Assembly (NCBI GenBank): GCA_037951105.1
Contig: JBAMJV010009067.1
Location: 50,865 to 114,864, forward strand
DNA length: 64,000 nt
Direction of reading: 5' to 3'
Source: Echinarachnius parma
Lineage: Eukaryota > Echinodermata > Echinoidea > Clypeasteroida > Echinarachniidae
In this document: piece after piece, positions 1 through 64,000 of the stretch
How positions within the stretch are numbered: the first letter of the stretch is position 1
How the letters are laid out: each line of letters opens with the position of its first letter
The notes under the pieces: model-generated
The model's input: only the letters and a program-made list of their open reading frames with translations
What the model was told of the DNA's origin: nothing
The model's database searches: none
Position numbers and translations under genes: made by a program

Positions 1-836
1 TACTAAAACACTTCCACATTATATACAGTACATGTTATAGTAAGGGGTAGTTTCCAGCAATGCACTCATGAAACAAACATACAAAAAGGGTACCTGTTTA
101 GGTGCACTAGTGTTCGCCTTTAAGAGCATTAAAAGCATTTGGGGTGTAAACTTTAAAAAGGTGCGAATGAACCCCCACCACCCCCCCCCCCCCCCTAGAG
201 GGGGCTGACCCCTCCCCCTTCATTGGCATTATTCATCTCACTGACTACATGGTAAAACAAAAATGCATGAAACATAGCCTAGAAATACAATGTTGCTATA
301 GATACGTACAGACGCATCTTGTTTGTCGTCAATACATTCAGCTTCCTGCATGAATGGACAAAGGACAAAGGAAAGTATGATGAATAATGAAGTGTTCAGA
401 TTTTCAAAAACATCATTTTATTAATACGGCGACCTAATTTTCTCATACATTTTGATGGAATGGAACAGATGAAAACATATTCACATACTGAAATCACTTT
501 CACATATGAAACAATCAATTTAGCTGATTCATTTGATTTAATTTATGCAAAGAAACCCGGGTAAAACCCACCACTATAATTGATCACTGATACAGCATTC
601 CAGTTGTTAATAACAACACCATACACAATGCGCATCAATCGTATCATCATGATCATGTATAGAATTTATAATTAACGGACCACGTACTTCATACAGCTAT
701 TATTGATTTGTTTAGTGCGCCAGTTCATCGTCTGCATTTTACGCACAAATACAGCCTTGTACGTTATATTTTCCAGATTTCAACGAAGAAATACAATTCC
801 AAGCCTTATTTTAACAACAACCGCAGATCTGGGAAC
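1..836 (+). promoter_or_regulatory. 5' flank and upstream module of family copy 1
   Basis: No gene is visible. The stretch resembles the flanks of the other family copies: an A/T-rich part, a homopolymeric C run near 180-195, then the conserved block at about 545-836. That block carries a diverged form (GGGTAAAACCCACCAC, near 557) of the GGGGAAAACCCACCAC motif, then CATTCCAGTTGT, and finally AACAACCGC just before the ATG at 837. The same order occurs before the exon-1 copies at 13172, 13766, 21121 and 26159, so it probably holds the promoter and 5' UTR. I see no convincing TATA box and cannot place the transcription start. Confidence 0.5.
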
Positions 837-2368
837 ATGAAGGGCCTGTTTGTGATGGCGGGTAAGAGTTTATCGTCAGAATTTTAGAGAAAAATAGTCG
901 TATAAATTAGCAAGCCTTTATATTAATTTTGATATCATGATAGCAATATTGTCTGACTCAAATAAAAAACTCTCAGAGGGGTGTTCTTTTAAGTATATGA
1001 ATATGACTTCCTTACTAGCTTAATTGGCTTTTATACCAGGACAGCGCTCATCATTATTCATCATCGTAATACGATCATCATCATACTATCATCACATCAT
1101 CATACTATGATGATAGTATGATGATGTGACGGTGACGGTGACGGATGTGATGGTGATAATGATGACGTGACGGTGACGGTGACGGATGTGACGGTGATAA
1201 TTATGATGTGACGGAGATGGTGACGGTGATAATGATGTGACGGTGACGGTGACGGATGTGATGGTGATAATGATGATGTGACGGTGATGGTGACGGATGT
1301 TACCGTGATAATGATTATGTGACGGTGACGGATGTGACGGTGATAATGATGATGTGACGGTGACGGATAATGACGATGATAATGATGATGATTAGTTATC
1401 AGGATGATGATGTAGGAGAAAACCTCTTATTGTGATTAGAAAGTTTGAACAAATGAAATGATTTACGCGTATTTTCGAGTTTTGTTATGTCCACTAGCAG
1501 TATTATGACTATAAATTTAGTTAAAAGTAGTATTTGTAATATTCACTAGCAGTTTATTTATTTATTTATTTATTTGTTTTATTTATTTTATACTGCAGGG
1601 TAGGCCTGTTCACTTATGCAAAACTGCTTTACGAAGGCGCCCTGCAGTTTAACTTGCATATTGGCATACAACAAAATATAAACATATATACAATACATTA
1701 TAACAATTCAAAACGAACTTTAATTAGTACCATTTTTTCTTTAATTATAATAATTAATTTTAGTATCATTATTATCATTATTAATATTAATATAAAATTT
1801 TGTTTTAATTTATATGACATTGTCATTATTTGTTATATTACATGTGCTACAGATGTTCTGGTGTTATTGCTGATGGTGTCGCAGCAGCTGCAAGGAGCGT
1901 CTGTGACACCGACATGGCAGCCAAAAAATGCAACCAGGGATGCTGATGACGTAGCAATTGGAGCTTTAATCATAGGTACAGTAAACAAAATTGATATAGG
2001 TTTTCCCGGTCAAGTTTGGCAGTCAAAATCGTTTTTAAATAATTCAAATTCCTAATTTTACCTTAGAAATTACATGAATTTGCCCTTACATGATTTATTT
2101 TCCTCTAAAATTGCATGATGTCTAGCCCATTCTTTACCAACTCTTTCTGCAACGGGGCCATTATCTTGCAGATTCCGATCGACATGACGACATACCAACT
2201 GGCTCACCACCCTGCGCACCGACTCCGACGCCGCTGCTCCCATTCCACATACCGCCCTACGTGTACAAAGTCGTCTTGCCGTCCGTTGGCGCGGGGGTGC
2301 TGCTGCTGTGCTGTTGCTGTTGCTGTTGCGTCTGTTGCTTCAAATGCGGTTGCTGTATATCTAATTGA
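837..2368 (+). CDS. Small polycysteine-tail membrane protein, family copy 1 (3 exons)
   Basis: I do not recognise this gene by name. Proposed exons are 837-861, 1853-1975 and 2172-2368, joined by GT-AG introns that are both phase 1; spliced length is 345 nt, 114 aa plus stop. Exon 1 encodes MKGLFVMA. Exon 2 continues with a Leu-rich core (VLVLLLMVSQQLQGAS), making a typical signal peptide with cleavage probably near GAS, then a polar stretch with one NAT sequon. Exon 3 encodes a Pro/Thr linker, PFHIPPYVY, a short hydrophobic segment and a tail starting with seven consecutive cysteines and ending KCGCCISN. The layout suggests a type I membrane protein with a short extracellular part and a possibly palmitoylated tail; its function is unknown. 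Support comes from the same exons, phases and splice sites in three other copies. No transcript evidence is available. Confidence 0.72.
1060..1395. repeat. GATGATGTGACGGTGACG minisatellite in intron 1
   Basis: A short-period tandem array of GATGAT, GTGACG and GTGATAAT units expands inside intron 1 of copy 1. A CATCATACTATC/GATAGTATGATG hairpin at about 1080-1125 starts it. Copies 2 and 3 keep the hairpin but only a few units (about 14810-14890 and 27203-27285), so the array grew in copy 1 or shrank before the later duplication. Confidence 0.9.
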
Positions 2369-2690
2369 GCATGCATGCTGAAATGATGAGATATTGAATG
2401 TTGCAATCCTTACTGTTGGCACGGTTGCTTACCGATGCAAAGAGTACCATAGTGATTATATCACATTCTTTGGTAAGAACTGTTTAAATTTGTGGGGTCC
2501 CTAAATGGCGCTCTCTTGAATTAACGGCTGATATACGAATACAAACAGCCTTTTCTCTGCCATTCAAGCATAGTTGAGCTAAATGTAGCTCCCTTTAATT
2601 GTAGATGTACTGAACAAGCCTTATTAACCGATGAAGTCCTAGAAAATTAAAAATAACAAAGACAAAGAGACATGGGGCTGAATAGTTATA
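2369..2690 (+). other. 3' flank of family copy 1
   Basis: No ORF of note. The sequence matches the 3' flanks of copies 2 and 3 (about 15762-16157 and 28595-28990), so it belongs to the duplicated block and may contain the 3' UTR. No clear polyadenylation signal lies in the first 250 bases after the stop. Confidence 0.5.
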
Positions 2691-3508
2691 CAGTGTGGCC
2701 TAAAGAAACGGAACTGGGTACCTGCCATAATAAAGAAACATGATGATTTGGTTTGCGGGATAGGGTATCTTTTACAACAACAAAAATATACCAACATTAG
2801 GTGAGTCTGTCGTTAGTTTGATTTCCACCATCGTGGTAATCAACTCGGTCACATTCTTATCACTTTCTGACAGTTTTATCACTACTGTCGACAATCCCAC
2901 GCTGTGTTAACTGCCCCCCGAGGCCCAGTGTTATCACAGAGAGAGGGGCTAGTGATAATTAGAAAGTGCCAACCCTGATAAAAAAAAATTCTACTGGATG
3001 CAGGCTTGAGAGTTCAGAAATCACACCGCAGTTCAGGCCCTCAAAGTTAGGTTTTCACCTAAATCACATGAATCACACGAAGAACAATAATTTATGTTGG
3101 TCAAGTAGTTTTTGTTGAAACCATGTCAGGTTCCCATTTTTGTCATTTTTTACAAAATCAGTGCCTGGTAAATCGCACTTCCTGCCCGTCATAAAATCAA
3201 AACAACTATGCTCCTTCTCTCGGGACACAGCTGAATGCACACTGACAATGGTACACGTATTGTTCGTATTTCGATGCTATGACGGGCAGTAAGTGTGATT
3301 TATCAAGCACTGACTTGATAATAATTGACACAAATAGGAACCTGACATGGTCTCACTTAACATATCCTAAATGGAAAAACTACTCGATCAAAATTATTGT
3401 TCTTGGTATCATTTTTTCTTTTGAAAAGATGGCCTATCGCGTGGACCATCATGTTTATTTATTATGGTAGGTACCCGGTTCGGGTTTTTTTTTCGGGGGG
3501 CCAGTCTG
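2691..3508. mobile_element. CAGGGTGGCC-type foldback MITE, copy 1
   Basis: Degenerate ends (CAGTGTGGCC, and GGCCAGTCTG) flank a long internal inverted repeat, with arms around AACCTGACATGG and CTTCCTGCCCGTCA. It corresponds to the cleaner copies at 16158-16667 and 28991-29500. It is about 300 bp longer because a further sequence, about 2797-3087 with AGGTGA/TCACCT ends, sits in its left arm. TA dinucleotides at the outer edges suggest a Tc1/mariner-like origin; that class is inferred. Confidence 0.7.
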
Positions 3509-4495
3509 TATAGTGGTAAGCCAATGTCTTATTGCCAAATGTAGCTGTAACCACACAATGGCAATTAAAACAATTAAGAGTTTTACAGTTTGGGATAACC
3601 CTTTTTTGTGCGATACACAGGGTGTATATATAGAACGTTATTATGTCAGTAGAATCGGGACATTGCCATGCACATAGTTTTAGAATGTGGTATTGTCTAT
3701 ATTTCTGGATGTTTTATATTGGCAAATGTAGCTGTAACTAATGGCAATAAATGGTACGTTATTGTAGTGCAATTGGGTCATGTCATGCACATAGTTTTTA
3801 GAATCTAAATTTCTGCATGTTTTATATTGCCAGTGCAGCTCATAAGCACTGGAAATAACAACAAGGACCGGAGTTACCTTTGTGTGCGGCACACAGGGTA
3901 TAAATCATTAAAGAACATAATCATTTCAGTGAATTTGGGTCACTGCCATGCACATAATTTTAGGTTTAAAGCAGACTGTCGATGTGTGTTTTTGAATGTG
4001 TTTTTAATAATTATGGTGTTTTTATATATCGTAACATTTGTAAATTTCTGCTTTCACCTGCTGTTCCTCTCTAGTTTATTTAGCTTGTTTATTCTATGTA
4101 TAATATTTTGCCATGCAGATTTATATTATTTCAATGCGTCAGCCAGTGGAGGCAAAATCAAATATATCTATCTATCTATCTATTTATTTATTTATGGATG
4201 TTTTATATTGCCAGGTAAGTGTAGCTCATAACCAATGTCAATACAGACAAGGGTTTTCCCAGTTGATTGGGGGCTTAATAACCCTTTTAAAATGGTACAC
4301 AGATATATCGTTTGTTGTAGTGGAATTGGGTCATAGCGCCATGCACGTAGTTTCAGACTGTGGTTGTAATTGTTTGTTCATTTATTTTTTTATTTTGTTA
4401 AGTGAAAGTGGGTCGATTGCCAGACTGACAATTAAAACAAATTATAGGGAGGAGGGGTCTGGGGACCTTGCCTTTTCACGAGGGGGCACAGTTAA
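3509..4495 (+). repeat. Degenerate tandem repeat, unit about 115-130 bp
   Basis: The phrases TTTTATATTG(C/G)CA, GCTGTAAC(C)AATGGCAAT, GGGTCA-TGCCATGCAC and ATAGTTTTAGAATG recur in the same order about six times with drift. Versions occur in the duplicated blocks (about 16668-17580 and 29501-30410). ORFs here are accidental. A short TATC microsatellite lies near 4166. Confidence 0.75.
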
Positions 4496-4499
4496 GGGG

Positions 4500-4718
4500 C
4501 CGGTCATATATTACCGGATAGAGTAAACGGATAGTAAAATTTAAATCCGTTCTAATGCGTTTCTTTTCGGTTCCTTGTCAGGCGATGTACGTTCTTCTAT
4601 CCGGCGGAATGTTTTGTGCATGAAGCACTGGAGACGACTTAACCACCGGATATTTTTATTTCGCATATTGTATTTTCGTCGAGCATCCGTTTACGCTATC
4701 CGGAGATATGTGACCGGG
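4500..4718. mobile_element. CCGGTCA...TGACCGG inverted-repeat MITE, copy 1
   Basis: The ends read CCGGTCATAT and ATATGTGACCGG. The homology continues inward as ACCGGATAGAGTAAACGG against CCGTTTACGCTATCCGG. Paralogous copies lie at 17633-17852 and 30465-30684, so it entered before the segmental duplications. There is no coding capacity and the superfamily is not assignable. Confidence 0.8.
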
Positions 4719-4984
4719 TCTAAATTATGGAAATATATGTACCCTTTTCGGTGAGGTGGGATGGGGTTGGGGGGGTTATCGTGCTTGCCCCCAATCCCAC
4801 CCTTATTGTTAATCAAAACAAATCTACTACATATAAAAGAGTATACTTGTCGTATTCGTTATCATTTTGAATTCCGGGTTTTAATTTATTTCTGCATTAT
4901 TCAATGTTGACAATAGCAAAAACATTTTGGCAATAAAATAATACGTTATACAGTATAAGTAATAACTATAGGTATTCCTATCCA

Positions 4985-5850
4985 TCCATCGTCAATCGAA
5001 TTCATACAATGATTTGTTCAATTTCGTCCCGATAAGTCTGGAAACTGCAATCGCTACTTTCGATTTAGTAATTTACTAATTGGTTAATGGTCATTCCAAT
5101 AAAAAATTGGTCCTTTCTAATTCGTACTTTTGCAATGGACTTCGTCCCGACTGGTTAAAAACGTACAATGTGAACTTCAAATTCGTCTATGATCATTCAA
5201 TTTCAATACTTAGTCGTTCAAATTTGTCATGTTTAGTCTGGTGCCCTGGTTCATATGTATTTCCCTATTGTAGCTCATATATTCATTTCAAAAATGAATA
5301 ACTTCAATAATAAGTGTTTCTAAAACGATAAACTTATCACAAAACAATTAATTTCGATAATACAATTAAAAAAATTGACCAAACGTTTAATTGATTTATT
5401 CATGCAATAAATGTGTGTAGGGAGACACATTCACATACCGTATTAACTGTTATTCAAAAACTGTTCAATAGACGATAGACTCAAAGTGTGTAATCAAACA
5501 TAGACATTGGGTTCAAATATACAAAGGATAATAATTAAAGAATTATAAAAGTATCAAATACAGCTTTCTATATTGTTTGACGAATTTCAATGGGAAATTA
5601 CGAAACTGAATGCACAATGACAAAATTGATCATCACGTTGTACACCAGCAGGAGCGATCGGACGAAATTAAATAAGCTTCGACTAAAATGATCAGTACAG
5701 TGACGAATTTGATTGCGAAAGAACGAAATTGTGTGTGCAATGACGAAATCAAACATTACATTTGACCGGCGAAAGACTTTCGGACGAAATTAAAAATAAC
5801 AATTAATGAAATTGAATGACGATTGTTTGAAAATGGATGGGAAAACCTGT
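4985..5850. repeat. AATTTCGTC / GACGAAATT motif field
   Basis: TTCGTC words dominate the left half (about 5020-5230) and their complement GACGAA the right half (about 5575-5830). Related words such as TCATTCAATTTCA and TGAAATTGAATGA also pair. The whole is a loose, decayed inverted repeat built of very short repeats. It is conserved in the duplicated blocks (about 18130-18990 and 30960-31820). No gene seen. Confidence 0.6.
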
Positions 5851-6049
5851 AATATAACGTATTTATTATAATTATGATGAGAACTATCATTGTATAAATA
5901 TTCCGAAGAATCTTTATAACAAATATAATCTTCATTAAATTTATTGGTTGATATACCGTACTAGAAAGTAATGTGTGCTCTTTAGTTTCTTTCAACAAAG
6001 AAGTGGGAGGACTCCCACCTCTTTGTTTACAATAAGCGCGTAGTTACAA

Positions 6050-6240
6050 TACCGTATAACACCATCGTTAAGCACCCCCCAAGCACCTACACGCATCTTG
6101 CACGCATCTTGCTTTTAAAGAGCGCCCGCTCTCTGTCCAAAAGGGAAACGTTAATCAAGAATGCAAATAATGGTGAGGAATATATAAACGCCACCTAAGT
6201 GTAGGTGCTTGGGGGTGCTTGACGATGGTGTTCTACGGTA
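6050..6240. mobile_element. TACCGTA-ended MITE
   Basis: A 191-bp element with terminal inverted repeats of about 40 bp: the left arm starts TACCGTATAACACCATCG and the right arm is its near-complement ending at 6240. The arms include AAGCACC and AGGTGCTT. No ORF and no clear target-site duplication. Confidence 0.8.
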
Positions 6241-7380
6241 CTTGAAACAGTGTTTCTTTCCGGGTGGCATGGGGCCAGTATTTCACAGGGTGGACAGGAA
6301 TCAAGTTTAACTTGTTACTGTTACTGGAGATGATTGAAGACATTGGTACAGTTTTGCGATTGAATATTGAGACCATAAAGAGTCTTTCCTAAAGGGATAA
6401 CTGAAGTGTAGCAAAGGCTCGCATTATAATAATGTAAGTCATGTAATGCACCAAACGTTAATTGGCACAAAGTGGATTTCTATGTTTTGCAAACAAAAGA
6501 TTAGTTGATTAATTGATTGATGGATCGATTGATTGATTGATTGATGAATTTACTTTGAATGTTTAAATCGTACATATAAATTTAGATTCGAATCTATTTT
6601 TTCCATTTTCAAAAGGGATTGCGGTATTATACTTATATGAAACCCTCTGTATCTAGTTGTTGTGCCTAACTATAATGCATGACTAGTCGAGCGATAAAAT
6701 AATGGAGCGACTTTTTGATATATCATTGCATATAAATCTTTTCGATTTATCCCTGAACTGCCTGGGGTTACAATAAAATAACTCTTTTACTCGTTTAACT
6801 ATTTCTGTCGTGAACGCCCATTTTTGGTATTTTTGTTGGCCTAGTAATAACAACTATGACCAATATCTGCCTAATTTATCAACATAAACTAGTTTTAAAA
6901 AGAACGAAATTAACCCGTTTTACACCTGTTGAATTTGATGGGAAGGGGGGGGGGGGAAACATATCGTTTTAAAACAAAAAAAAATAGCAATAAGTGAGAG
7001 CCAATTAGGATAAATCTCCAAACTGTTGATAACAAGAAGAATACAAGATATACAACAGGAAATAGTACGAAATCCATGCTCACAACACGAAAAATAACTG
7101 AAGTTCAAGAGAAAAATGAGTTACCAACACAGGTGAACATGATGTATGGCCAAGTTGAGAAACCTTTAGAAAATAATAGAACCGAGCATATACTCTGATC
7201 AAAACGTTTTTAAATGCATATATTTGTATAATCGAAGAAAGATATACCACTCTCAAGTTTCTTGCTTTCATCGAGGCCTATAAAGAAGTTCAATTGTCGC
7301 AACCCGTGATAGATGCGAACCTGTACATCCTTCAAACTTACTTCACTAATGTCAGTAAAGTGCATAACATAGCTTGAGAG
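6241..7380. other. Intergenic stretch without recognisable gene
   Basis: A/T-rich sequence with a GATT microsatellite at about 6500-6545 and a G run near 6945. The short ORFs show no recognisable domain. Confidence 0.5.
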
Positions 7381-7384
7381 AACG

Positions 7385-7458
7385 TTTTTCATTATCTCAC
7401 ACACAAATTAGTTCGTGCAGCGCCCTCTTTACCAAAACTGAACTACCCCTTTTAACCT
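7385..7458. mobile_element. Right end of TTAA-type MITE
   Basis: Matches the terminus seen in complete members such as 35261-35798: TTTTTCATTATCTCAC, then GCAGCGCCCTCT and CTGAACTACCCCTTTTAA. The left part is missing. Confidence 0.65.
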
Positions 7459-7786
7459 CTCACATTTGCTAGATCTACTACCAGCATGAACATCGACGTA
7501 GCATTTTCCAAATAGCGTCAAATTTTGAGACTTAATTTTGGGCCACTCAAATCGTACGGTAGTCGTAAGATTTCAAAGTTATCGTAAGAGTATCTTGCGA
7601 TGTCCGCACGAGTCCCGTAAGACGTCCGTATGGACGCTAATATTGTGTGTACGGGAGCCGTAGGATTAACTTTTACTTTCACTCCCACAGTCATCGCAGG
7701 TACCCCGGCGAATATGTGACTGCTACGCAAAGATACCGCAGACATCGTACGATATCTATACAGCTTGTCCCAAAAAAAATTACAAC

Positions 7787-8290
7787 GGCACTTTCCGCAA
7801 CGATAACTTTAAAGATAGTAGATCAATCAGAGTGATATTTCAGGGTATGAAACTATAACTTATTACCTACGTCTTGCAGAAAACCCTGTTCGATTTGCTT
7901 CAGTGGTCATGGAGAATTAGGATCTTTTGTCAATCGTGTCAGATGTCCCTTCCCGCCAGATTTTGTAAGGAGACGTGTTGTCCATTGACAACGGGACTTT
8001 CTGCAACGAGAACTTTAAAGATAGTGGATCAATCAGAATGATATTTCAGGGTATGAATCTATAACTTAATACGTACAACTTGCAGAAAGCCCTATTCGAT
8101 TTGCTTCAGTGGTCATGGAGAATGAGGATCTTTTGTCAATCATGTCAGATGTCCCTTCCCTCCAGATTTTGTAAGGAGACGTGTTGTCCATTGATAACTT
8201 TCTGCAACGATAACTTTAAAAATAATAAATCAATCAGAATAATATTTCAGGGTATGAAACTATAACTTATTACGTACATCTTGCAAAAAA
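7787..8290. repeat. Three-copy tandem repeat of about 200-206 bp
   Basis: The phrases CTTTC(T/C)GCAACGA, TATTTCAGGGTATGAA and GTGGTCATGGAGAAT recur with CTTTC at 7791, 7997 and 8198. This gives two full units and a third that runs into the large palindrome at 8249-8527. The ORFs inside are not preserved between units. Confidence 0.85.
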
Positions 8291-8527
8291 CCCTATTCGA
8301 TTCGCTTCAGTGGTCATGGAGAATGAGGTTCTTTTGTCAATCATGTCATGTGTCCATTTTCGTTATGTTCACGCGGAATGAACGAAAATGGACTTGTTCA
8401 CGCGTTAAGAACGAAAATGGACACATGACATGATTGACAAAAGATCCTCATTCTCCATGACCACTGAAGCAAATCGAATAGGGTTTTCTGCAAGATGTAC
8501 GTAATAAGTTATAGTTTCATACCCTGA
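8249..8527. repeat. Large foldback: arms of about 115-125 bp around a 40-bp centre
   Basis: Left arm 8249-8363 and right arm 8403-8527 are near-perfect inverted copies. Left contains CAGGGTATGAAACTATAAC and GTCAATCATGTCATGTGTCC; right contains their complements. The centre has its own short repeats of GAACGAAAATGGAC. The right arm is an inverted copy of part of the adjacent tandem unit. Confidence 0.88.
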
Positions 8528-9049
8528 AAAAATATTCTCATTTCAGGTGGGGGGATGGCCTGTATTATCACCCCCCCCCCCCCAATATTTGGGGTTGAAA
8601 AATATATAATAACATTAAAATTAAGGAGCATTGCCCCCTCATGAATGGAAGTTGTTACTATAGTCTTCTTTAAACCACTTTTTGATAATGCTAAACTGCC
8701 CAAATCCAAAATCTTCCGGAGCTGCGCCCCTTGAACCCCCATTAAGGTTATTTGACCCAGTACCAGCCATGTACTCATTAAATAGTCTTATTCAGGACTT
8801 CTCTCTTGGCAAACTTTCAGGCGATCCTGGCCCACTGTGCGTTTGCGCTTTGCTCACAAAAATTGAGGTAACTATTCAATACTTAATTGTATTTTTGGAT
8901 ATTACAAATCTCAAAGCTTCCGGGGGCTTCGCCCCCTGGACCCCCAATAAGCTTTCCAATGTGGGTATTCCTTGACTTATTCTATTCAGGGTTCCATCAG
9001 GATGATTGCAATCAACCGTATTTATCTATCAGGGTAAAATTCATCCATA
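8528..9049. other. Repeat-derived intergenic sequence
   Basis: Contains a C run at about 8570-8583 and two short G/C-rich phrases (near 8720 and 8918-8947) of the type CTTCGCCCCCTGGACCCCC. No gene seen. Confidence 0.4.
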
Positions 9050-9600
9050 CTTGGACAGACAACATCTTTATATTTGGATATGACAAATTTCAAGCTCGCT
9101 CCGCTCGCTCGCATACGTATTTTAACAACCTCGGGTGTTTATATATTACCTTTAATAACGACAATAAAACGAGTATACCCATACAATATTGAACCAAATG
9201 GCAATTTTCCGCTGTGAAATCGCTAAAATTTCCAAGCTCGCTCCGCTCGCTCGCATATATTTCACAACCTCGGGTGTTTATATATTACCCTTCATAACGC
9301 CATATCATAAGTAATAAAAACGAATATACCCATACAATTATAATGAAACAAATGGCAATTTTCCGCTGTGAAGTTGCTAAAATTTTCGAGCTCGCTCCGC
9401 TCGCTCGCATATATAATATTTCACAACCTCGGGTGTTTATCCTTTCATAACGCCATACAATTATATTGAAACAAATGGCAATTTTCCGCTGTTAAATTGC
9501 TAAAATTTTCAAGCTCGCTCCGCTCGCTCGCATATATTTTAGAACCTCGGGTGTTTATACATTATATTGCCCTTCATAATATATCATACGTAATAAAGAA
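9050..9600 (-). repeat. GCTCGCTCCGCTCGCTCGC minisatellite, 4 units
   Basis: The 19-base GC-rich core occurs near 9093, 9234, 9390 and 9512. Each is preceded by CAATTTTCCGCTGT and followed by CACAACCTCGGGTGTTTATA or a variant. The same unit appears in the opposite orientation at 62260-63290. Confidence 0.9.
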
Positions 9601-9999
9601 TTTTATCAAGAAACTGCAAAATGATTGCCCATTGTATTACCTTACAGCTAAAATGTAATATTTAAAGTTCGAAATCCTTAGACATGGGTCCAATTTTTTC
9701 ACAAAAAGTCCTTAGACATGGGTATCCCTATTTACAACAAAAGGACCCTTGGATGTGGGTATGGGTTCGGAGGTCTCAGCCACACACCCGCGTCCGACTA
9801 TAATCTGAGTAACCCCCCCCCCCCCCCGGGCCGGGCGCGATCGCGCGCGTGTGCGTAAATTATGTTGGGCTTGTGCTTGTGCTTGTGCTAGTATATGTAA
9901 TGGCTATCGCCGATCATCCCCCCCGCCCCCCCCCCCCCCCCCCCACTCCTCGGTACGGATTTACGCCCCTGCCCCCAATGGCGAGAAGAAATCGACGCC
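9601..9999. other. Intergenic stretch with C-rich runs
   Basis: Contains CTTAGACATGGGT repeated at about 9680 and 9711, and C runs at about 9813 and 9925. No gene is supportable. Confidence 0.4.
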
Positions 10000-10331
10000 C
10001 TTGGCCTTTTTCCATACAAAATTGTGCATTTAATGTTTGTTAAAATAATGATTCAATAGAGATATCATCAACGACTATTAAGAAACCTATTTTTTTTCTT
10101 TCTAAAAAGTCTAAATAATATCGCTCGGTGATTGCCGGTGAAGAACATTGTGAATAAAAATATATTTATGCATATTTCAGCCGTTTCTGAACCGATTTTT
10201 ATCAAATAAAGTTTATTCTGTCATTAAAATTGTATGTTCTTTCGAATTTGACAGTCAGTTTTTCATTATCTCACAAAAAAATATCGAGGGGCACTTCGGG
10301 AAATACCAATACTCAACACTACCTTTAAAAA
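10000..10331. mobile_element. Partial TTAA-type MITE (GTATTGG subfamily)
   Basis: Matches the complete relative at 47759-48283, reverse orientation: TTTCAGCCGTTTCTGAACCG, TTTTTCATTATCTCAC, GGGGCACTTCGGGAAATACC, ending near CCTTTAAAAAGG. The opposite end is missing. Confidence 0.65.
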
Positions 10332-10448
10332 GGTGTGAGTGACACCACCCCCCCCCCCCCCAGGAGGTGGCTGCCCCCTCCCCCTTCATTGGCATTGACT
10401 CCCACTGACTGCATGGTAAAACCAAAAAAACATGCATGTAACGGTCTG

Positions 10449-10564
10449 CAGACATAGACTAGAAATTAAATGTTGCCGTATACATACGGCAACATTTAAT
10501 TTCTAGTCTGTACACGTGTAATTAAACATACATGTACATGTACATGTATGTTTACACGTGTACA
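10449..10564. repeat. Two adjacent perfect palindromes
   Basis: The first, about 10453-10511, pairs AGACTAGAAATTAAATG with its complement around GCCGTATACATACGGC. The second, about 10508-10564, pairs TGTACACGTGTA at its two ends around repeated ACATGT. The first grew from the TGCAGACATAGCCTAGAAAT phrase seen in the flanks of other family copies. Confidence 0.85.
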
Positions 10565-10589
10565 TACCATTATAATTATGACTCCAACA

Positions 10590-10640
10590 CTGCCTCGGGG
10601 AAAACCCACCACTGCACATACAGCATTCCAGTTGTTAGTT
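10590..10640 (+). promoter_or_regulatory. Upstream module, left fragment
   Basis: GGGGAAAACCCACCACTGC and CATTCCAGTTGTTA match the upstream block of the other copies. The block resumes at 12891 (CGCCATACATTTCC), so the 2.25 kb between is an insertion. Confidence 0.65.
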
Positions 10641-10709
10641 AGGGGCCATCTACAAAGTACGTACGCAAATCCCTTCCCCCCCTGTACGCACTTTTTATAC
10701 ACGTGGTTC

Positions 10710-12694
10710 CAGTGGCGTAGCGAGGGTCAAGTGATTAGGGGGCACAGCTGCGAGGGAGCGGAGCGACCAAGCCCGAGGGCGCGTAGCGCCCGAGGGGGGG
10801 GGGGGGGGGGGGGAGGGTGTGGGAGGGGGGTGTCCCCCCTCCCACGGTAGGGAGCTTTTGCAAATTTGTACTTGAAATAATGCAATTTGGTGCATACCTT
10901 GGAAGGAAATTTGATAATACTGAATTAAAGAAATCATTTCCCTCATGATAAAGTATACACACACAATCAAACCTACGTGTACACACACACCAGACTCAAA
11001 TACTCTCACGCCGTATGCTTGTCTACATTTATTTGCGGGAGGGTGTGGGAGGGGGTTCACCCCCTCCCAATTTTTTTTAAATTTTTGAAATTGGTGTTTA
11101 AAATATCACTGTAGAAGTATGGTCATTCCCAGCTAGCCACCTGACGTTGGGCCGATGTCGGAATTTGGTTGCCGGATGTCGGCATATCGCCGTTGGCTCG
11201 AGGTTAAAATGTCCGCCAGCCCAACATCGTCACGACGTCATTTTTGTGATATATTGGCATAACGTCATTTTCCGACAATGGCCCAACATCATCTCATGAC
11301 ATGATGTTGGGCCATTGTCGGAAAATGACCTTATGCCAATATATCACAAAAATGACGTCGTGACGATGTTGGGCTGGTGGACATTTTAACCACGAGCCAA
11401 CGGCGATATGCCGACATCCGGCAACCAAATTCCGACATCGGCCCAACGTCAGGTGGCTAGCTGGGTTATTGTCTTTATCATTGTCTTAATCATGGGTGTT
11501 AAATGGTATATAATAGTGAATCTACTCGTTACGTATTTTAAAATGGTAATAGCGAGGAAAGATTAAGCCCGTGAGATGGATCCACGTGATCCTGTATACT
11601 ATAGAGCCATCGATATAGTCTAGGGCATTGAGCTCCAATGGAACTAAGCAAAAGTGGAGGGGAGACATTGCGAGGAAGCGAAGCGACCGATTGGGGGAGG
11701 GTGTGGGAGGGGGTGTCCCCCTCCCACAGTAGGGAGCTTTCGTATTTTGGGGCCTGAAATTGTGCGATTTGGTGCACACCTGAGACAGAAATTTCACGTA
11801 ATATAAAGTATATATATTAAGTATGGAACCAAACATACTTAATGACAAAGGAGGAGGACAATCTCCTCCCCTTTCTAATGTGGGGGACATAATATTCCAA
11901 TTTTATTTGCATTCAGCGCATATGGACCGAATTTACTAAAAGATATATTATCTCAAATTATTTTATTTTCCGATGATAGTGTGCTATTAGACATGATAGA
12001 TGAGGGTCTAATAAATTTGGTATTATATCAGTATTTCAGAATATGCGCGCGAAGCGCGCGGCAAAAATTAAGATTTACAGTCCTTTTCAAACTAAAAAAA
12101 AACCCAGCTATGCTCGGGTCCCTTGAATTAGTTTCAGTAGGCCTATGCTCAACTGATGCAGATATCGACTCTGGAGAAGATGACTGGTGCTCCTTCAATC
12201 ATGATCATCAACAATATGCCTAGATTATGCATCATGAATTAATGGAACGGGTGCATTTGGGGTGAAGAAATTAGTAAAAGAAGTTTGTCTTTACCTAGAC
12301 ATTTAGGACTACGTAGTGCAGCTATGCGCCTTTATAGCCTGCATGAAGGCGTCAAAGTTATCTATAAAAGCGGGAGGCAGATTCAAGATCCTAAAAGGGC
12401 CCTTGGTATGATAAACGATTTACCATGCTAGGAAGTTTGTTAGGCCTATACGCGCTCTATGTCTTCTGAAATGCGGTGAGCGTCGATCCTCGCGCACGGG
12501 ACTGAAAATTTGCATAAGGCGCTATATTGGAAGGATTCTTCAAACTGATATAGGTGCGCTATTGCTAGTACTAGGGAACGACTGTTATGTTATTGGTTAT
12601 TATCGTTGATAATGATTATTATCACACATTAAATAAAACGTGATAATAATGAATGATATACATTGTAAACACATTTGGCTTCATGTCGGGTCGT

Positions 12695-12729
<35 letters not shown>

Positions 12730-12800
12730 CAAACGATTGGGGGGGGGGGGGGGGCACGTGCCCCCCCGTGCCCCCCCCCCCCCCCGTAGCTACGCCACTG
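10710..12800. mobile_element. Non-autonomous hAT-like element, 2.09 kb
   Basis: The ends CAGTGGCGTAGC (10710) and GCTACGCCACTG (12800) are inverted, and the 8-bp sequence CGTGGTTC stands on both sides (10702-10709 and 12801-12808). An 8-bp duplication and CAG-type ends fit hAT. The interior is composite: G/C homopolymers, two copies of a CCCTCCCAC-GTAGGGAGCTTT module (about 10830 and 11717) and a 338-bp palindrome. No transposase is visible. Confidence 0.8.
11128..11465. repeat. 338-bp near-perfect palindrome
   Basis: Arms of about 165 bp run from CCCAGCTAGCCACCTGACG to its complement ending at 11465, with an 8-base centre near 11297. Only scattered mismatches are seen. It is rich in GTTGGGCC / GGCCCAAC and GATGTCGG / CCGACATC. 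Probably a foldback transposon inside the hAT-like element. Confidence 0.92.
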
Positions 12801-12890
12801 CGTGGTTCAATGGAGCATACGCATCAGATTTAACTCTCCCCTCCCCTCCCCCTCCCCTCCCCCTTGTGCATACTTTGTAGATGTCCCCTT

Positions 12891-13171
12891 ACGCCATACA
12901 TTTCCAATGCGCATCTAACCTACTATATCCAGGCGCCGTGCGAAGGCCGTACTTCGTATGGCGCTGATCACAGTTAATGCGCATCATGTATTGTATAGAT
13001 TTCTAATTAACGGACCACGTAATTCATCCAGCTATAACCAATTGAATTGTTCAATTCAGTATAGTACGCTAGTTCATCGGCTGCCTTTTGGGAAGCATTG
13101 TATTTTTCAGATATCAACTAAGAAGTATAATTTGAAGCTTTCTTCTAACAACAACCGCTGACTCTCATACC
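12891..13171 (+). promoter_or_regulatory. Upstream module, right fragment, before orphan exon 1
   Basis: Contains ACGCCATACATTTCC, AATTGTTCAATTCAG, GTTCATCGGCTGC and TTCTAACAACAACCGCTG. These match, in order, the blocks before the exon-1 copies at 837, 13766 and 26159. Confidence 0.6.
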
Positions 13172-13196
13172 ATGAAGGGCCTCTTTGTGATAGCAG
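13172..13196 (+). other. Orphan coding exon 1 of the family
   Basis: ATGAAGGGCCTCTTTGTGAT is followed by AGCAG and the donor GTAAGC, encoding MKGLFVIA plus one base. The next family sequence downstream is another exon 1 at 13766, not an exon 2. It could be an alternative first exon for copy 2 or a leftover of a partial duplication. Start and donor are intact. Confidence 0.6.
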
Positions 13197-13477
13197 GTAA
13201 GCGTTTTTCATCAGAATTTTAGACAAATATAGTCGCATGTATTATAAAGCCTTTATATTTAATATCATGATATTATGTTTCTACATGGACGAAGGATAAT
13301 GAAAATATGATGAATAATGAAATGTTCACATTATCGAGAACATAATTTCTGGCAACCTAATTTCTCACACGTTTTGATGCATGAAAAGAAGAAAATGAAA
13401 ACAAATTCACATACTGAAACATAATAGGCTTATATTATAAAACAATTATTTTGGGTGGTTAATTTATGCCAATTAAC

Positions 13478-13765
13478 GGGGAAAACCCACCACTGCGTTA
13501 CTCACATTGATACCACATTCCGTTGTAAATAATAATGTTAAATACAACGCATACTCAAAGCGGATCATTTATTTATAACAGGCCACTCCAGCTATACACA
13601 GAGAATTGGGAGCCATACAACCATCCTGCTATAACCAATTGAACGGCTGTTTATGCTACTTCATCTTCTGTCTTTTGGGAACAAATACAAGCTTATATTC
13701 TACCGTTATCAATTGAGAGATACAATTTGAAGCATTATTCTAACAACAACCGCTGATCTGATAAC
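13478..13765 (+). promoter_or_regulatory. Upstream module of family copy 2
   Basis: GGGGAAAACCCACCACTGC lies about 288 bases before the ATG, the same distance as in copy 3 and close to that in copy 1. CATTCCGTTGTAAATAATA and AACAACCGCTGATCTGATAAC follow. Presumed promoter and 5' UTR, inferred from conservation only. Confidence 0.5.
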
Positions 13766-15723
13766 ATGAAGGGCCTGTTTGTGATAGCAGGTAAGAGCTT
13801 ATCGTCAGAATTTTAGTCAAAAATATTCGTATGTATTATCAAGCCTTTATATTTGATATCATGATAGCAATATTGTCTGACTCAAATAAACAACTCTCAG
13901 TGGGGTTTTCTTTTAATTATATGAATATGACTTCCTTACTAGCTTAAGGCCCAAAAATAATATTCTTATTGAAAAAAGGTAACATCTTTAGTATTCCATT
14001 CCATCAACAAGTTCACAAAAATATGTTTCCAGAAAGAAAAAAAAATAATTGGAAACGCATCACCATTATAAAGCATGCGTTCATGCGGTCTGAATTACGC
14101 AGACTGCTATGTGTGCGGTGAATTGCAATGTGTGCATAGCGAACGAATCGCCCGGGAAGCGTTTATTTTTTCCGTAACCCTAACGCGTCGGAATTGCCAA
14201 AAGCGTGCTGAAATCTAAGACTAGCTCGCGTGTGTTGATTTACACGCAAGCTATAGCTATTTTATCAATACAATCGTGGCTTCATACACCATGATGACTG
14301 TGAGTGTGATAGAATACGCCTAGATGAATGTTCCTAGTCTCATTGTCGTGGTCGTAGTCCGCATCGAGATCGGCCACTAATTAATGGTCACCCTTGCCCT
14401 TGGACTTGTCTATTTAGTTCGTGTATCGCAGAGCCGAAGATTTTGATCCATAATAGCAGCAGGGGCTAGTCTTGGCTTACCAGCGCGCTTTCACGAGTTT
14501 TTGAGGAAAACTGACGCGTTAGGGTTACGGAAAAGAATCTATTTTTTACATACGTGCGCGTTAATAGCATTGGCGCACTCGCAAATGGTTGGCCCGTATG
14601 GAAATAGCAGTGGTTCCGTAGGTGGTGGAAATTAATTGCTTTGTTTATGAATTACACAACCCTTTGCAAAATGTTAGGTATCTATTTGATATCACAAAAC
14701 GGTACCAAAACATATAATAATGTGTTGTTCTTTACCTCGTGGTCCCCTTTAATTGGCTTTTATACCAGGCCAGCGCTCATCATTATTCATCATCGTAATA
14801 CGATCATCATCATTCTATCATCACATCATCATACTATGATGATAGTATGATGATGTGACGGTGACGGTGACGGATGTGATGGTAAAAATGACGATGATTA
14901 ATTATCATGATAACGATGGAGGAGAAAAAATCTTATTGTGATTAGAAAGTTTGAAAAAATGAAATGATTTACGCGTATTTTCGAGTTTTGTTATGTTCAC
15001 TAGCAGTATTATGAGTATAACTTTAATTAATAGTATTATTTGTCCTTTAATTATCATGATTAATTTTATTATTATTATTTTCATTATTACTATTATTATT
15101 ACTTTTTGTTTTTATTTATATGACATTGTCATCTTGTTATATTACATGTGCTACAGATGTCCTGGTGTTGTTGCTGACGATGTCTCCGCAGCTGCAAGGA
15201 GCGTCAGTGACACCGACATCGCAGCAACAAAATGCAACCAGGGATGCTGATGACGTAGCAATCGGAGCTTTAATCATAGGTACAGTAAACAAAATTGATA
15301 TAGGTTTTACCGGTCAAATTTGGCAAATTAGCAGTCAAATTCGTTTTTAAATCATTCAAATTCCTAAGTTTACCTTAGAAATTACATGAATTTGCCCTTA
15401 CATGATTATATTTTCCTCTAAAATGACATGATATCTAGCCCATTCTTTACCAACTCTTTCTGCAACGGGGCCATTATCTTGCAGATTCCAATCGACATGA
15501 CGACATACCAACTGGCTCACCACCCGGCGCACCGACTCCGACGCCGCTGTTCCCATTCCACATACCGCCCTACGTGTACAAAGTCGTCCTGCCGTGCGTT
15601 GGGGTGCTGCTGCTGTGCTGCTGCTGTTGCTGCTGTTGCTTCAAACGCAGTTGCTGTATATATAATCACGGGCGTACCCATTCAACTGGGGGGACGATCT
15701 ATTCATCCATCCCCACCAGTTGA
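13766..15723 (+). CDS. Polycysteine-tail membrane protein, family copy 2 (3 exons)
   Basis: Exons 13766-13790, 15157-15279 and 15485-15723 with GT-AG phase-1 introns give 387 nt, 128 aa plus stop. Exon 1 encodes MKGLFVIA; exon 2 completes the signal peptide (VLVLLLTMSPQLQGAS) and adds a polar stretch with NAT. Exon 3 encodes SPPGAPTPTPLFPFHIPPYVY, a short membrane segment and eight consecutive cysteines, then FKRSCCIYN. From there the frame runs into an 87-bp MITE (15667-15753), which supplies HGRTHSTGGTIYSSIPTS and the stop. Without it the protein would end at IYN, as copy 1 ends ISN. Intron 1 holds a TTAA element with another element nested in it. Function unknown; probably a type I membrane protein. 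Confidence 0.7.
13948..14748. mobile_element. TTAA-flanked element, family 2 (AGGGGACCAC ends)
   Basis: TTAA stands at 13944-13947 and 14749-14752. Family copy 1 has the uninterrupted site TAGCTTAATTGGC near 1017. The right end reads GTGGTCCCCT; the left terminus is partly deleted compared with the complete relative at 49244-49673. The TTAA target suggests piggyBac-like mobilisation. Another element (14172-14530) is nested inside. Confidence 0.8.
14172..14530. mobile_element. Nested MITE with CCGTAACCCTAACGCGTC ends
   Basis: The 18-base end is exactly inverted at both sides. The relative at 49244-49673 lacks this segment (it reads across from CCCGGGCGAAT to AGATTC), so it is a later insertion into the TTAA element. 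The same nested copy lies at 26565-26923. Confidence 0.85.
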
Positions 15724-15753
15724 ATAGGTATTACGTAAGTCGCTACGCCCGTG
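15667..15753. mobile_element. 87-bp hAT-like MITE inside coding exon 3
   Basis: The ends CACGGGCGTA and TACGCCCGTG are inverted, with an internal ATTCAACTGG / CCAGTTGAAT pair. The flanks TATATAAT (15659-15666) and TATGTAAT (15754-15761) look like an 8-bp target duplication with one change. Copy 1 has the empty site (TATATCTAATTGA). The element provides the last 18 codons and stop of copy 2. Confidence 0.88.
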
Positions 15754-16157
15754 TATGTAATTGAGCATGCATGCTGAAATGATGAGATATTAAATGTTGC
15801 AAACCTTACTGTTGGCACGGTTGCTTACCGATGCAAAGAGTACCATGGTGATTATATCACATTCTTTGATAAGAAATGTTCAAATTTATGGGGTGTCTAA
15901 AGGGCGCCCTCTTCAATTAACGGCTGCTATACTAATACAAACAGCCTTCCTTTTTCTCTGTCATTCAAGCATAGTTGAATAGAATCTATTATTTTGTAAT
16001 GATAACGTACTAGTTTTAGCTAGCTACTAAAATGCAGTTTGAACAAAACTACACTATCCCTTTAATTGTTGATGTACTGAACGAGCCTTATTAACCGATG
16101 AAGTCGTAGAAAATTAAAAATAACAAAGACAAAGAGACATGGGGCTGAATAGTTTTA

Positions 16158-16667
16158 CAGGGTGGCCCAAAAAACGGAATGGGGTACTTGCCATGAACAT
16201 GATGATTTGGTTCACGGGATAGGGTATCTTTTACAACAACAAAATTATACCAAGAACAATAATTTTGGTCGAGTAGTTTTTGTTGAAACCATGTCAGGTT
16301 CCCATTTTTGTCAATTTTTACAAAATCAGTGCCTCATAAATCGCACTTCCTGCCCGTCATAAAATCGAACAACTATATCCCCTTCTCTCGGCACACAGCT
16401 GAATGCACACTAAAAATGGTACACGTATTGGTCGTTGTTCGATGCTATGACGGGCAGTAAGTGTGATTTATCAAGCACTGACTTGATAATAATTGACACA
16501 AATAGGAACCTGACATGGTCTCACTTAAGACATCCTAAATCAAAAACTACTCGATCAAAACTATTGTTCCTGGTATCATTTTTCCTTTGAAAAGATGGCC
16601 TATCGCGTGGACCATCATTTGTATTTATTATGGTAGGTACCCGGTTCCGTTTTGGGGGGCCACCCTG
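16158..16667. mobile_element. CAGGGTGGCC-type foldback MITE, copy 2
   Basis: The 510-bp element begins CAGGGTGGCCCAAAAAACGG and ends with a close inverted copy (CCGTTTTGGGGGGCCACCCTG). Its inner arms also pair, for example CATGTCAGGTTCC against GGAACCTGACATG. TA is present at both outer edges, fitting a Tc1/mariner-like element. Orthologous insertions lie at 2691-3508 and 28991-29500. Confidence 0.85.
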
Positions 16668-17580
16668 TATAGTGGTAAGCAAATGTCTTATTGCCAAATA
16701 TAGCTGTAACCATACAATGGCAATTAAAACAATTACATTGTGCGATACACAGGGTATATAATATAGAACGTTATTATGTCAGTAGAATCGGGTCACTGCC
16801 ATGCACATAGTTTTAGAATGTGGTATTTCTATATTTCTGGATGTTTTATATTGGCAAATGTAGCTGTAACTAATGGCAATAAATGGTACGTTATTGTAGT
16901 GCAATTGGGTCATGTCATGCACATAGTTTTTAGAATGTAGTATTGTCTACATTTCTGCATGTTTTATATTGCCAGCGTAGCTCATAAGCACTGGAAATAA
17001 AAACAAGGAGTTGCCTTTGTGTGCGGCACACAGGGTATATATCATTAAAGAACATAATAATTTCAGTGAAATCGGGTCACTGCCATGCACATAATTGTAG
17101 GTATAAAGCAGACTGTCGATGTGTGTTTTTAACTGTGTTTTTAATATGGTGTTTTTATATATCTTAAAATTTGTCAATTTCTACTTTCATCTGCTGTTCC
17201 TCTCTAGTTTATTTAGTTTGTTTATTCTATGTATAATATTTTGCCATGTAAATTGATATTATTTCAATGTGTCAGCCCGTGGAGGCAAAATAAAATACAT
17301 CTACCTACCTATCTGTTTATTTATTTATGGATGTTTTATATTGCCAGGTAAGTGTAGCTCATAACCAATGGCAATACAAACAAGGGATTTCCCAGTTGAT
17401 TGGGGGCTAAATAACCCCTTTTAAATTGTACACAGATATATAGTTTGTTGTAGTGGAAGTGGGTCATAGCGCCATGCACGTAGTTTCAGACTGTCAGTGG
17501 TTGTATTTTTTGTTCGTTTATGTTTTTATTTTGTTAAGTGAAAGTGGGTCAATTGCCAGACTGACCATTAAAACAAATTA
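16668..17580 (+). repeat. Degenerate 115-130-bp tandem repeat, block 2
   Basis: Same units as 3509-4495, in the same order relative to the family gene. Non-coding. Confidence 0.7.
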
Positions 17581-17632
17581 TTGGGAGGGGGGCTGGGGAC
17601 CTTGCCTTTTCACGCGGGGGCACAGTTAAGGG

Positions 17633-17852
17633 CCCGGTCACATATCACCGGATAGAGTAAACGGATAGTAAAATTTCAATCCGTTCTTATGCGTTTCTTG
17701 TCGGTTCCTTGTCAGGCGATGTACGTTCTTCTATCCGGCGGAATGTTTTGTGCATGAAGCACTGGAGACGACTTCAACACCGGATAATTTTATTTCGCAT
17801 TTTGTATTTTCGTCGAGCATCCGTTTACGCTATCCGGAGATATGTGACCGGG
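17633..17852. mobile_element. CCCGGTCACATATC inverted-repeat MITE, copy 2
   Basis: The ends CCCGGTCACATATC and GATATGTGACCGGG are nearly exact inverted repeats. This is the counterpart of 4500-4718. Confidence 0.85.
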
Positions 17853-18099
17853 TCTAAAATATGGAAATATATGTACCCTTTTCGGTGAGGTGGGATGGGG
17901 TTCGGGGGGTTACCGTAATTACCCCCACTCCCACCCATATTGTTAATCAAAAAATCTACTACATTTAAAAGAGTACTTGTCGTATTATTTTAAATTCCGG
18001 TTTTTAATTTATTTCTGCATTTTTCAATGTTGACAATAACAAAAACATTTTAGCAATAAAATAATACGTAATATAAGTATTAACTATAGGTATTCCCAT

Positions 18100-19240
18100 C
18101 CATCAATCGTCAATCGAATTCATACAATGATAACTTTAATTTCGTCCCGAGAAGTCTGGAAACTGCAATTGCTACTTTCGATTTAGTCATTTACCATTCT
18201 AATTGATCAATGGTCATTCAAATTAAAAATTGGCCCAATTCTAATTCGTAATTTTGCAATGGAATTCGTCCCGACTGGTTAAAAACTTACGATGTGAACT
18301 TCAAATTCGTCATTGATCATTCAATTTCAATACTTAGTCGTTCAAATTCGTCATGTATAGTCTGGTGCCCTGGTTCATATGTATTTCCCTATATTGTAGC
18401 TCATACAATTCATTTCAAAATTAATAACTTCAATAATAAGTGTTTCTAAAACGATAAACTGATCACAAAACAATTAATTTCTATAATACAATTTAAAAAA
18501 CGATAATTGACCAAAAGTTGAATCGATTGATTCATGCAATAAATTTGTGTAAGGAGACACATTCACATATCAAATGTTATTCAAAAACTGTTGAATAGAC
18601 GATAGACTCAAATTGTGTGAATTTCCAGGACACAAAACAAACATAGACATTGGGTTCAAATATACAAAGGATAATAATGAAAGAATTATGAAAACAAAGT
18701 ATCAAATACAGCTTTCCATATTCTTTGACGAATTTGAATGGGAAATAACGAAACTGAATGCACAATGACAAAATTGATCATCACATTGAACACCGGCAGG
18801 AGCGATCGGACGAAATTGAATAAGCTCTGACTAATGATCGGTATAGCGACGAATTTGATTGCGAAAGAACGAAATTGTGTGTGCAATGACGAAATCAAAC
18901 ATTACATTTGACCGGCGAAAGACTTTCCGGACGAAATTAAAATTAACAATTAATGAAATTGAATGACGATTGTTTGAAAATGGATAGGAAAACCTGTAAT
19001 ATAACGTTTTTATTATATTTATGATAAGAACTATCATTGTATAAATATTCTGAAGAATCTTTGTAAAATATAATCTTCATTAAATGAATTGGTTGATATA
19101 CCGTACTAGAAAGTAATGTGTGCTCTTAAGTTTCATTTGACATTGGAAATTTCCGTCGCCGTGTACGTCTTCTAATTTGAGCGTATATATCGACGATATG
19201 TGCGAAGTTTCAACAAAGAAGTGGGAGGACTCCCATCTCT
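18100..19240. repeat. GACGAAATT motif field, block 2, and flank
   Basis: Counterpart of 4985-6040 in the duplicated block. It has the same TTCGTC-rich left half and GACGAA-rich right half, and ends in AAGTGGGAGGACTCCC. No gene. Confidence 0.55.
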
Positions 19241-20400
19241 TTGGTTACGCGCTGAAGTCGGCGTCCACGAACATTAACACCCGCGAATATGCAATTTGAT
19301 TATTATTCACTTAATAATATCATTTGTATGAGGATCTTACGATCGGCTGATAATGTAAAAACCCGCGAATGTGTTTTGCGTCGCTCAGCGCGAAATCTTA
19401 ATCGCGCCAAAAAAAAAAAAAAGTTTACAGTTACATGAAAATATCAAACAATCATTTTGAGTAGTAAATTTATAAAAAATGCCAACCGTTGGGAAAAACC
19501 CACCACTACGTACATTATTGACAATTATTCCATATTCCGTTATATGTTAGTAAATACATCGCATACTTTATAACTATTATGATAGAAGCGCAAATCCATG
19601 CTACTCCAGCTATTGAATGTAATGTAGGCCTATATAATCTAGTTATTCTGCCTTTTGGAAACAAATAAAATCAATTTTTTTTCCTGTTACACATATCAAC
19701 TAATTTATCAGAAATCCAAATAAAAAATAAAAAATAAGAGATGCCCCTTCCCCCTCGAAGTATTAAGTATTCGTCTCACTGACTGGTAAAATAACATGCA
19801 TGTATCGGTCTGCACACATAGTCTATAAATTAAATGTTCCCATAGTTACGTACAGACGCCTCGTGTATGTTTGTCTTCAATACGTACACATTCATACATA
19901 AATGGACAAGGGTAATGAAAGTATGATGAATAATTTTCACATTCTGATATGTACATAATCATTTCTGGCAACCTAATTTTCGCACTTTTTGATAAAAAAG
20001 AAGAAGCAAAATGAATTCAAATGCACAAACTGAAAACCCTTCCACATTACATACAGTACATTAATAAGGGGTGGTTTTCAGCACTCATTAAACAAAAACA
20101 CAAAAAGGGTACCTTTTCAGGTGCACAAGTTTTCGCCTTTAAGAGGCATCAAGGGTAGGTTTTCAAAGCATAACGCCATTTGGGGTGTAAACTTAAAAAG
20201 GTGCAAGTGACAACCCCCCCCCCCCCCCCCCCGGAGGGGGCTGCCCGCTCTCCCTCAATGGTATTATTCATCTCACTGACTGCACGGTAAAACAAAAAAA
20301 CATGCATGTATCGGTCTGCAGACATAGCCTAGAAATACAATGTTGCCATAGTTACGTACTGACGCCTCGTGTTTGTCTTCGTACGTTCAGCTTCCTGCAT
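19241..20400. other. Duplicated flank with partial upstream modules
   Basis: Contains GGGAAAAACCCACCACTACG near 19492 and GCATGTATCGGTCTGCA near 19798 and 20304, words of the family's upstream block but without an exon 1. A C run at about 20214-20232 matches the one at 180-195. The empty TTAA site 20061-20064 corresponds to the filled site at 32905-33465. Confidence 0.5.
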
Positions 20401-20675
20401 AGACTAGTTTCGAGTCCCTCTAACGCATGCTAAACTCCTACCACCCACAATATATAGCGCAGCCACTAACGAGAGAAATCTGCACAACGCGAGAGAGGTC
20501 TGGCTAACATCAGTAAATCGATGCGGACGCAGATCGATGATGTTATGCAGATCACTGCTGGTGTGCAGATCTCTCTCGTTGGCGGCGCTTTCGAGGGTCT
20601 AGATTATGCAGATCACTGCTGGTGTGCAGATCCCTCTCGTTGGCGGCGCTTTCGAGGGTCTAGATTATAGACTAC
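20401..20675. mobile_element. 275-bp insertion with 10-bp flanking repeat
   Basis: CTTCCTGCAT occurs immediately before (20391-20400) and after (20676-20685). Copy 1's flank near 345 has it once, with no insertion. The inside has GAGAGAAATCTGCAC against GTGTGCAGATCTCTCTC, and a 61-bp tandem doubling at about 20543-20665 that is single in the duplicate. Class uncertain. Confidence 0.65.
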
Positions 20676-20866
20676 TTCCTGCATGAATGGAGGAAGGATA
20701 ATGAAAGTATGATGAATAATGATCATCATTTCTGGCAACCTAATTTTCTCACACGTTTGAATGGAAAGGAGCAAATGAAAACAAATTCACATACCGAAAA
20801 CACTTTCACATTATAAAACAATCATTTCAGGTGGTTAATTTGTGCATATTAATGGAAGAAACGCGG

Positions 20867-21145
20867 GGAAAACCCACTACTACTGCACATTGATATAGCA
20901 TGCCAGTTGTCAATTACAACGCCATATACATTTCCAAAGCGCATCATAGACATTATAATTAACAAACCAAGTATTTCATCCAGCTATAACCAATTGAATT
21001 GTTTAGTGCGCTTATTCATCGTCTGCATTTTGGGAATAAATACAGCCTTTTATTTTCCAGATATCAACAAAAAAATACAATTTGAAGCTTTCTTCTAACA
21101 ACAACCGCTGATCTGATACCGTGAAGGGCCTCCTTGTAATGGCAG
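20867..21145 (+). pseudogene. Upstream module and exon 1 with lost start codon
   Basis: GGGGAAAACCCACTACTAC begins the block. At 21121 the coding exon reads GTGAAGGGCCTCCTTGTAAT then GGCAG and donor GTAAGC. The ATG has become GTG; the rest of the exon and the splice donor remain. There is no exon 2 before the next exon 1 (26159). Confidence 0.65.
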
Positions 21146-21322
21146 GTAAGCGTTTTCATCAGAATGTTAGACAAATATAGTCGTATGTATTATCAAGCCA
21201 TTATATTTAATATCATGATATTATGTTTCTACATGAATGGACGAAGGCTAATGAAAGTATTATGAATAATGAAGTGTTCACATTTTCGAGAACATAATTT
21301 CTGGAAACCTAATTTTCTCACA

Positions 21323-21760
21323 AGTAAAATATATTTTACCATAAAAATTATAGTATTACAAATTTGTATTCTATTTGAATTACCCGACAGTCCAACAAAT
21401 ATATTTCGCCAATATAAGTCCTTCAATTCATCTAACTCATAACGTTGTATCAAAGCTTGCCATATCAATTTTACATTTAAACAAAACCAAAATATATGTG
21501 AATATGTTTCCCTTTCCTGTTTACAGTACGAACATAAATTATCTTCAACATATCCAAATCTAAACAAATGTTCTTTAGTATAAATTGCCCCATGCAGTAA
21601 GTTAAATTGAAACTCTCTCTGCCTCCCTATCATTAATGTTATTCGTGGTCTAAAAAAACATTCACTTAGTTCTTTATCTGTATAATTATAATTATTTTGT
21701 CCATCCCTTCTTTGTAAATCATATGACTTTTGCAATTCTCAAATAAAATAATCATATATT
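21323..21760 (-). pseudogene. LINE reverse-transcriptase C-terminal fragment (L1/Tx1-like)
   Basis: The minus-strand frame from about 21735 gives FQFNLLHGAIYTKEHLFRFG, then a C-x2-C...H-x4-C knuckle (CSYCKQERETYSHIFWFC), then KLIWQAL. This is the zinc-knuckle region downstream of the polymerase in L1/Tx1-like non-LTR retrotransposons. The frame is open to the junction at about 21322, where family flank sequence resumes, so the fragment lacks both its 5' part and its 3' UTR. Clade assignment is from pattern only. Confidence 0.7.
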
Positions 21761-21879
21761 TTTCTTGATGGTAGGCTACATCCTTAAAGCTTAATGGTTT
21801 TTTTCCAAAATATGTAAGTTTATATTATCATTGTAAGTTTATATTATAATATAATTACACACAGTGACACACACACACA

Positions 21880-22250
21880 CGCACACACTTGTTTAGTGCG
21901 ATTTGCATCGCGATCAGAATTTCTTTGCAGAAGTTATTTGCGCCCATTCACACACAGAAAAAAATCGCGCTAGCTCAGACCGCATGCATGCAGAACACCT
22001 AGTATGACCAAAATACTTTGCATGATGTGATATATAATCACGATCTTTTTATTTTTATTTTGACCATTCACACGCAGAACTTAGCGATTTGCATCGCGAT
22101 CCTCATCGCGATTATTTTCGAAGTTTGTATTTCCACACGGCAAAAAAATTCGAAATTTGGATTGCGATGCACAATTCTAAGTTTGGATCGCGATGCAAAT
22201 TTCGAAATTTGCATCGCGATTTTTTGCGCCTGTGTGAACGGGACTAATGA
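21880..22250. repeat. TTTGCATCGCGA-rich element
   Basis: GATTTGCATCGCGAT and its complement ATCGCGATGCAAAT recur near 21900, 22087, 22163 and 22190-22220 in both orientations, within a segment bounded by CATTCACAC / GTGTGAACG words. Probably a decayed inverted-repeat MITE. Confidence 0.6.
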
Positions 22251-22295
22251 CACACACACACACACACATGCGCTCACACACCCACACACACATAC
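22240..22295. repeat. CA microsatellite
   Basis: Runs of CA with CG and TG interruptions. Smaller CA tracts lie at about 21860 and 22590. The ORFs crossing them are low-complexity shadows. Confidence 0.9.
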
Positions 22296-22299
22296 TTAC

Positions 22300-23270
22300 A
22301 TGGGCATACTTATGGGCACCCGACTTGTGGGGTACTTGTGCTACTACAAACTGGCGCTTTTCACAACATCTTTGCGACGAAAAAAGGTAACCTTCCGAGT
22401 GTATGGGAGGGTAGAGGTGTGTCTTTAAAAGTATCACTTATGGGGTACAGTTACAGGATTTTATCACATAACTCTTTGAAGCTAAATACGGATTTAAGGC
22501 TATTCCGTAGTGGGGTATATGATGTATTCCCCACAAGAAAAAATACCCCACAAGATTGTACCCACAGGAATGACGGCGTGAGACCACGCACACACACACA
22601 CGCGCACACAAAATAGACATCCCAATAGTAAGTAAAACCCAACAGCAACAAAATAAATAAATAAAAACATCTGGGAAATCGAACAAAGCACACGTCAACA
22701 TAAATTATCATTATTCGATTTCTTGTTCGTTTACTACATTTAGCGGATATGAATATGCATTGTAAAGAACAGTATACAAACTCAGTCTTAGTTACAAATA
22801 CATCATGAATATACACAGTACGTGAACAAATGATGATTCAACAATTCAAGATTGTTAACGTGTTTAAATTACAAAGTTGATGATCAGTCTAATTTAAAGT
22901 GAATAAGTAGTTCCCATGATAACACAAAATGGAAACAAAAGTTACATTAAAGCTCTTTACTAATTTTCTTTTCACCGCCTCCACTTTTTTGTATCGATCT
23001 TCACAAAATCTTTTCTTAAACATTTCTTTTAATCTTTTTGCAAGGCAATTAAAATTTGACCCCGTTGGCCACTCTTTTCATGGTAACCGTACACTGAAGA
23101 GCATGCTTTTATTTGTGTTTCTCCTTTTGTTATGAGTGGAGTTTATTTGTGTTTTTGTTTATCTAATGCAATATTACTAAAAAATCAAATTTACCACTTA
23201 AGCATTACTTTGTTTATTTTGAAAAAGAGTGACAAAAACTAAAGATGATAACAAACAATGTATATTTCGG
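22300..23270. other. Intergenic stretch without recognisable gene
   Basis: A/T-rich. Short ORFs on both strands show no domain or signal beyond composition. A CCCCACAAG / CTTGTGGGG pair near 22530-22555 forms a small hairpin. Confidence 0.45.
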
Positions 23271-23805
23271 AAATAATATCGCTAGTGATATTCGTTTGTC
23301 TCGCAATGTATGGTCAAACTAGGAATCTAAAAGATCATGACGTTTCGTGTGCCGCTGCAACACTTTTGTCAAATGATATTATCTAATGTAGACAATCGGT
23401 ATTTATGCTCTACCGTGGCTCCCAACGCAGAATCTCACATAAGCGAGCACGTACCCGATAGGTCAAAAACGGGCCGCATTGATTGGCCGGTGCACACGGG
23501 CACGCAACCAATCAACGGGACACTGAATCGGTCCGCCTACCGAACCAGCGTACGATACGTCGCCATGACACTCCCCTACAATCCGGCCCCCCACCGGTTG
23601 ATTCGAAACCCACGGTCGGGCCAAGCCATCTTCGCTTATGTGAGATTCTGCGTTGGGAGCCACGGTAGAGCATAAATACCGATGTCTACATTAGATAATA
23701 TCATTTGACAAAGTGTTGCAGCGGCACACGAAACGTCATGATATTTTATATTCCTAGTTTGACCATACATTGCGAGACAAACGAATATCACTAGCGATAT
23801 TATTT
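23271..23805. mobile_element. Foldback element with arms of about 176 bp
   Basis: The left arm 23271-23446 (AAATAATATCGCTAGTGAT at its tip, AATCTCACATAAGCGA at its base) is inverted at 23632-23805 with few mismatches. The 185-bp centre is G/C-rich and unrelated to the flanks. No ORF spans it meaningfully; the ORFs mirrored in the two arms are artefacts. Confidence 0.9.
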
Positions 23806-24760
23806 TCGATACTATATCCACAATGGATAATATATTTACTATTAATGTATATTTCTATATAATGATGACTTTGCAATTAACATAATGCAAATCGGGGTTT
23901 AAATGAAATCTACATTCATCTTCATGAGCTGCTTGTCACTTGGGCCCAGGATTGCGGGTTAAAATGTATGAAATTATACATACAATACCACGTTGTACAA
24001 TATTAGGACCTAATGTTAGGACCTTGGTGTTGTGGGTGTCTATTCGACTGACAAACGCATTGAACGTTATTAACATGATTAACGTGTAAATTCACGAATG
24101 ACTATTTGCATGTATAAGATGATGACATCATAATGAAGGGAACTTGAGCATTCCTATTGGTTGATTACCGATGCTTAATCCGGTATAGTGCACGTTGATA
24201 CGTGGTAACGTGCACTTTAACATAAATGTATGCACGCTGTGTGTGTACAAATGTCCCATAGAGAGCCAAACAAGCTTCGCAGGGGATGGCCTGGGAGTGA
24301 GTAATGTGTGCTAATGCGCTTATTTTGTAATAGGAAAATGCGCAAAGCGCGCATTTATTGTTAACACGCGCTGGCCCTTGTATAAAGTACGCAAGGCCGA
24401 CGATGGCTGGAGGGAACACGCACAATTTGAGCAAGGTCAATTTGGATTAATCAATATGATAACAAAATCAGTTCCTCAAATATTATATACAATATTAAAT
24501 GCACTCGAGAAATTCAAAATATATCGGTGTCTATTCTGGTATATTCAACTCCAAACACTGCACTATTTGTATAGTAGTGCATGGCTATAATGTTCTATAG
24601 TTTAGCATTAATTTTTAAGATTTATAAGATGAGAGGTCATTTAACACGTTTGCTTTCTTAGCACAATACATGTTATGTTCCACATACACACAGTTACATC
24701 TATAATACATACAAACATAAAAGGCCCCGCAAATATACAATTAATGTGTCTTTTTAGACA
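23806..24760. other. Intergenic stretch without recognisable gene
   Basis: A/T-rich, with a duplicated GGACC phrase near 24004-24022 and ATGCGCAAAGCGCGCAT near 24337. Nothing codes convincingly. Confidence 0.4.
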
Positions 24761-25440
24761 CAAACAAATGTTTTATTACATTAACAAATTATTGAAATCC
24801 CAATTAAAACAAAAAACGATGCAATGTGCCGATTAAATGGCGTAAACAGATACATCTCCAACAGGTAATACGACATGAATGATATTTGTATACAGATATA
24901 GATAGGCAAATTACAGTTCCCAGGGGTGGATCTAGCTTTTTGCTAAGGGGGGGGGGTTTGACCCAATGACGATGCGGAGCATCGTCCACGAGCCGCGAAG
25001 CGGCGATTTTTTTTTTGCTATTTTGAACCCCTGTAAGTGATGTTTTCCACATCACATTTTCACTTGGCAGCCCAAGGGGGGGGGGGGGGGTTAAACCCCC
25101 TAAACCCCCCCCCCCCTCCCCGTATATCCGCCACTGGTTCATAATCAATATCATGTACAGCGGCTGATGATGCTGCGCCTACATTCACTTACCATATGTC
25201 GCCCACTAACCACGGTTACTATGGCTACCATATGGATGGTCGTAAAACAATTTAGAAGCATGTTTGCGCATCGATCGACTTCTTTACAATGTCCATGTGT
25301 TTTAAAGTACATGCGTTTCGGAGAACTAAATTTCTAGTAGGAATAACGTCATAAATCGAGCAAGGAAGACAGTACTTACCTGCACAATATAGATAGAAGG
25401 CGATAAAGAGATAATTATCGAGATGCCGATATTGCGCAGT
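24760..25440 (-). repeat. Dispersed repeat with conserved splice-donor-like site, copy A
   Basis: Matches 53405-53770: AACGATGCAATGTGCCGATT, CAGCTGATGATGCTGCGCCT-like and GAGCAAGGAAGACAGTAC blocks occur in the same order. On the minus strand both copies keep GTGCAGGTAAGTACTGTC, a strong 5' splice-site match (about 25365-25386 here). This copy is interrupted at about 24920-25135 by an element with CAGTGGCGGAT-type ends and G/C runs. It could be an old gene fragment or an unclassified repeat. Confidence 0.5.
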
Positions 25441-25499
25441 TATGTTCACCTATATCAGTGTGGCCAGCGAAAAAAATACTATTATGCTAGGGAGCAGCG

Positions 25500-25678
25500 A
25501 AAATTATGCCAAACCCTCTTTCGGAGCCGAGAGTCATTTTTTAGAAAAAAAAGGGGGGGGGGGGGTAGCTATCGTAGAACATTTTTGAAGCCAAGACCAG
25601 GTCCCGTCCCAAACTTTCGAGGCCTAGACCAGGTCTCCAGTCCCAAATTTTCGAGGTCTAGACCAGGACCCATTGGTT
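25500..25678. repeat. Fragment of GGTCTCGG/CGAAAATTT repeat
   Basis: A G run at about 25552-25565 is followed by three imperfect units of CAGGTC-CAGTCCCAAA-TTTCGAGG-CTAGAC. The family recurs at 50460-50640, 57950-58270, 62140-62240 and 63300-63465. The duplicated block starts right after it. Confidence 0.65.
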
Positions 25679-25870
25679 TGGACGAAGGATAATGAAAATA
25701 TGATGAATAATGAAATGTTCACATTTTCGAGAACATAATTTCTGGCAACCTAATTTCTCACACGTTTTGATGCATGAAAAGAAGAAATTTAAAACAAAAT
25801 TTACATACTGAAACATAATAGGCTTATATTATAAAACAATTATCTGGGTTGTTAATTTATGCCAATTAAC

Positions 25871-26158
25871 GGGGAAAACCCACCACTGCGTTACTCACAT
25901 TGATACCACATTCCGTTGTAAATAATAATGTTAAATACAACGCATACTCAAAGCGGATCATTTATTTATAACAGGCCACTCCAGCTATACACAGAGAATT
26001 GGGAGCCATACAACCATCCTGCTATAACCAATTGAACGGCTGTTTATGCTACTTCATCTTCTGTCTTTTGGGAACAAATACAAGCTTATATTCTACCGTT
26101 ATCAATTGAGAGATACAATTTGAAGCATTATTCTAACAACAACCGCTGATCTGATAAC
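25871..26158 (+). promoter_or_regulatory. Upstream module of family copy 3
   Basis: Essentially identical to 13478-13765, including GGGGAAAACCCACCACTGC. Presumed promoter and 5' UTR. Confidence 0.5.
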
Positions 26159-26340
26159 ATGAAGGGCCTGTTTGTGATAGCAGGTAAGAGCTTATCGTCA
26201 GAATTTTAGTCAAAAATATTCGTATGTATTATCAAGCCTTTATATTTGATATCATGATAGCAATATTGTCTGACTCAAATAAACAACTCTCAGTGGGGTT
26301 TTCTTTTAATTATATGAATATGACTTCCTTACTAGCTTAA

Positions 26341-27141
26341 GGCCCAAAAATAATATTCTTATTGAAAAAAGGTAACATCTTTAGTATTCCATTCCATCAA
26401 CAAGTTCACAAAAATATGTTTCCAGAAAAAAAAAATAATAATTGGAAACGCATCACCATTATAAAGCATGCGTTCATGCGGTCTGAATTACGCAGACTGC
26501 TATGTGTGCGGTGAATTGCAATGTGTGCATAGCGAACGAATCGCCCGGGAAGCGTTTATTTTTTCCGTAACCCTAACGCGTCGGAATTGCCAAAAGCGTG
26601 CTGAAATCTAAGACTAGCTCGCGTGTGTTGATTTACACGCAAGCTATAGCTATTTTATCAATACAATCGTGGCTTCATACACCATGATGACTGTGAGTGT
26701 GATAGAATACGCCTAGATGAATGTTCCTAGTCTCATTGTCGTGGTCGTAGTCCGCATCGAGATCGGCCACTAATTAATGGTCACCCTTGCCCTTGGACTT
26801 GTCTATTTAGTTCGTGTATCGCAGAGCCGAAGATTTTGATGCATAATAGCAGCAGGGGCTAGTCTTGGCTTACCAGCGCGCTTTCACGAGTTTTTGAGGA
26901 AAACTGACGCGTTAGGGTTACGGAAAAGAATCTATTGTTTACAAACGTGCGCGTTAATAGCATTGGCGCACTCGCAAATGGTTGGCCCGTATGGAAATAG
27001 CAGTGGTTCCGTAGGTGGTGGAAATTAATTGCTTTGTTTATGAATTACACAACCCTTTGCAAAATGTTAGGTATCTATTTGATATCACAAAACGGTACCA
27101 AAACATATAATAATGTGTTGTTCTTTACCTCGTGGTCCCCT
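26341..27141. mobile_element. TTAA element, family 2, with nested MITE (copy 3 intron 1)
   Basis: Counterpart of 13948-14748, flanked by TTAA. The nested CCGTAACCCTAACGCGTC element is at 26565-26923. Both entered before the segmental duplication. Confidence 0.8.
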
Positions 27142-27600
27142 TTAATTGGCTTTTATACCAGGCCAGCGCTCATCATTATTCATCATCGTAATACGATCAT
27201 CATCATTCTATCATCACATCATCATACTATGATGATAGTATGATGATGTGACGGTGACGGTGACGGATGTGATGGTAAAAATGACGATGATTAATTATCA
27301 TGATAACGATGGAGGAGAAAAAATCTTATTGTGATTAGAAAGTTTGAAAAAATGAAATGATTTACGCGTATTTTCGAGTTTTGTTATGTTCACTAGCAGT
27401 ATTATGAGTATAACTTTAATTAATAGTATTATTTGTCCTTTAATTATCATGATTAATTTTATTATTATTATTTTCATTATTACTATTATTATTACTTTTT
27501 GTTTTTATTTATATGACATTGTCATCTTGTTATATTACATGTGCTACAGATGTCCTGGTGTTGTTGCTGACGATGTCTCCGCAGCTGCAAGGAGCGTCAG

Positions 27601-28040
27601 TAGCGTCTTTTCGCTCGGCGACGGGACTGCGGCTACGGGGGATTTAAATTAGCTTTGATCGTCCCCGTACTCTGGCTACCGTCGCGATCTATTTGCAGTT
27701 TCGCAATTCTGAATACGCGGGAGTTTCCGCGCTTGCTATAGCATACGGTATAATGCAATACACAATTCACAACATACTGTGCAGCGCATGTACACGAATC
27801 AGTGCATGAAACACGTGTGAGGCAATGTTTATCTAATTTGCATGCGAGCCTCGCCGTCACAGTAAACAAGCGCTCTGATTGGCTGATCACGTACCCCCGT
27901 AGTACCTCTACGCCCGACGTTAATTCGACGAACTACCGTCCTAGGTTTGGCCGCTACGGGGGAATTTTCGCTCTGAGTGCGACCCCCCGCTAAGATTAGC
28001 GTTGTAGCCATAGTCCCGTCGCCGAGCGAAAAGACGCTAA
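27601..28040. mobile_element. 440-bp element with 28-bp inverted ends, inside exon 2
   Basis: The left end begins TAGCGTCTTTTCGCTCGGCG and the right end at 28039 is its exact complement over 28 bases. Copy 2 (15207/15208) and copy 1 have uninterrupted exon 2, so the edges are certain to within a base. No target-site duplication is obvious; one extra A at 28040 follows the right end. GCTACGGGGG / CCGCTACGGG words recur inside. No transposase ORF; superfamily unassigned. Confidence 0.88.
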
Positions 28041-28499
28041 TGACACCGACATCGCAGCAACAAAATGCAACCAGGGATGCTGATGACGTAGCAATCGGAG
28101 CTTTAATCATAGGTACAGTAAACAAAATTGATATAGGTTTTACCGGTCAAATTTGGCAAATTAGCAGTCAAATTCGTTTTTAAATCATTCAAATTCCTAA
28201 GTTTACCTTAGAAATTACATGAATTTGCCCTTACATGATTATATTTTCCTCTAAAATGACATGATATCTAGCCCATTCTTTACCAACTCTTTCTGCAACG
28301 GGGCCATTATCTTGCAGATTCCAATCGACATGACGACATACCAACTGGCTCACCACCCGGCGCACCGACTCCGACGCCGCTGTTCCCATTCCACATACCG
28401 CCCTACGTGTACAAAGTCGTCCTGCCGTGCGTTGGGGTGCTGCTGCTGTGCTGCTGCTGTTGCTGCTGTTGCTTCAAACGCAGTTGCTGTATATATAAT

Positions 28500-28586
28500 C
28501 ACGGGCGTACCCATTCAACTGGGGGGACGATCTATTCATCCATCCCCACCAGTTGAATAGGTATTACGTAAGTCGCTACGCCCGTG
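28500..28586. mobile_element. 87-bp hAT-like MITE in exon 3 of copy 3
   Basis: Identical in position and sequence to 15667-15753. It predates the segmental duplication. Confidence 0.88.
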
Positions 28587-28990
28587 TATGTAATTGAGCA
28601 TGCATGCTGAAATGATGAGATATTAAATGTTGCAAACCTTACTGTTGGCACGGTTGCTTACCGATGCAAAGAGTACCATGGTGATTATATCACATTCTTT
28701 GATAAGAAATGTTCAAATTTATGGGGTGTCTAAAGGGCGCCCTCTTCAATTAACGGCTGCTATACTAATACAAACAGCCTTCCTTTTTCTCTGTCATTCA
28801 AGCATAGTTGAATAGAATCTATTATTTTGTAATGATAACGTACTAGTTTTAGCTAGCTACTAAAATGCAGTTTGAACAAAACTACACTATCCCTTTAATT
28901 GTTGATGTACTGAACGAGCCTTATTAACCGATGAAGTCGTAGAAAATTAAAAATAACAAAGACAAAGAGACATGGGGCTGAATAGTTTTA

Positions 28991-29500
28991 CAGGGTGGCC
29001 CAAAAAACGGAATGGGGTACTTGCCATGAACATGATGATTTGGTTCACGGGATAGGGTATCTTTTACAACAACAAAATTATACCAAGAACAATAATTTTG
29101 GTCGAGTAGTTTTTGTTGAAACCATGTCAGGTTCCCATTTTTGTCAATTTTTACAAAATCAGTGCCTCATAAATCGCACTTCCTGCCCGTCATAAAATCG
29201 AACAACTATATCCCCTTCTCTCGGCACACAGCTGAATGCACACTAAAAATGGTACACGTATTGGTCGTTGTTCGATGCTATGACGGGCAGTAAGTGTGAT
29301 TTATCAAGCACTGACTTGATAATAATTGACACAAATAGGAACCTGACATGGTCTCACTTAAGACATCCTAAATCAAAAACTACTCGATCAAAACTATTGT
29401 TCCTGGTATCATTTTTCCTTTGAAAAGATGGCCTATCGCGTGGACCATCATTTGTATTTATTATGGTAGGTACCCGGTTCCGTTTTTGGGGGCCACCCTG
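28991..29500. mobile_element. CAGGGTGGCC-type foldback MITE, copy 3
   Basis: Duplicate of 16158-16667 with the same ends and internal inverted arms. Confidence 0.85.
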
Positions 29501-30410
29501 TATAGTGGTAAGCAAATGTCTTATTGCCAAATATAGCTGTAACCATACAATGGCAATTAAAACAATTACATTGTGCGATACACAGGGTATATAATATAGA
29601 ACGTTATTATGTCAGTAGAATCGGGTCACTGCCATGCACATAGTTTTAGAATGTGGTATTTCTATATTTCTGGATGTTTTATATTGGCAAATGTAGCTGT
29701 AACTAATGGCAATAAATGGTACGTTATTGTAGTGCAATTGGGTCATGTCATGCACATAGTTTTTAGAATGTAGTATTGTCTACATTTCTGCATGTTTTAT
29801 ATTGCCAGCGTAGCTCATAAGCACTGGAAATAAAAACAAGGAGTTGCCTTTGTGTGCGGCACACAGGGTATATATCATTAAAGAACATAATAATTTCAGT
29901 GAAATCGGGTCACTGCCATGCACATAATTGTAGGTATAAAGCAGACTGTCGATGTGTGTTTTTAACTGTGTTTTTAATATGGTGTTTTTATATATCTTAA
30001 AATTTGTCAATTTCTACTTTCATCTGCTGTTCCTCTCTAGTTTATTTAGTTTGTTTATTCTATGTATAATATTTTGCCATGTAAATTGATATTATTTCAA
30101 TGTGTCATCCAGTGGAGGCAAAATAAAATACATCTACCTACCTATCTGTTTATTTATTTATGGATGTTTTATATTGCCAGGTAAGTGTAGCTCATAACCA
30201 ATGGCAATACAAACAAGGGATTTCCCAGTTGATTGGGGGCTAAATAACCCTTTTAAATTATACACAGATATATAGTTTGTTGTAGTGGAAGTGGGTCATA
30301 GCGCCATGCATGTAGTTTCAGACTGTCAGTGGTTGTATTTTTTGTTCGTTTATGTTTTTATTTTGTTAAGTGAAAGTGGGTCAATTGCCAGACTGACCAT
30401 TAAAACAAAT
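29501..30410 (+). repeat. Degenerate 115-130-bp tandem repeat, block 3
   Basis: Duplicate of 16668-17580; non-coding. Confidence 0.7.
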
Positions 30411-30464
30411 TATTGGGAGGGGGGCTGGGGACCTTGCCTTTTTACGCGGGGGCACAGTTAAGGG

Positions 30465-30684
30465 CCCGGTCACATATCACCGGATAGAGTAAACGGATAG
30501 TAAAATTTCAATCCGTTCTTATGCGTTTCTTGTCGGTTCCTTGTCAGGCGATGTACGTTCTTCTATCCGGCTGAATGTTGTGTGCATGAAGCACTGGAGA
30601 CGACTTCAACACCGGATAATTTTATTTCGCATTTTGTATTTTCGTCGAGCATCCGTTTACGCTATCCGGAGATATGTGACCGGG
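30465..30684. mobile_element. CCCGGTCACATATC inverted-repeat MITE, copy 3
   Basis: Duplicate of 17633-17852. Confidence 0.85.
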
Positions 30685-30929
30685 TCTAAATTATGGAAAT
30701 ATATGTACCCTTTTCGGTGAGGTGGGATGGGGTTCGGGGGGTTACCGTAATTACCCCCACTCCCACCCATATTGTTAATCAAAAAATCTACTACATTTAA
30801 AAGAGTACTTGTCGTATTATTTTAAATTCCGGTTTTTAATTTATTTCTGCATTTTTCAATGTTGACAATAACAAAAACATTTTAGCAATAAAATAATACG
30901 TAATATAAGTAATAACTATAGGTATTCCC

Positions 30930-32060
30930 ATCCATCAATCGTCAATCGAATTCATACAATGATAACTTTAATTTCGTCCCGAGAAGTCTGGAAACTGCAA
31001 TTGCTACTTTCGATTTAGTCATTTACCATTCTAATTGATCAATGGTCATTCAAATTAAAAATTGGCCCAATTCTAATTCGTAATTTTGCAATGGAATTCG
31101 TCCCGACTGGTTAAAAACTTACGATGTGAACTTCAAATTCATCATTGATCATTCAATTTCAATACTTAGTCGTTCAAATTCGTCATGTATAGTCTGGTGC
31201 CCTGGTTCATATGTATTTCCCTATATTGTAGCTCATACAATTCATTTCAAAATTAATAACTTCAATAATAAGTGTTTCTAAAACGATAAACTGATCACAA
31301 AACAATTAATTTCTATAATACAATTTAAAAAACGATAATTGACCAAAAGTTGAATCGATTGATTCATGCAATAAATTTGTGTAAGGAGACACATTCACAT
31401 ATCAAATGTTATTCAAAAACTGTTGAATAGACGATAGACTCAAATTGTGTGAATTTCCAGGACACAAAACAAACATAGACATTGGGTTCAAATATACAAA
31501 GGATAATAATGAAAGAATTATGAAAACAAAGTATCAAATACAGCTTTCCATATTCTTTGACGAATTTGAATGGGAAATAACGAAACTGAATGCACAATGA
31601 CAAAATTGATCATCACATTGAACACCGGCAGGAGCGATCGGACGAAATTGAATAAGCTCTGACTAATGATCGGTATAGCGACGAATTTGATTGCGAAAGA
31701 ACGAAATTGTGTGTGCAATGACGAAATCAAACATTACATTTGACCGGCGAAAGACTTTCCGGACGAAATTAAAATTAACAATTAATGAAATTGAATGACG
31801 ATTGTTTGAAAATGGATAGGAAAACCTGTAATATAACGTTTTTATTATATTTATGATAAGAACTATCATTGTATAAATATTCTGAAGAATCTTTGTAAAA
31901 TATAATCTTCATTAAATTAATTGGTTGATATACCGTACTAGAAAGTAATGTGTGCTCTTAAGTTTCATTTGACATTGGAAATTTCCGTCGCCGTGTACGT
32001 CTTCTAATTTGAGCGTATATATATCGACGATATGTGCGAAGTTTCAACAAAGAAGTGGGA
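30930..32060. repeat. GACGAAATT motif field, block 3
   Basis: Duplicate of 18100-19240 with the same TTCGTC/GACGAA polarity switch. No gene. Confidence 0.55.
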
Positions 32061-32908
32061 GGACTCCCACCTCTTTGGTTACGCGCTGAAGTCGGCGTCC
32101 ACGAACATTAACACCCGCGAATATGCAATTTGATTTTCATTCACTTAATAATATCATTTGTATGAGGATCTTACGATCGGCTGAGAATTTAAAAACCCGC
32201 GAATGTGTTTTGCGTCGCTCAGCGCGAAATCTTAATCGCGCAAACAAATATCAAACAATCATTTTGAGTAGTAAATTTATAAAAAATGCCAACCGTTGGG
32301 GAAAACCCACCACTACGTACATTATTGACAATTATTCCATATTCCGTTATATTTTAGTAAATACATCGCATACTTTATAACTATTATGATAGAAGCGCAA
32401 ATCCATGCTACTCCAGCTATATATAATCATGAAATTGAATGTAATGTAGGCCTATATAATCTACTTATTCTGCCTTTTGGAAACAAATAAAATCTATTTT
32501 TTTCCTGTTACACATATCAACTAATTTATCAGAAATCCAAATAAAAAATAAAAAATAAGAGATACTCGCAAACATAATAGTGATGCTTCTTCCCCCTCAA
32601 AGTATTAAGTATTCGTCTCACTGACTGGTAAAACAAAATGCATGTATCGGTCTGCAGACATAGTCTATAAATCAAATGTTCCCATAGTTACGTACAGACG
32701 CCTCGTGTATGTTTGTCTTCAATACGTACGTACATTCATACATAAATGGACAAGGGTAATGAAAGTATGATGAATAATTTTCACATTCTGATATGTACAT
32801 AATCATTTCTGGCAACCTAATTTTCGCACTTTTTGATAAAAAAGAAGAAGCAAAATGAAATCAAATGCACAAACTGAAAACCCTTCCACATTACATACAG
32901 TACATTAA

Positions 32909-33461
32909 AGGGATAGTTGAGTTTTGGTAGAGAGGGCGCTAGACTACTTTTTTTTTGTGAGGTAATGAAAAACTGAGTGTAAAATTTGAAAGAGCATAAT
33001 ATTTCAATAATAAAATCATCTTTGTTTGATCAAAATCGGTTCAGAGATGGCTGAAATATCCATAAATATAACAATTCGTAATAAAGCTGGGGCCCCGGGT
33101 TTATTAGAGAATTTTGAACCAGCCGTTAAAAATTCAAAAAAATGCTTCCTCTTTTCAAAAAGTTACAAAATAGGTATTTAAATAGTTGTTGGTTATTTCT
33201 CTATCTAATCACTATTTCAACAAAACATCACATGCACAATATTTTATTCAAAATGGTTGAAACCGATGAGTGTTTAGAGAGCGCCCTCTTACGTTTTAAC
33301 GGCTCTTTTTGAATGATAACATGATCTTTATTACGTCATTTGTAATTTTGTGTTCCTTTCTAGTTATAACTATTAGTTTGTAAAGTAATGATGCAGGTTT
33401 TGGTTACTAAAATTCAGTTTCACCAAAACTGTACTCTCCTTACCAGAACTCAACTATCCCT
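32909..33461. mobile_element. TTAA-flanked MITE, family 1 (AGGGATAGTTGAGTTTTGG)
   Basis: TTAA at 32905-32908 and 33462-33465 brackets a 553-bp element with ends AGGGATAGTTGAGTTTTGG and CAGAACTCAACTATCCCT. The duplicated block has a single TTAA at 20061-20064 in identical surroundings, so the insertion happened after the duplication. A TTAA target and duplication is the piggyBac signature. Inside: GAGAGGGCGCTAG, TTTCAGCC-type words and GAGAGCGCCCTCTTA. No ORF. Confidence 0.92.
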
Positions 33462-33923
33462 TTAATAAGGGGTGGTTTTCAGCACTCATTAAACAAAAAC
33501 ACAAAAAGGGTACCTTTTTCAGGTGCACAAGTTTTCGCCTTTTAGAGGCATCGAGGGTAGGTTTTCAAAGCATAACGCCATTTGGGGTGTAAACTTAAAA
33601 AGGTGCAAGTGACAACCCCCCCCCCCCCCCCCCCCGGAGGGGGCTGCCCGCTCTCCCTCAATGGTATTATTCATCTCACTGACTGCACGGTAAAACAAAA
33701 AAACATGCATGTATCGGTCTGCAGACATAGCCTAGAAATACAATGTTGCCATAGTTACGTACTGACGCCTCGTGTTTGTCTTCGTACGTTCAGCTTCCTG
33801 CATAGACTAGTTTCGAGTCCCTCTAACGCATGCTAAACTCCTACCACCCACAATATATAGCGCGCCACTAACGAGAGAAATCTGCACAACGCGAGAGAGG
33901 TCTGGCTAACATCAGTAAATCGA

Positions 33924-34355
33924 GGTAGTTACTTTTGAGCCAAACGTAGCGTGAGGGCCAGGCGTTCATGAATAAACATAAGGTCATGACGTCACGGTAC
34001 GTCATCTGCTCATGAATATTCATAACTAGGATTAGGGTTAGGGTTGGTTTGAGGGATTATAGTTACAATGAAACCAACACCGATCATCAGCCGTTGACGT
34101 GGCCTAGTGGTCACGCTGCCTAGTGGTCACGCTGTGGACATTAACACTTGGGGTCATGGGTTCGAATCCTTTCTTGGACTCTTCTTTTCTTTTGCCATAA
34201 AACATAGCGAGTAGCGGTTCATTTAGTAAATGTATCATGCAGAGTTTTCGCTAAAGTCTGAAATGACGTATCATGATGTCATTACCCTATGATTATTCAT
34301 GAACGCCCAGCCTAGCACTGGCCCTCACGCTACTGTTGGCTCAAAAGTAACTACC
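33924..34355. mobile_element. 432-bp MULE-like MITE carrying tRNA-type boxes
   Basis: The ends GGTAGTTACTTTTGAGCCAA (inverted at 34355) are flanked by the 9-bp GTAAATCGA on both sides (33915-33923, 34356-34364). The paralog has it once, at 20513-20521. A 9-bp duplication fits Mutator-like elements. The interior has TGGCCTAGTGGTCACGCTG (with an extra partial copy) and GGGTTCGAATCC about 60 bases later, resembling the A and B boxes of tRNA promoters. No transposase. Confidence 0.85.
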
Positions 34356-34736
34356 GTAAATCGATGCGGACGCAGATCGTTGATGTTATGCAGATCACTG
34401 CTGGTGTGCAGATCTCTCTCGTTGGCGGCGCTTTCGAGGGTCTAGATTATAGACTACTTCCTGCATGAATGGAGGAAGGATAATGAAAGTATGATGAATA
34501 ATGCAATGTTCGCATTTTCGAGATCATCATTTCTGGCAACCTAATTTTCTCACACTTTTGAATGGAAAGGAGCAAATGAAAACAAATTCACATACCGAAA
34601 ACACTTTCACATTATAAAACAATCATTTCAGGTGGTTAATTTGTGCATATTAATGGAAGAAACGCGGGGAAAACCCACTACTACTGCACATTGATATAGC
34701 ATGCCAGTTGTCAATTACAACGCCATATACATTTCC

Positions 34737-35100
34737 TTTAACGGGGAAACCCCACCACTACGTGACTACGTGACTTGACATTGATACCGCATTCCACGCA
34801 TACTCAAAGCGCATCATTTATAACAGGCCACTCTGGACAGCTATACACAGAATAGGGAGCTATACAACCATCCTGCTATAACCAATTGAATGGTGAATGC
34901 TACATCTTCTACCTTTTGGGAACAGATCTATACAAGCTTATATTCTACCGTTATCAACTAAGAAATACATTTTGAAGCTTTCTTCTAACAGCAACCGCTG
35001 ATCTAAGAACTTCATTCCAGTGCTTGTGACCAGCTATTGTCTAGAGCGCAGTGGAAGCGTATCTCCGGTGTGACGCTACCATAAGGGTCTCGTGATTGTG
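34737..35100 (+). pseudogene. Decayed upstream module and exon-1 remnant
   Basis: GGGGAAACCCCACCACTACG near 34743 and TTCTAACAGCAACCGCTGATC near 34982 match the leader. The place of ATGAAGGGC is replaced by unrelated sequence, so no start codon or coding exon remains. Confidence 0.55.
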
Positions 35101-35260
35101 TGCGGTAAATTTAATTATTTCCTCAGAGTTACTGACATTATACAAAATCTCTTAGAAATCAACCAAAGTGAGTCAAATCCTGAAAATATTCAAGCACATC
35201 CCTAGATGTATTTCCAATATACCGTTTTGTTTTTTTTTATCGTCCGGAATTCTCCTTTAA

Positions 35261-35798
35261 AGGGGTAGTTTAGTTTTGGTAAGGCTGAACTTTAGTAGCC
35301 AAAACCTGCACAGTAACATTATAAACTAATAGTTATAACTCCACCATGCTCGAAAGGTATACAAAATTACAAACGACCAAGTAAAACGCCGGTTATCATT
35401 CAAAAAGAGCCATTAAAACACAAGAGGGCGCTTTTTTTTAAAAAGGCATTGGTTTCAACCATTTTCACCCAAAATTATGCATGTGATGTTTTGTTGATAT
35501 AATGATTAAATAGCGAGATCATCAACAACCATTTAAAAAACGCTTTTAAAATTTTTTGAAAAAGTGCAAGCATTTTTTTTATTTTTTCAAAAAATCATCT
35601 AATTATTTGGGCCCCAAATAATTATAAGATCAGATATATTTATTGATATTTCAGCCGTTTCTGGGTCGATTTTGACCAAATAAAGTTTATTCTGCCATTA
35701 AAATTGCATGTTCTCTCAAATTCGACACTCAGTTTTTCATTACCACACAAAAAAATTGCGATGTGCAGCGCCCTCTCTACCAAAACTAAACTACCCCT
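35261..35798. mobile_element. TTAA-flanked MITE, family 1 (AGGGGTAGTTTAG ends)
   Basis: Bracketed by TTAA (35257-35260 and 35799-35802). The ends AGGGGTAGTTTAGTTTTGG and CAAAACTAAACTACCCCT are inverted; AATTATTTGGGGCCC and TTTCAGCCGTTTCTG words are inside. Confidence 0.88.
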
Positions 35799-35924
35799 TT
35801 AAGAAACCTTCGTATACTAACCTTGTCGACTTTTACAGCTTTGCGCTACCTGTATCTGAACGTAAAGTGACCCCCAACAAATTGATATGCATTGAAATAC
35901 AACACAACGCATTTATGCAAATAA

Positions 35925-36087
35925 ACGGGGCAACCCACCATTAGCATAATTGAAATCCAAGTGCTACGCAAAGCATTTATCGGGGAAAACACACATTTAC
36001 ATTGAAATACAACCTTGTATTTTCCAGATATCAACTAAGAAATGCAATTTGAAGTTTTCTTCTAACATCAACCGCTGATCTGATAAC
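35925..36087 (+). promoter_or_regulatory. Upstream module of family copy 4
   Basis: A shortened and rearranged version: GGGGCAACCCACCATTAG near 35927, CGGGGAAAACACACATTT near 35979, then CCAGATATCAACTAAGAAAT and CAACCGCTGATCTGATAAC before the ATG. Presumed promoter and 5' UTR. Confidence 0.5.
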
Positions 36088-39000
36088 ATGAAGGACCTCT
36101 TTGTGATAGCAGGTAAGCGTTTTTCATCAGAATTTTAGACAAAATAGTCGTATGTATTTTCAAGCCTTCATATGGATAATAATTATCTATCTATCTATCT
36201 ATCTGTCCGTGTGAATTATGGGCACATGTGTGCCCAGGGCATGATCATGCCTACAAGTACATTTGTTTGAATGTTTATAGAAATTGTTATAATTGCAATG
36301 AAGTTCATTATTGTCATGATTGTTATTGCCTTCTTTTCCATTTGCCAGTGAATGACACATTTCTTTATAACATGTATGGTCATGTGTCATGAACTCGCCT
36401 CCAAATAGGGTGGCGCCGTTACATTTTTGGGTTTTTTGGTACCATCTTCTTAATTTTTTTCAAAACCTGAAAACCTTTCTTAACAAATTTGGTATCATTT
36501 TAAAGAGCTGTCAGAGTGCTATCTATCTGCAAAGTTGAGATACAGCTATGTGAAGGTTGGAGCAAGAGGGTGGCGCAGGAAGCGGCGCCCGTGTACAAAG
36601 TCTATGGGAAGATGTCTCTCAAAGTGCAACTTTTCCTAAAACGTTAATAACTTTGTCAAAACTAGATGCATAGCAACAATGTTGGTTTTAAATGAAAGCT
36701 TAAACGTTGAATTATAATGTAAAATGATTGAAAAGTGTGTTTGCTTTATCAAATTTTAACTAAATTACCACAAACATAGAAAATTGGTGGTTGCCTGTAC
36801 AAACTCTATATAGGGGCACAATCTTGACCGATACATTTTGTGAATTCTTTGTAAAAACGTTAATATCTTCCAAAAGAAAAGGTGTAAGACTGCAAATTTG
36901 GTACCAAATTAAAGGTTACTTATCAAATCGTATTATGTCCCAACATATTGAGGGCTTAACTTTATATTCCATTCCACTAGTGACTCCTACATAGTGAAAA
37001 TGATTAATTATTTCAACAGAAAAAAATCATGAAGTATGAATGAAAATATCTCCCGCAAAATAATAATTTACCCCATACAATATTATATTGCTGTAAAGGT
37101 CTAAGTCTGCCCTGCATGAAAATATTATCATAAGTTGTCTAGACCTACTTCAGAAAAAGTTATCAGGAAAATATTGACCTTCAAAACTGCAAACAAAATT
37201 TCAAGTTTTGGTTAATAAACAAACTTAACTGTACACCAAATGTGATTTTTGAGGGCATATTTGGGTTCCTTGGGAAATTTCCTTTCAGTAAATGTATAGT
37301 TGTGATAGGATAGGGGGACTTCCTCAGAAAATATTAGCTATCCTATTGTAACAGTGTCCCGCAGAAGCCCAATCGGCATATAACGCAAAAGGAGGTGACC
37401 TCACGACGCATGACCGTATATGTTTGAAGACCTATACAAATATATATTATCTTATCTTATCTTCAAGCAACCATGGAACAAGTGGACTTTAAAACAGTCA
37501 TTCGACCCAGAACATCCCAACCCCACGACACGAAGATTACATAACATGCCTAATCGAAAAGTCTGAGAAATTCATGAAGGCTATTAACTTTGTTGAGTGA
37601 TTTTCTTCTTGAATTAATTACTTCATAATTCATATCCTAACATGATATGAAGAGTGGTCACATGTGTGCTCACAAAACAACGTTGTACGTTGTAGTGTAG
37701 AGCAATGAAGTCGTACTGAATATTGTTGTATATATATATATACATACATAATAATGCAAAGAATAATCATAAATGATTGAGAAGGAAGAATAATAGGCAT
37801 AGCTTAATAAGCATTATTCCTCCCTTTAATCCTTCCCCATGAATTAATTGAGTACAAAGGGCCGATAGATTGGCTTGCCAATGACCTGAATTTGGATCTG
37901 TCTTCAATCACACGGTCCCTGTGGCCTAGTGGTTAAGGCGTCAGCGTTCCAAGCTGGAAACCCGGGTTCGAGTCCTGGCGGAGACCAATTTTTCGACCAG
38001 TGCCTTTTTTCATTTGGAGGATTAAAGGGAGGAACAATGCTTATTAAGCTACGCCTATTATTCTTCCTTCTCAATCATATATGATTATTCTTTGCATTAT
38101 TTAAATATTGGAAGAAACCAAAGCTGTATGTATTAGTTCGCCTTTCGTTGATATATATGTTCTAACTAATACTTGAATCACTCCTTTGTGATCCAGCTGA
38201 AGTACAGGCGGCTTGCATTGTTCGTAACTCCTTCCCCATGAATTAATTGAGTACAAAGGGCCGATAGATTGGCTTGCCAATGACCTGAATTTGGATCTGT
38301 CTTCAATCACACGGTCCCCGTGGCCTAGTGTTTAAGGCGTCAGCGTTCCAAGCTGGAGACCCGGGTTCGAGTCCTGGCGGAGACCAATGTTTCGACCATT
38401 GCCTTTTTTCATTTGGAGGATTAAAGGGAGGAACAATGCTTATTAAGCTACGCCTATTATTCTTCCTTCTCAATCATTTATGATTATTCTTTGCATTATT
38501 TAAATATTGGAAGAAACCAAAGCTGTATGTATTAGTTCGCCTTTCGTTTATATATATGTTCTAACTAATACTTGAATCACTCCTTTGTGATCCAGCTGAA
38601 GTACAGGCGGCTTGCATTGTTCGTAACTCCTTCCCCATGAATTAATTGAGTACAAAGGGCAGAGAGATTGGCTTTCCAATGACCTGAATTTGGATCTGTC
38701 TTCAATCACACGGTCCCCGTGGCCTAGTGGTTAAGGCGTCAGCGTTCCAAGCTGGAGACCCGGGTTCGAGTCCTGGCGGAGACCAATTTTTCGACCAGTG
38801 CCTTTTTTCATTTGGAGTATTAAAGGGAGGAACAATGCTTATTAAGCTACGCCTATTATTCTTCGTTCTCAATCATTTATGATTATTCTTTGCATTATTT
38901 AAATATTGGAAGAAACCAAAGCTGTATGTATTAGTTCGACTTTCGTTTATATATACATATATATATACACAAATATATCTAACCTATGTCTCTCCACTGG

Positions 39001-41949
39001 AGAAGGAAGGCCTATAGCTGCAGATCTTCTTTCGTGTGCTTGTCGCATCAATGTAACACACCCAAATCCTCTGATCATCTGATGTCATCCATTCAACGCC
39101 TACTCTGTCTGCCTCTTCGTCTGGTCTGAGTTGTTGGTGTCAAATTAGTTATATGCGTCCATCTGTTGTCCGTACGTCTTGCAAGGGTGGCCTTCCCATC
39201 TCCATTTCTTTGTTTTTTATTTCCGGTATGATATTCCTGGTATATGTTTTATTTCTTAAGTCCTCATTTCTGACCTTGTCTCTTCCTGGAACTCCTACCA
39301 TTGCTCTTTCTGTGACCCTACATATCTTGTCAAATTTCTTAGTTGTTGCCCAAGTCCATTCCCCGTAAGATAGTACCAGAATTATACACTGATTAAAGAT
39401 TTGTCTTTTGAGGGAGATTGGAAGATTCTCATCTCTGAACATGATGCTGAGTTTCCCAAATGTTGCCCTCTTGCCTTCCCTTCTTCTTCACACTTCTCCT
39501 ATCGTTTTCATTTTTTTTTATTTTCAAGGGTGATGATGCTTTCACCGAGTTATATTTAGTCTTGTCAGAAGGCGCTAGCGTATGGCCATAATAACCTCAC
39601 CCTCACCCCATTATTAATATTATTGTTGTTGTTATTATTTGTTTAATTACATATTACTGATTGTATATTTTTGTTATTATGTATAACATTACATTTGCTA
39701 CAGATGTCCTGATGTTGTTGCTGACAGTGTCGCAGCAGTTGCAAGGAGCGTCTGTGCCACCGACATTGCAGCAACAAGCTATTATGGGTATGTCTTATTA
39801 GTTATCACTATTACGTAACATTAAATGGATAGTACAGTTTTGGTTTAGCGGGAGCTTCAGGAAATAATGTTTTCGTGAGGTACTGAAAAAAACAAGTGTA
39901 AAATCACAATGTTAAAGACAGAAAAAACTTTGTTTGATTTAAGTACAGCTTAAATATCCATACATATATCCATTTAGAATTACTGTTGGGCCCACATTTA
40001 TTTAATAATTAAATATAAACATTTATAAACATTTATAATTTAACCAAACATCACATTTACATTGTTTAATTTAAGAATTGGAGCAAATTACAAATGTGCC
40101 GTTAATGTGTTTTTGGTTTTCTACATTTTAAGCCCAGCTGCATGAATTATAATCAATATTATGATCAATATATTATTGATAACTTAGAGTTTGACTAAAA
40201 TAAAATTTGACCAGAACTGTACTATCCTGATAATACTAAATGATAATTTGAAATCGAAATGAAACCTATGCAACTGGGATTTTAGCTGTACTACTGCTAC
40301 TACTCCTAACAATTATAGTACTTATTTCAATTATTACAATTATGTCGTTTTCATGCTGGCAGACTTTTCATCGGATGCGTCCGGACGCATCCGATGAAAC
40401 GGCCAGCATGAATGGTACAGAGGAGAAAAAGCCGATAGAATAGGCGATGAAAAGAAGAGAAATAGGCGATTAAATTCTCCTACTTTAGAGTAGGAGAAAT
40501 TCTCTTTCTATCGGTGTGTCACTCCGATGAAACGGGCAGCATGAAATGGTTCGGGTGAAAAATACCGATGAAAACGGTCAAAGGTCGTTATCTTGTTCCG
40601 GCTAAAGCAGTGTAACGCGCGCTTTTTCGGAACACCGGCATGCGATAATAATATGCTGCGCCAGCATAGCTCGTGTAAGGTGAACCTCGAGTATCGTGCC
40701 CGTGTTTTTTGTTGACGTTTTGTTTACGTATAAATTTATTCGTTTTACTTGTATATTGTATGAATATAAAGGTTAAACAAAATAAAAATTCATGTACATC
40801 GTTATAATAATATATTTATTATAAAGCAATATATTTATAAAACCAAATGATGAACAGAACAATATTTAAAACGGATCACTCTTTCCTTGGAATTTGCGCA
40901 GTCACGTTGCTACAATTGTTTGCAGCTGTAGTTTATACTAGTCGCCAAATCCACTATATCTGCCAGCTCGTGCAGCAAACGATTGCGCAACAATTCTTCA
41001 CTTCCGGCCGGTGAATGCAAAAGGCGATTAAATTCCCCTGCACTATGAACGCGACAGAGGGGAAGTGGCAATTTCACCGTTGTTTACATAAGAAATTCCA
41101 TCGGTATTTTTCATCGGTAAGGGCAGCATGAAAATGTACCATCAATTATGATAACAACTACAGAGGGCGCTCTCTCCCTACTCCAGTGATTAAAAAAAAG
41201 CATAGGGGGAAAGCTGTGCCGAAAAAATACAAAAATAAAAAAGGGTGTGCCCCCAACCTCCCACCCCCTTGTACGAATTTAGCATGGTAGTACCACGGTA
41301 AAACCATGGCACGGTACAAAACCATGGTCACACAGTTCTGTACCATACCGTGATTTTACTATGGGACGGGTACCATGGCATGACCGTGGATACTATACCG
41401 CGGTAATACCATGGGTGCCATGGTACTACCATGGAATCCATGGTATTACCATGGTACTACCATGAAAACCATGGTTTTACCATGGTACTTTTTTTTGTAA
41501 TGGCCACCCCTTAATCAGTCTGACCACGCTACGCCACTCAGGACAACTTAACAAATGTTCTCATGGTTATATTATATATTTATCATTTTGCAGATTCCAC
41601 TCTTCGTGACGCCATAACAACAAACGGTGCAACAACCAGCGCACAAACCGGCACGACAACCAGCGCACAAGCCGGCACGACAACCGGCACACCAACCGGC
41701 ACGACAACCGGCACACCAACCGGCACACCACCCGGCGAACCAACCGGCACTACAACCGTCAAACCAACCGGCACACCAACCGGCGCACCGACTCCGGCGC
41801 CGCTGCTCCCATTCACCATACCACCCTACGTGTACATCATCATCCTCCCATGTGTTGCTGCGGTGCTGCTGCTTATCTGCTGCTGCTGCTGTTTGTGCAA
41901 GTGTAGACTCAGGGCTTGTTGCGGATGCGATTGTAAATCCAGATATTGA
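36088..41949 (+). CDS. Mucin-like polycysteine-tail membrane protein, family copy 4
   Basis: Exons 36088-36112, 39704-39787 and 41594-41949, all joined in phase 1 by GT-AG introns; 465 nt, 154 aa plus stop. Exon 1 encodes MKDLFVIA; exon 2 completes the signal peptide (VLMLLLTVSQQLQGAS) and is 39 nt shorter than in the other copies, keeping frame. Exon 3 encodes about 65 residues of Thr/Ser/Gly/Pro repeats (GTTTSAQ, GTPT), then PLLPFTIPPYVY, a strong membrane segment (IIILPCVAAVLLLI), five cysteines and a further Cys/Arg/Lys-rich tail ending KSRY. The linker is a likely O-glycosylation target. Introns of 3.6 and 1.8 kb hold tandem tRNA-like units, a LINE remnant and MITEs. Probably a type I membrane protein; ligand and role unknown. 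Confidence 0.72.
36180..37740. other. Intron 1 of copy 4, unclassified non-coding part
   Basis: A TATC microsatellite lies at about 36183-36205. From about 36408 to 37350 comes a stretch with AGGGTGGCGC words (36408, 36567) and GTACAAAGTCTATGGGAAGA; it looks like a dispersed repeat but has no inverted ends that I can see. No ORF with domains. Confidence 0.4.
37751..38100. repeat. Inverted repeat (arms about 80 bp) around first tRNA-like unit
   Basis: Left arm 37751-37831 (ATAATGCAAAGAATAATCAT...) and right arm 38020-38100 (...ATGATTATTCTTTGCATTAT) are near-perfect complements. The tRNA-like sequence is in the loop. Confidence 0.85.
37915..37986 (+). tRNA. tRNA-Gly(UCC)-like, unit 1
   Basis: 72 nt fold as a cloverleaf: acceptor GTCCCTG/CGGAGAC with one C-A mismatch, D arm GCCT/AGGC with loop AGTGGTTA, anticodon arm TCAGC/GCTGG with loop GTTCCAA (anticodon TCC), T arm CCGGG/CCTGG with loop TTCGAGT. 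A TTTTT terminator follows four bases or so later. The mismatch and repeat context leave open a tRNA-derived repeat. Confidence 0.7.
38314..38385 (+). tRNA. tRNA-Gly(UCC)-like, unit 2 (probably decayed)
   Basis: Same cloverleaf, but the D loop reads AGTGTTTA (one of the two conserved G lost) and the downstream T run is cut to TTT (AATGTTTCG). Likely poorly transcribed. Confidence 0.55.
38713..38784 (+). tRNA. tRNA-Gly(UCC)-like, unit 3
   Basis: Same fold as unit 1 with acceptor GTCCCCG, intact AGTGGTTA loop, anticodon TCC and a TTTTT terminator. It keeps the C-A acceptor mismatch. Confidence 0.7.
38990..39500 (-). pseudogene. RTE-type LINE reverse-transcriptase C-terminal remnant
   Basis: The minus-strand frame gives LKRQIFNQCIILVLSYGEW, TWATTKKFDKICRVTERAMV, GRDKVRNEDLRNKT and a degraded GRPP..RTTD stretch. 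This order is typical of the region after the polymerase in RTE-like LINEs. Downstream the frame breaks (stop after GRI), but further decayed C-terminal words continue towards 39000. Lies in intron 1 of copy 4, antisense to it. Confidence 0.75.
39825..40229. mobile_element. Degenerate TTAA-type MITE
   Basis: TTAA at 39821-39824; the left end TGGATAGTACAGTTTTGG and right end CCAGAACTGTACTATCC are inverted. The interior matches family 1 weakly (TATTTAATAATT, AACATCACATTTAC). Sits in intron 2 of copy 4. Confidence 0.65.
40346..41137. mobile_element. TTTTCATGCTG-ended element with 60-bp palindrome
   Basis: The ends TTTTCATGCTGGCAG and GGGCAGCATGAAAAT are inverted. Near the left end 40351-40412 is itself palindromic around GATGCGTCCGGACGCATC. 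CATCGG / CCGATG words recur throughout. Non-coding; class unknown. Confidence 0.65.
41270..41492. repeat. CCATGG palindrome-dense tract
   Basis: ACCATGG-type palindromes (CCATGG, TACCATGGTA) recur at short, irregular spacing across about 220 bases, mixed with ACCACGGTA and ACCGCGGTA variants. Nearly any part can pair with any other. Lies just upstream of exon 3 of copy 4. Confidence 0.9.
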
Positions 41950-43387
41950 ATGGTATATTATACAAATATACAATGACACTCGAGGATCTAGCTAAAACTA
42001 GAACTATGCCCCGAGAAACGTCTTTTCTAGTCAAAACTATTCTTTTTTTTGTTGTGTACACTCCTAATGCAACAATCTTACGATAAGGGATATAAATATT
42101 TAGACTGTGGTTTGTCTAAATTGATGGATGTTTTATTTTTCCAAATGGAGCTGTAACCATGCAATGGCAATATTGAAACAATGAGTTTCCCAGTTGAGGG
42201 CTTATAATAACCTGTTTATGTGATATACACGTGGTATACATAGTTGGCCTACACTATGTTATGTCCGTGACGACGCATGCACATTCGTGACACAATGAGT
42301 GATACGTGAATGACACTTGCATAACACATGATGACAATGAATGACACATATTTGAAAGTCATGAAAAGTCTCAATTACGTAGTGTCCGTGTCGCTGGAAT
42401 TGCCTTTCCAATGTTGCACGTGCCACTCAACGATACGCCATTGTCCACGTTTACTTGAAGAGTTTATATCCTTCATTTCATTAAAATTTAGTCAACGTAC
42501 GATACATTTATAAGATAGGTAAGGTATAAATTTTATAGAACTGCAGATTTGAGGACGAATAACACAATCAAAATTGAAATATGGATCGTTTCATTGTCGT
42601 AATTATTTCCACAGGCATGTGTTCACAGTTGGACAAAGAAGCTTGCTTTTCTCAAAAACTTAAAAAAGTGGATTTAGCGCCTTTTGTAATTTAATAATTC
42701 GTAATAGGTATAATGGAATAATTTTGTTACAGAATTGAATTATAATAAGGTTAGAAATAATTTTTCGTAAATAAATATATTTACGAGAATAGACGTAGGC
42801 TCTAATATAAGATAATAATTGTATATTTAGAAATTACGTATTTATACTAATTATGACTCTGTTGATACAAGCAAAACACGATCATAACCCCCACCCCCCC
42901 CCCCCCCCCCGTGGGTCTTTCTCTGTCATGTTTGTGCCTCGGAATTGACTATGTACATTACATGTTCTTGGCCCCGTTACAGAACAAAATAAAATTGATT
43001 GTAAGTTACAATTAATTGCAAGTCAGATCATGTGTTCTAAATGCGGAAATCTGATTGGTTGAAACGCGAAATTCTTGAACAATTTCTTACACTTTTCTTC
43101 CAATCAATTGTGGCTTTCTGGAACGGGGCCCTGCAGTTGTTTTTATTTTGTCAGTTTAATAAATGTTATCATATTTCGTGTATCTTGTATTCCCCTGCTG
43201 TATGACAGGGGGTTATCTATATAGGATGATGTTTGTACATGTTTTTTTTATGATTGAATAAATTATGTACAAAAATCAAAATTATAGTAAATGTGTAAAT
43301 AAAACCTCGAATTAGCAATACTGTAGGATAACTACATAATAAGTATTGTTCTATTTGTATTTTAATATTATTTTGTTTAAAAGATTG
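41950..43387. other. 3' flank of copy 4 and intergenic A/T-rich sequence
   Basis: The first 300 bases keep words of the 115-130-bp repeat (TTTTATTTTTCCAAATGGAG, GCTGTAACCATGCAATGGCAA) seen after the other family copies. A C run lies at 42893-42910. No gene. Confidence 0.45.
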
Positions 43388-43391
43388 TTAA

Positions 43392-44443
43392 AGGGGTAGT
43401 ACAGTTTTGGTAAGGCTGAACTTTAGTAACCAAACCAGGACACTAACATTATAAACTAATAGTTATAACTCCACCATGCTCGAAAGGTATACAAAATTAC
43501 AAACGAGTAAGTAAAAAGCCCGTTATCATTCAAAAAGAGCCATTAAAACACAAGAGGGCGCTTTATAAAAAGGCATTGGTTTCAACCATTTTCATACCAA
43601 ATTATACATGTGATGTTTTATTGATATAATGATTAAAGGGATAGTTGAGTTTTGGTATAGAGGGCGCTAGACTACTTATTTTTTTGTGAGGTAATGACAG
43701 AGTGTAAAATTTGAAAGAGCATATATTTAAATAATAAATTCATCTTTGTTTGATCAAAATCGGTTCAGAGACGGCTGAAATATCCATAAATATAACAATT
43801 TGTAATAAAGCTGGGGCCCCAGGTTTATTAGAGAATTTTGAACCAGCCGTTAAAATTCGTTTTAAAATGCTTCCTCTTTTCAGAAATTTTCAAAAGAGGT
43901 TTTTAGATAGTTGTTGATTATCTCTCTATCTAATCACTATTTAAACAAAACATCACATGCACAATATGTTATTTTAAATGGTTTAAACAAATGCATTTGT
44001 TGAAAGCGCCCTCAGGCATTTTACTTAGTCGTTTGTAATTGTTGTATTCCTTTTGAGCATGATGGAGTTATAATTATTAGTTTGTAATGTAATAGTGCAA
44101 GTTTTGGTTACTAAAATTCAGTTTGACTAAAACTGTACTCTCTCTACCAGAACTCAATGATCCCTTTAAATAGAGAGATCATCAACAACTATTGAAAATA
44201 CGCTTTTTAATTTTTTTGGAAAAAGTGCAAGCATATTTTAAATATTTTTTTTTAATTATCTAATTATTTGGGCCCCAAATAATTATAAGATCAGATATAT
44301 TAATTGACATTTCAGCCGTTTCTGGGTCGATTTTGACCAAATAAAGTTCATTTAAAAATTAAACTTGCATGTTCTCTCAAATTCGACACTCAGTTTTTCA
44401 TTGTGATGTGCAGCACCCTCTCTGCCAAAACTAAACTACCCCT
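43392..44443. mobile_element. TTAA-flanked MITE (outer) with a second one inside
   Basis: TTAA at 43388-43391 and 44444-44447. The ends AGGGGTAGTACAGTTTTGG and CAAAACTAAACTACCCCT are inverted. The interior is collinear with 35261-35798 once the nested element at 43637-44165 is removed. Confidence 0.9.
43637..44165. mobile_element. Nested TTAA-flanked MITE
   Basis: The ends AGGGATAGTTGAGTTTTGG and CAGAACTCAATGATCCCT are bracketed by TTAA (43633-43636, 44166-44169). The related outer element at 35261-35798 shows the empty site (ATGATTAAATAGCG). Confidence 0.92.
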
Positions 44444-44519
44444 TTAACTCAGGTTTTGGTGACAATAATAAATAGGAGTTTGTGAACTTTAATAAGCCGA
44501 GTGTCATCTTGTGTGGAAT

Positions 44520-45080
44520 GTAATTGAAACCGATGCGTGTTACGCCCGGCGCAGACAGAGCCGACTTGACCCAATCCGACCCGGGGGGGCCACTCAACTA
44601 TATTGCTGTACATATACGCGCGACCAAAAAAACTTTTTGCCGATCATGGCGCGTCACGCGCGTGACGCGTTTAGGGTGTCAAAAAGGCCAAAATCAGAAG
44701 AAAAAAAGGGTATGTTTGTGGAGTTAAACAAATACGCGTTTAGGGTATCTTTTTCGCCAAACTTGTTTCCCGGACTTGTCTTTTATTTAAGGTAGACCTT
44801 GTTTAGGGTTAAATGTTTAAAGTGGTTAAACATTTCCATTATTTTAGAGGTTTAATTGAGAGCAATTGACGTAGACCTTGTTTAGGGGTATGTTTTAGGG
44901 GTTATACTTGTTTAGGGGGCAAAATTGTCAAAAAAAGCACGCGAAAATACTTGAATAGGGTATAAATTTGACCAATGGATAAAACTTGCTTAGGGTGGGT
45001 TTGAAAAACCTGGATTCGAATGGATTCGTTGCCCCCTAAACCTTGGAAAAGTGGTATTACTTGTCTGTTTTACTTGCTGG
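44520..45080. repeat. TTTAGGGT-spaced degenerate repeat
   Basis: GTTTAGGGT(A/G)T or a close variant recurs about ten times at irregular spacing, after a left end with CCCGGGGGGGCCAC and CGCGACCAAAAAA. Related sequence, partly inverted, lies at 61270-61520 and 63660-63850. Confidence 0.75.
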
Positions 45081-45974
45081 GTTCCCAATATACTCGATTT
45101 GGGGGAATATGCAAATTAGGTAAAATACATAATTATGCAAATAATATGCATTGCTAGAGGTTGCCTATGGCAATTCATCTTTGATATCTTAAATACATAC
45201 TTAGAACATAACTGACAAATAATAATCCGGAATTATTGCTTATTAGGGGCTGTAGCCACTGCAAATCAATCATATTCATAAATATGCAAATTAGGGGAAG
45301 CCATCTTGGATTTCAGAGTGTTTCCCATACAGCACTTACAAACGAGCACCGGAAATGGAATCCTTGCCTCAAAATACCCTAGAATACTAGTTTTTATCAA
45401 TATTGTATTATTCCTAGATAGAAAATGACCCCTGACCTTATTTCACAAATATGCAAATTAGCTAATTATCTTTAAAATCGCCAAAATGCACCCTGGGACC
45501 AAAAATAAAAAAATGGAAACATCACTTTTTCTCATCAGTAATGTATTTATACCAAATTAAAAACTGTTTCCAAGATTATAGCAAAAAAAATTGCTACTTT
45601 ACATAACCTGATAGACTAGTAGTTGCTATGTCAGATAAGCTCGACCATGATAAGGACAAGAAAGGCATTGATAAGCATTTGTATTGAAACATGCAGTGCA
45701 TGTTATTATGAGCATGATCTTTTGTAAGTATGTATTTTGTTCATACCTTTTTAGTTGACCAATGATTGGAAGATGAAGTCACAAGGGATTTTTACTCTGG
45801 AGATTTTTTGTTGTTGATAAAATGTCTAAAAATATACAAAACATATTATGTAGGTCAAATAGTTAACAAATAGTTGATGTATACACTAATACACAACAGT
45901 TGAAGCCAACTTGCATTTGGATTTCAGAGAACTTTTAATGGGATTATTTGATGATTTAAGAAAAAAAGAAGAAA
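45081..45974. other. Intergenic A/T-rich sequence
   Basis: ATATGCAAATTAGG recurs near 45108, 45282 and 45451, a hint of a decayed repeat. No ORF of interest. Confidence 0.4.
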
Positions 45975-46287
45975 AAATGCTTACACTTTTTCAAAAATAT
46001 ACAAAAGAGGTTTTTAAATAGTTGTAAATTTTCTCTCTAATCTCTATCTAATCATTATTTTAACAAAAGATCATATGCACAGATTTGTTATGAAAATGGT
46101 TAAAACCAATATCTTCTTATAAAGCGCCCTCTTGTGAATGATTACAGGCATTTTACTTAGTCGTTTGTTATTGTTTGTACCTTTCGAGCATGGTAGTGTA
46201 ATAACTTAGTTTGTTATGTTATGGTGTAGGTTTTGGTAAGTAAAATTCAGTTTTACCATGTTGACCAAAACTCAACTATCCCTTTAC
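45975..46287. mobile_element. Right part of a TTAA-type MITE
   Basis: CTTTTTCAAAAATATACAAAAG, AAAGCGCCCTCTTG and the end CAAAACTCAACTATCCCTTTA match the right half of 32909-33461. Confidence 0.7.
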
Positions 46288-47488
46288 TAGTGCTAATAAT
46301 TTCGAGAAGTTACATACAGACATGTATTATGTATTAAACATAATAATTTAATTACACACACCATACAAGAATTTAAGAAAGACTAACTTTATATACAACC
46401 TAACGTTCACAATGCTAATGGCAATACTTTAAAATGGATCATTCCTCTAGTAGTTTATTACTCTGAAAATATATTTTAAAACAATATATCAATTGCGAAA
46501 ATTTAAGCCGAGAAATAATTGTCCAACGTTATAAATTGACAAAAAACATGTTACAAATGTTTCCTTTTTTCAGTTACGTACTATAATATATCACAATTAA
46601 ATATTCAAAATCATATATAAAATATTGGACCAAAACATACACAATCGTGTTTTTTTTTTACAGTATGACCATTATCCTGCAATATATTTACAATTGTATA
46701 CAGAAACTGAATTATACAAACACTCATTAGAGTATGTGTTTTTACATTGTATCAATTACAATACACAAGTGTTTGTGCCATTGAAAAATCATCCTAAATT
46801 GTATGCGTTATTCTTGGCCATGATAAAATAATAATACGATTACATTCATTGAAACTAAACGTTCAGTAGGACATATTATGTTCAGTACGACATCACCATT
46901 ATCAACTATAACAATAATCCAATCAAATTAGATCATACTCCGTACTATAGCATTATATACAAGCAAAGCAATGAAAACATAACATATAAGTGTAATTACA
47001 ATCAGATTAATGCAAAAATCAACATCCAATATATCATAATCTGTACAGTACGGTACGCACATCAGCATTATCAATTACAAAATGGCCCTCTTGTGTTACA
47101 ATTACCCAATAAAAGTACTTCGTACACCGTACACTACGAGAACTATAAATAAGCAACGTCATCATGGACATGTAACTATAAATTATACTCCAATAAATTG
47201 TTAAAAATACGATAATTCTTACTCCATTCAGTACGAAAAATATCAGCTTGCTATGTTAATGTAATGATTTATGATTATGATCAAATTAATATAAAACTAT
47301 GTAATAACGTAGATCTTGTAACTCTGTACACTACTACCATTATAAACAAGCAAAGCCATGGACATAACAATCCAATTATTTCGGGGAAAATAACATTATG
47401 TCATACTCCGTACACTATACGAACAATTTAAACTTGTAATGTCAATACAATTACTATAATATTAATGTAAAAGTATTAGATCTTACTC

Positions 47489-47672
47489 CAGTGGCGTAGC
47501 GAGGTCGGACTGATTTATTTTTATATTTTTATTTATGTATTTATTTTTTTATTTATTTTTTTTTTTTTTGGGGGGGGGGGGGGCGGACGCACAATTTATT
47601 GGGGCACACCTTATGTTTTCTATCTTTTTCCCCCCTCCCCCCCCCCCCCCCCACCCCGTCGCTACGCCACTA
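47489..47672. mobile_element. 184-bp hAT-like MITE
   Basis: The left end CAGTGGCGTAGCGA and right end TCGCTACGCCACTA (last base changed) are flanked by TCTTACTC on both sides (47481-47488, 47673-47680). Same ends as 10710-12800. The interior is T, G and C homopolymers. Confidence 0.85.
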
Positions 47673-47758
47673 TCTTACTCCATACACTATACTAGCACTA
47701 TAAACAAGCAAACTCATGAAATATTAGTAGCCCTAATCAATGTTTTCGAAAACATTAA

Positions 47759-48283
47759 AGGTACCGTTGAGTATTGGTATTTCCCGAAGTGCCCCCCGTT
47801 ATTTTTTGGTGAGATTATGAAAAACTGACTGTCAAATTCGAAAGAACAAACAATTTTAATGACAGAATAAACTTTATTTGATCGAAATCGGTTCAGAAAC
47901 GGCTGAAATATCCATAAATATATTTTTATTCTTCACCGGCCATCACCGACTTTTTAGAAAAAAAAATAAAAATGCTCGAAGACTACTTTGAAAAAAATCT
48001 GAATAGGTTTTTAAAAAGTCGTTGATGATATCTCTATTGAATCATTATTTTAACAAACATTAAATGCACAATTTTGTATGAAAAAAGGCTAAAACCAATG
48101 ATTGTTTAAATAGCGCCCTCTTGAGTTGTCACGGCTCCTTTTTTAATGATAGCAGGGGTTTTACTTAGTCGTTTGTAATTGTGTATACTTTTCGAGCATT
48201 GTTATAACTATTGCTTTGTACCGTAATGGTGCAGGTTTTGGTTACTAAAGTTAAGTTTGACCAATACTCAACTCAACTATAAT
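47759..48283. mobile_element. TTAA-type MITE, GTATTGG subfamily
   Basis: TTAA at 47755-47758, left end AGGTACCGTTGAGTATTGG; the right end is degenerate (CCAATACTCAACTCAAC). The interior has GTTCAGAAACGGCTGAAATA and TAGCGCCCTCTTGAG. Confidence 0.78.
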
Positions 48284-48327
48284 TAGGTCATACTCCGTTC
48301 ACTACGATATTACAAGCAATTTTAAAA

Positions 48328-48549
48328 CTGCGTTTCCATTAGAGCGAATTTCCGCGGCGAATTTTTTTTTTCGCAGCGAATTATTGAAAAAAAAATCGCT
48401 CTGAGGATCAATTTTAAAAATTCGCTTGCGAATATTCGCCATGCAATATTAATAATATATATGAATAATATATGAATAACACTGAGTTGGTCCGTGCCAA
48501 TGTTCGCGGCGGAAATTCGCGGCCGAAATTCGCTCTAATGGAAACGCAG
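48328..48549. mobile_element. 222-bp MITE with CTGCGTTTCCATTAGAGCG ends
   Basis: The ends are exact inverted repeats for about 24 bases (CTGCGTTTCCATTAGAGCG at left, complement ending at 48549). TTCGC / GCGAA words fill the interior. Confidence 0.9.
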
Positions 48550-49243
48550 ATTAACTTGCAATGTCAATGTAATTAAAATAATAATAATGCGAAGGTTTGC
48601 ATGCGATAAATAATACTCAGAACGCTACGAACAATTATCATCTTGCAATGTCGGTGTAACTAACGGTAACCGCATTCACCTCATTACAAGTTTACAAGTA
48701 TAACTATTACTATGTTATATTATTCAACGAGACTTTAATTGTATTGTTATGTTCACAACCCGTATTAAGGGTGACAAAATATTAATAAATTTCATTTCAT
48801 TTCAACCCAATTAGTTAAACAAATGGATTAGATCATACTCCGTACATAACTAACAATATACGCATGCAATATCAGTGTCAATATAATCACATTAATTAAT
48901 GCAAAAACATTTAGTATATCACACTCCCTGCTACGCTTTGTACATTAAACAAGTTATGTCATGTAAATATAATCACAATAATGCAAAAGCATTCAATAGA
49001 ATAGACACTCCATGCGTTATGTGCAATAATCAATGCCAATGCAAAGTTCATTACGAGCATCATCAATTTGTATTGTGCGTGTAATTATAATATAATAATG
49101 CGAAGACATGAACAATAGATCAACTCAGATCGTGGGGGATATATACAAACTATATTCGCTTCAAAACCAATCGTTCTGTACAAGGATTTCAAAAGTGTGT
49201 GATTGGAATACGTTCAATTTGCACACCCATAGTACATCTTTAA

Positions 49244-49673
49244 AGGGGACCACCAGGCAAAGAACAACACATTATTATATGTTTTGGTAACGTTTTGTGA
49301 TATCAAATAGATACCCAACATTTTGCAAAGGATTGTGCAATTCATAAACAAAGCAATTCATTTCCACCACTTACGGAATCAATACTATTTCCTGGTTCCA
49401 TACGGGCCAACCATTTGCGAGTGCGCCAATGCTATGCTATTCATGCGTACGTTTGTAGACAATAGATTCCCCGGGCGAATCGTTCGCTCTGCAGTCTGCA
49501 CACATTAGTCTTCGCAATTCAGACCGCATGAACGCATGCTTTAGAATGGTGATGCGTTTTCCAATTATATATTTTTTTCTGGAAACATATTTTTGTGAAA
49601 TTGTTGATGGAATGGAATACTAAAGATGTTACCTTTCTTAAATAAGAATATTATTTTTGGGTGGTGGTACCCT
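49244..49673. mobile_element. Complete family-2 TTAA element
   Basis: The ends AGGGGACCACCAGG and GGTGGTGGTACCCT are inverted; left flank TTAA, right flank TTAT. It is an inverted, un-nested relative of 13948-14748 and shows the empty site of the CCGTAACCC element. Confidence 0.85.
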
Positions 49674-50400
49674 TTATATGAACTAGTTCGACGATAACAT
49701 GGATCCAGTAATTATAATTGTTTCTAGATATATTATGTTGAATACATTTTGATACACCATCAAGTCTTAATATGCACACACAATTTACATCTTAATGTTC
49801 ATAAATCTAACAATCGTATTAGCAAGTTTTCTTACCATGTAATCCCTTGCCGCTGCAATTAACGAAATATTAAAATAAGTATGTAATCTAGAACAGATGT
49901 TTCATAATGCGATACATGTCTTCCATGTCCATTATTTATGTATAATTAGAAAACAAAAGAATTCATCGTAGATTTGTAATTCCTTGTGTCTATTCTCTAA
50001 TATTACGTTCTTTTTTTGTTTTGGTTTTCTTCATCACATATTTTACAGACTTTTCTGATCAGCTACAAGTCTATATTACAGGACCAGATATGCTTTTGTC
50101 TGGATTACGTTTACATCGCGATTAGTAACATAGGCCCGAATGATCATATTGGGCACATCTTTAGTCCGGGCTAACCAGTTTCCGGTTAAACCGCTTCACA
50201 CCAAGTACATTGATGGCTGTCATGTGCATGCAGTCGAAGATAATTACATTACAATTGTCTCATTTCATTATCAATTCAATGCCTCCAGTTCTACCTAGAC
50301 GTCAGGACAAAGGGGCATTTGACACTTCAGTCATCGTATAACCAGTAATGGTAATAGCATGTCCTGGTTGATCTATACTGAGGCGCAATATTACTGGCAT
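49674..50400. other. Intergenic A/T-rich sequence
   Basis: No repeats with clear ends and no domain-bearing ORF. Confidence 0.4.
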
Positions 50401-50880
50401 GGGTGTACCCAGGGGGAGGGGTTAGGGGTTCAAACCCCCCCCCCCCCTTTTCAAATTTTAGCCGGTCTCGAGACTACTTTTATGCGTTTTTGACCGTCTA
50501 AAACTTGATCTCGACCAACTAAAACATGGTCTCGACCGACTAAACCACGGTCTCGGCCCCAAAATCTCCCCAAGATCTCCGGTCTCGGACTCGACTATTT
50601 TGAAAGTACTTGGTCTCGGCTTCAACAAATTTTAAAAAAAATGATGTTAATGATGGCTTAGTCCGAAAATAAGACGACTTTGTCCGAATGTACCATGAAT
50701 CTGCCCAAATATGACATGGTTTTGCCCGAATATGACAAGGATTTGCTCGAATATGACATGATTTTGCCCAAACGTGGCATAGATTTGCCCGAGATTAAGG
50801 TGCTTTTTGCCCGAATATGGCAGTTTTCAAAACTCCAGGAGGCTATACAGCCCCCCTCCCCCCCCCCCCCCCCCAATTTG
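50401..50880. repeat. GGTCTCG repeat and a 27-bp minisatellite
   Basis: After a C run at about 50437-50449, GGTCTCGAGAC and GGTCTCGAC words repeat to about 50620. From about 50660 to 50830 a unit of about 27 bp (TTTGCCCGAATATGACATG) repeats six or seven times, giving an accidental LPEYDM peptide repeat. A second C run closes it. Confidence 0.75.
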
Positions 50881-51020
50881 GATTGATTATGACGACAAAG
50901 GGTTAGTCAATGTTGAGAGGCGCGACATGGTTTGGAAAATTACTGGTAATGTCTGTCTTTTTAGCCCGGACCAAAGATGTGCCACTGATGAAGATTCGGG
51001 CCGTAGTATTTAAGCTTGTT

Positions 51021-52466
51021 TCACCCCCATTTCCACATGTCACAATTCTCATGCTCCCAGTAACCTGACAAAAAAGACCGAAATCTGAAATGCTTCAAGC
51101 AAAGCAAGACCAACTCGAAAAGCATTAAGTGCACGAATGAAATCAGTCGGCCGATATCTCCTCCAGCGTCCTGAACCTCCAAAACCTTCAAACATGCGAG
51201 TACAGACAACACAAATACGAGGTTGAATAACTGACAGAGAGCAAGTCCCTTAATAACTTGACACATTTTTATCCACATAAGTTTCATTCGCATTTTCACT
51301 GATACGTCATACTTAATGTCTATCAGAATGTTTCCCATTGAGTAGTTTGAATGAAACCGGTTAGAAATAGGCAGTACGATATTGGAAGAATGGAAAAACA
51401 GTGCTCGGATAAGGTTAAATAGCCAACTGAATGGAAGAACCTCTGTCGTCATTAGGCCGTCATAAGGTTTTAAGTTCTGCGGCATTTCTAACAGTATTAT
51501 CAACATGAATAACCAAGTACGCAGATTTTCATAACTGAACCATTGTCTTGTCTCGAATGTACCGGTAGGTAACTCATCAAAGATCCGTGAATATGTCGTA
51601 TCTACATCAGGGAGCTCCTGTGTCAGGGCGCCGCTAGCACGACTAAGCAACACCTTTGCTGACGTTGACATGGTTACTTGACCACCATCTCGCTGGCGCG
51701 ATTCTACATGCGATCGGATATCTTTTTTGCGTGCTGTTGCAAAGATCCTCCGCGGTTTCCAGCTGTTTTTCCATCTTGTGGATGACGTCGCTTGTGAGTA
51801 ATTGAAACTGCTCCAGAGAACGCATAAACATTCGTTGTTTCTCGTCGATTATCTCGATCTCACTAAGCCGCGGTTTTAGCCTCCTCCTTGAGCTTCTCGT
51901 GCCTTCTTTATGAACCAGTTCCACCATCTCATAAGCGAACTTCTGGTTAATAGCTTCTGTATTGCTCTCAAGTCGACGGGTTGTTGACTCCTTTTCCTCG
52001 TTTACTGTGTCCATCATGTCAGCTGCAACTTTTGGGAACCATTGCCTTTGCCTGTTTTTTGCAATTACGCAGTTGCTTTTGCAGATTTGCAACTTCTTCT
52101 CTCTTCAGGCCAATCGGTCCTAACTTCTCAGTAAGCCCATGACGAAGGAAAGCCGCCATGTCTTCCCGCTCCGATGATCGCATGGGACTTGTGCGCTTTG
52201 CCATGGCCACACTGCAAGCACGCCCTTGATCACACGTTTTGCAATAGCACCCCACCTCAACGTCCCGATGATTGTGACACATCAAGGATCCTCGTTATGC
52301 GCAGACGCGTCGCATTACGTCTGGATCTTGCGCACACGCCCTGCAGAGAATCAGGCCGAACCTTTGTCCGCGGTATGACAAACAAGCCGTTGCTGTCTCC
52401 GGTTGTATGGCACCTCTCGCATTTTATGGCATCTGTTGGCTCGTTCTGGGGGAATGCGGATGCCAT
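51021..52466 (-). pseudogene. Decayed TRIM-like B-box/coiled-coil gene with membrane tail
   Basis: Three or more minus-strand frames must be joined. The first (52466 down) starts MASAFPQNEPTDAIKCERCH, a B-box-like beginning. A second (from 52285) has CHNHRDVEVGCYCKTCDQ and ends in LTEKLGPIGLKREEVANLQK, typical of TRIM B-box2 and early coiled coil; its zinc-binding His pair is lost. A third (52092-51643) is a Glu/Lys/Arg-rich coiled coil. Near 51700 an alternate frame continues the coil (ISDRM, stop, NRASEMVVK, stop). The last frame (51671-51021, 216 aa) has three or four hydrophobic stretches suggesting membrane segments, unlike the usual TRIM C-terminus. Frame breaks and stops argue for a pseudogene; unrecognised introns could explain some of them. 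Confidence 0.62.
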
Positions 52467-52479
52467 TTTGGTTCACTGA

Positions 52480-53160
52480 TAGCCAGGCTTGTTTTGTATT
52501 CTTTCGATGATCGAAATGTTGACGTAAGAATCTTGAGATGGTTGCCTTAATCCAAATTCATTGTCTCTGCATGGACGATAAAAATTTGAAAATTACAGCC
52601 TTTTTAATCTAAAAAACAACGATTTCAATCGAAATGTTAACTACTAAAGGGTCAGTAAATGTTTGGTTTAATCAACAATAAATTGTTTGCAAGGTAGAGG
52701 CAAACGCAAATTTGTATGATGGAATTGCTTTTAAAATTGTTTTTAAAACAAAAAAGCATAATTACCTGATTAGCATGTATGTCCTTCCACATAAATAAAG
52801 CATATAGTTTGTTACAATATTTTTTTTTCCAAAGCAGTATCAAAAACAACATGTATAAAAAAAAATTAAAAAGCTACAAAAGACGGGTATACGAAACGTG
52901 GTATACGAAATGCGGTGTAGGCAGTGGCGAATCGTTTTCCCTAAAAGGGAGGGGCCGAGGGGTTTTTGCATAGTGTGTAAAGGGTGACAGGAAGGTATGA
53001 TTTAGTAATTGGTCCGAAAATCATCCCCCTTTTCTGACATGAAAAAGAAGCATGTACAGTCACGGTGCTCAAAAAGAGGATTTTCACATAAAACATAGAT
53101 GATTTGTGCGGGTTTCTTTGCGACATTGTTGCATTTGCCATGCTATCGGTGGGGTTGGCA
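52480..53160. other. Intergenic sequence upstream of the TRIM-like pseudogene
   Basis: No clear feature on either strand. The final part joins a T/G homopolymer insertion at about 53170-53200 with GGTGGCACGCCCCCC. Confidence 0.35.
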
Positions 53161-53404
53161 ACCGGAGGCATTTTTTTTTTTTTTGTTGGGGGGGGGGGGG
53201 GGGACATTGGGTGGCACGCCCCCCTAACCGTGCGGCATATCATGATCCGACTGATTTAGGGGCCACATGTGATACATCTCGAAAGCTGAAATCCAAAAGA
53301 TTCTGAGGCTCCGCCCCATAGACCCTGCCCTGGTGGCGTGTAATTCGGTTCATGTTTAAAAAAATTGAATTTAGAAGAAAGGGAACACACATCCCGATTA
53401 CAAA

Positions 53405-53770
53405 AAAACACAACGATGCAATTTGCCGATTAAATGGCGTAAACAGATTCATCTCCAACAGGCAATACGACATGTATGATATTCGCATACAGATATAGAT
53501 AGGCAAATTACCGTTCATATTCAATATTACAGCTGATGATGCTGCGCCTACATTCGCTTACCATGTCGCCCAGTTATCTACGGTTACTATGGCCACCATG
53601 GATGGTAGTCAAATAATTTAGAAACATGTTTGCGCATCCAGTCGATCGACTTCTCACAATGTCCACATACATTTTGGAGAACTAAATTTATGGCGGGAAA
53701 AACGTCAAAAATCGAGCAAGGAAGACAGTACTTACCTGCACAATAGATAGAAGGCGATAAAGATTTTTAA
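53405..53770 (-). repeat. Dispersed repeat with conserved splice-donor-like site, copy B
   Basis: Counterpart of 24760-25440 without its insertion. The minus-strand GTGCAGGTAAGTACTGTC is preserved (about 53724-53741), as is CAGCTGATGATGCTGCGCC. It allows the 24.9-kb insertion to be delimited. Confidence 0.5.
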
Positions 53771-54097
53771 AAAAGATCATTATCAAGATGCTGATATAGC
53801 GCAGTCATGTTACAAGTACACGTCAGCAACATTATTACTCAGTAGGCTACATGAAAAATTAGTCCGAAAAATCAGCCAATGGTTCGAGGGTTCTTTGACG
53901 ATTTTTTGTTCTCACCCGTTCTCGATAGGAGTAGATAGTGTGACGTCATAACTATAAAAGGAGATCCAATAGCGAGATGGATTGTTCTGTCTAGTGAAAT
54001 ATTACCACTGGGGGATTCCCCCACCGTGGTGTACCAGTACTTGTATTACGGACTTTTCGCAAACCTGAAGACGACGAGTAGTGGGGTGGTTAAGGGG

Positions 54098-54310
54098 TCC
54101 ATGACTGCATTTTGGGGTACGATTGTTTTACTTGGCATACATACTCCTTGGATCAAAAGAAGAAAATTCGTCAAAAGAGACACTCTGTATCTATGCAAAT
54201 TAGGCCTAATTTCCATAATTGATATACAGAGTGTCTCTTTGGATAAATGTTCTTCTTTTGATCCAAGGAGTTTGTATGCCAAGTAAAACAATTGTACCCC
54301 AAACTGCAGT
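54098..54310. repeat. Foldback with arms of about 90 bp
   Basis: CATTTTGGGGTACGATTGTT pairs with AACAATTGTACCCCAAA, and AGAGACACTCTGTAT with ATACAGAGTGTCTCT, around a short centre near 54205. Mirrored ORFs in the arms are artefacts. Confidence 0.85.
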
Positions 54311-54489
54311 GAACACCCATATTTGTGGCCCCTACTAGAAGAAATGACGTCATTTAGGCGAGAAATTACGTCACTTACGTTCTCTCTCGTCGTCTGGCCA
54401 ATCTGAGCACTAGTTCATGCCCGATTTCAGGTTCGTCGGAAAATCCAGTGCACCGTCTTCAGAATTACGTAATCAGAGAAGTATCAACA

Positions 54490-55205
54490 TGTATATGTGT
54501 GTGTGTGTGTGTTTTATACGTGTGTATGTGTATGTGTGGTGGATTATGTAACTGGTGTATGCGTGTGTGTTTGAATGTGTGCGTGTGTGGCTTTGTGTAC
54601 GTGTGTGCGCATTTGTGCGTGTGTGTGTGTTTTTCTGAGTGTATATGTGTTTGTTTGTGTTTGTTGGAATGCGAGTGCCTGCGTGCGTGTGTGTATCTGC
54701 GTATGTGTACGGGTATGGGTTTTTGTTTGAGTGTGTGCGTGTGTTTGTGTTTGTTTGAGTGCTCGCGTGGATGAGTGTGCGTGCGTGTGTTTGTGTTTAT
54801 GTGGATGTGCGTTTGTGGGTGTTTGTGTGCATTTGTGGGTGTGCATTCATGTGTTTGTGTTTGTGTGGGTGTGTGTTGTGTATCTGTATGCGTATGTGTG
54901 GGAGTTTTATTAATGTTGTGTTTGTGTGTATACGCGTGTGTAAGGGTTTGTGTTTGTGTGAGCGCATGTGTGGGGTGTTTGTGTGCATTGTTGTTTGTTT
55001 GAGTGCGAGTGCGTGCGTGCGTGCGGGAGTGGATGTTTGTGCGTGTGAGTATACGTGTGTGTAAGTGTGTGTGTGTTTTGTGTGATTGAATGCGTGTATG
55101 TGTGTGTGTGTGTCTGTGTTGGAGTTTGAAATAATAATTCAGTCGGGTCGTGTGTTTGCGCATGTGTATGTTTGAAAGTGTAAGGTGTGTGTGAGTGTTT
55201 GTCAT
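54490..55205. repeat. TG-rich microsatellite tract, about 0.7 kb
   Basis: Almost pure TG with TTTGTG, TGCG and TGGG interruptions. Long Cys/Val and His/Thr ORFs on the two strands are low-complexity artefacts. Confidence 0.95.
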
Positions 55206-55332
55206 GATTGTGTGTAGAAGGGAACGACGTCATTGTTAACGCGCGTTAACTAAAAACGAAAATGGTTCAAAGGCAGCGAACAGGTAGTGAACAGCACGGG
55301 TTGACTACATCCAATAGACCGCTTCTGTGATG

Positions 55333-55488
55333 TATGCAAATAATATTCGTATGACGTATAGACTCCCCGTTGGCAAACTTAACAATAGTAACTAGGTTCG
55401 GCAAGATAAGTATGCCGGAGCTTACCGGACCTAGTTACTATTGTTAAACAGTGCCAACGTGGAGTATTACGTCATACGCATATTATTT
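55333..55488. repeat. 156-bp foldback
   Basis: TGCAAATAATATTCGTATGACG pairs with its near-complement ending at 55488, and AACAATAGTAACTAGGT with ACCTAGTTACTATTGTT. The centre, CAAGATAAGTATGCCG, is about 30 bases. Confidence 0.88.
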
Positions 55489-55495
55489 GCTTATA

Positions 55496-55721
55496 CAGGG
55501 TGGCCCAGAAATAACGGAACGGGGTACCTTTCCATTATAAAGAAATATACAGACTAGGTTCACTGGATAGATAATCTTTTAAAAAGAACTTTGATATCAT
55601 CAACAGTAATGTTTTTGTTTGGGTGTTCGGAATAACGAATTTCTTTTAAAAAGATTATCTATCCAGTGAACATATTATCACAATGGCAAATACCCCGTTC
55701 CGTTATTTCTGGGCCACCCTG
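55496..55721. mobile_element. 226-bp MITE with CAGGGTGGCCCAGAAATAAC ends
   Basis: The ends match over about 30 bases in inverted orientation, followed by AAGATTATCTATCCAGTGAAC-type inner arms. It shares the CAGGGTGGCCC terminus with 16158-16667. TA precedes the left end; the right TA is lost. Confidence 0.88.
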
Positions 55722-55837
55722 AAACGGTCGTTCTAGGACGGGAAACTCGTTCTCGTTCACATAAGCGAAAACTCCCTATTATTGCACGGTCGTACCATCG
55801 GTATATAAATATGTATCAATGGGCCGTGCGCGCTATA

Positions 55838-55975
55838 CAGGGTGGCCCAGAAAAAAAAACAGACCGGGGTATACTTCCCATAGCAAAGAAACAGAATGAC
55901 TAATTTTACAGGATAACATAACAAGTATAACATCTGTACATACATAAACAAATGTTGTACTTGTTATGTTACACT
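55838..55975. mobile_element. Left part of a CAGGGTGGCCC element
   Basis: CAGGGTGGCCCAGAAAAAAA near 55838 begins a copy whose right end is missing. It runs into an inverted pair ATAACATAACAAGTA / TACTTGTTATGTTA and then a CACTGGCGTACCCAG boundary. Confidence 0.6.
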
Positions 55976-56330
55976 GGCGTACCCAGAATGTTTATGATCA
56001 GGGGGCGCGGGGGATTCGTGGGCCAATATTTCCGAGGCCGTGGTCGAGACCACGGATCCCTTTATTAGGGACCTTCTTTCCCTATTATGAATAGCGGCCC
56101 TTTTCTTCGATTGTGAATAGTGCTCCTTATTAATAATGACCCTCTTTTCAATAATATTGTGAATAGCGGTCCTAATTATGAATAGCGAGCCGCGGACCCC
56201 ATTCATTTATCATCACACAACTCCTGCCTGCCAATAATCGTGGGCAAATCTCAAGCCGGATGTTGTGCCTTCTGCGAGATCTTCGACTATGTGCACAACT
56301 AAGTAGATGGCCCATATGGTCTGAGGTATA
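55976..56330. other. Intergenic sequence with TTATGAATAGCG repeats
   Basis: ATTATGAATAGCG or a variant recurs four times at about 56085-56190. No gene. Confidence 0.4.
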
Positions 56331-56334
56331 GACT

Positions 56335-56798
56335 AAAGGGACAGTCCCTCTTTTGCAAGCCTAATTTCAAAAGTTGCGAGGTTATTGTCTTATATGAAAG
56401 AAAATGTCATTTAACGGCATGCCTGAAAAATTTAGAGCTTGAAATCTCTTATTCGTGCATAGCCCTCAAAGTAATAAAACGACAGGTAGCGTTTAAGTGT
56501 GCAAATACGTATATTCACGTGGTGGGAAAGTACATTCGGACACGGATTCCACGGAGTACCGCATTGCTGCGCGTGACCCCTATGTGACCCGCACACATAC
56601 CCGCGCTACGTAACCAGCGCACTTATCAAACAGGGGCGCAAACGGATACTAAACAAAATAACCACACCTTGCTAAAACTAACTATACATGTAATTAGAAT
56701 AAAATAGAGTAACTTAGTTAAGTCGTCATACAGACTGTTTCACCGTCCTTACGGCTCATCAGTGACTGGACAAATTTTAAAAGGGCGGGGCAGTCCCG
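56335..56798. mobile_element. AGGGACAGTCCC-ended element, copy A
   Basis: The ends AAAGGGACAGTCCC and GGGGCAGTCCCGTT are inverted. AGGTTATTGTCTTATATGAAAG inside pairs with the related inverted copy at 58638-59650. Confidence 0.65.
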
Positions 56799-56802
56799 TT
56801 AA

Positions 56803-58004
56803 AGGGATATTTGAGTATTGGTCAAACTTAAAAGGGAAGTTCAGTTTTGGTAGAGAGGGCGCTGCACATCACAATTTGTTGTGAGGTAATGAAAAACTGA
56901 GTGTCGAATTTGAGCGAATATATTTAGTCATTATTGAACAATACATCACATGCATAATTTTGTATGAAAAATGGTTGAAACCAATGCCTTATTTGAGAGC
57001 GCCCTCTTGTGTTTTAAAACGCGCTTTTTGAATGATAACAGGCTTTTTTACTTTGTCTTTGTATTTTGGTATACCTTTCGAGCATGGTGGGGTTATACAT
57101 ATTAGTTTGCAATGTTACTGTTCAGGTTTTGGTTATTAAAGTTTAGCCTTACCAAAACATACCCCTTTAACTTTAGTATCCAAAACCTGCACCATTACGG
57201 TACAAAGTAATATTTGTTATAACTTCACCGTGCTCGAAAAGTATACACAATTACAAACTACATGTACCAAGTAAAACCCCTGTTATCAATCAAAAAGAGC
57301 CGTTAGTGTGCCTTTTAAACAAAAATCATTGGTTTTAGCCTTTTTTCATACAAAATTGTGCATTTAAAGGGGTAGTTCAGTTTTAATAGAGAGGGCGCGC
57401 GCGCTGCACATCACAATTTTTTGTCAGGTAATGAAAAGCTGATCTCGAATTTGAGAGAACATGCAAATTGAATGGAAGAATAAACTTTATTTGGTCAAAA
57501 TCGACCCAGAAACGGCTGACATATCAATAAAATCAGATCTTACAATTATTTGGGGCCCAAATAATTAGATGATATTTTTCAAAAAAAAATTTAAACGTTT
57601 ACACTTTTTCAATAATTTTCAAAAGCGTTTTTTAAATAGTTGTCGATGATCTCTATATTTAGTCATTATTGAACAAGACATCACATGCATAATTTTGTTT
57701 GAACAATGTTTGAAACCAATCCCTCTTGTGTTTTAATGGCTCTTTTTTAATGATAACGGGCTTTTTACTAAGTCTTTTGTAATTGTGTATACATTTCGAG
57801 CATGGTTGAGTTATAGCTATTACTTTATAATGTTACTGTCCACAGTGGCGGACACAGGGGGGGGGGTGCCCAGGGGGCCCGGCCCCCCCCCCTCCCCCCC
57901 CCCCCCCCCCCCGACAGCTAAAAAAAACAACAAAAAAACAGAAACATTTTGGACTAGACTGCCTCGAAAATTTGTGGTCTCGGCTTCGAAAATTTTCTAC
58001 GACT

Positions 58005-58035
<31 letters not shown>

Positions 58036-58633
58036 TTACAGGATTCTTAACCAATGGGTCCTGGTCTCGGCCTCGAAAATTTGGGACTGGACCTGGTCTC
58101 GGTCTGGAAATTGTCGAAAAATTTTGGTCTCGGCTTCGAAAATTTTTACGACCTCCCCCACCCCCCCCCCCCCCCCCCCCCCCGCAGGATTCTCAACACC
58201 AATGGGACCTGGTCTCGGCCTCGAAAATGTTGGACCGTTCTGTTCTGGCCCCCCCTCCTGGAAATTCCTGTGTCCGCCAGACCGCCACTGACTGTCCAGG
58301 TATGGTTACTGAAGTTCAGCCTTGCCAAAACATAGCTGTACTATAGAGATGTCATCAACGACTTTTTAAAAACCTATTCAGATTTTTTGTCAAAGTAGTC
58401 TTTGCCATTTTTTTTTTCTTTCTAAACAGTCTAAATATCACCCGGTGATGGCCGGTGAATAATTTTGTTAATTATAAATATATATTTATGGATATTTCAG
58501 CCGTTTCTGAACCGATTTTGATTAAAATAAAGTTTATTCTGTCAATAAAATCGAATTCGACAGTCGGTTTTTCATTATCTCACAAAAAGATCTCGGAGGG
58601 TACTTCAGGAAATACAAATACTCAACATCAGCT
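56803..58633. mobile_element. Nested stack of TTAA-type MITEs and a hAT-like MITE
   Basis: The outer element (TTAA at 56799-56802 and 58634-58637) has a left end AGGGATATTTGAGTATTGG. An AGGGAAGTTCAGTTTTGG element sits near its left end (about 56833-57171). A third TTAA-type element begins at 57368 (AGGGGTAGTTCAG) and carries the hAT-like element at 57843-58290; its right end near 58345 is degraded. When the inserts are removed the outer sequence is collinear with 47759-48283. Confidence 0.8.
57843..58290. mobile_element. 448-bp hAT-like MITE
   Basis: The ends CAGTGGCGGACACAGG and CTGTGTCCGCC...CCGCCACTG are inverted, and ACTGTCCA occurs on both sides (57835-57842, 58291-58298). The interior has three C homopolymers and GGTCTCGGC-TCGAAAATTT units. 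Proline-rich ORFs are artefacts. Confidence 0.9.
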
Positions 58634-58637
58634 TTAA

Positions 58638-59650
58638 AGGGACAGGTCCACTTTTACAAAACGTCTGAACAGCTTTCAGTTGACAGATGGGGATCAACGT
58701 AACACGCAAAAAAAAATCAGAGCGAACAGCCCTCTTATTTGGATTCTACGAATATGCGTCCCTCTATTTAAACTATCGGTCAATAAAGGAGTTCAACTGA
58801 TTTAGCATAATATTACAACAATATAGTACTAATTCTCGTAAAGGTATTGTGAAACCGACATTTGTTAACGTATGTCACGGAAAAAGATCTAAAAAATAAA
58901 GAATATATAATTACATGTAGTCAGTTTAAGCGATGTTTGGGTATTTTGCTTGGTAAACGCTCACACAGTAGTACTTATGCGCGGGTCACGTAGGGGTCAT
59001 GCATACCGATCTGGCACTCCGTGAAATATGTGTACGAACATTACTAACCGGCCGAAAATACGTATGTACCCATTTAACCGACGTCCCTCAGTTTAATCAG
59101 TTGTTGGTCTATAACTCCACGAAAAAGAGATTTCAAGCCCTAATTTTGTCAGGCATGCTATTAAAGGGATAGTTGAATTTTGGTAGAGAGGGCGCTAGAC
59201 TACTTATTTTTTTGTGAGGTAATGAAAAACTGAATGTAAAATTTGAAAGAGCATAATATTCAAATAATAAAATCATCTTTGTTTGATCAAAATCGGTTCA
59301 GAGACGGCTGAAATATCTATAAATATAACAATATGTAATAAACCTGGGGCCCCAGGTTTAGCCGTTAAACAAAGCATCACATGCACAATATTTTATTCAA
59401 AATGGTTGAAACCGATGAGTGTTTAGAGAGCGCCCTCTTACGTTTTAACGGCTCTTTTTGAATGATAACATGATCTTTACTACGTCATTTGTAATTTTGT
59501 ATTCCTTTCTAGTTATAACTATTAGTTTGTAATGTAATGATGCAGGTTTTGGTTACTAAAATTCAGTTTCACCAAAACTGTACTCTCCTTACCAGAACTC
59601 AACTATCCCTTTAAATGACATTTCCTTTCATAATTATAAGACAATAACCT
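58638..59650. mobile_element. AGGGACAG-ended element, copy B, with inserted TTAA MITE
   Basis: Starts AAAGGGACAGGTCC and, reading outward, is an inverted relative of 56335-56798 (GACAATAACCTCGC at its far end). It is split at TTAA by the element at 59165-59610. Confidence 0.65.
59165..59610. mobile_element. TTAA-flanked MITE, family 1, shortened
   Basis: TTAA at 59161-59164 and 59611-59614. The ends AGGGATAGTTGAATTTTGG and CAGAACTCAACTATCCCT are inverted. It has a roughly 100-bp internal deletion compared with 32909-33461 (after GGGGCCCCAGGTTTA). Confidence 0.92.
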
Positions 59651-59654
59651 CGCT

Positions 59655-59860
59655 CATGCAGGGTCTGCCACTTGAGACTGGCTAGCATCTGGTTGACACT
59701 GCTTGTCTGTCGGTAGTTGGCCATGGCAAATCTTGCAGCACGTCGTTGGACCATGTCGATTTCTGATATTAGTTCTTTGGTGTGCGGATCCCATACTGAT
59801 GGAGAGTACTCCAGTATTGGGCGAACATACGTTTTGTAGGCCTGTTCTTTGATATCGGTT
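59655..59860 (-). pseudogene. LINE reverse-transcriptase fragment (CR1/Jockey-like)
   Basis: A minus-strand frame not starting with Met reads YVRPILEYSPSVWDPHTKEL, then VQRRAARF and YRQTSSVNQML, ASLKWQTLHE. RPILEY..VWDPHT..., QRRAARF and a late LxWxTL are hallmarks of the region after the polymerase in CR1/Jockey-like LINEs. Both sides are cut off: the 5' part ends near 59860 and the copy ends at the MITE boundary near 59650. Confidence 0.82.
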
Positions 59861-59879
59861 TACGGATACTTCAACAAAC

Positions 59880-60280
59880 AAAGTTTAACATTTTAGAAAT
59901 ATTCATCTTATGAATTAAACGAAGTTGCGATCTTCTCCTTTATCTGTTGTTCTCTGTTTGTTGTTTTTCTTGTTCTGTTCGTCTATTTTCCTCTCTATCC
60001 TTTTATATTTTTCTCCTCTCTTTTTCAATTTGTAAAACGTGAAACATTGATGTTTTATATTTTCTGGAGACCGCGCCTTGCTCTTACAAGCCCAGCTTCT
60101 TTAGCTTAGGTCTCCTCTTTCTTTCATAAATGGTTTTAGAAAAAAAATCCATTTGGATGGCAGCTATTGATTAAATATTGCACATACACATTATTTTGTT
60201 CTTTGTTTTGTTTTATTATTCTATGTTTTGTGAAATAAAGAAATAGAATGAACCTTGAACCTCTAATCTGCTCATAGATG
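59880..60280. other. T-rich sequence, possible retroelement tail
   Basis: Pyrimidine-rich, ending in TGTGAAATAAAGAAATAGAA near 60228-60250, which resembles a non-LTR 3' tail on the plus strand. Not attributable to a family. Confidence 0.35.
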
Positions 60281-60399
60281 TTTTTTTATTCATATAATTG
60301 ATGTAGTATATTGTTTCAATATTGTTTTGTTTTCAAACAAAGTATTTGATAAAAGCTCCAGTCTTTTAGTTTGATTTGATACCAAAATAATGATAGGCC

Positions 60400-60520
60400 T
60401 AAGTAGCAGGGGCGTAGACAACGGGGGGATGAGGGGGATGCATCCCCCCCCCCCCCCCCCCCCCCCCCAGCTCACAAGGTGGGGGGGATGCCATGTACAA
60501 TCATCCCCCCCAGGTTTTAG
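60400..60520. mobile_element. C/G-homopolymer insertion, possible MITE
   Basis: GGGGCGTAGACAACGGGGGG at left, a long C run at about 60443-60468, then GGGGGGATG. It looks like one of the homopolymer-rich short elements, but the right end is not clear. Confidence 0.4.
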
Positions 60521-60754
60521 GGAAGGATATAATATTTTTTGTGTGTATCTGTATACGATTGGGGAAAGAACATTAGTTGTATGAGCAAAGACTTGTTAAT
60601 TCTACCGTTAAAAAAAGTAATTTGTACATCTACATTCCTTTTTCGCTGCGCGCTACGCGCGCGAACAGATTATCTCAGTTTGTTGTGTAATTTGCGTATG
60701 GTCAGGGGTGAGTATTTCTTTTCTGTATACCGGGTCACGTAGTTCCAGTGAAGG

Positions 60755-61235
60755 CTGGCATTGCTCTGACTACTTGTGTGGCGTGCACGAAATTGCACCA
60801 TTTCAAGTATATAAATGCAAAATCTTCTCCGTGGGAGGGGATCCCCCCTTCCAAACCCTCCATATTTGACCCTGCCCCAGCCCTCGGTAGCTTCACCCCT
60901 CGGGACTCATTCTTGGCGATAGGCTTGGCGATAGGCTAAGTTGTTGGATCATATAATGCGGCATAATGGTTATGTTAGAACTGTGTATGATGCTCAATAT
61001 AAATACAATATTTGTGTTGGGGTGCATATTTGTCAATTATTTGTTTTCTCCGTGAAAATGTATTTAAAATTTCTGGTCGATCAAATCATGACACCCTTTC
61101 CCAGATACAGTCAATGTAGAGCCCGAATTTCCTCTCTTGGTAAGCACCAGATTGCACTATTTCAAGTCCAAAAATGCAAAATCTCCCTTGCATGCCCTCC
61201 CGCCGCTCAGTCACTTCGCTCCCTGTGTTGAGGTG
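60755..61235 (+). repeat. TTTCAAGT-AAATGCAAAATCTC dispersed module, two copies
   Basis: TTGCACCATTTCAAGTATAT near 60791 and TTGCACTATTTCAAGTCCAA near 61152 are each followed by AAATGCAAAATCT. A third copy in the same orientation is at 63912-63962, and inverted ones lie at about 10855-10900 and 11740-11785. Confidence 0.65.
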
Positions 61236-61319
61236 CATATCAATGACGGATCTACGGGGGGTCGGGGCCCGGGGGGGTATGTCTCCATATAAAGGGGGGT
61301 ACCATGCGTGACCAAGGAC

Positions 61320-61525
61320 TTGCCAAAAGCACCCTAAACACGTATTTTCGTGGTGTAAAAAATACACCCTAAGCAAGTATGATTATCAGTAATTTGCTAC
61401 CCTAAGTAAGTAATCAATTTTTTGTAAACCCCTAAGCAAGTAATAACTATTTTTGATACCCTAAGCAAGTAATACTATTTTGCTTTTATTTTTGATACCC
61501 TAAGCAAGTAATACTACAGTTAAAC
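61320..61525. repeat. CCCTAAGCAAGTA degenerate tandem repeat
   Basis: ACCCTAAGCAAGTAATA or a variant recurs six or seven times with 25-45-base spacing, separated by T-rich spacers (TTTTTGAT). It is the inverse of the TTTAGGGT repeat at 44520-45080. Confidence 0.82.
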
Positions 61526-61590
61526 CCCTGTATAATGAGGTCGCTTGCAACGAGGTACCGTTTACCTCGTTATAACAGGGTTTCCATGGA
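61523..61590. mobile_element. Pogo/Tigger-like terminal hairpin
   Basis: CAGTTAAACCCCTGTATAAT and ATTATA-like complement ending CAGGGTTT enclose two GAGGT...ACCTC arms. The form resembles pogo-type ends, but only a short piece is present. Confidence 0.4.
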
Positions 61591-61599
61591 TCAAGCATA

Positions 61600-62130
61600 A
61601 TGTACATGAGTTTTTTTTAAACCTTTGGCACGATCCAGGAGCACGATATGTAACAACGATGGACCCCACGCCATGAAACTTCATGAAACAGCCATGAAAC
61701 TTGACACCAATCAACATCCATTTAATAATTACTCCACAAAGACAGTTCTTATAAGTCTAATTATCTTTAATTTTTATTTAATACCATTAAGTTAAGATAT
61801 CTGCACACTTCCATGGGTTGATTTCATGTACAATTGTCATGCAGAATGAAATTAAAAGGTTTGATTATCACCCGATTATCACAATTTAACTAATAGAAAA
61901 CAACTAAATCTACTTGATTATGTATTATAAATTTAAGTAACACCACTAAAAGCTTTTAAGCAGGATGGGTGAAAATTGAACAATTTTAGATACCTATTAG
62001 CAAGGAGATTTGGAGAATCCAATCAAGAATTATGACTTTCCAAATTTTTGTTTTCTGCCCTCTTAGTTGGCTCTTAATTTGCCAAATCTGTGATGTCATA
62101 ATTATACAACTATGTTAACATACCAATTTT
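61600..62130. other. Intergenic A/T-rich sequence
   Basis: No repeats with clear ends and no coding signal. Confidence 0.4.
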
Positions 62131-62134
62131 GTAA

Positions 62135-62245
62135 AATTTTCGAAGCCGAGACCAAGTACCTTCAAAATTTTCAAGACCGAGACCACGGTCCGTCAAAATT
62201 GTTCGAGGCCGAGACCAAGACCATTGGTTGAGAACCCCTCTTAGT
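62135..62245. repeat. GAGACCAAG repeat fragment
   Basis: Three units of CCGAGACCA-GT-TTCAAAATTTTCGA with drift. It borders the left side of the minisatellite; a similar fragment (63300-63465) borders its right side. Confidence 0.7.
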
Positions 62246-62254
62246 GGGGGGAGG

Positions 62255-63295
62255 GGGAAGCGAGCGGAGCGAGGTTGGAAATTCTAGCAATTTAACATCT
62301 GAAATTGCCATTTGTTTCAATATAATTGTATGGGTATGTTCGTGTTATATAATTGCGTTTTGAAGGGTAATATATAAACACCCGAGGTTGTATGCGAGCG
62401 AAGCGAGCTTGAAAATTTTAGCAATTTAACATCGGAAAATTGCAATTTGTTTCAATATTATTGTATGGGTATATTCGTTTATGACTTATAATATGGCGTT
62501 ATTAAGGCGAGCGAAGCGAGCTTGAAAACTTTAGCAAATTAACATCTGAAATTGCCATTTGTTTCAATATATTGTATGGGTATATTCGTTTATGACTTAT
62601 GATATGGCGTAATTAAGGCGAGCGAAGCGAGCTTGAAAATTTTAGCAAATTAACATCGGAAATTGCCAATTGTTTTAATATAATTGTATGGGTATATTCC
62701 TGTTATGTTATTGCGTTTTGAAGGGTAATATATAAACACGCGAGGTTGTAGAATATTATATAATACGGAATGCGAGCGAAGCGAGCTAGAAAACTTAAGC
62801 AATTTAACATCTGAAATTGCCATTTGTTTCAATATTATTGTATGGGTATTATTCGTGTTATGTTATTGCGTTTTGAAGGGTAATATATAAACACCCGAGG
62901 TTGTAGAATATTATTTATACGGAATGCGAGCGAAGCGAGCTGGACAATTTTAGCAATTTAACATCGGAAAATTGCCATTTGTTTCAATATTATTGTATGG
63001 GTATATTCGTGTTATGATATTGCGTTTTGAAGGGTAATATATAAACACACGAGGTTGTAGAATATTATATATACGGAATGCGAGCGAAGCGAGCTAGAAA
63101 ACTTTAGCAATTTAACATCTGAAATTGCCATTTGTTTCAATATTATTGTAAGGGTATATTCGTGTTATGATATTGCGTTTTGAAGGGTAATATATAAACA
63201 CACGAGGTTGTAGAATATTATATATACGGAATGCGAGCGAAGCGAGCTGGAAAATTTTAGCAATTTAACATCGAAAATTGCCATTTATTTCAATA
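62255..63295 (+). repeat. GCGAGCGAAGCGAGC minisatellite, 8 units
   Basis: The core lies near 62260, 62392, 62507, 62617, 62771, 62927, 63080 and 63235. The last five units are regularly spaced at about 153-156 bp; earlier ones are shorter. Each unit carries TTAGCAATTTAACATC, GAAATTGCCATTTGTTTC and AAACACCCGAGGTTGTA. Confidence 0.93.
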
Positions 63296-63299
63296 TTAT

Positions 63300-63540
63300 C
63301 TCGTGGAAAATTTTTGAAGCCGAGACCAAGAAATTTCAACATTTTTGAGCCCGAGGCCGGGTTTCTTCGCAAATTTTCGAGTCCGAGACCAGGTTAATGA
63401 GGGTCGAGACCGCTTGTAAGTGGTCTCGAGACCACTTGTAAGTGGTCTCGAGACCGGCTAAAATTTGAAAGGGGGGGTTCAAACCCCCCAAAACAGCCAT
63501 TTTGGGGGCCAAAGGGGGGGGGGGGGGGGGGGGGGGTTCA
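63300..63540. repeat. GAGACC repeat fragment and G run
   Basis: CCGAGACCAAG, GAGTCCGAGACCAGG and two units of AGTGGTCTCGAGACC are followed by a long G run at about 63511-63536. Confidence 0.7.
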
Positions 63541-63659
63541 ACTGTGATGTGTGCGATGTTTTGGGGACCGAGATTTGGTGGTTATTTCAGCTCAGAACGG
63601 TGACTAAAACTTGTCCTCGCGCTGAATCAACCCAAGTGGGACCCAAGTACATAAGCTGA

Positions 63660-63796
63660 ATTTTGATACCCTAAACGCGTATTTCAGCAGTGTAAAAAAG
63701 ATACCCTATTTCCTGATTTTCGGTGATTTCGAGACCCTAAACACGTAACGTACGTAACGTGCCTGATCGTAAAAAACGACCCTTTTTACGTGATTT
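63660..63796. repeat. ACCCTAAACACGTA repeat fragment
   Basis: ATACCCTAAACGCGTATTT, GATACCCTATTT and GAGACCCTAAACACGTAAC are the same family as 61320-61525. A CGTAACGTACGTAACG palindrome lies near 63746. Confidence 0.7.
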
Positions 63797-64000
63797 CTTG
63801 GTCACGCATGGTACCCCCCTTTATATGGAGACATACCCCCCCCCCCCGGGGGTCGGGGGGGGGGGGGTTTATGTGGGTTCAAAATAGCAAACAAATCGCC
63901 GCTTCCTATCTAGGTAAGCACCAGAATGCACAATTTCAAGTCCAAAAATGCAAAATCTCTCTAGCGTAGGAGAGGCCTGGGACACACCCTCCCCTCCCCC

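Follow-up and report, generated by a model that had tools for sequence, protein, structure and literature searches.

A 64,000-nt stretch of sand dollar DNA contains short exons for leader peptides, proline- and threonine-rich linkers and cysteine runs, and an initial annotation proposed that these form an unnamed tandem gene family. This raises the question of whether the exons belong together as genes and, if so, what kind of protein they encode. The whole stretch (hereafter the window) corresponds to positions 50865-114864 of the contig that we label C9051, and the genome searched comprises 1.2 Gb in 14,790 contigs.

Four tandem copies of a three-exon gene

Reading the window in six frames detected four copies of exon 3 carrying the IPPYVY motif (starts at 2172, 15485, 28318 and 41594), all of which lie on the + strand at a spacing of 12.8-13.4 kb. 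Upstream of each copy, relatives of exon 1 and exon 2 are present in the correct order, giving gene spans of 837-2368, 13766-15723, 26159-28556 and 36088-41949. In the search of the 1.2-Gb genome, the gene 2 query matched the other exons 3 of the window at 2.6e-42, 7.4e-29 and 5.6e-12. The proposed tandem family is thus present, but the count of three loci must be raised, since the window holds four copies. Their features are as follows:

837..861, + strand: gene 1 (A2), exon 1; 25 nt, MKGLFVMA, phase 1 donor
1853..1975, + strand: gene 1, exon 2; 123 nt, rest of the signal peptide and start of the ectodomain
2172..2368, + strand: gene 1, exon 3; Pro/Thr linker, IPPYVY, membrane segment, Cys7+2 tail, stop
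13172..13196, + strand: additional cassette resembling exon 1; MKGLFVIA, donor intact, 594 nt before gene 2 exon 1
13766..13790, + strand: gene 2 (A3), exon 1
15157..15279, + strand: gene 2, exon 2; 123 nt
15485..15723, + strand: gene 2, exon 3; Cys8, short palindromic insertion changes the C-terminal end
21121..21145, + strand: orphan exon-1-like cassette; GTG replaces ATG
26159..26183, + strand: gene 3 (A4, broken), exon 1
27550..28112, + strand: gene 3, exon 2; interrupted by a 440-bp element
27601..28040, + strand: the repeated element in gene 3 exon 2; 440 bp, 36-bp terminal inverted repeats
28318..28556, + strand: gene 3, exon 3; all 67 residues compared agree with gene 2
36088..36112, + strand: gene 4 (B2), exon 1
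39704..39787, + strand: gene 4, exon 2; 84 nt
41594..41949, + strand: gene 4, exon 3; mucin-like Thr/Pro/Gly repeats, IPPYVY, membrane segment, Cys5, further Cys/basic tail, stop
41632..41789, + strand: minisatellite within gene 4 exon 3; 12/24-bp coding repeat, TGTP/TGTT units

All 12 copies that were modelled, in the window and elsewhere, can be read open through three exons and yield predicted products of 114-154 aa; in three of these models the first exon is less certain, namely in B4 (GC donor), B6 (borrowed exon) and C1 (loose search). In the DNA models the exons of gene 1 splice in frame at 861/1853 and 1975/2172, exactly as first proposed. The claim that both introns are in phase 1 likewise extends to every intron computed for the 12 models. 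All have GT..AG ends with the exception of B4, whose first donor (C2483:764) is GC. Intron 1 of B6 was left out of this count, its exon 1 being borrowed from elsewhere; the exon 1 in the expected place carries an 11-nt deletion. The exon lengths first given, 25 nt for exon 1 and 123 or 84 nt for exon 2, describe the window correctly but not the entire family: exon 1 measures 28 nt in the type C copy C1, and exons 2 of 78, 87 and 108 nt occur elsewhere, the frame being kept throughout.

Alignment at the DNA level addressed whether the three exons are parts of one gene. Comparison of A2 with B2 yielded islands at C9051 positions 51625-51787, 52684-52785 and 53052-53191, which correspond to exons 1, 2 and 3 with small margins, in addition to one short out-of-order match and one match in the 3' flank. 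Between A2 and C1 only exons 2 and 3 aligned, and B2 and C1 shared these two exons plus one intronic stretch at 67%; exon 1 of C1, the most diverged copy, gave no alignment at this level. In the close pair A1-A2 the introns align too. As far as DNA tells, the pattern fits conserved exons amid drifting introns. An origin of the exons from different genes, which the initial annotation had named as a refutation, was ruled out at the DNA level because the diverged copies align chiefly on exons and share their order.

Copies across the genome and segmental duplication

Whole-genome protein searches located at least 13 exon-3 places on six contigs, some of which are probably alleles: six on C9051, two each on C3985 and C2483, and one each on C7144, C13030 and C6494. 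The number is a lower bound; repeat searches returned the same places, one search missing one of them. According to exon 3, six places are of type A (the broken gene 3 and the C7144 allele included), six of type B and one, on C6494, of type C, which is the most diverged. The stem is short in type A and forms a long Thr/Pro/Gly repeat of variable length in type B.

Over 10.2 kb, C7144 and C9051:50973-61150 agree at 99.2%; for C2483:33780-46364 and C9051:29477-43348 the figure is 97-99%. As these matches look allelic, the 13 places do not represent 13 independent genes. If the contigs are indeed allelic, the C2483 haplotype would carry two type B genes versus one on C9051. The C2483 region may instead be paralogous to C9051, given that its other flank also matches a second C9051 place. 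C13030 contains an internal repeat of 3.6 kb whose copies are nearly identical (98%). Within the window, genes 2 and 3 are alike at 98.0% over 4.9 kb and 99.3% over 1.9 kb and are, judged from this identity, the products of a recent duplication. Segmental duplication among the clustered genes was therefore found both in the window and in the comparison of contigs.

Several other features were noted along the way. By eye, a GAT/GACGGT-rich minisatellite occupies window positions 1090-1400 in intron 1 of gene 1, and open frames at 21232-21738 and 39152-39487, both on the - strand, look like fragments of non-LTR retrotransposon proteins. Local tandem repeats at 37827-38955 and 62256-63299 consist of ~398-bp units (97-98% identity) and ~154-bp units. 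Elsewhere in the genome, bindin (PF02084) gave matches of 1.2e-33 and, nearby, 3.3e-10. The mitochondrial contig C14600 (19.7 kb) contains the ND5-ND6-CYTB part twice by eye, once with broken frames, as if the circle had been over-assembled from noisy reads. Its gene order, with names assigned by eye from translations, is ND1-ND2-(16S gap)-COX1-ND4L-COX2-ATP6-COX3-ND3-ND4-ND5, with ND6 on the opposite strand; this fits the echinoid/holothuroid order and not that of starfish. Among the groups thus left, bindin marks urchins, and the two observations together suggest that the source is a sea urchin.

Disrupted copies and first-exon cassettes

The 440-bp insertion in gene 3 belongs to a repeated element. 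When 40 of 1249 first-look candidates were scored, 82 match rows were obtained: 40 span 258 bp or more of the element at 77-100% identity, among them the copy in the window, one covers 127 bp and 41 match the ends of the element, i.e. the 36-bp inverted repeats. These copies together with the terminal inverted repeats identify it as a mobile element of the MITE type. A further copy resides at C9051:48388-48822, ~2 kb outside the window. Moreover, a short palindromic insertion (~15667-15750 and 28500-28583), of sequence CACGGGCGTA...TACGCCCGTG, provides genes 2 and 3 with a new C-terminus near the stop codon. The copy whose exon 3 lies at C9051:7180 carries it too.

Besides the first exons of the modelled genes, additional cassettes exist. 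The one at 13172 most resembles the 21121 cassette and the first exons of type B and is possibly an alternative first exon of gene 2. Outside the window, damaged cassettes lie at C2483:764, which has no GT donor, and at C13030:13605, which has suffered an 11-nt deletion. From -95 to +85 around the ATG, identity among copies amounts to 72-100% (51-59% for C1), and the sequence flanking exon 1 is therefore conserved along with the exon itself. In the cassette tree, B3 and B5 are placed nearer to A2/A5, which hints at a swap of leader and promoter between types A and B. As a single B group was not rejected (AU p=0.19), such an exchange is possible at best.

Constraint is clearest on the membrane/Cys part

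Selection was estimated by counting in five pairs and four regions, which amounts to 20 one-sided tests for constraint with uncorrected p values on short sequences and non-independent pairs. The following pN/pS ratios were obtained:

Whole CDS: A2-C1 0.61 (p=0.0059); B2-C1 0.57 (p=0.021); A2-B2 0.68 (p=0.056); A2-A3 0.49 (p=0.058); B2-B5 1.02 (p=0.61)
Membrane/Cys part: B2-C1 0.32 (p=0.0023); A2-B2 0.58 (p=0.042); A2-C1 0.66 (p=0.12); A2-A3 0.34 (p=0.12)

Constraint was clearest on the membrane/Cys part. Within type B no sign of it was seen in the B2-B5 test or in the pooled B-B membrane omega, which reached 1.56; the membrane/Cys part of B2-B5 differs by three nonsynonymous and zero synonymous changes. 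Ectodomain ratios ranged from 0.59 to 2.0 and were near or above 1 in three of the five pairs, while positive selection on the ectodomain was not found in any of the five (pN>pS, one-sided p 0.17-0.98).

Mean dN values for leader, ectodomain and membrane/Cys part, respectively, were:

A-B: 0.086, 0.201, 0.403
B-B: 0.026, 0.038, 0.019
A-A: 0.061, 0.045, 0.031
A-C: 0.247, 0.241, 0.442
B-C: 0.195, 0.127, 0.164

The ectodomain figures are derived from aligned residues, large changes in stem length falling outside dN. The leader had been described as much better conserved than the linker. This applies to A-B and weakly to B-B, but not to A-A, A-C and B-C, and across the five sets the leader is therefore clearly the best-kept part only between A and B.

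The missing constraint within type B bears on the reading that most copies are relics, i.e. that a few active genes sit in segmental duplications in which many copies decay, and that the variation reflects lack of constraint. The disruption of gene 3 by a mobile element, the orphan or damaged first exons (GTG start, lost GT donor, 11-nt deletion) and the ectodomain ratios just given point in the same direction. However, the modelled copies are open at up to 26% nonsynonymous difference, their exons change length in threes, and constraint on the coding sequence is significant in A2-C1 and B2-C1. We therefore consider wholesale decay unlikely.

Protein anatomy and the cysteine run

The 12 models confirm a leader, a Pro/Thr stem, a single membrane segment and a Cys tail as the common plan of the family. 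Hydropathy maxima over 10 residues of the leader are 2.6-3.1, and the best 19-residue value of the membrane segment is 2.5-3.2, in all 12 models; an Asp within the leader cuts its hydrophobic core to ~8 residues. The predicted extracellular part comprises 53-89 residues and is rich in Pro and Thr. Ser and Thr together make up 31-40% of the ectodomain in types B and C and 17-19% in type A, and Pro accounts for 14-19% in types B and C. A combination of a repeated Ser/Thr/Pro ectodomain with one membrane segment, as in membrane-tethered mucin-like proteins, is thus present in types B and C and weakly developed in type A. Of ten aligned exons 3, seven encode the neck IPPYVY and three the variant IPRYVY.

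In all 12 models, the membrane segment terminates on its inner side in a run of 4-8 Cys, followed by basic residues such as a cytosolic tail would have. The range of 5-8 given initially agrees with the runs of 7, 8, 8 and 5 in the window and needs this slight extension for the family. In total, 11-13 Cys follow the neck, and ectodomain Cys are confined to gene 1 and its probable allele. A Cys cluster located where the membrane segment presumably meets the cytosol, ahead of basic residues, has the placement of an acylated one, provided that the topology we infer is correct.

A scan of 286,732 bases from six contigs detected 12 runs of at least five Cys codons, all 12 of them within exons 3 of the family, and a general TGC microsatellite was ruled out for this reason as the source of the poly-Cys runs. 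In gene 4, a TGC-like triplet repeat coincides in part with the Leu/Cys stretch, and some of this run may therefore result from slippage.

The tail might alternatively serve mainly as a metal-binding or redox module, membrane attachment being secondary. The distal CKCRLRACCGCDCKSR of type B seems akin in its Cys spacing (CxC, CC, CxC) to metallothioneins, the 10-residue motif ACCGCDC[KR]SR is kept in 6/6 type B and C rows of the alignment, and the strongest constraint of all was measured on the membrane/Cys part of B2-C1. On the other hand, type A has a shorter tail with a single CC pair, the Cys of the membrane run are in an unfavorable position to bind metal, and metallothionein is absent from the six Pfam families matched at E<=10 by nine proteins. 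A primary role in metal or redox chemistry consequently appears rather improbable to us.

Searches for relatives

None of the nine proteins scanned (of the 12 models) had a credible Pfam match. The best E value was 0.15, and the listing at E<=10 comprised six families, with HMMER filters dropping most matches above ~0.1. CYSTM, named initially as a candidate to check, is not among these six families, nor are the Shisa and CYYR1 profiles, and no mucin domain was among the matches for the nine proteins. A PDB sequence search returned nothing for one protein, and the family profile gave one chain, CoxIn (E 0.64), which we took as chance. Prokaryote genomes and viral contigs contained no confirmed relative of the type A exon 3 query; among eukaryotes, the source genome was the one searched. 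Of 73 rows in total, 57 were weak non-family rows (E>=0.01), and the three of these that were read as candidate distant paralogues showed simple repeats or a common repeat interrupted by stops rather than the family. Keyword searches of the open-access literature found no description of the layout, an absence that is weak evidence. In the Holothuria glaberrima genome paper (PMC13228809), the terms 'transmembrane' and 'signal peptide' are absent from the main text.

A probable mucin-like surface protein family

Taken together, these data are most economically explained by a mucin-like type I surface family that is probably S-acylated, the main rivals being a metal-binding tail and a decaying family. 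More precisely, the window would harbor part of a family that is young and has expanded by local duplication, and whose small proteins are mucin-like, cross the membrane once in type I orientation and are held at the surface by an S-acylated anchor; we assign this reading a probability of about 55%. In the intact copies, the first-exon cassette, the short second exon and the third exon share order and phase. Glycosylation, acylation and function are deduced from sequence features. According to this model, the leader would be cut near QGA-S in the ER and the repeat stem would be O-glycosylated. DHHC acyltransferases would then palmitoylate the Cys at the cytosolic face, whereby the protein would be held in ordered plasma-membrane domains and contribute to a coat on the cell surface. 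Unequal crossing-over could let the stem drift in length and the genes in number, and copies may also be lost to mobile elements. The moderate Ser/Thr content of type A stems, the Asp in the leader, the triplet repeat at the Cys run of gene 4, the borderline or non-significant results for A2-B2 (whole CDS) and A2-C1 (membrane/Cys) and the lack of constraint within type B speak against the model.

A bolder version holds that this is an undescribed echinoid family with a conserved poly-Cys anchor and leader-promoter cassette, in which a stem of minisatellite-determined length and a gene number varying between haplotypes would serve the recognition of individuals at the surface of cells or gametes. 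We regard it as improbable. Least probable is that the family diversifies rapidly in recognition or immunity and functions in the manner of SpTransformer (185/333), with the stem as its recognition face. A tandem cluster, a common leader exon, repeats in a variable exon, segmental duplication and a gene number that possibly differs between alternative haplotypes would be compatible with it, and SpTrf is likewise described in PMC8634487 as a cluster with segmental duplication, conserved exon 1 and variable, repeat-bearing exon 2. However, positive selection on the ectodomain and leader/promoter exchange between subfamilies both lack support, the sand dollar genes consist of three exons, where SpTrf has two, and encode a membrane anchor, and their copy number is small.

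Small unnamed membrane proteins in tandem arrays easily escape annotation. If expressed, the mucin-like surface family would offer a natural series with the same anchor, different stems and one copy that a mobile element has recently disrupted, which could be used to test poly-Cys anchoring of proteins and the evolution of repeat stems.

Comparison with known systems

A Cys run at the membrane boundary is known from CYSTM, cysteine-string and synaptotagmin-type proteins, several of which are S-acylated there, and the sand dollar family shares this feature. To our knowledge, CYSTM proteins have neither a signal peptide nor an ectodomain. Shisa and CYYR1 are small type I proteins with a signal peptide, one membrane segment and a composition rich in Pro, Tyr and Cys, and resemble the family in all these respects. 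Their Cys-rich part is extracellular, whereas nearly all Cys of the sand dollar family come after the neck.

At the level of gene organization, the SpTransformer (Sp185/333) genes are clustered, segmentally duplicated and composed of a conserved exon 1 and a variable, repeat-bearing exon 2, according to PMC8634487. Cluster, segmental duplications, a short conserved leader exon and a later exon with repeats and length changes are common to both families. Compared by description, the three coding exons of our 12 models, the membrane segment and the Cys tail set the sand dollar genes apart from the two-exon SpTransformer genes. In the SmPoMuc genes of Schistosoma, as described in PMC2576457, the repeats stem from a 27-bp exon that is itself repeated, and a gene can have as many as 15 exons. 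Signal peptide, varying repeat number, gene copy number variation and copies damaged by mobile elements recur in the sand dollar family, the repeat of which is, unlike that of SmPoMuc, contained in one exon. As far as these sources go, the behavior of the gene family resembles that of SpTransformer and SmPoMuc, while its exon plan is that of neither; the layout varies a known theme and by itself opens no new class of system.
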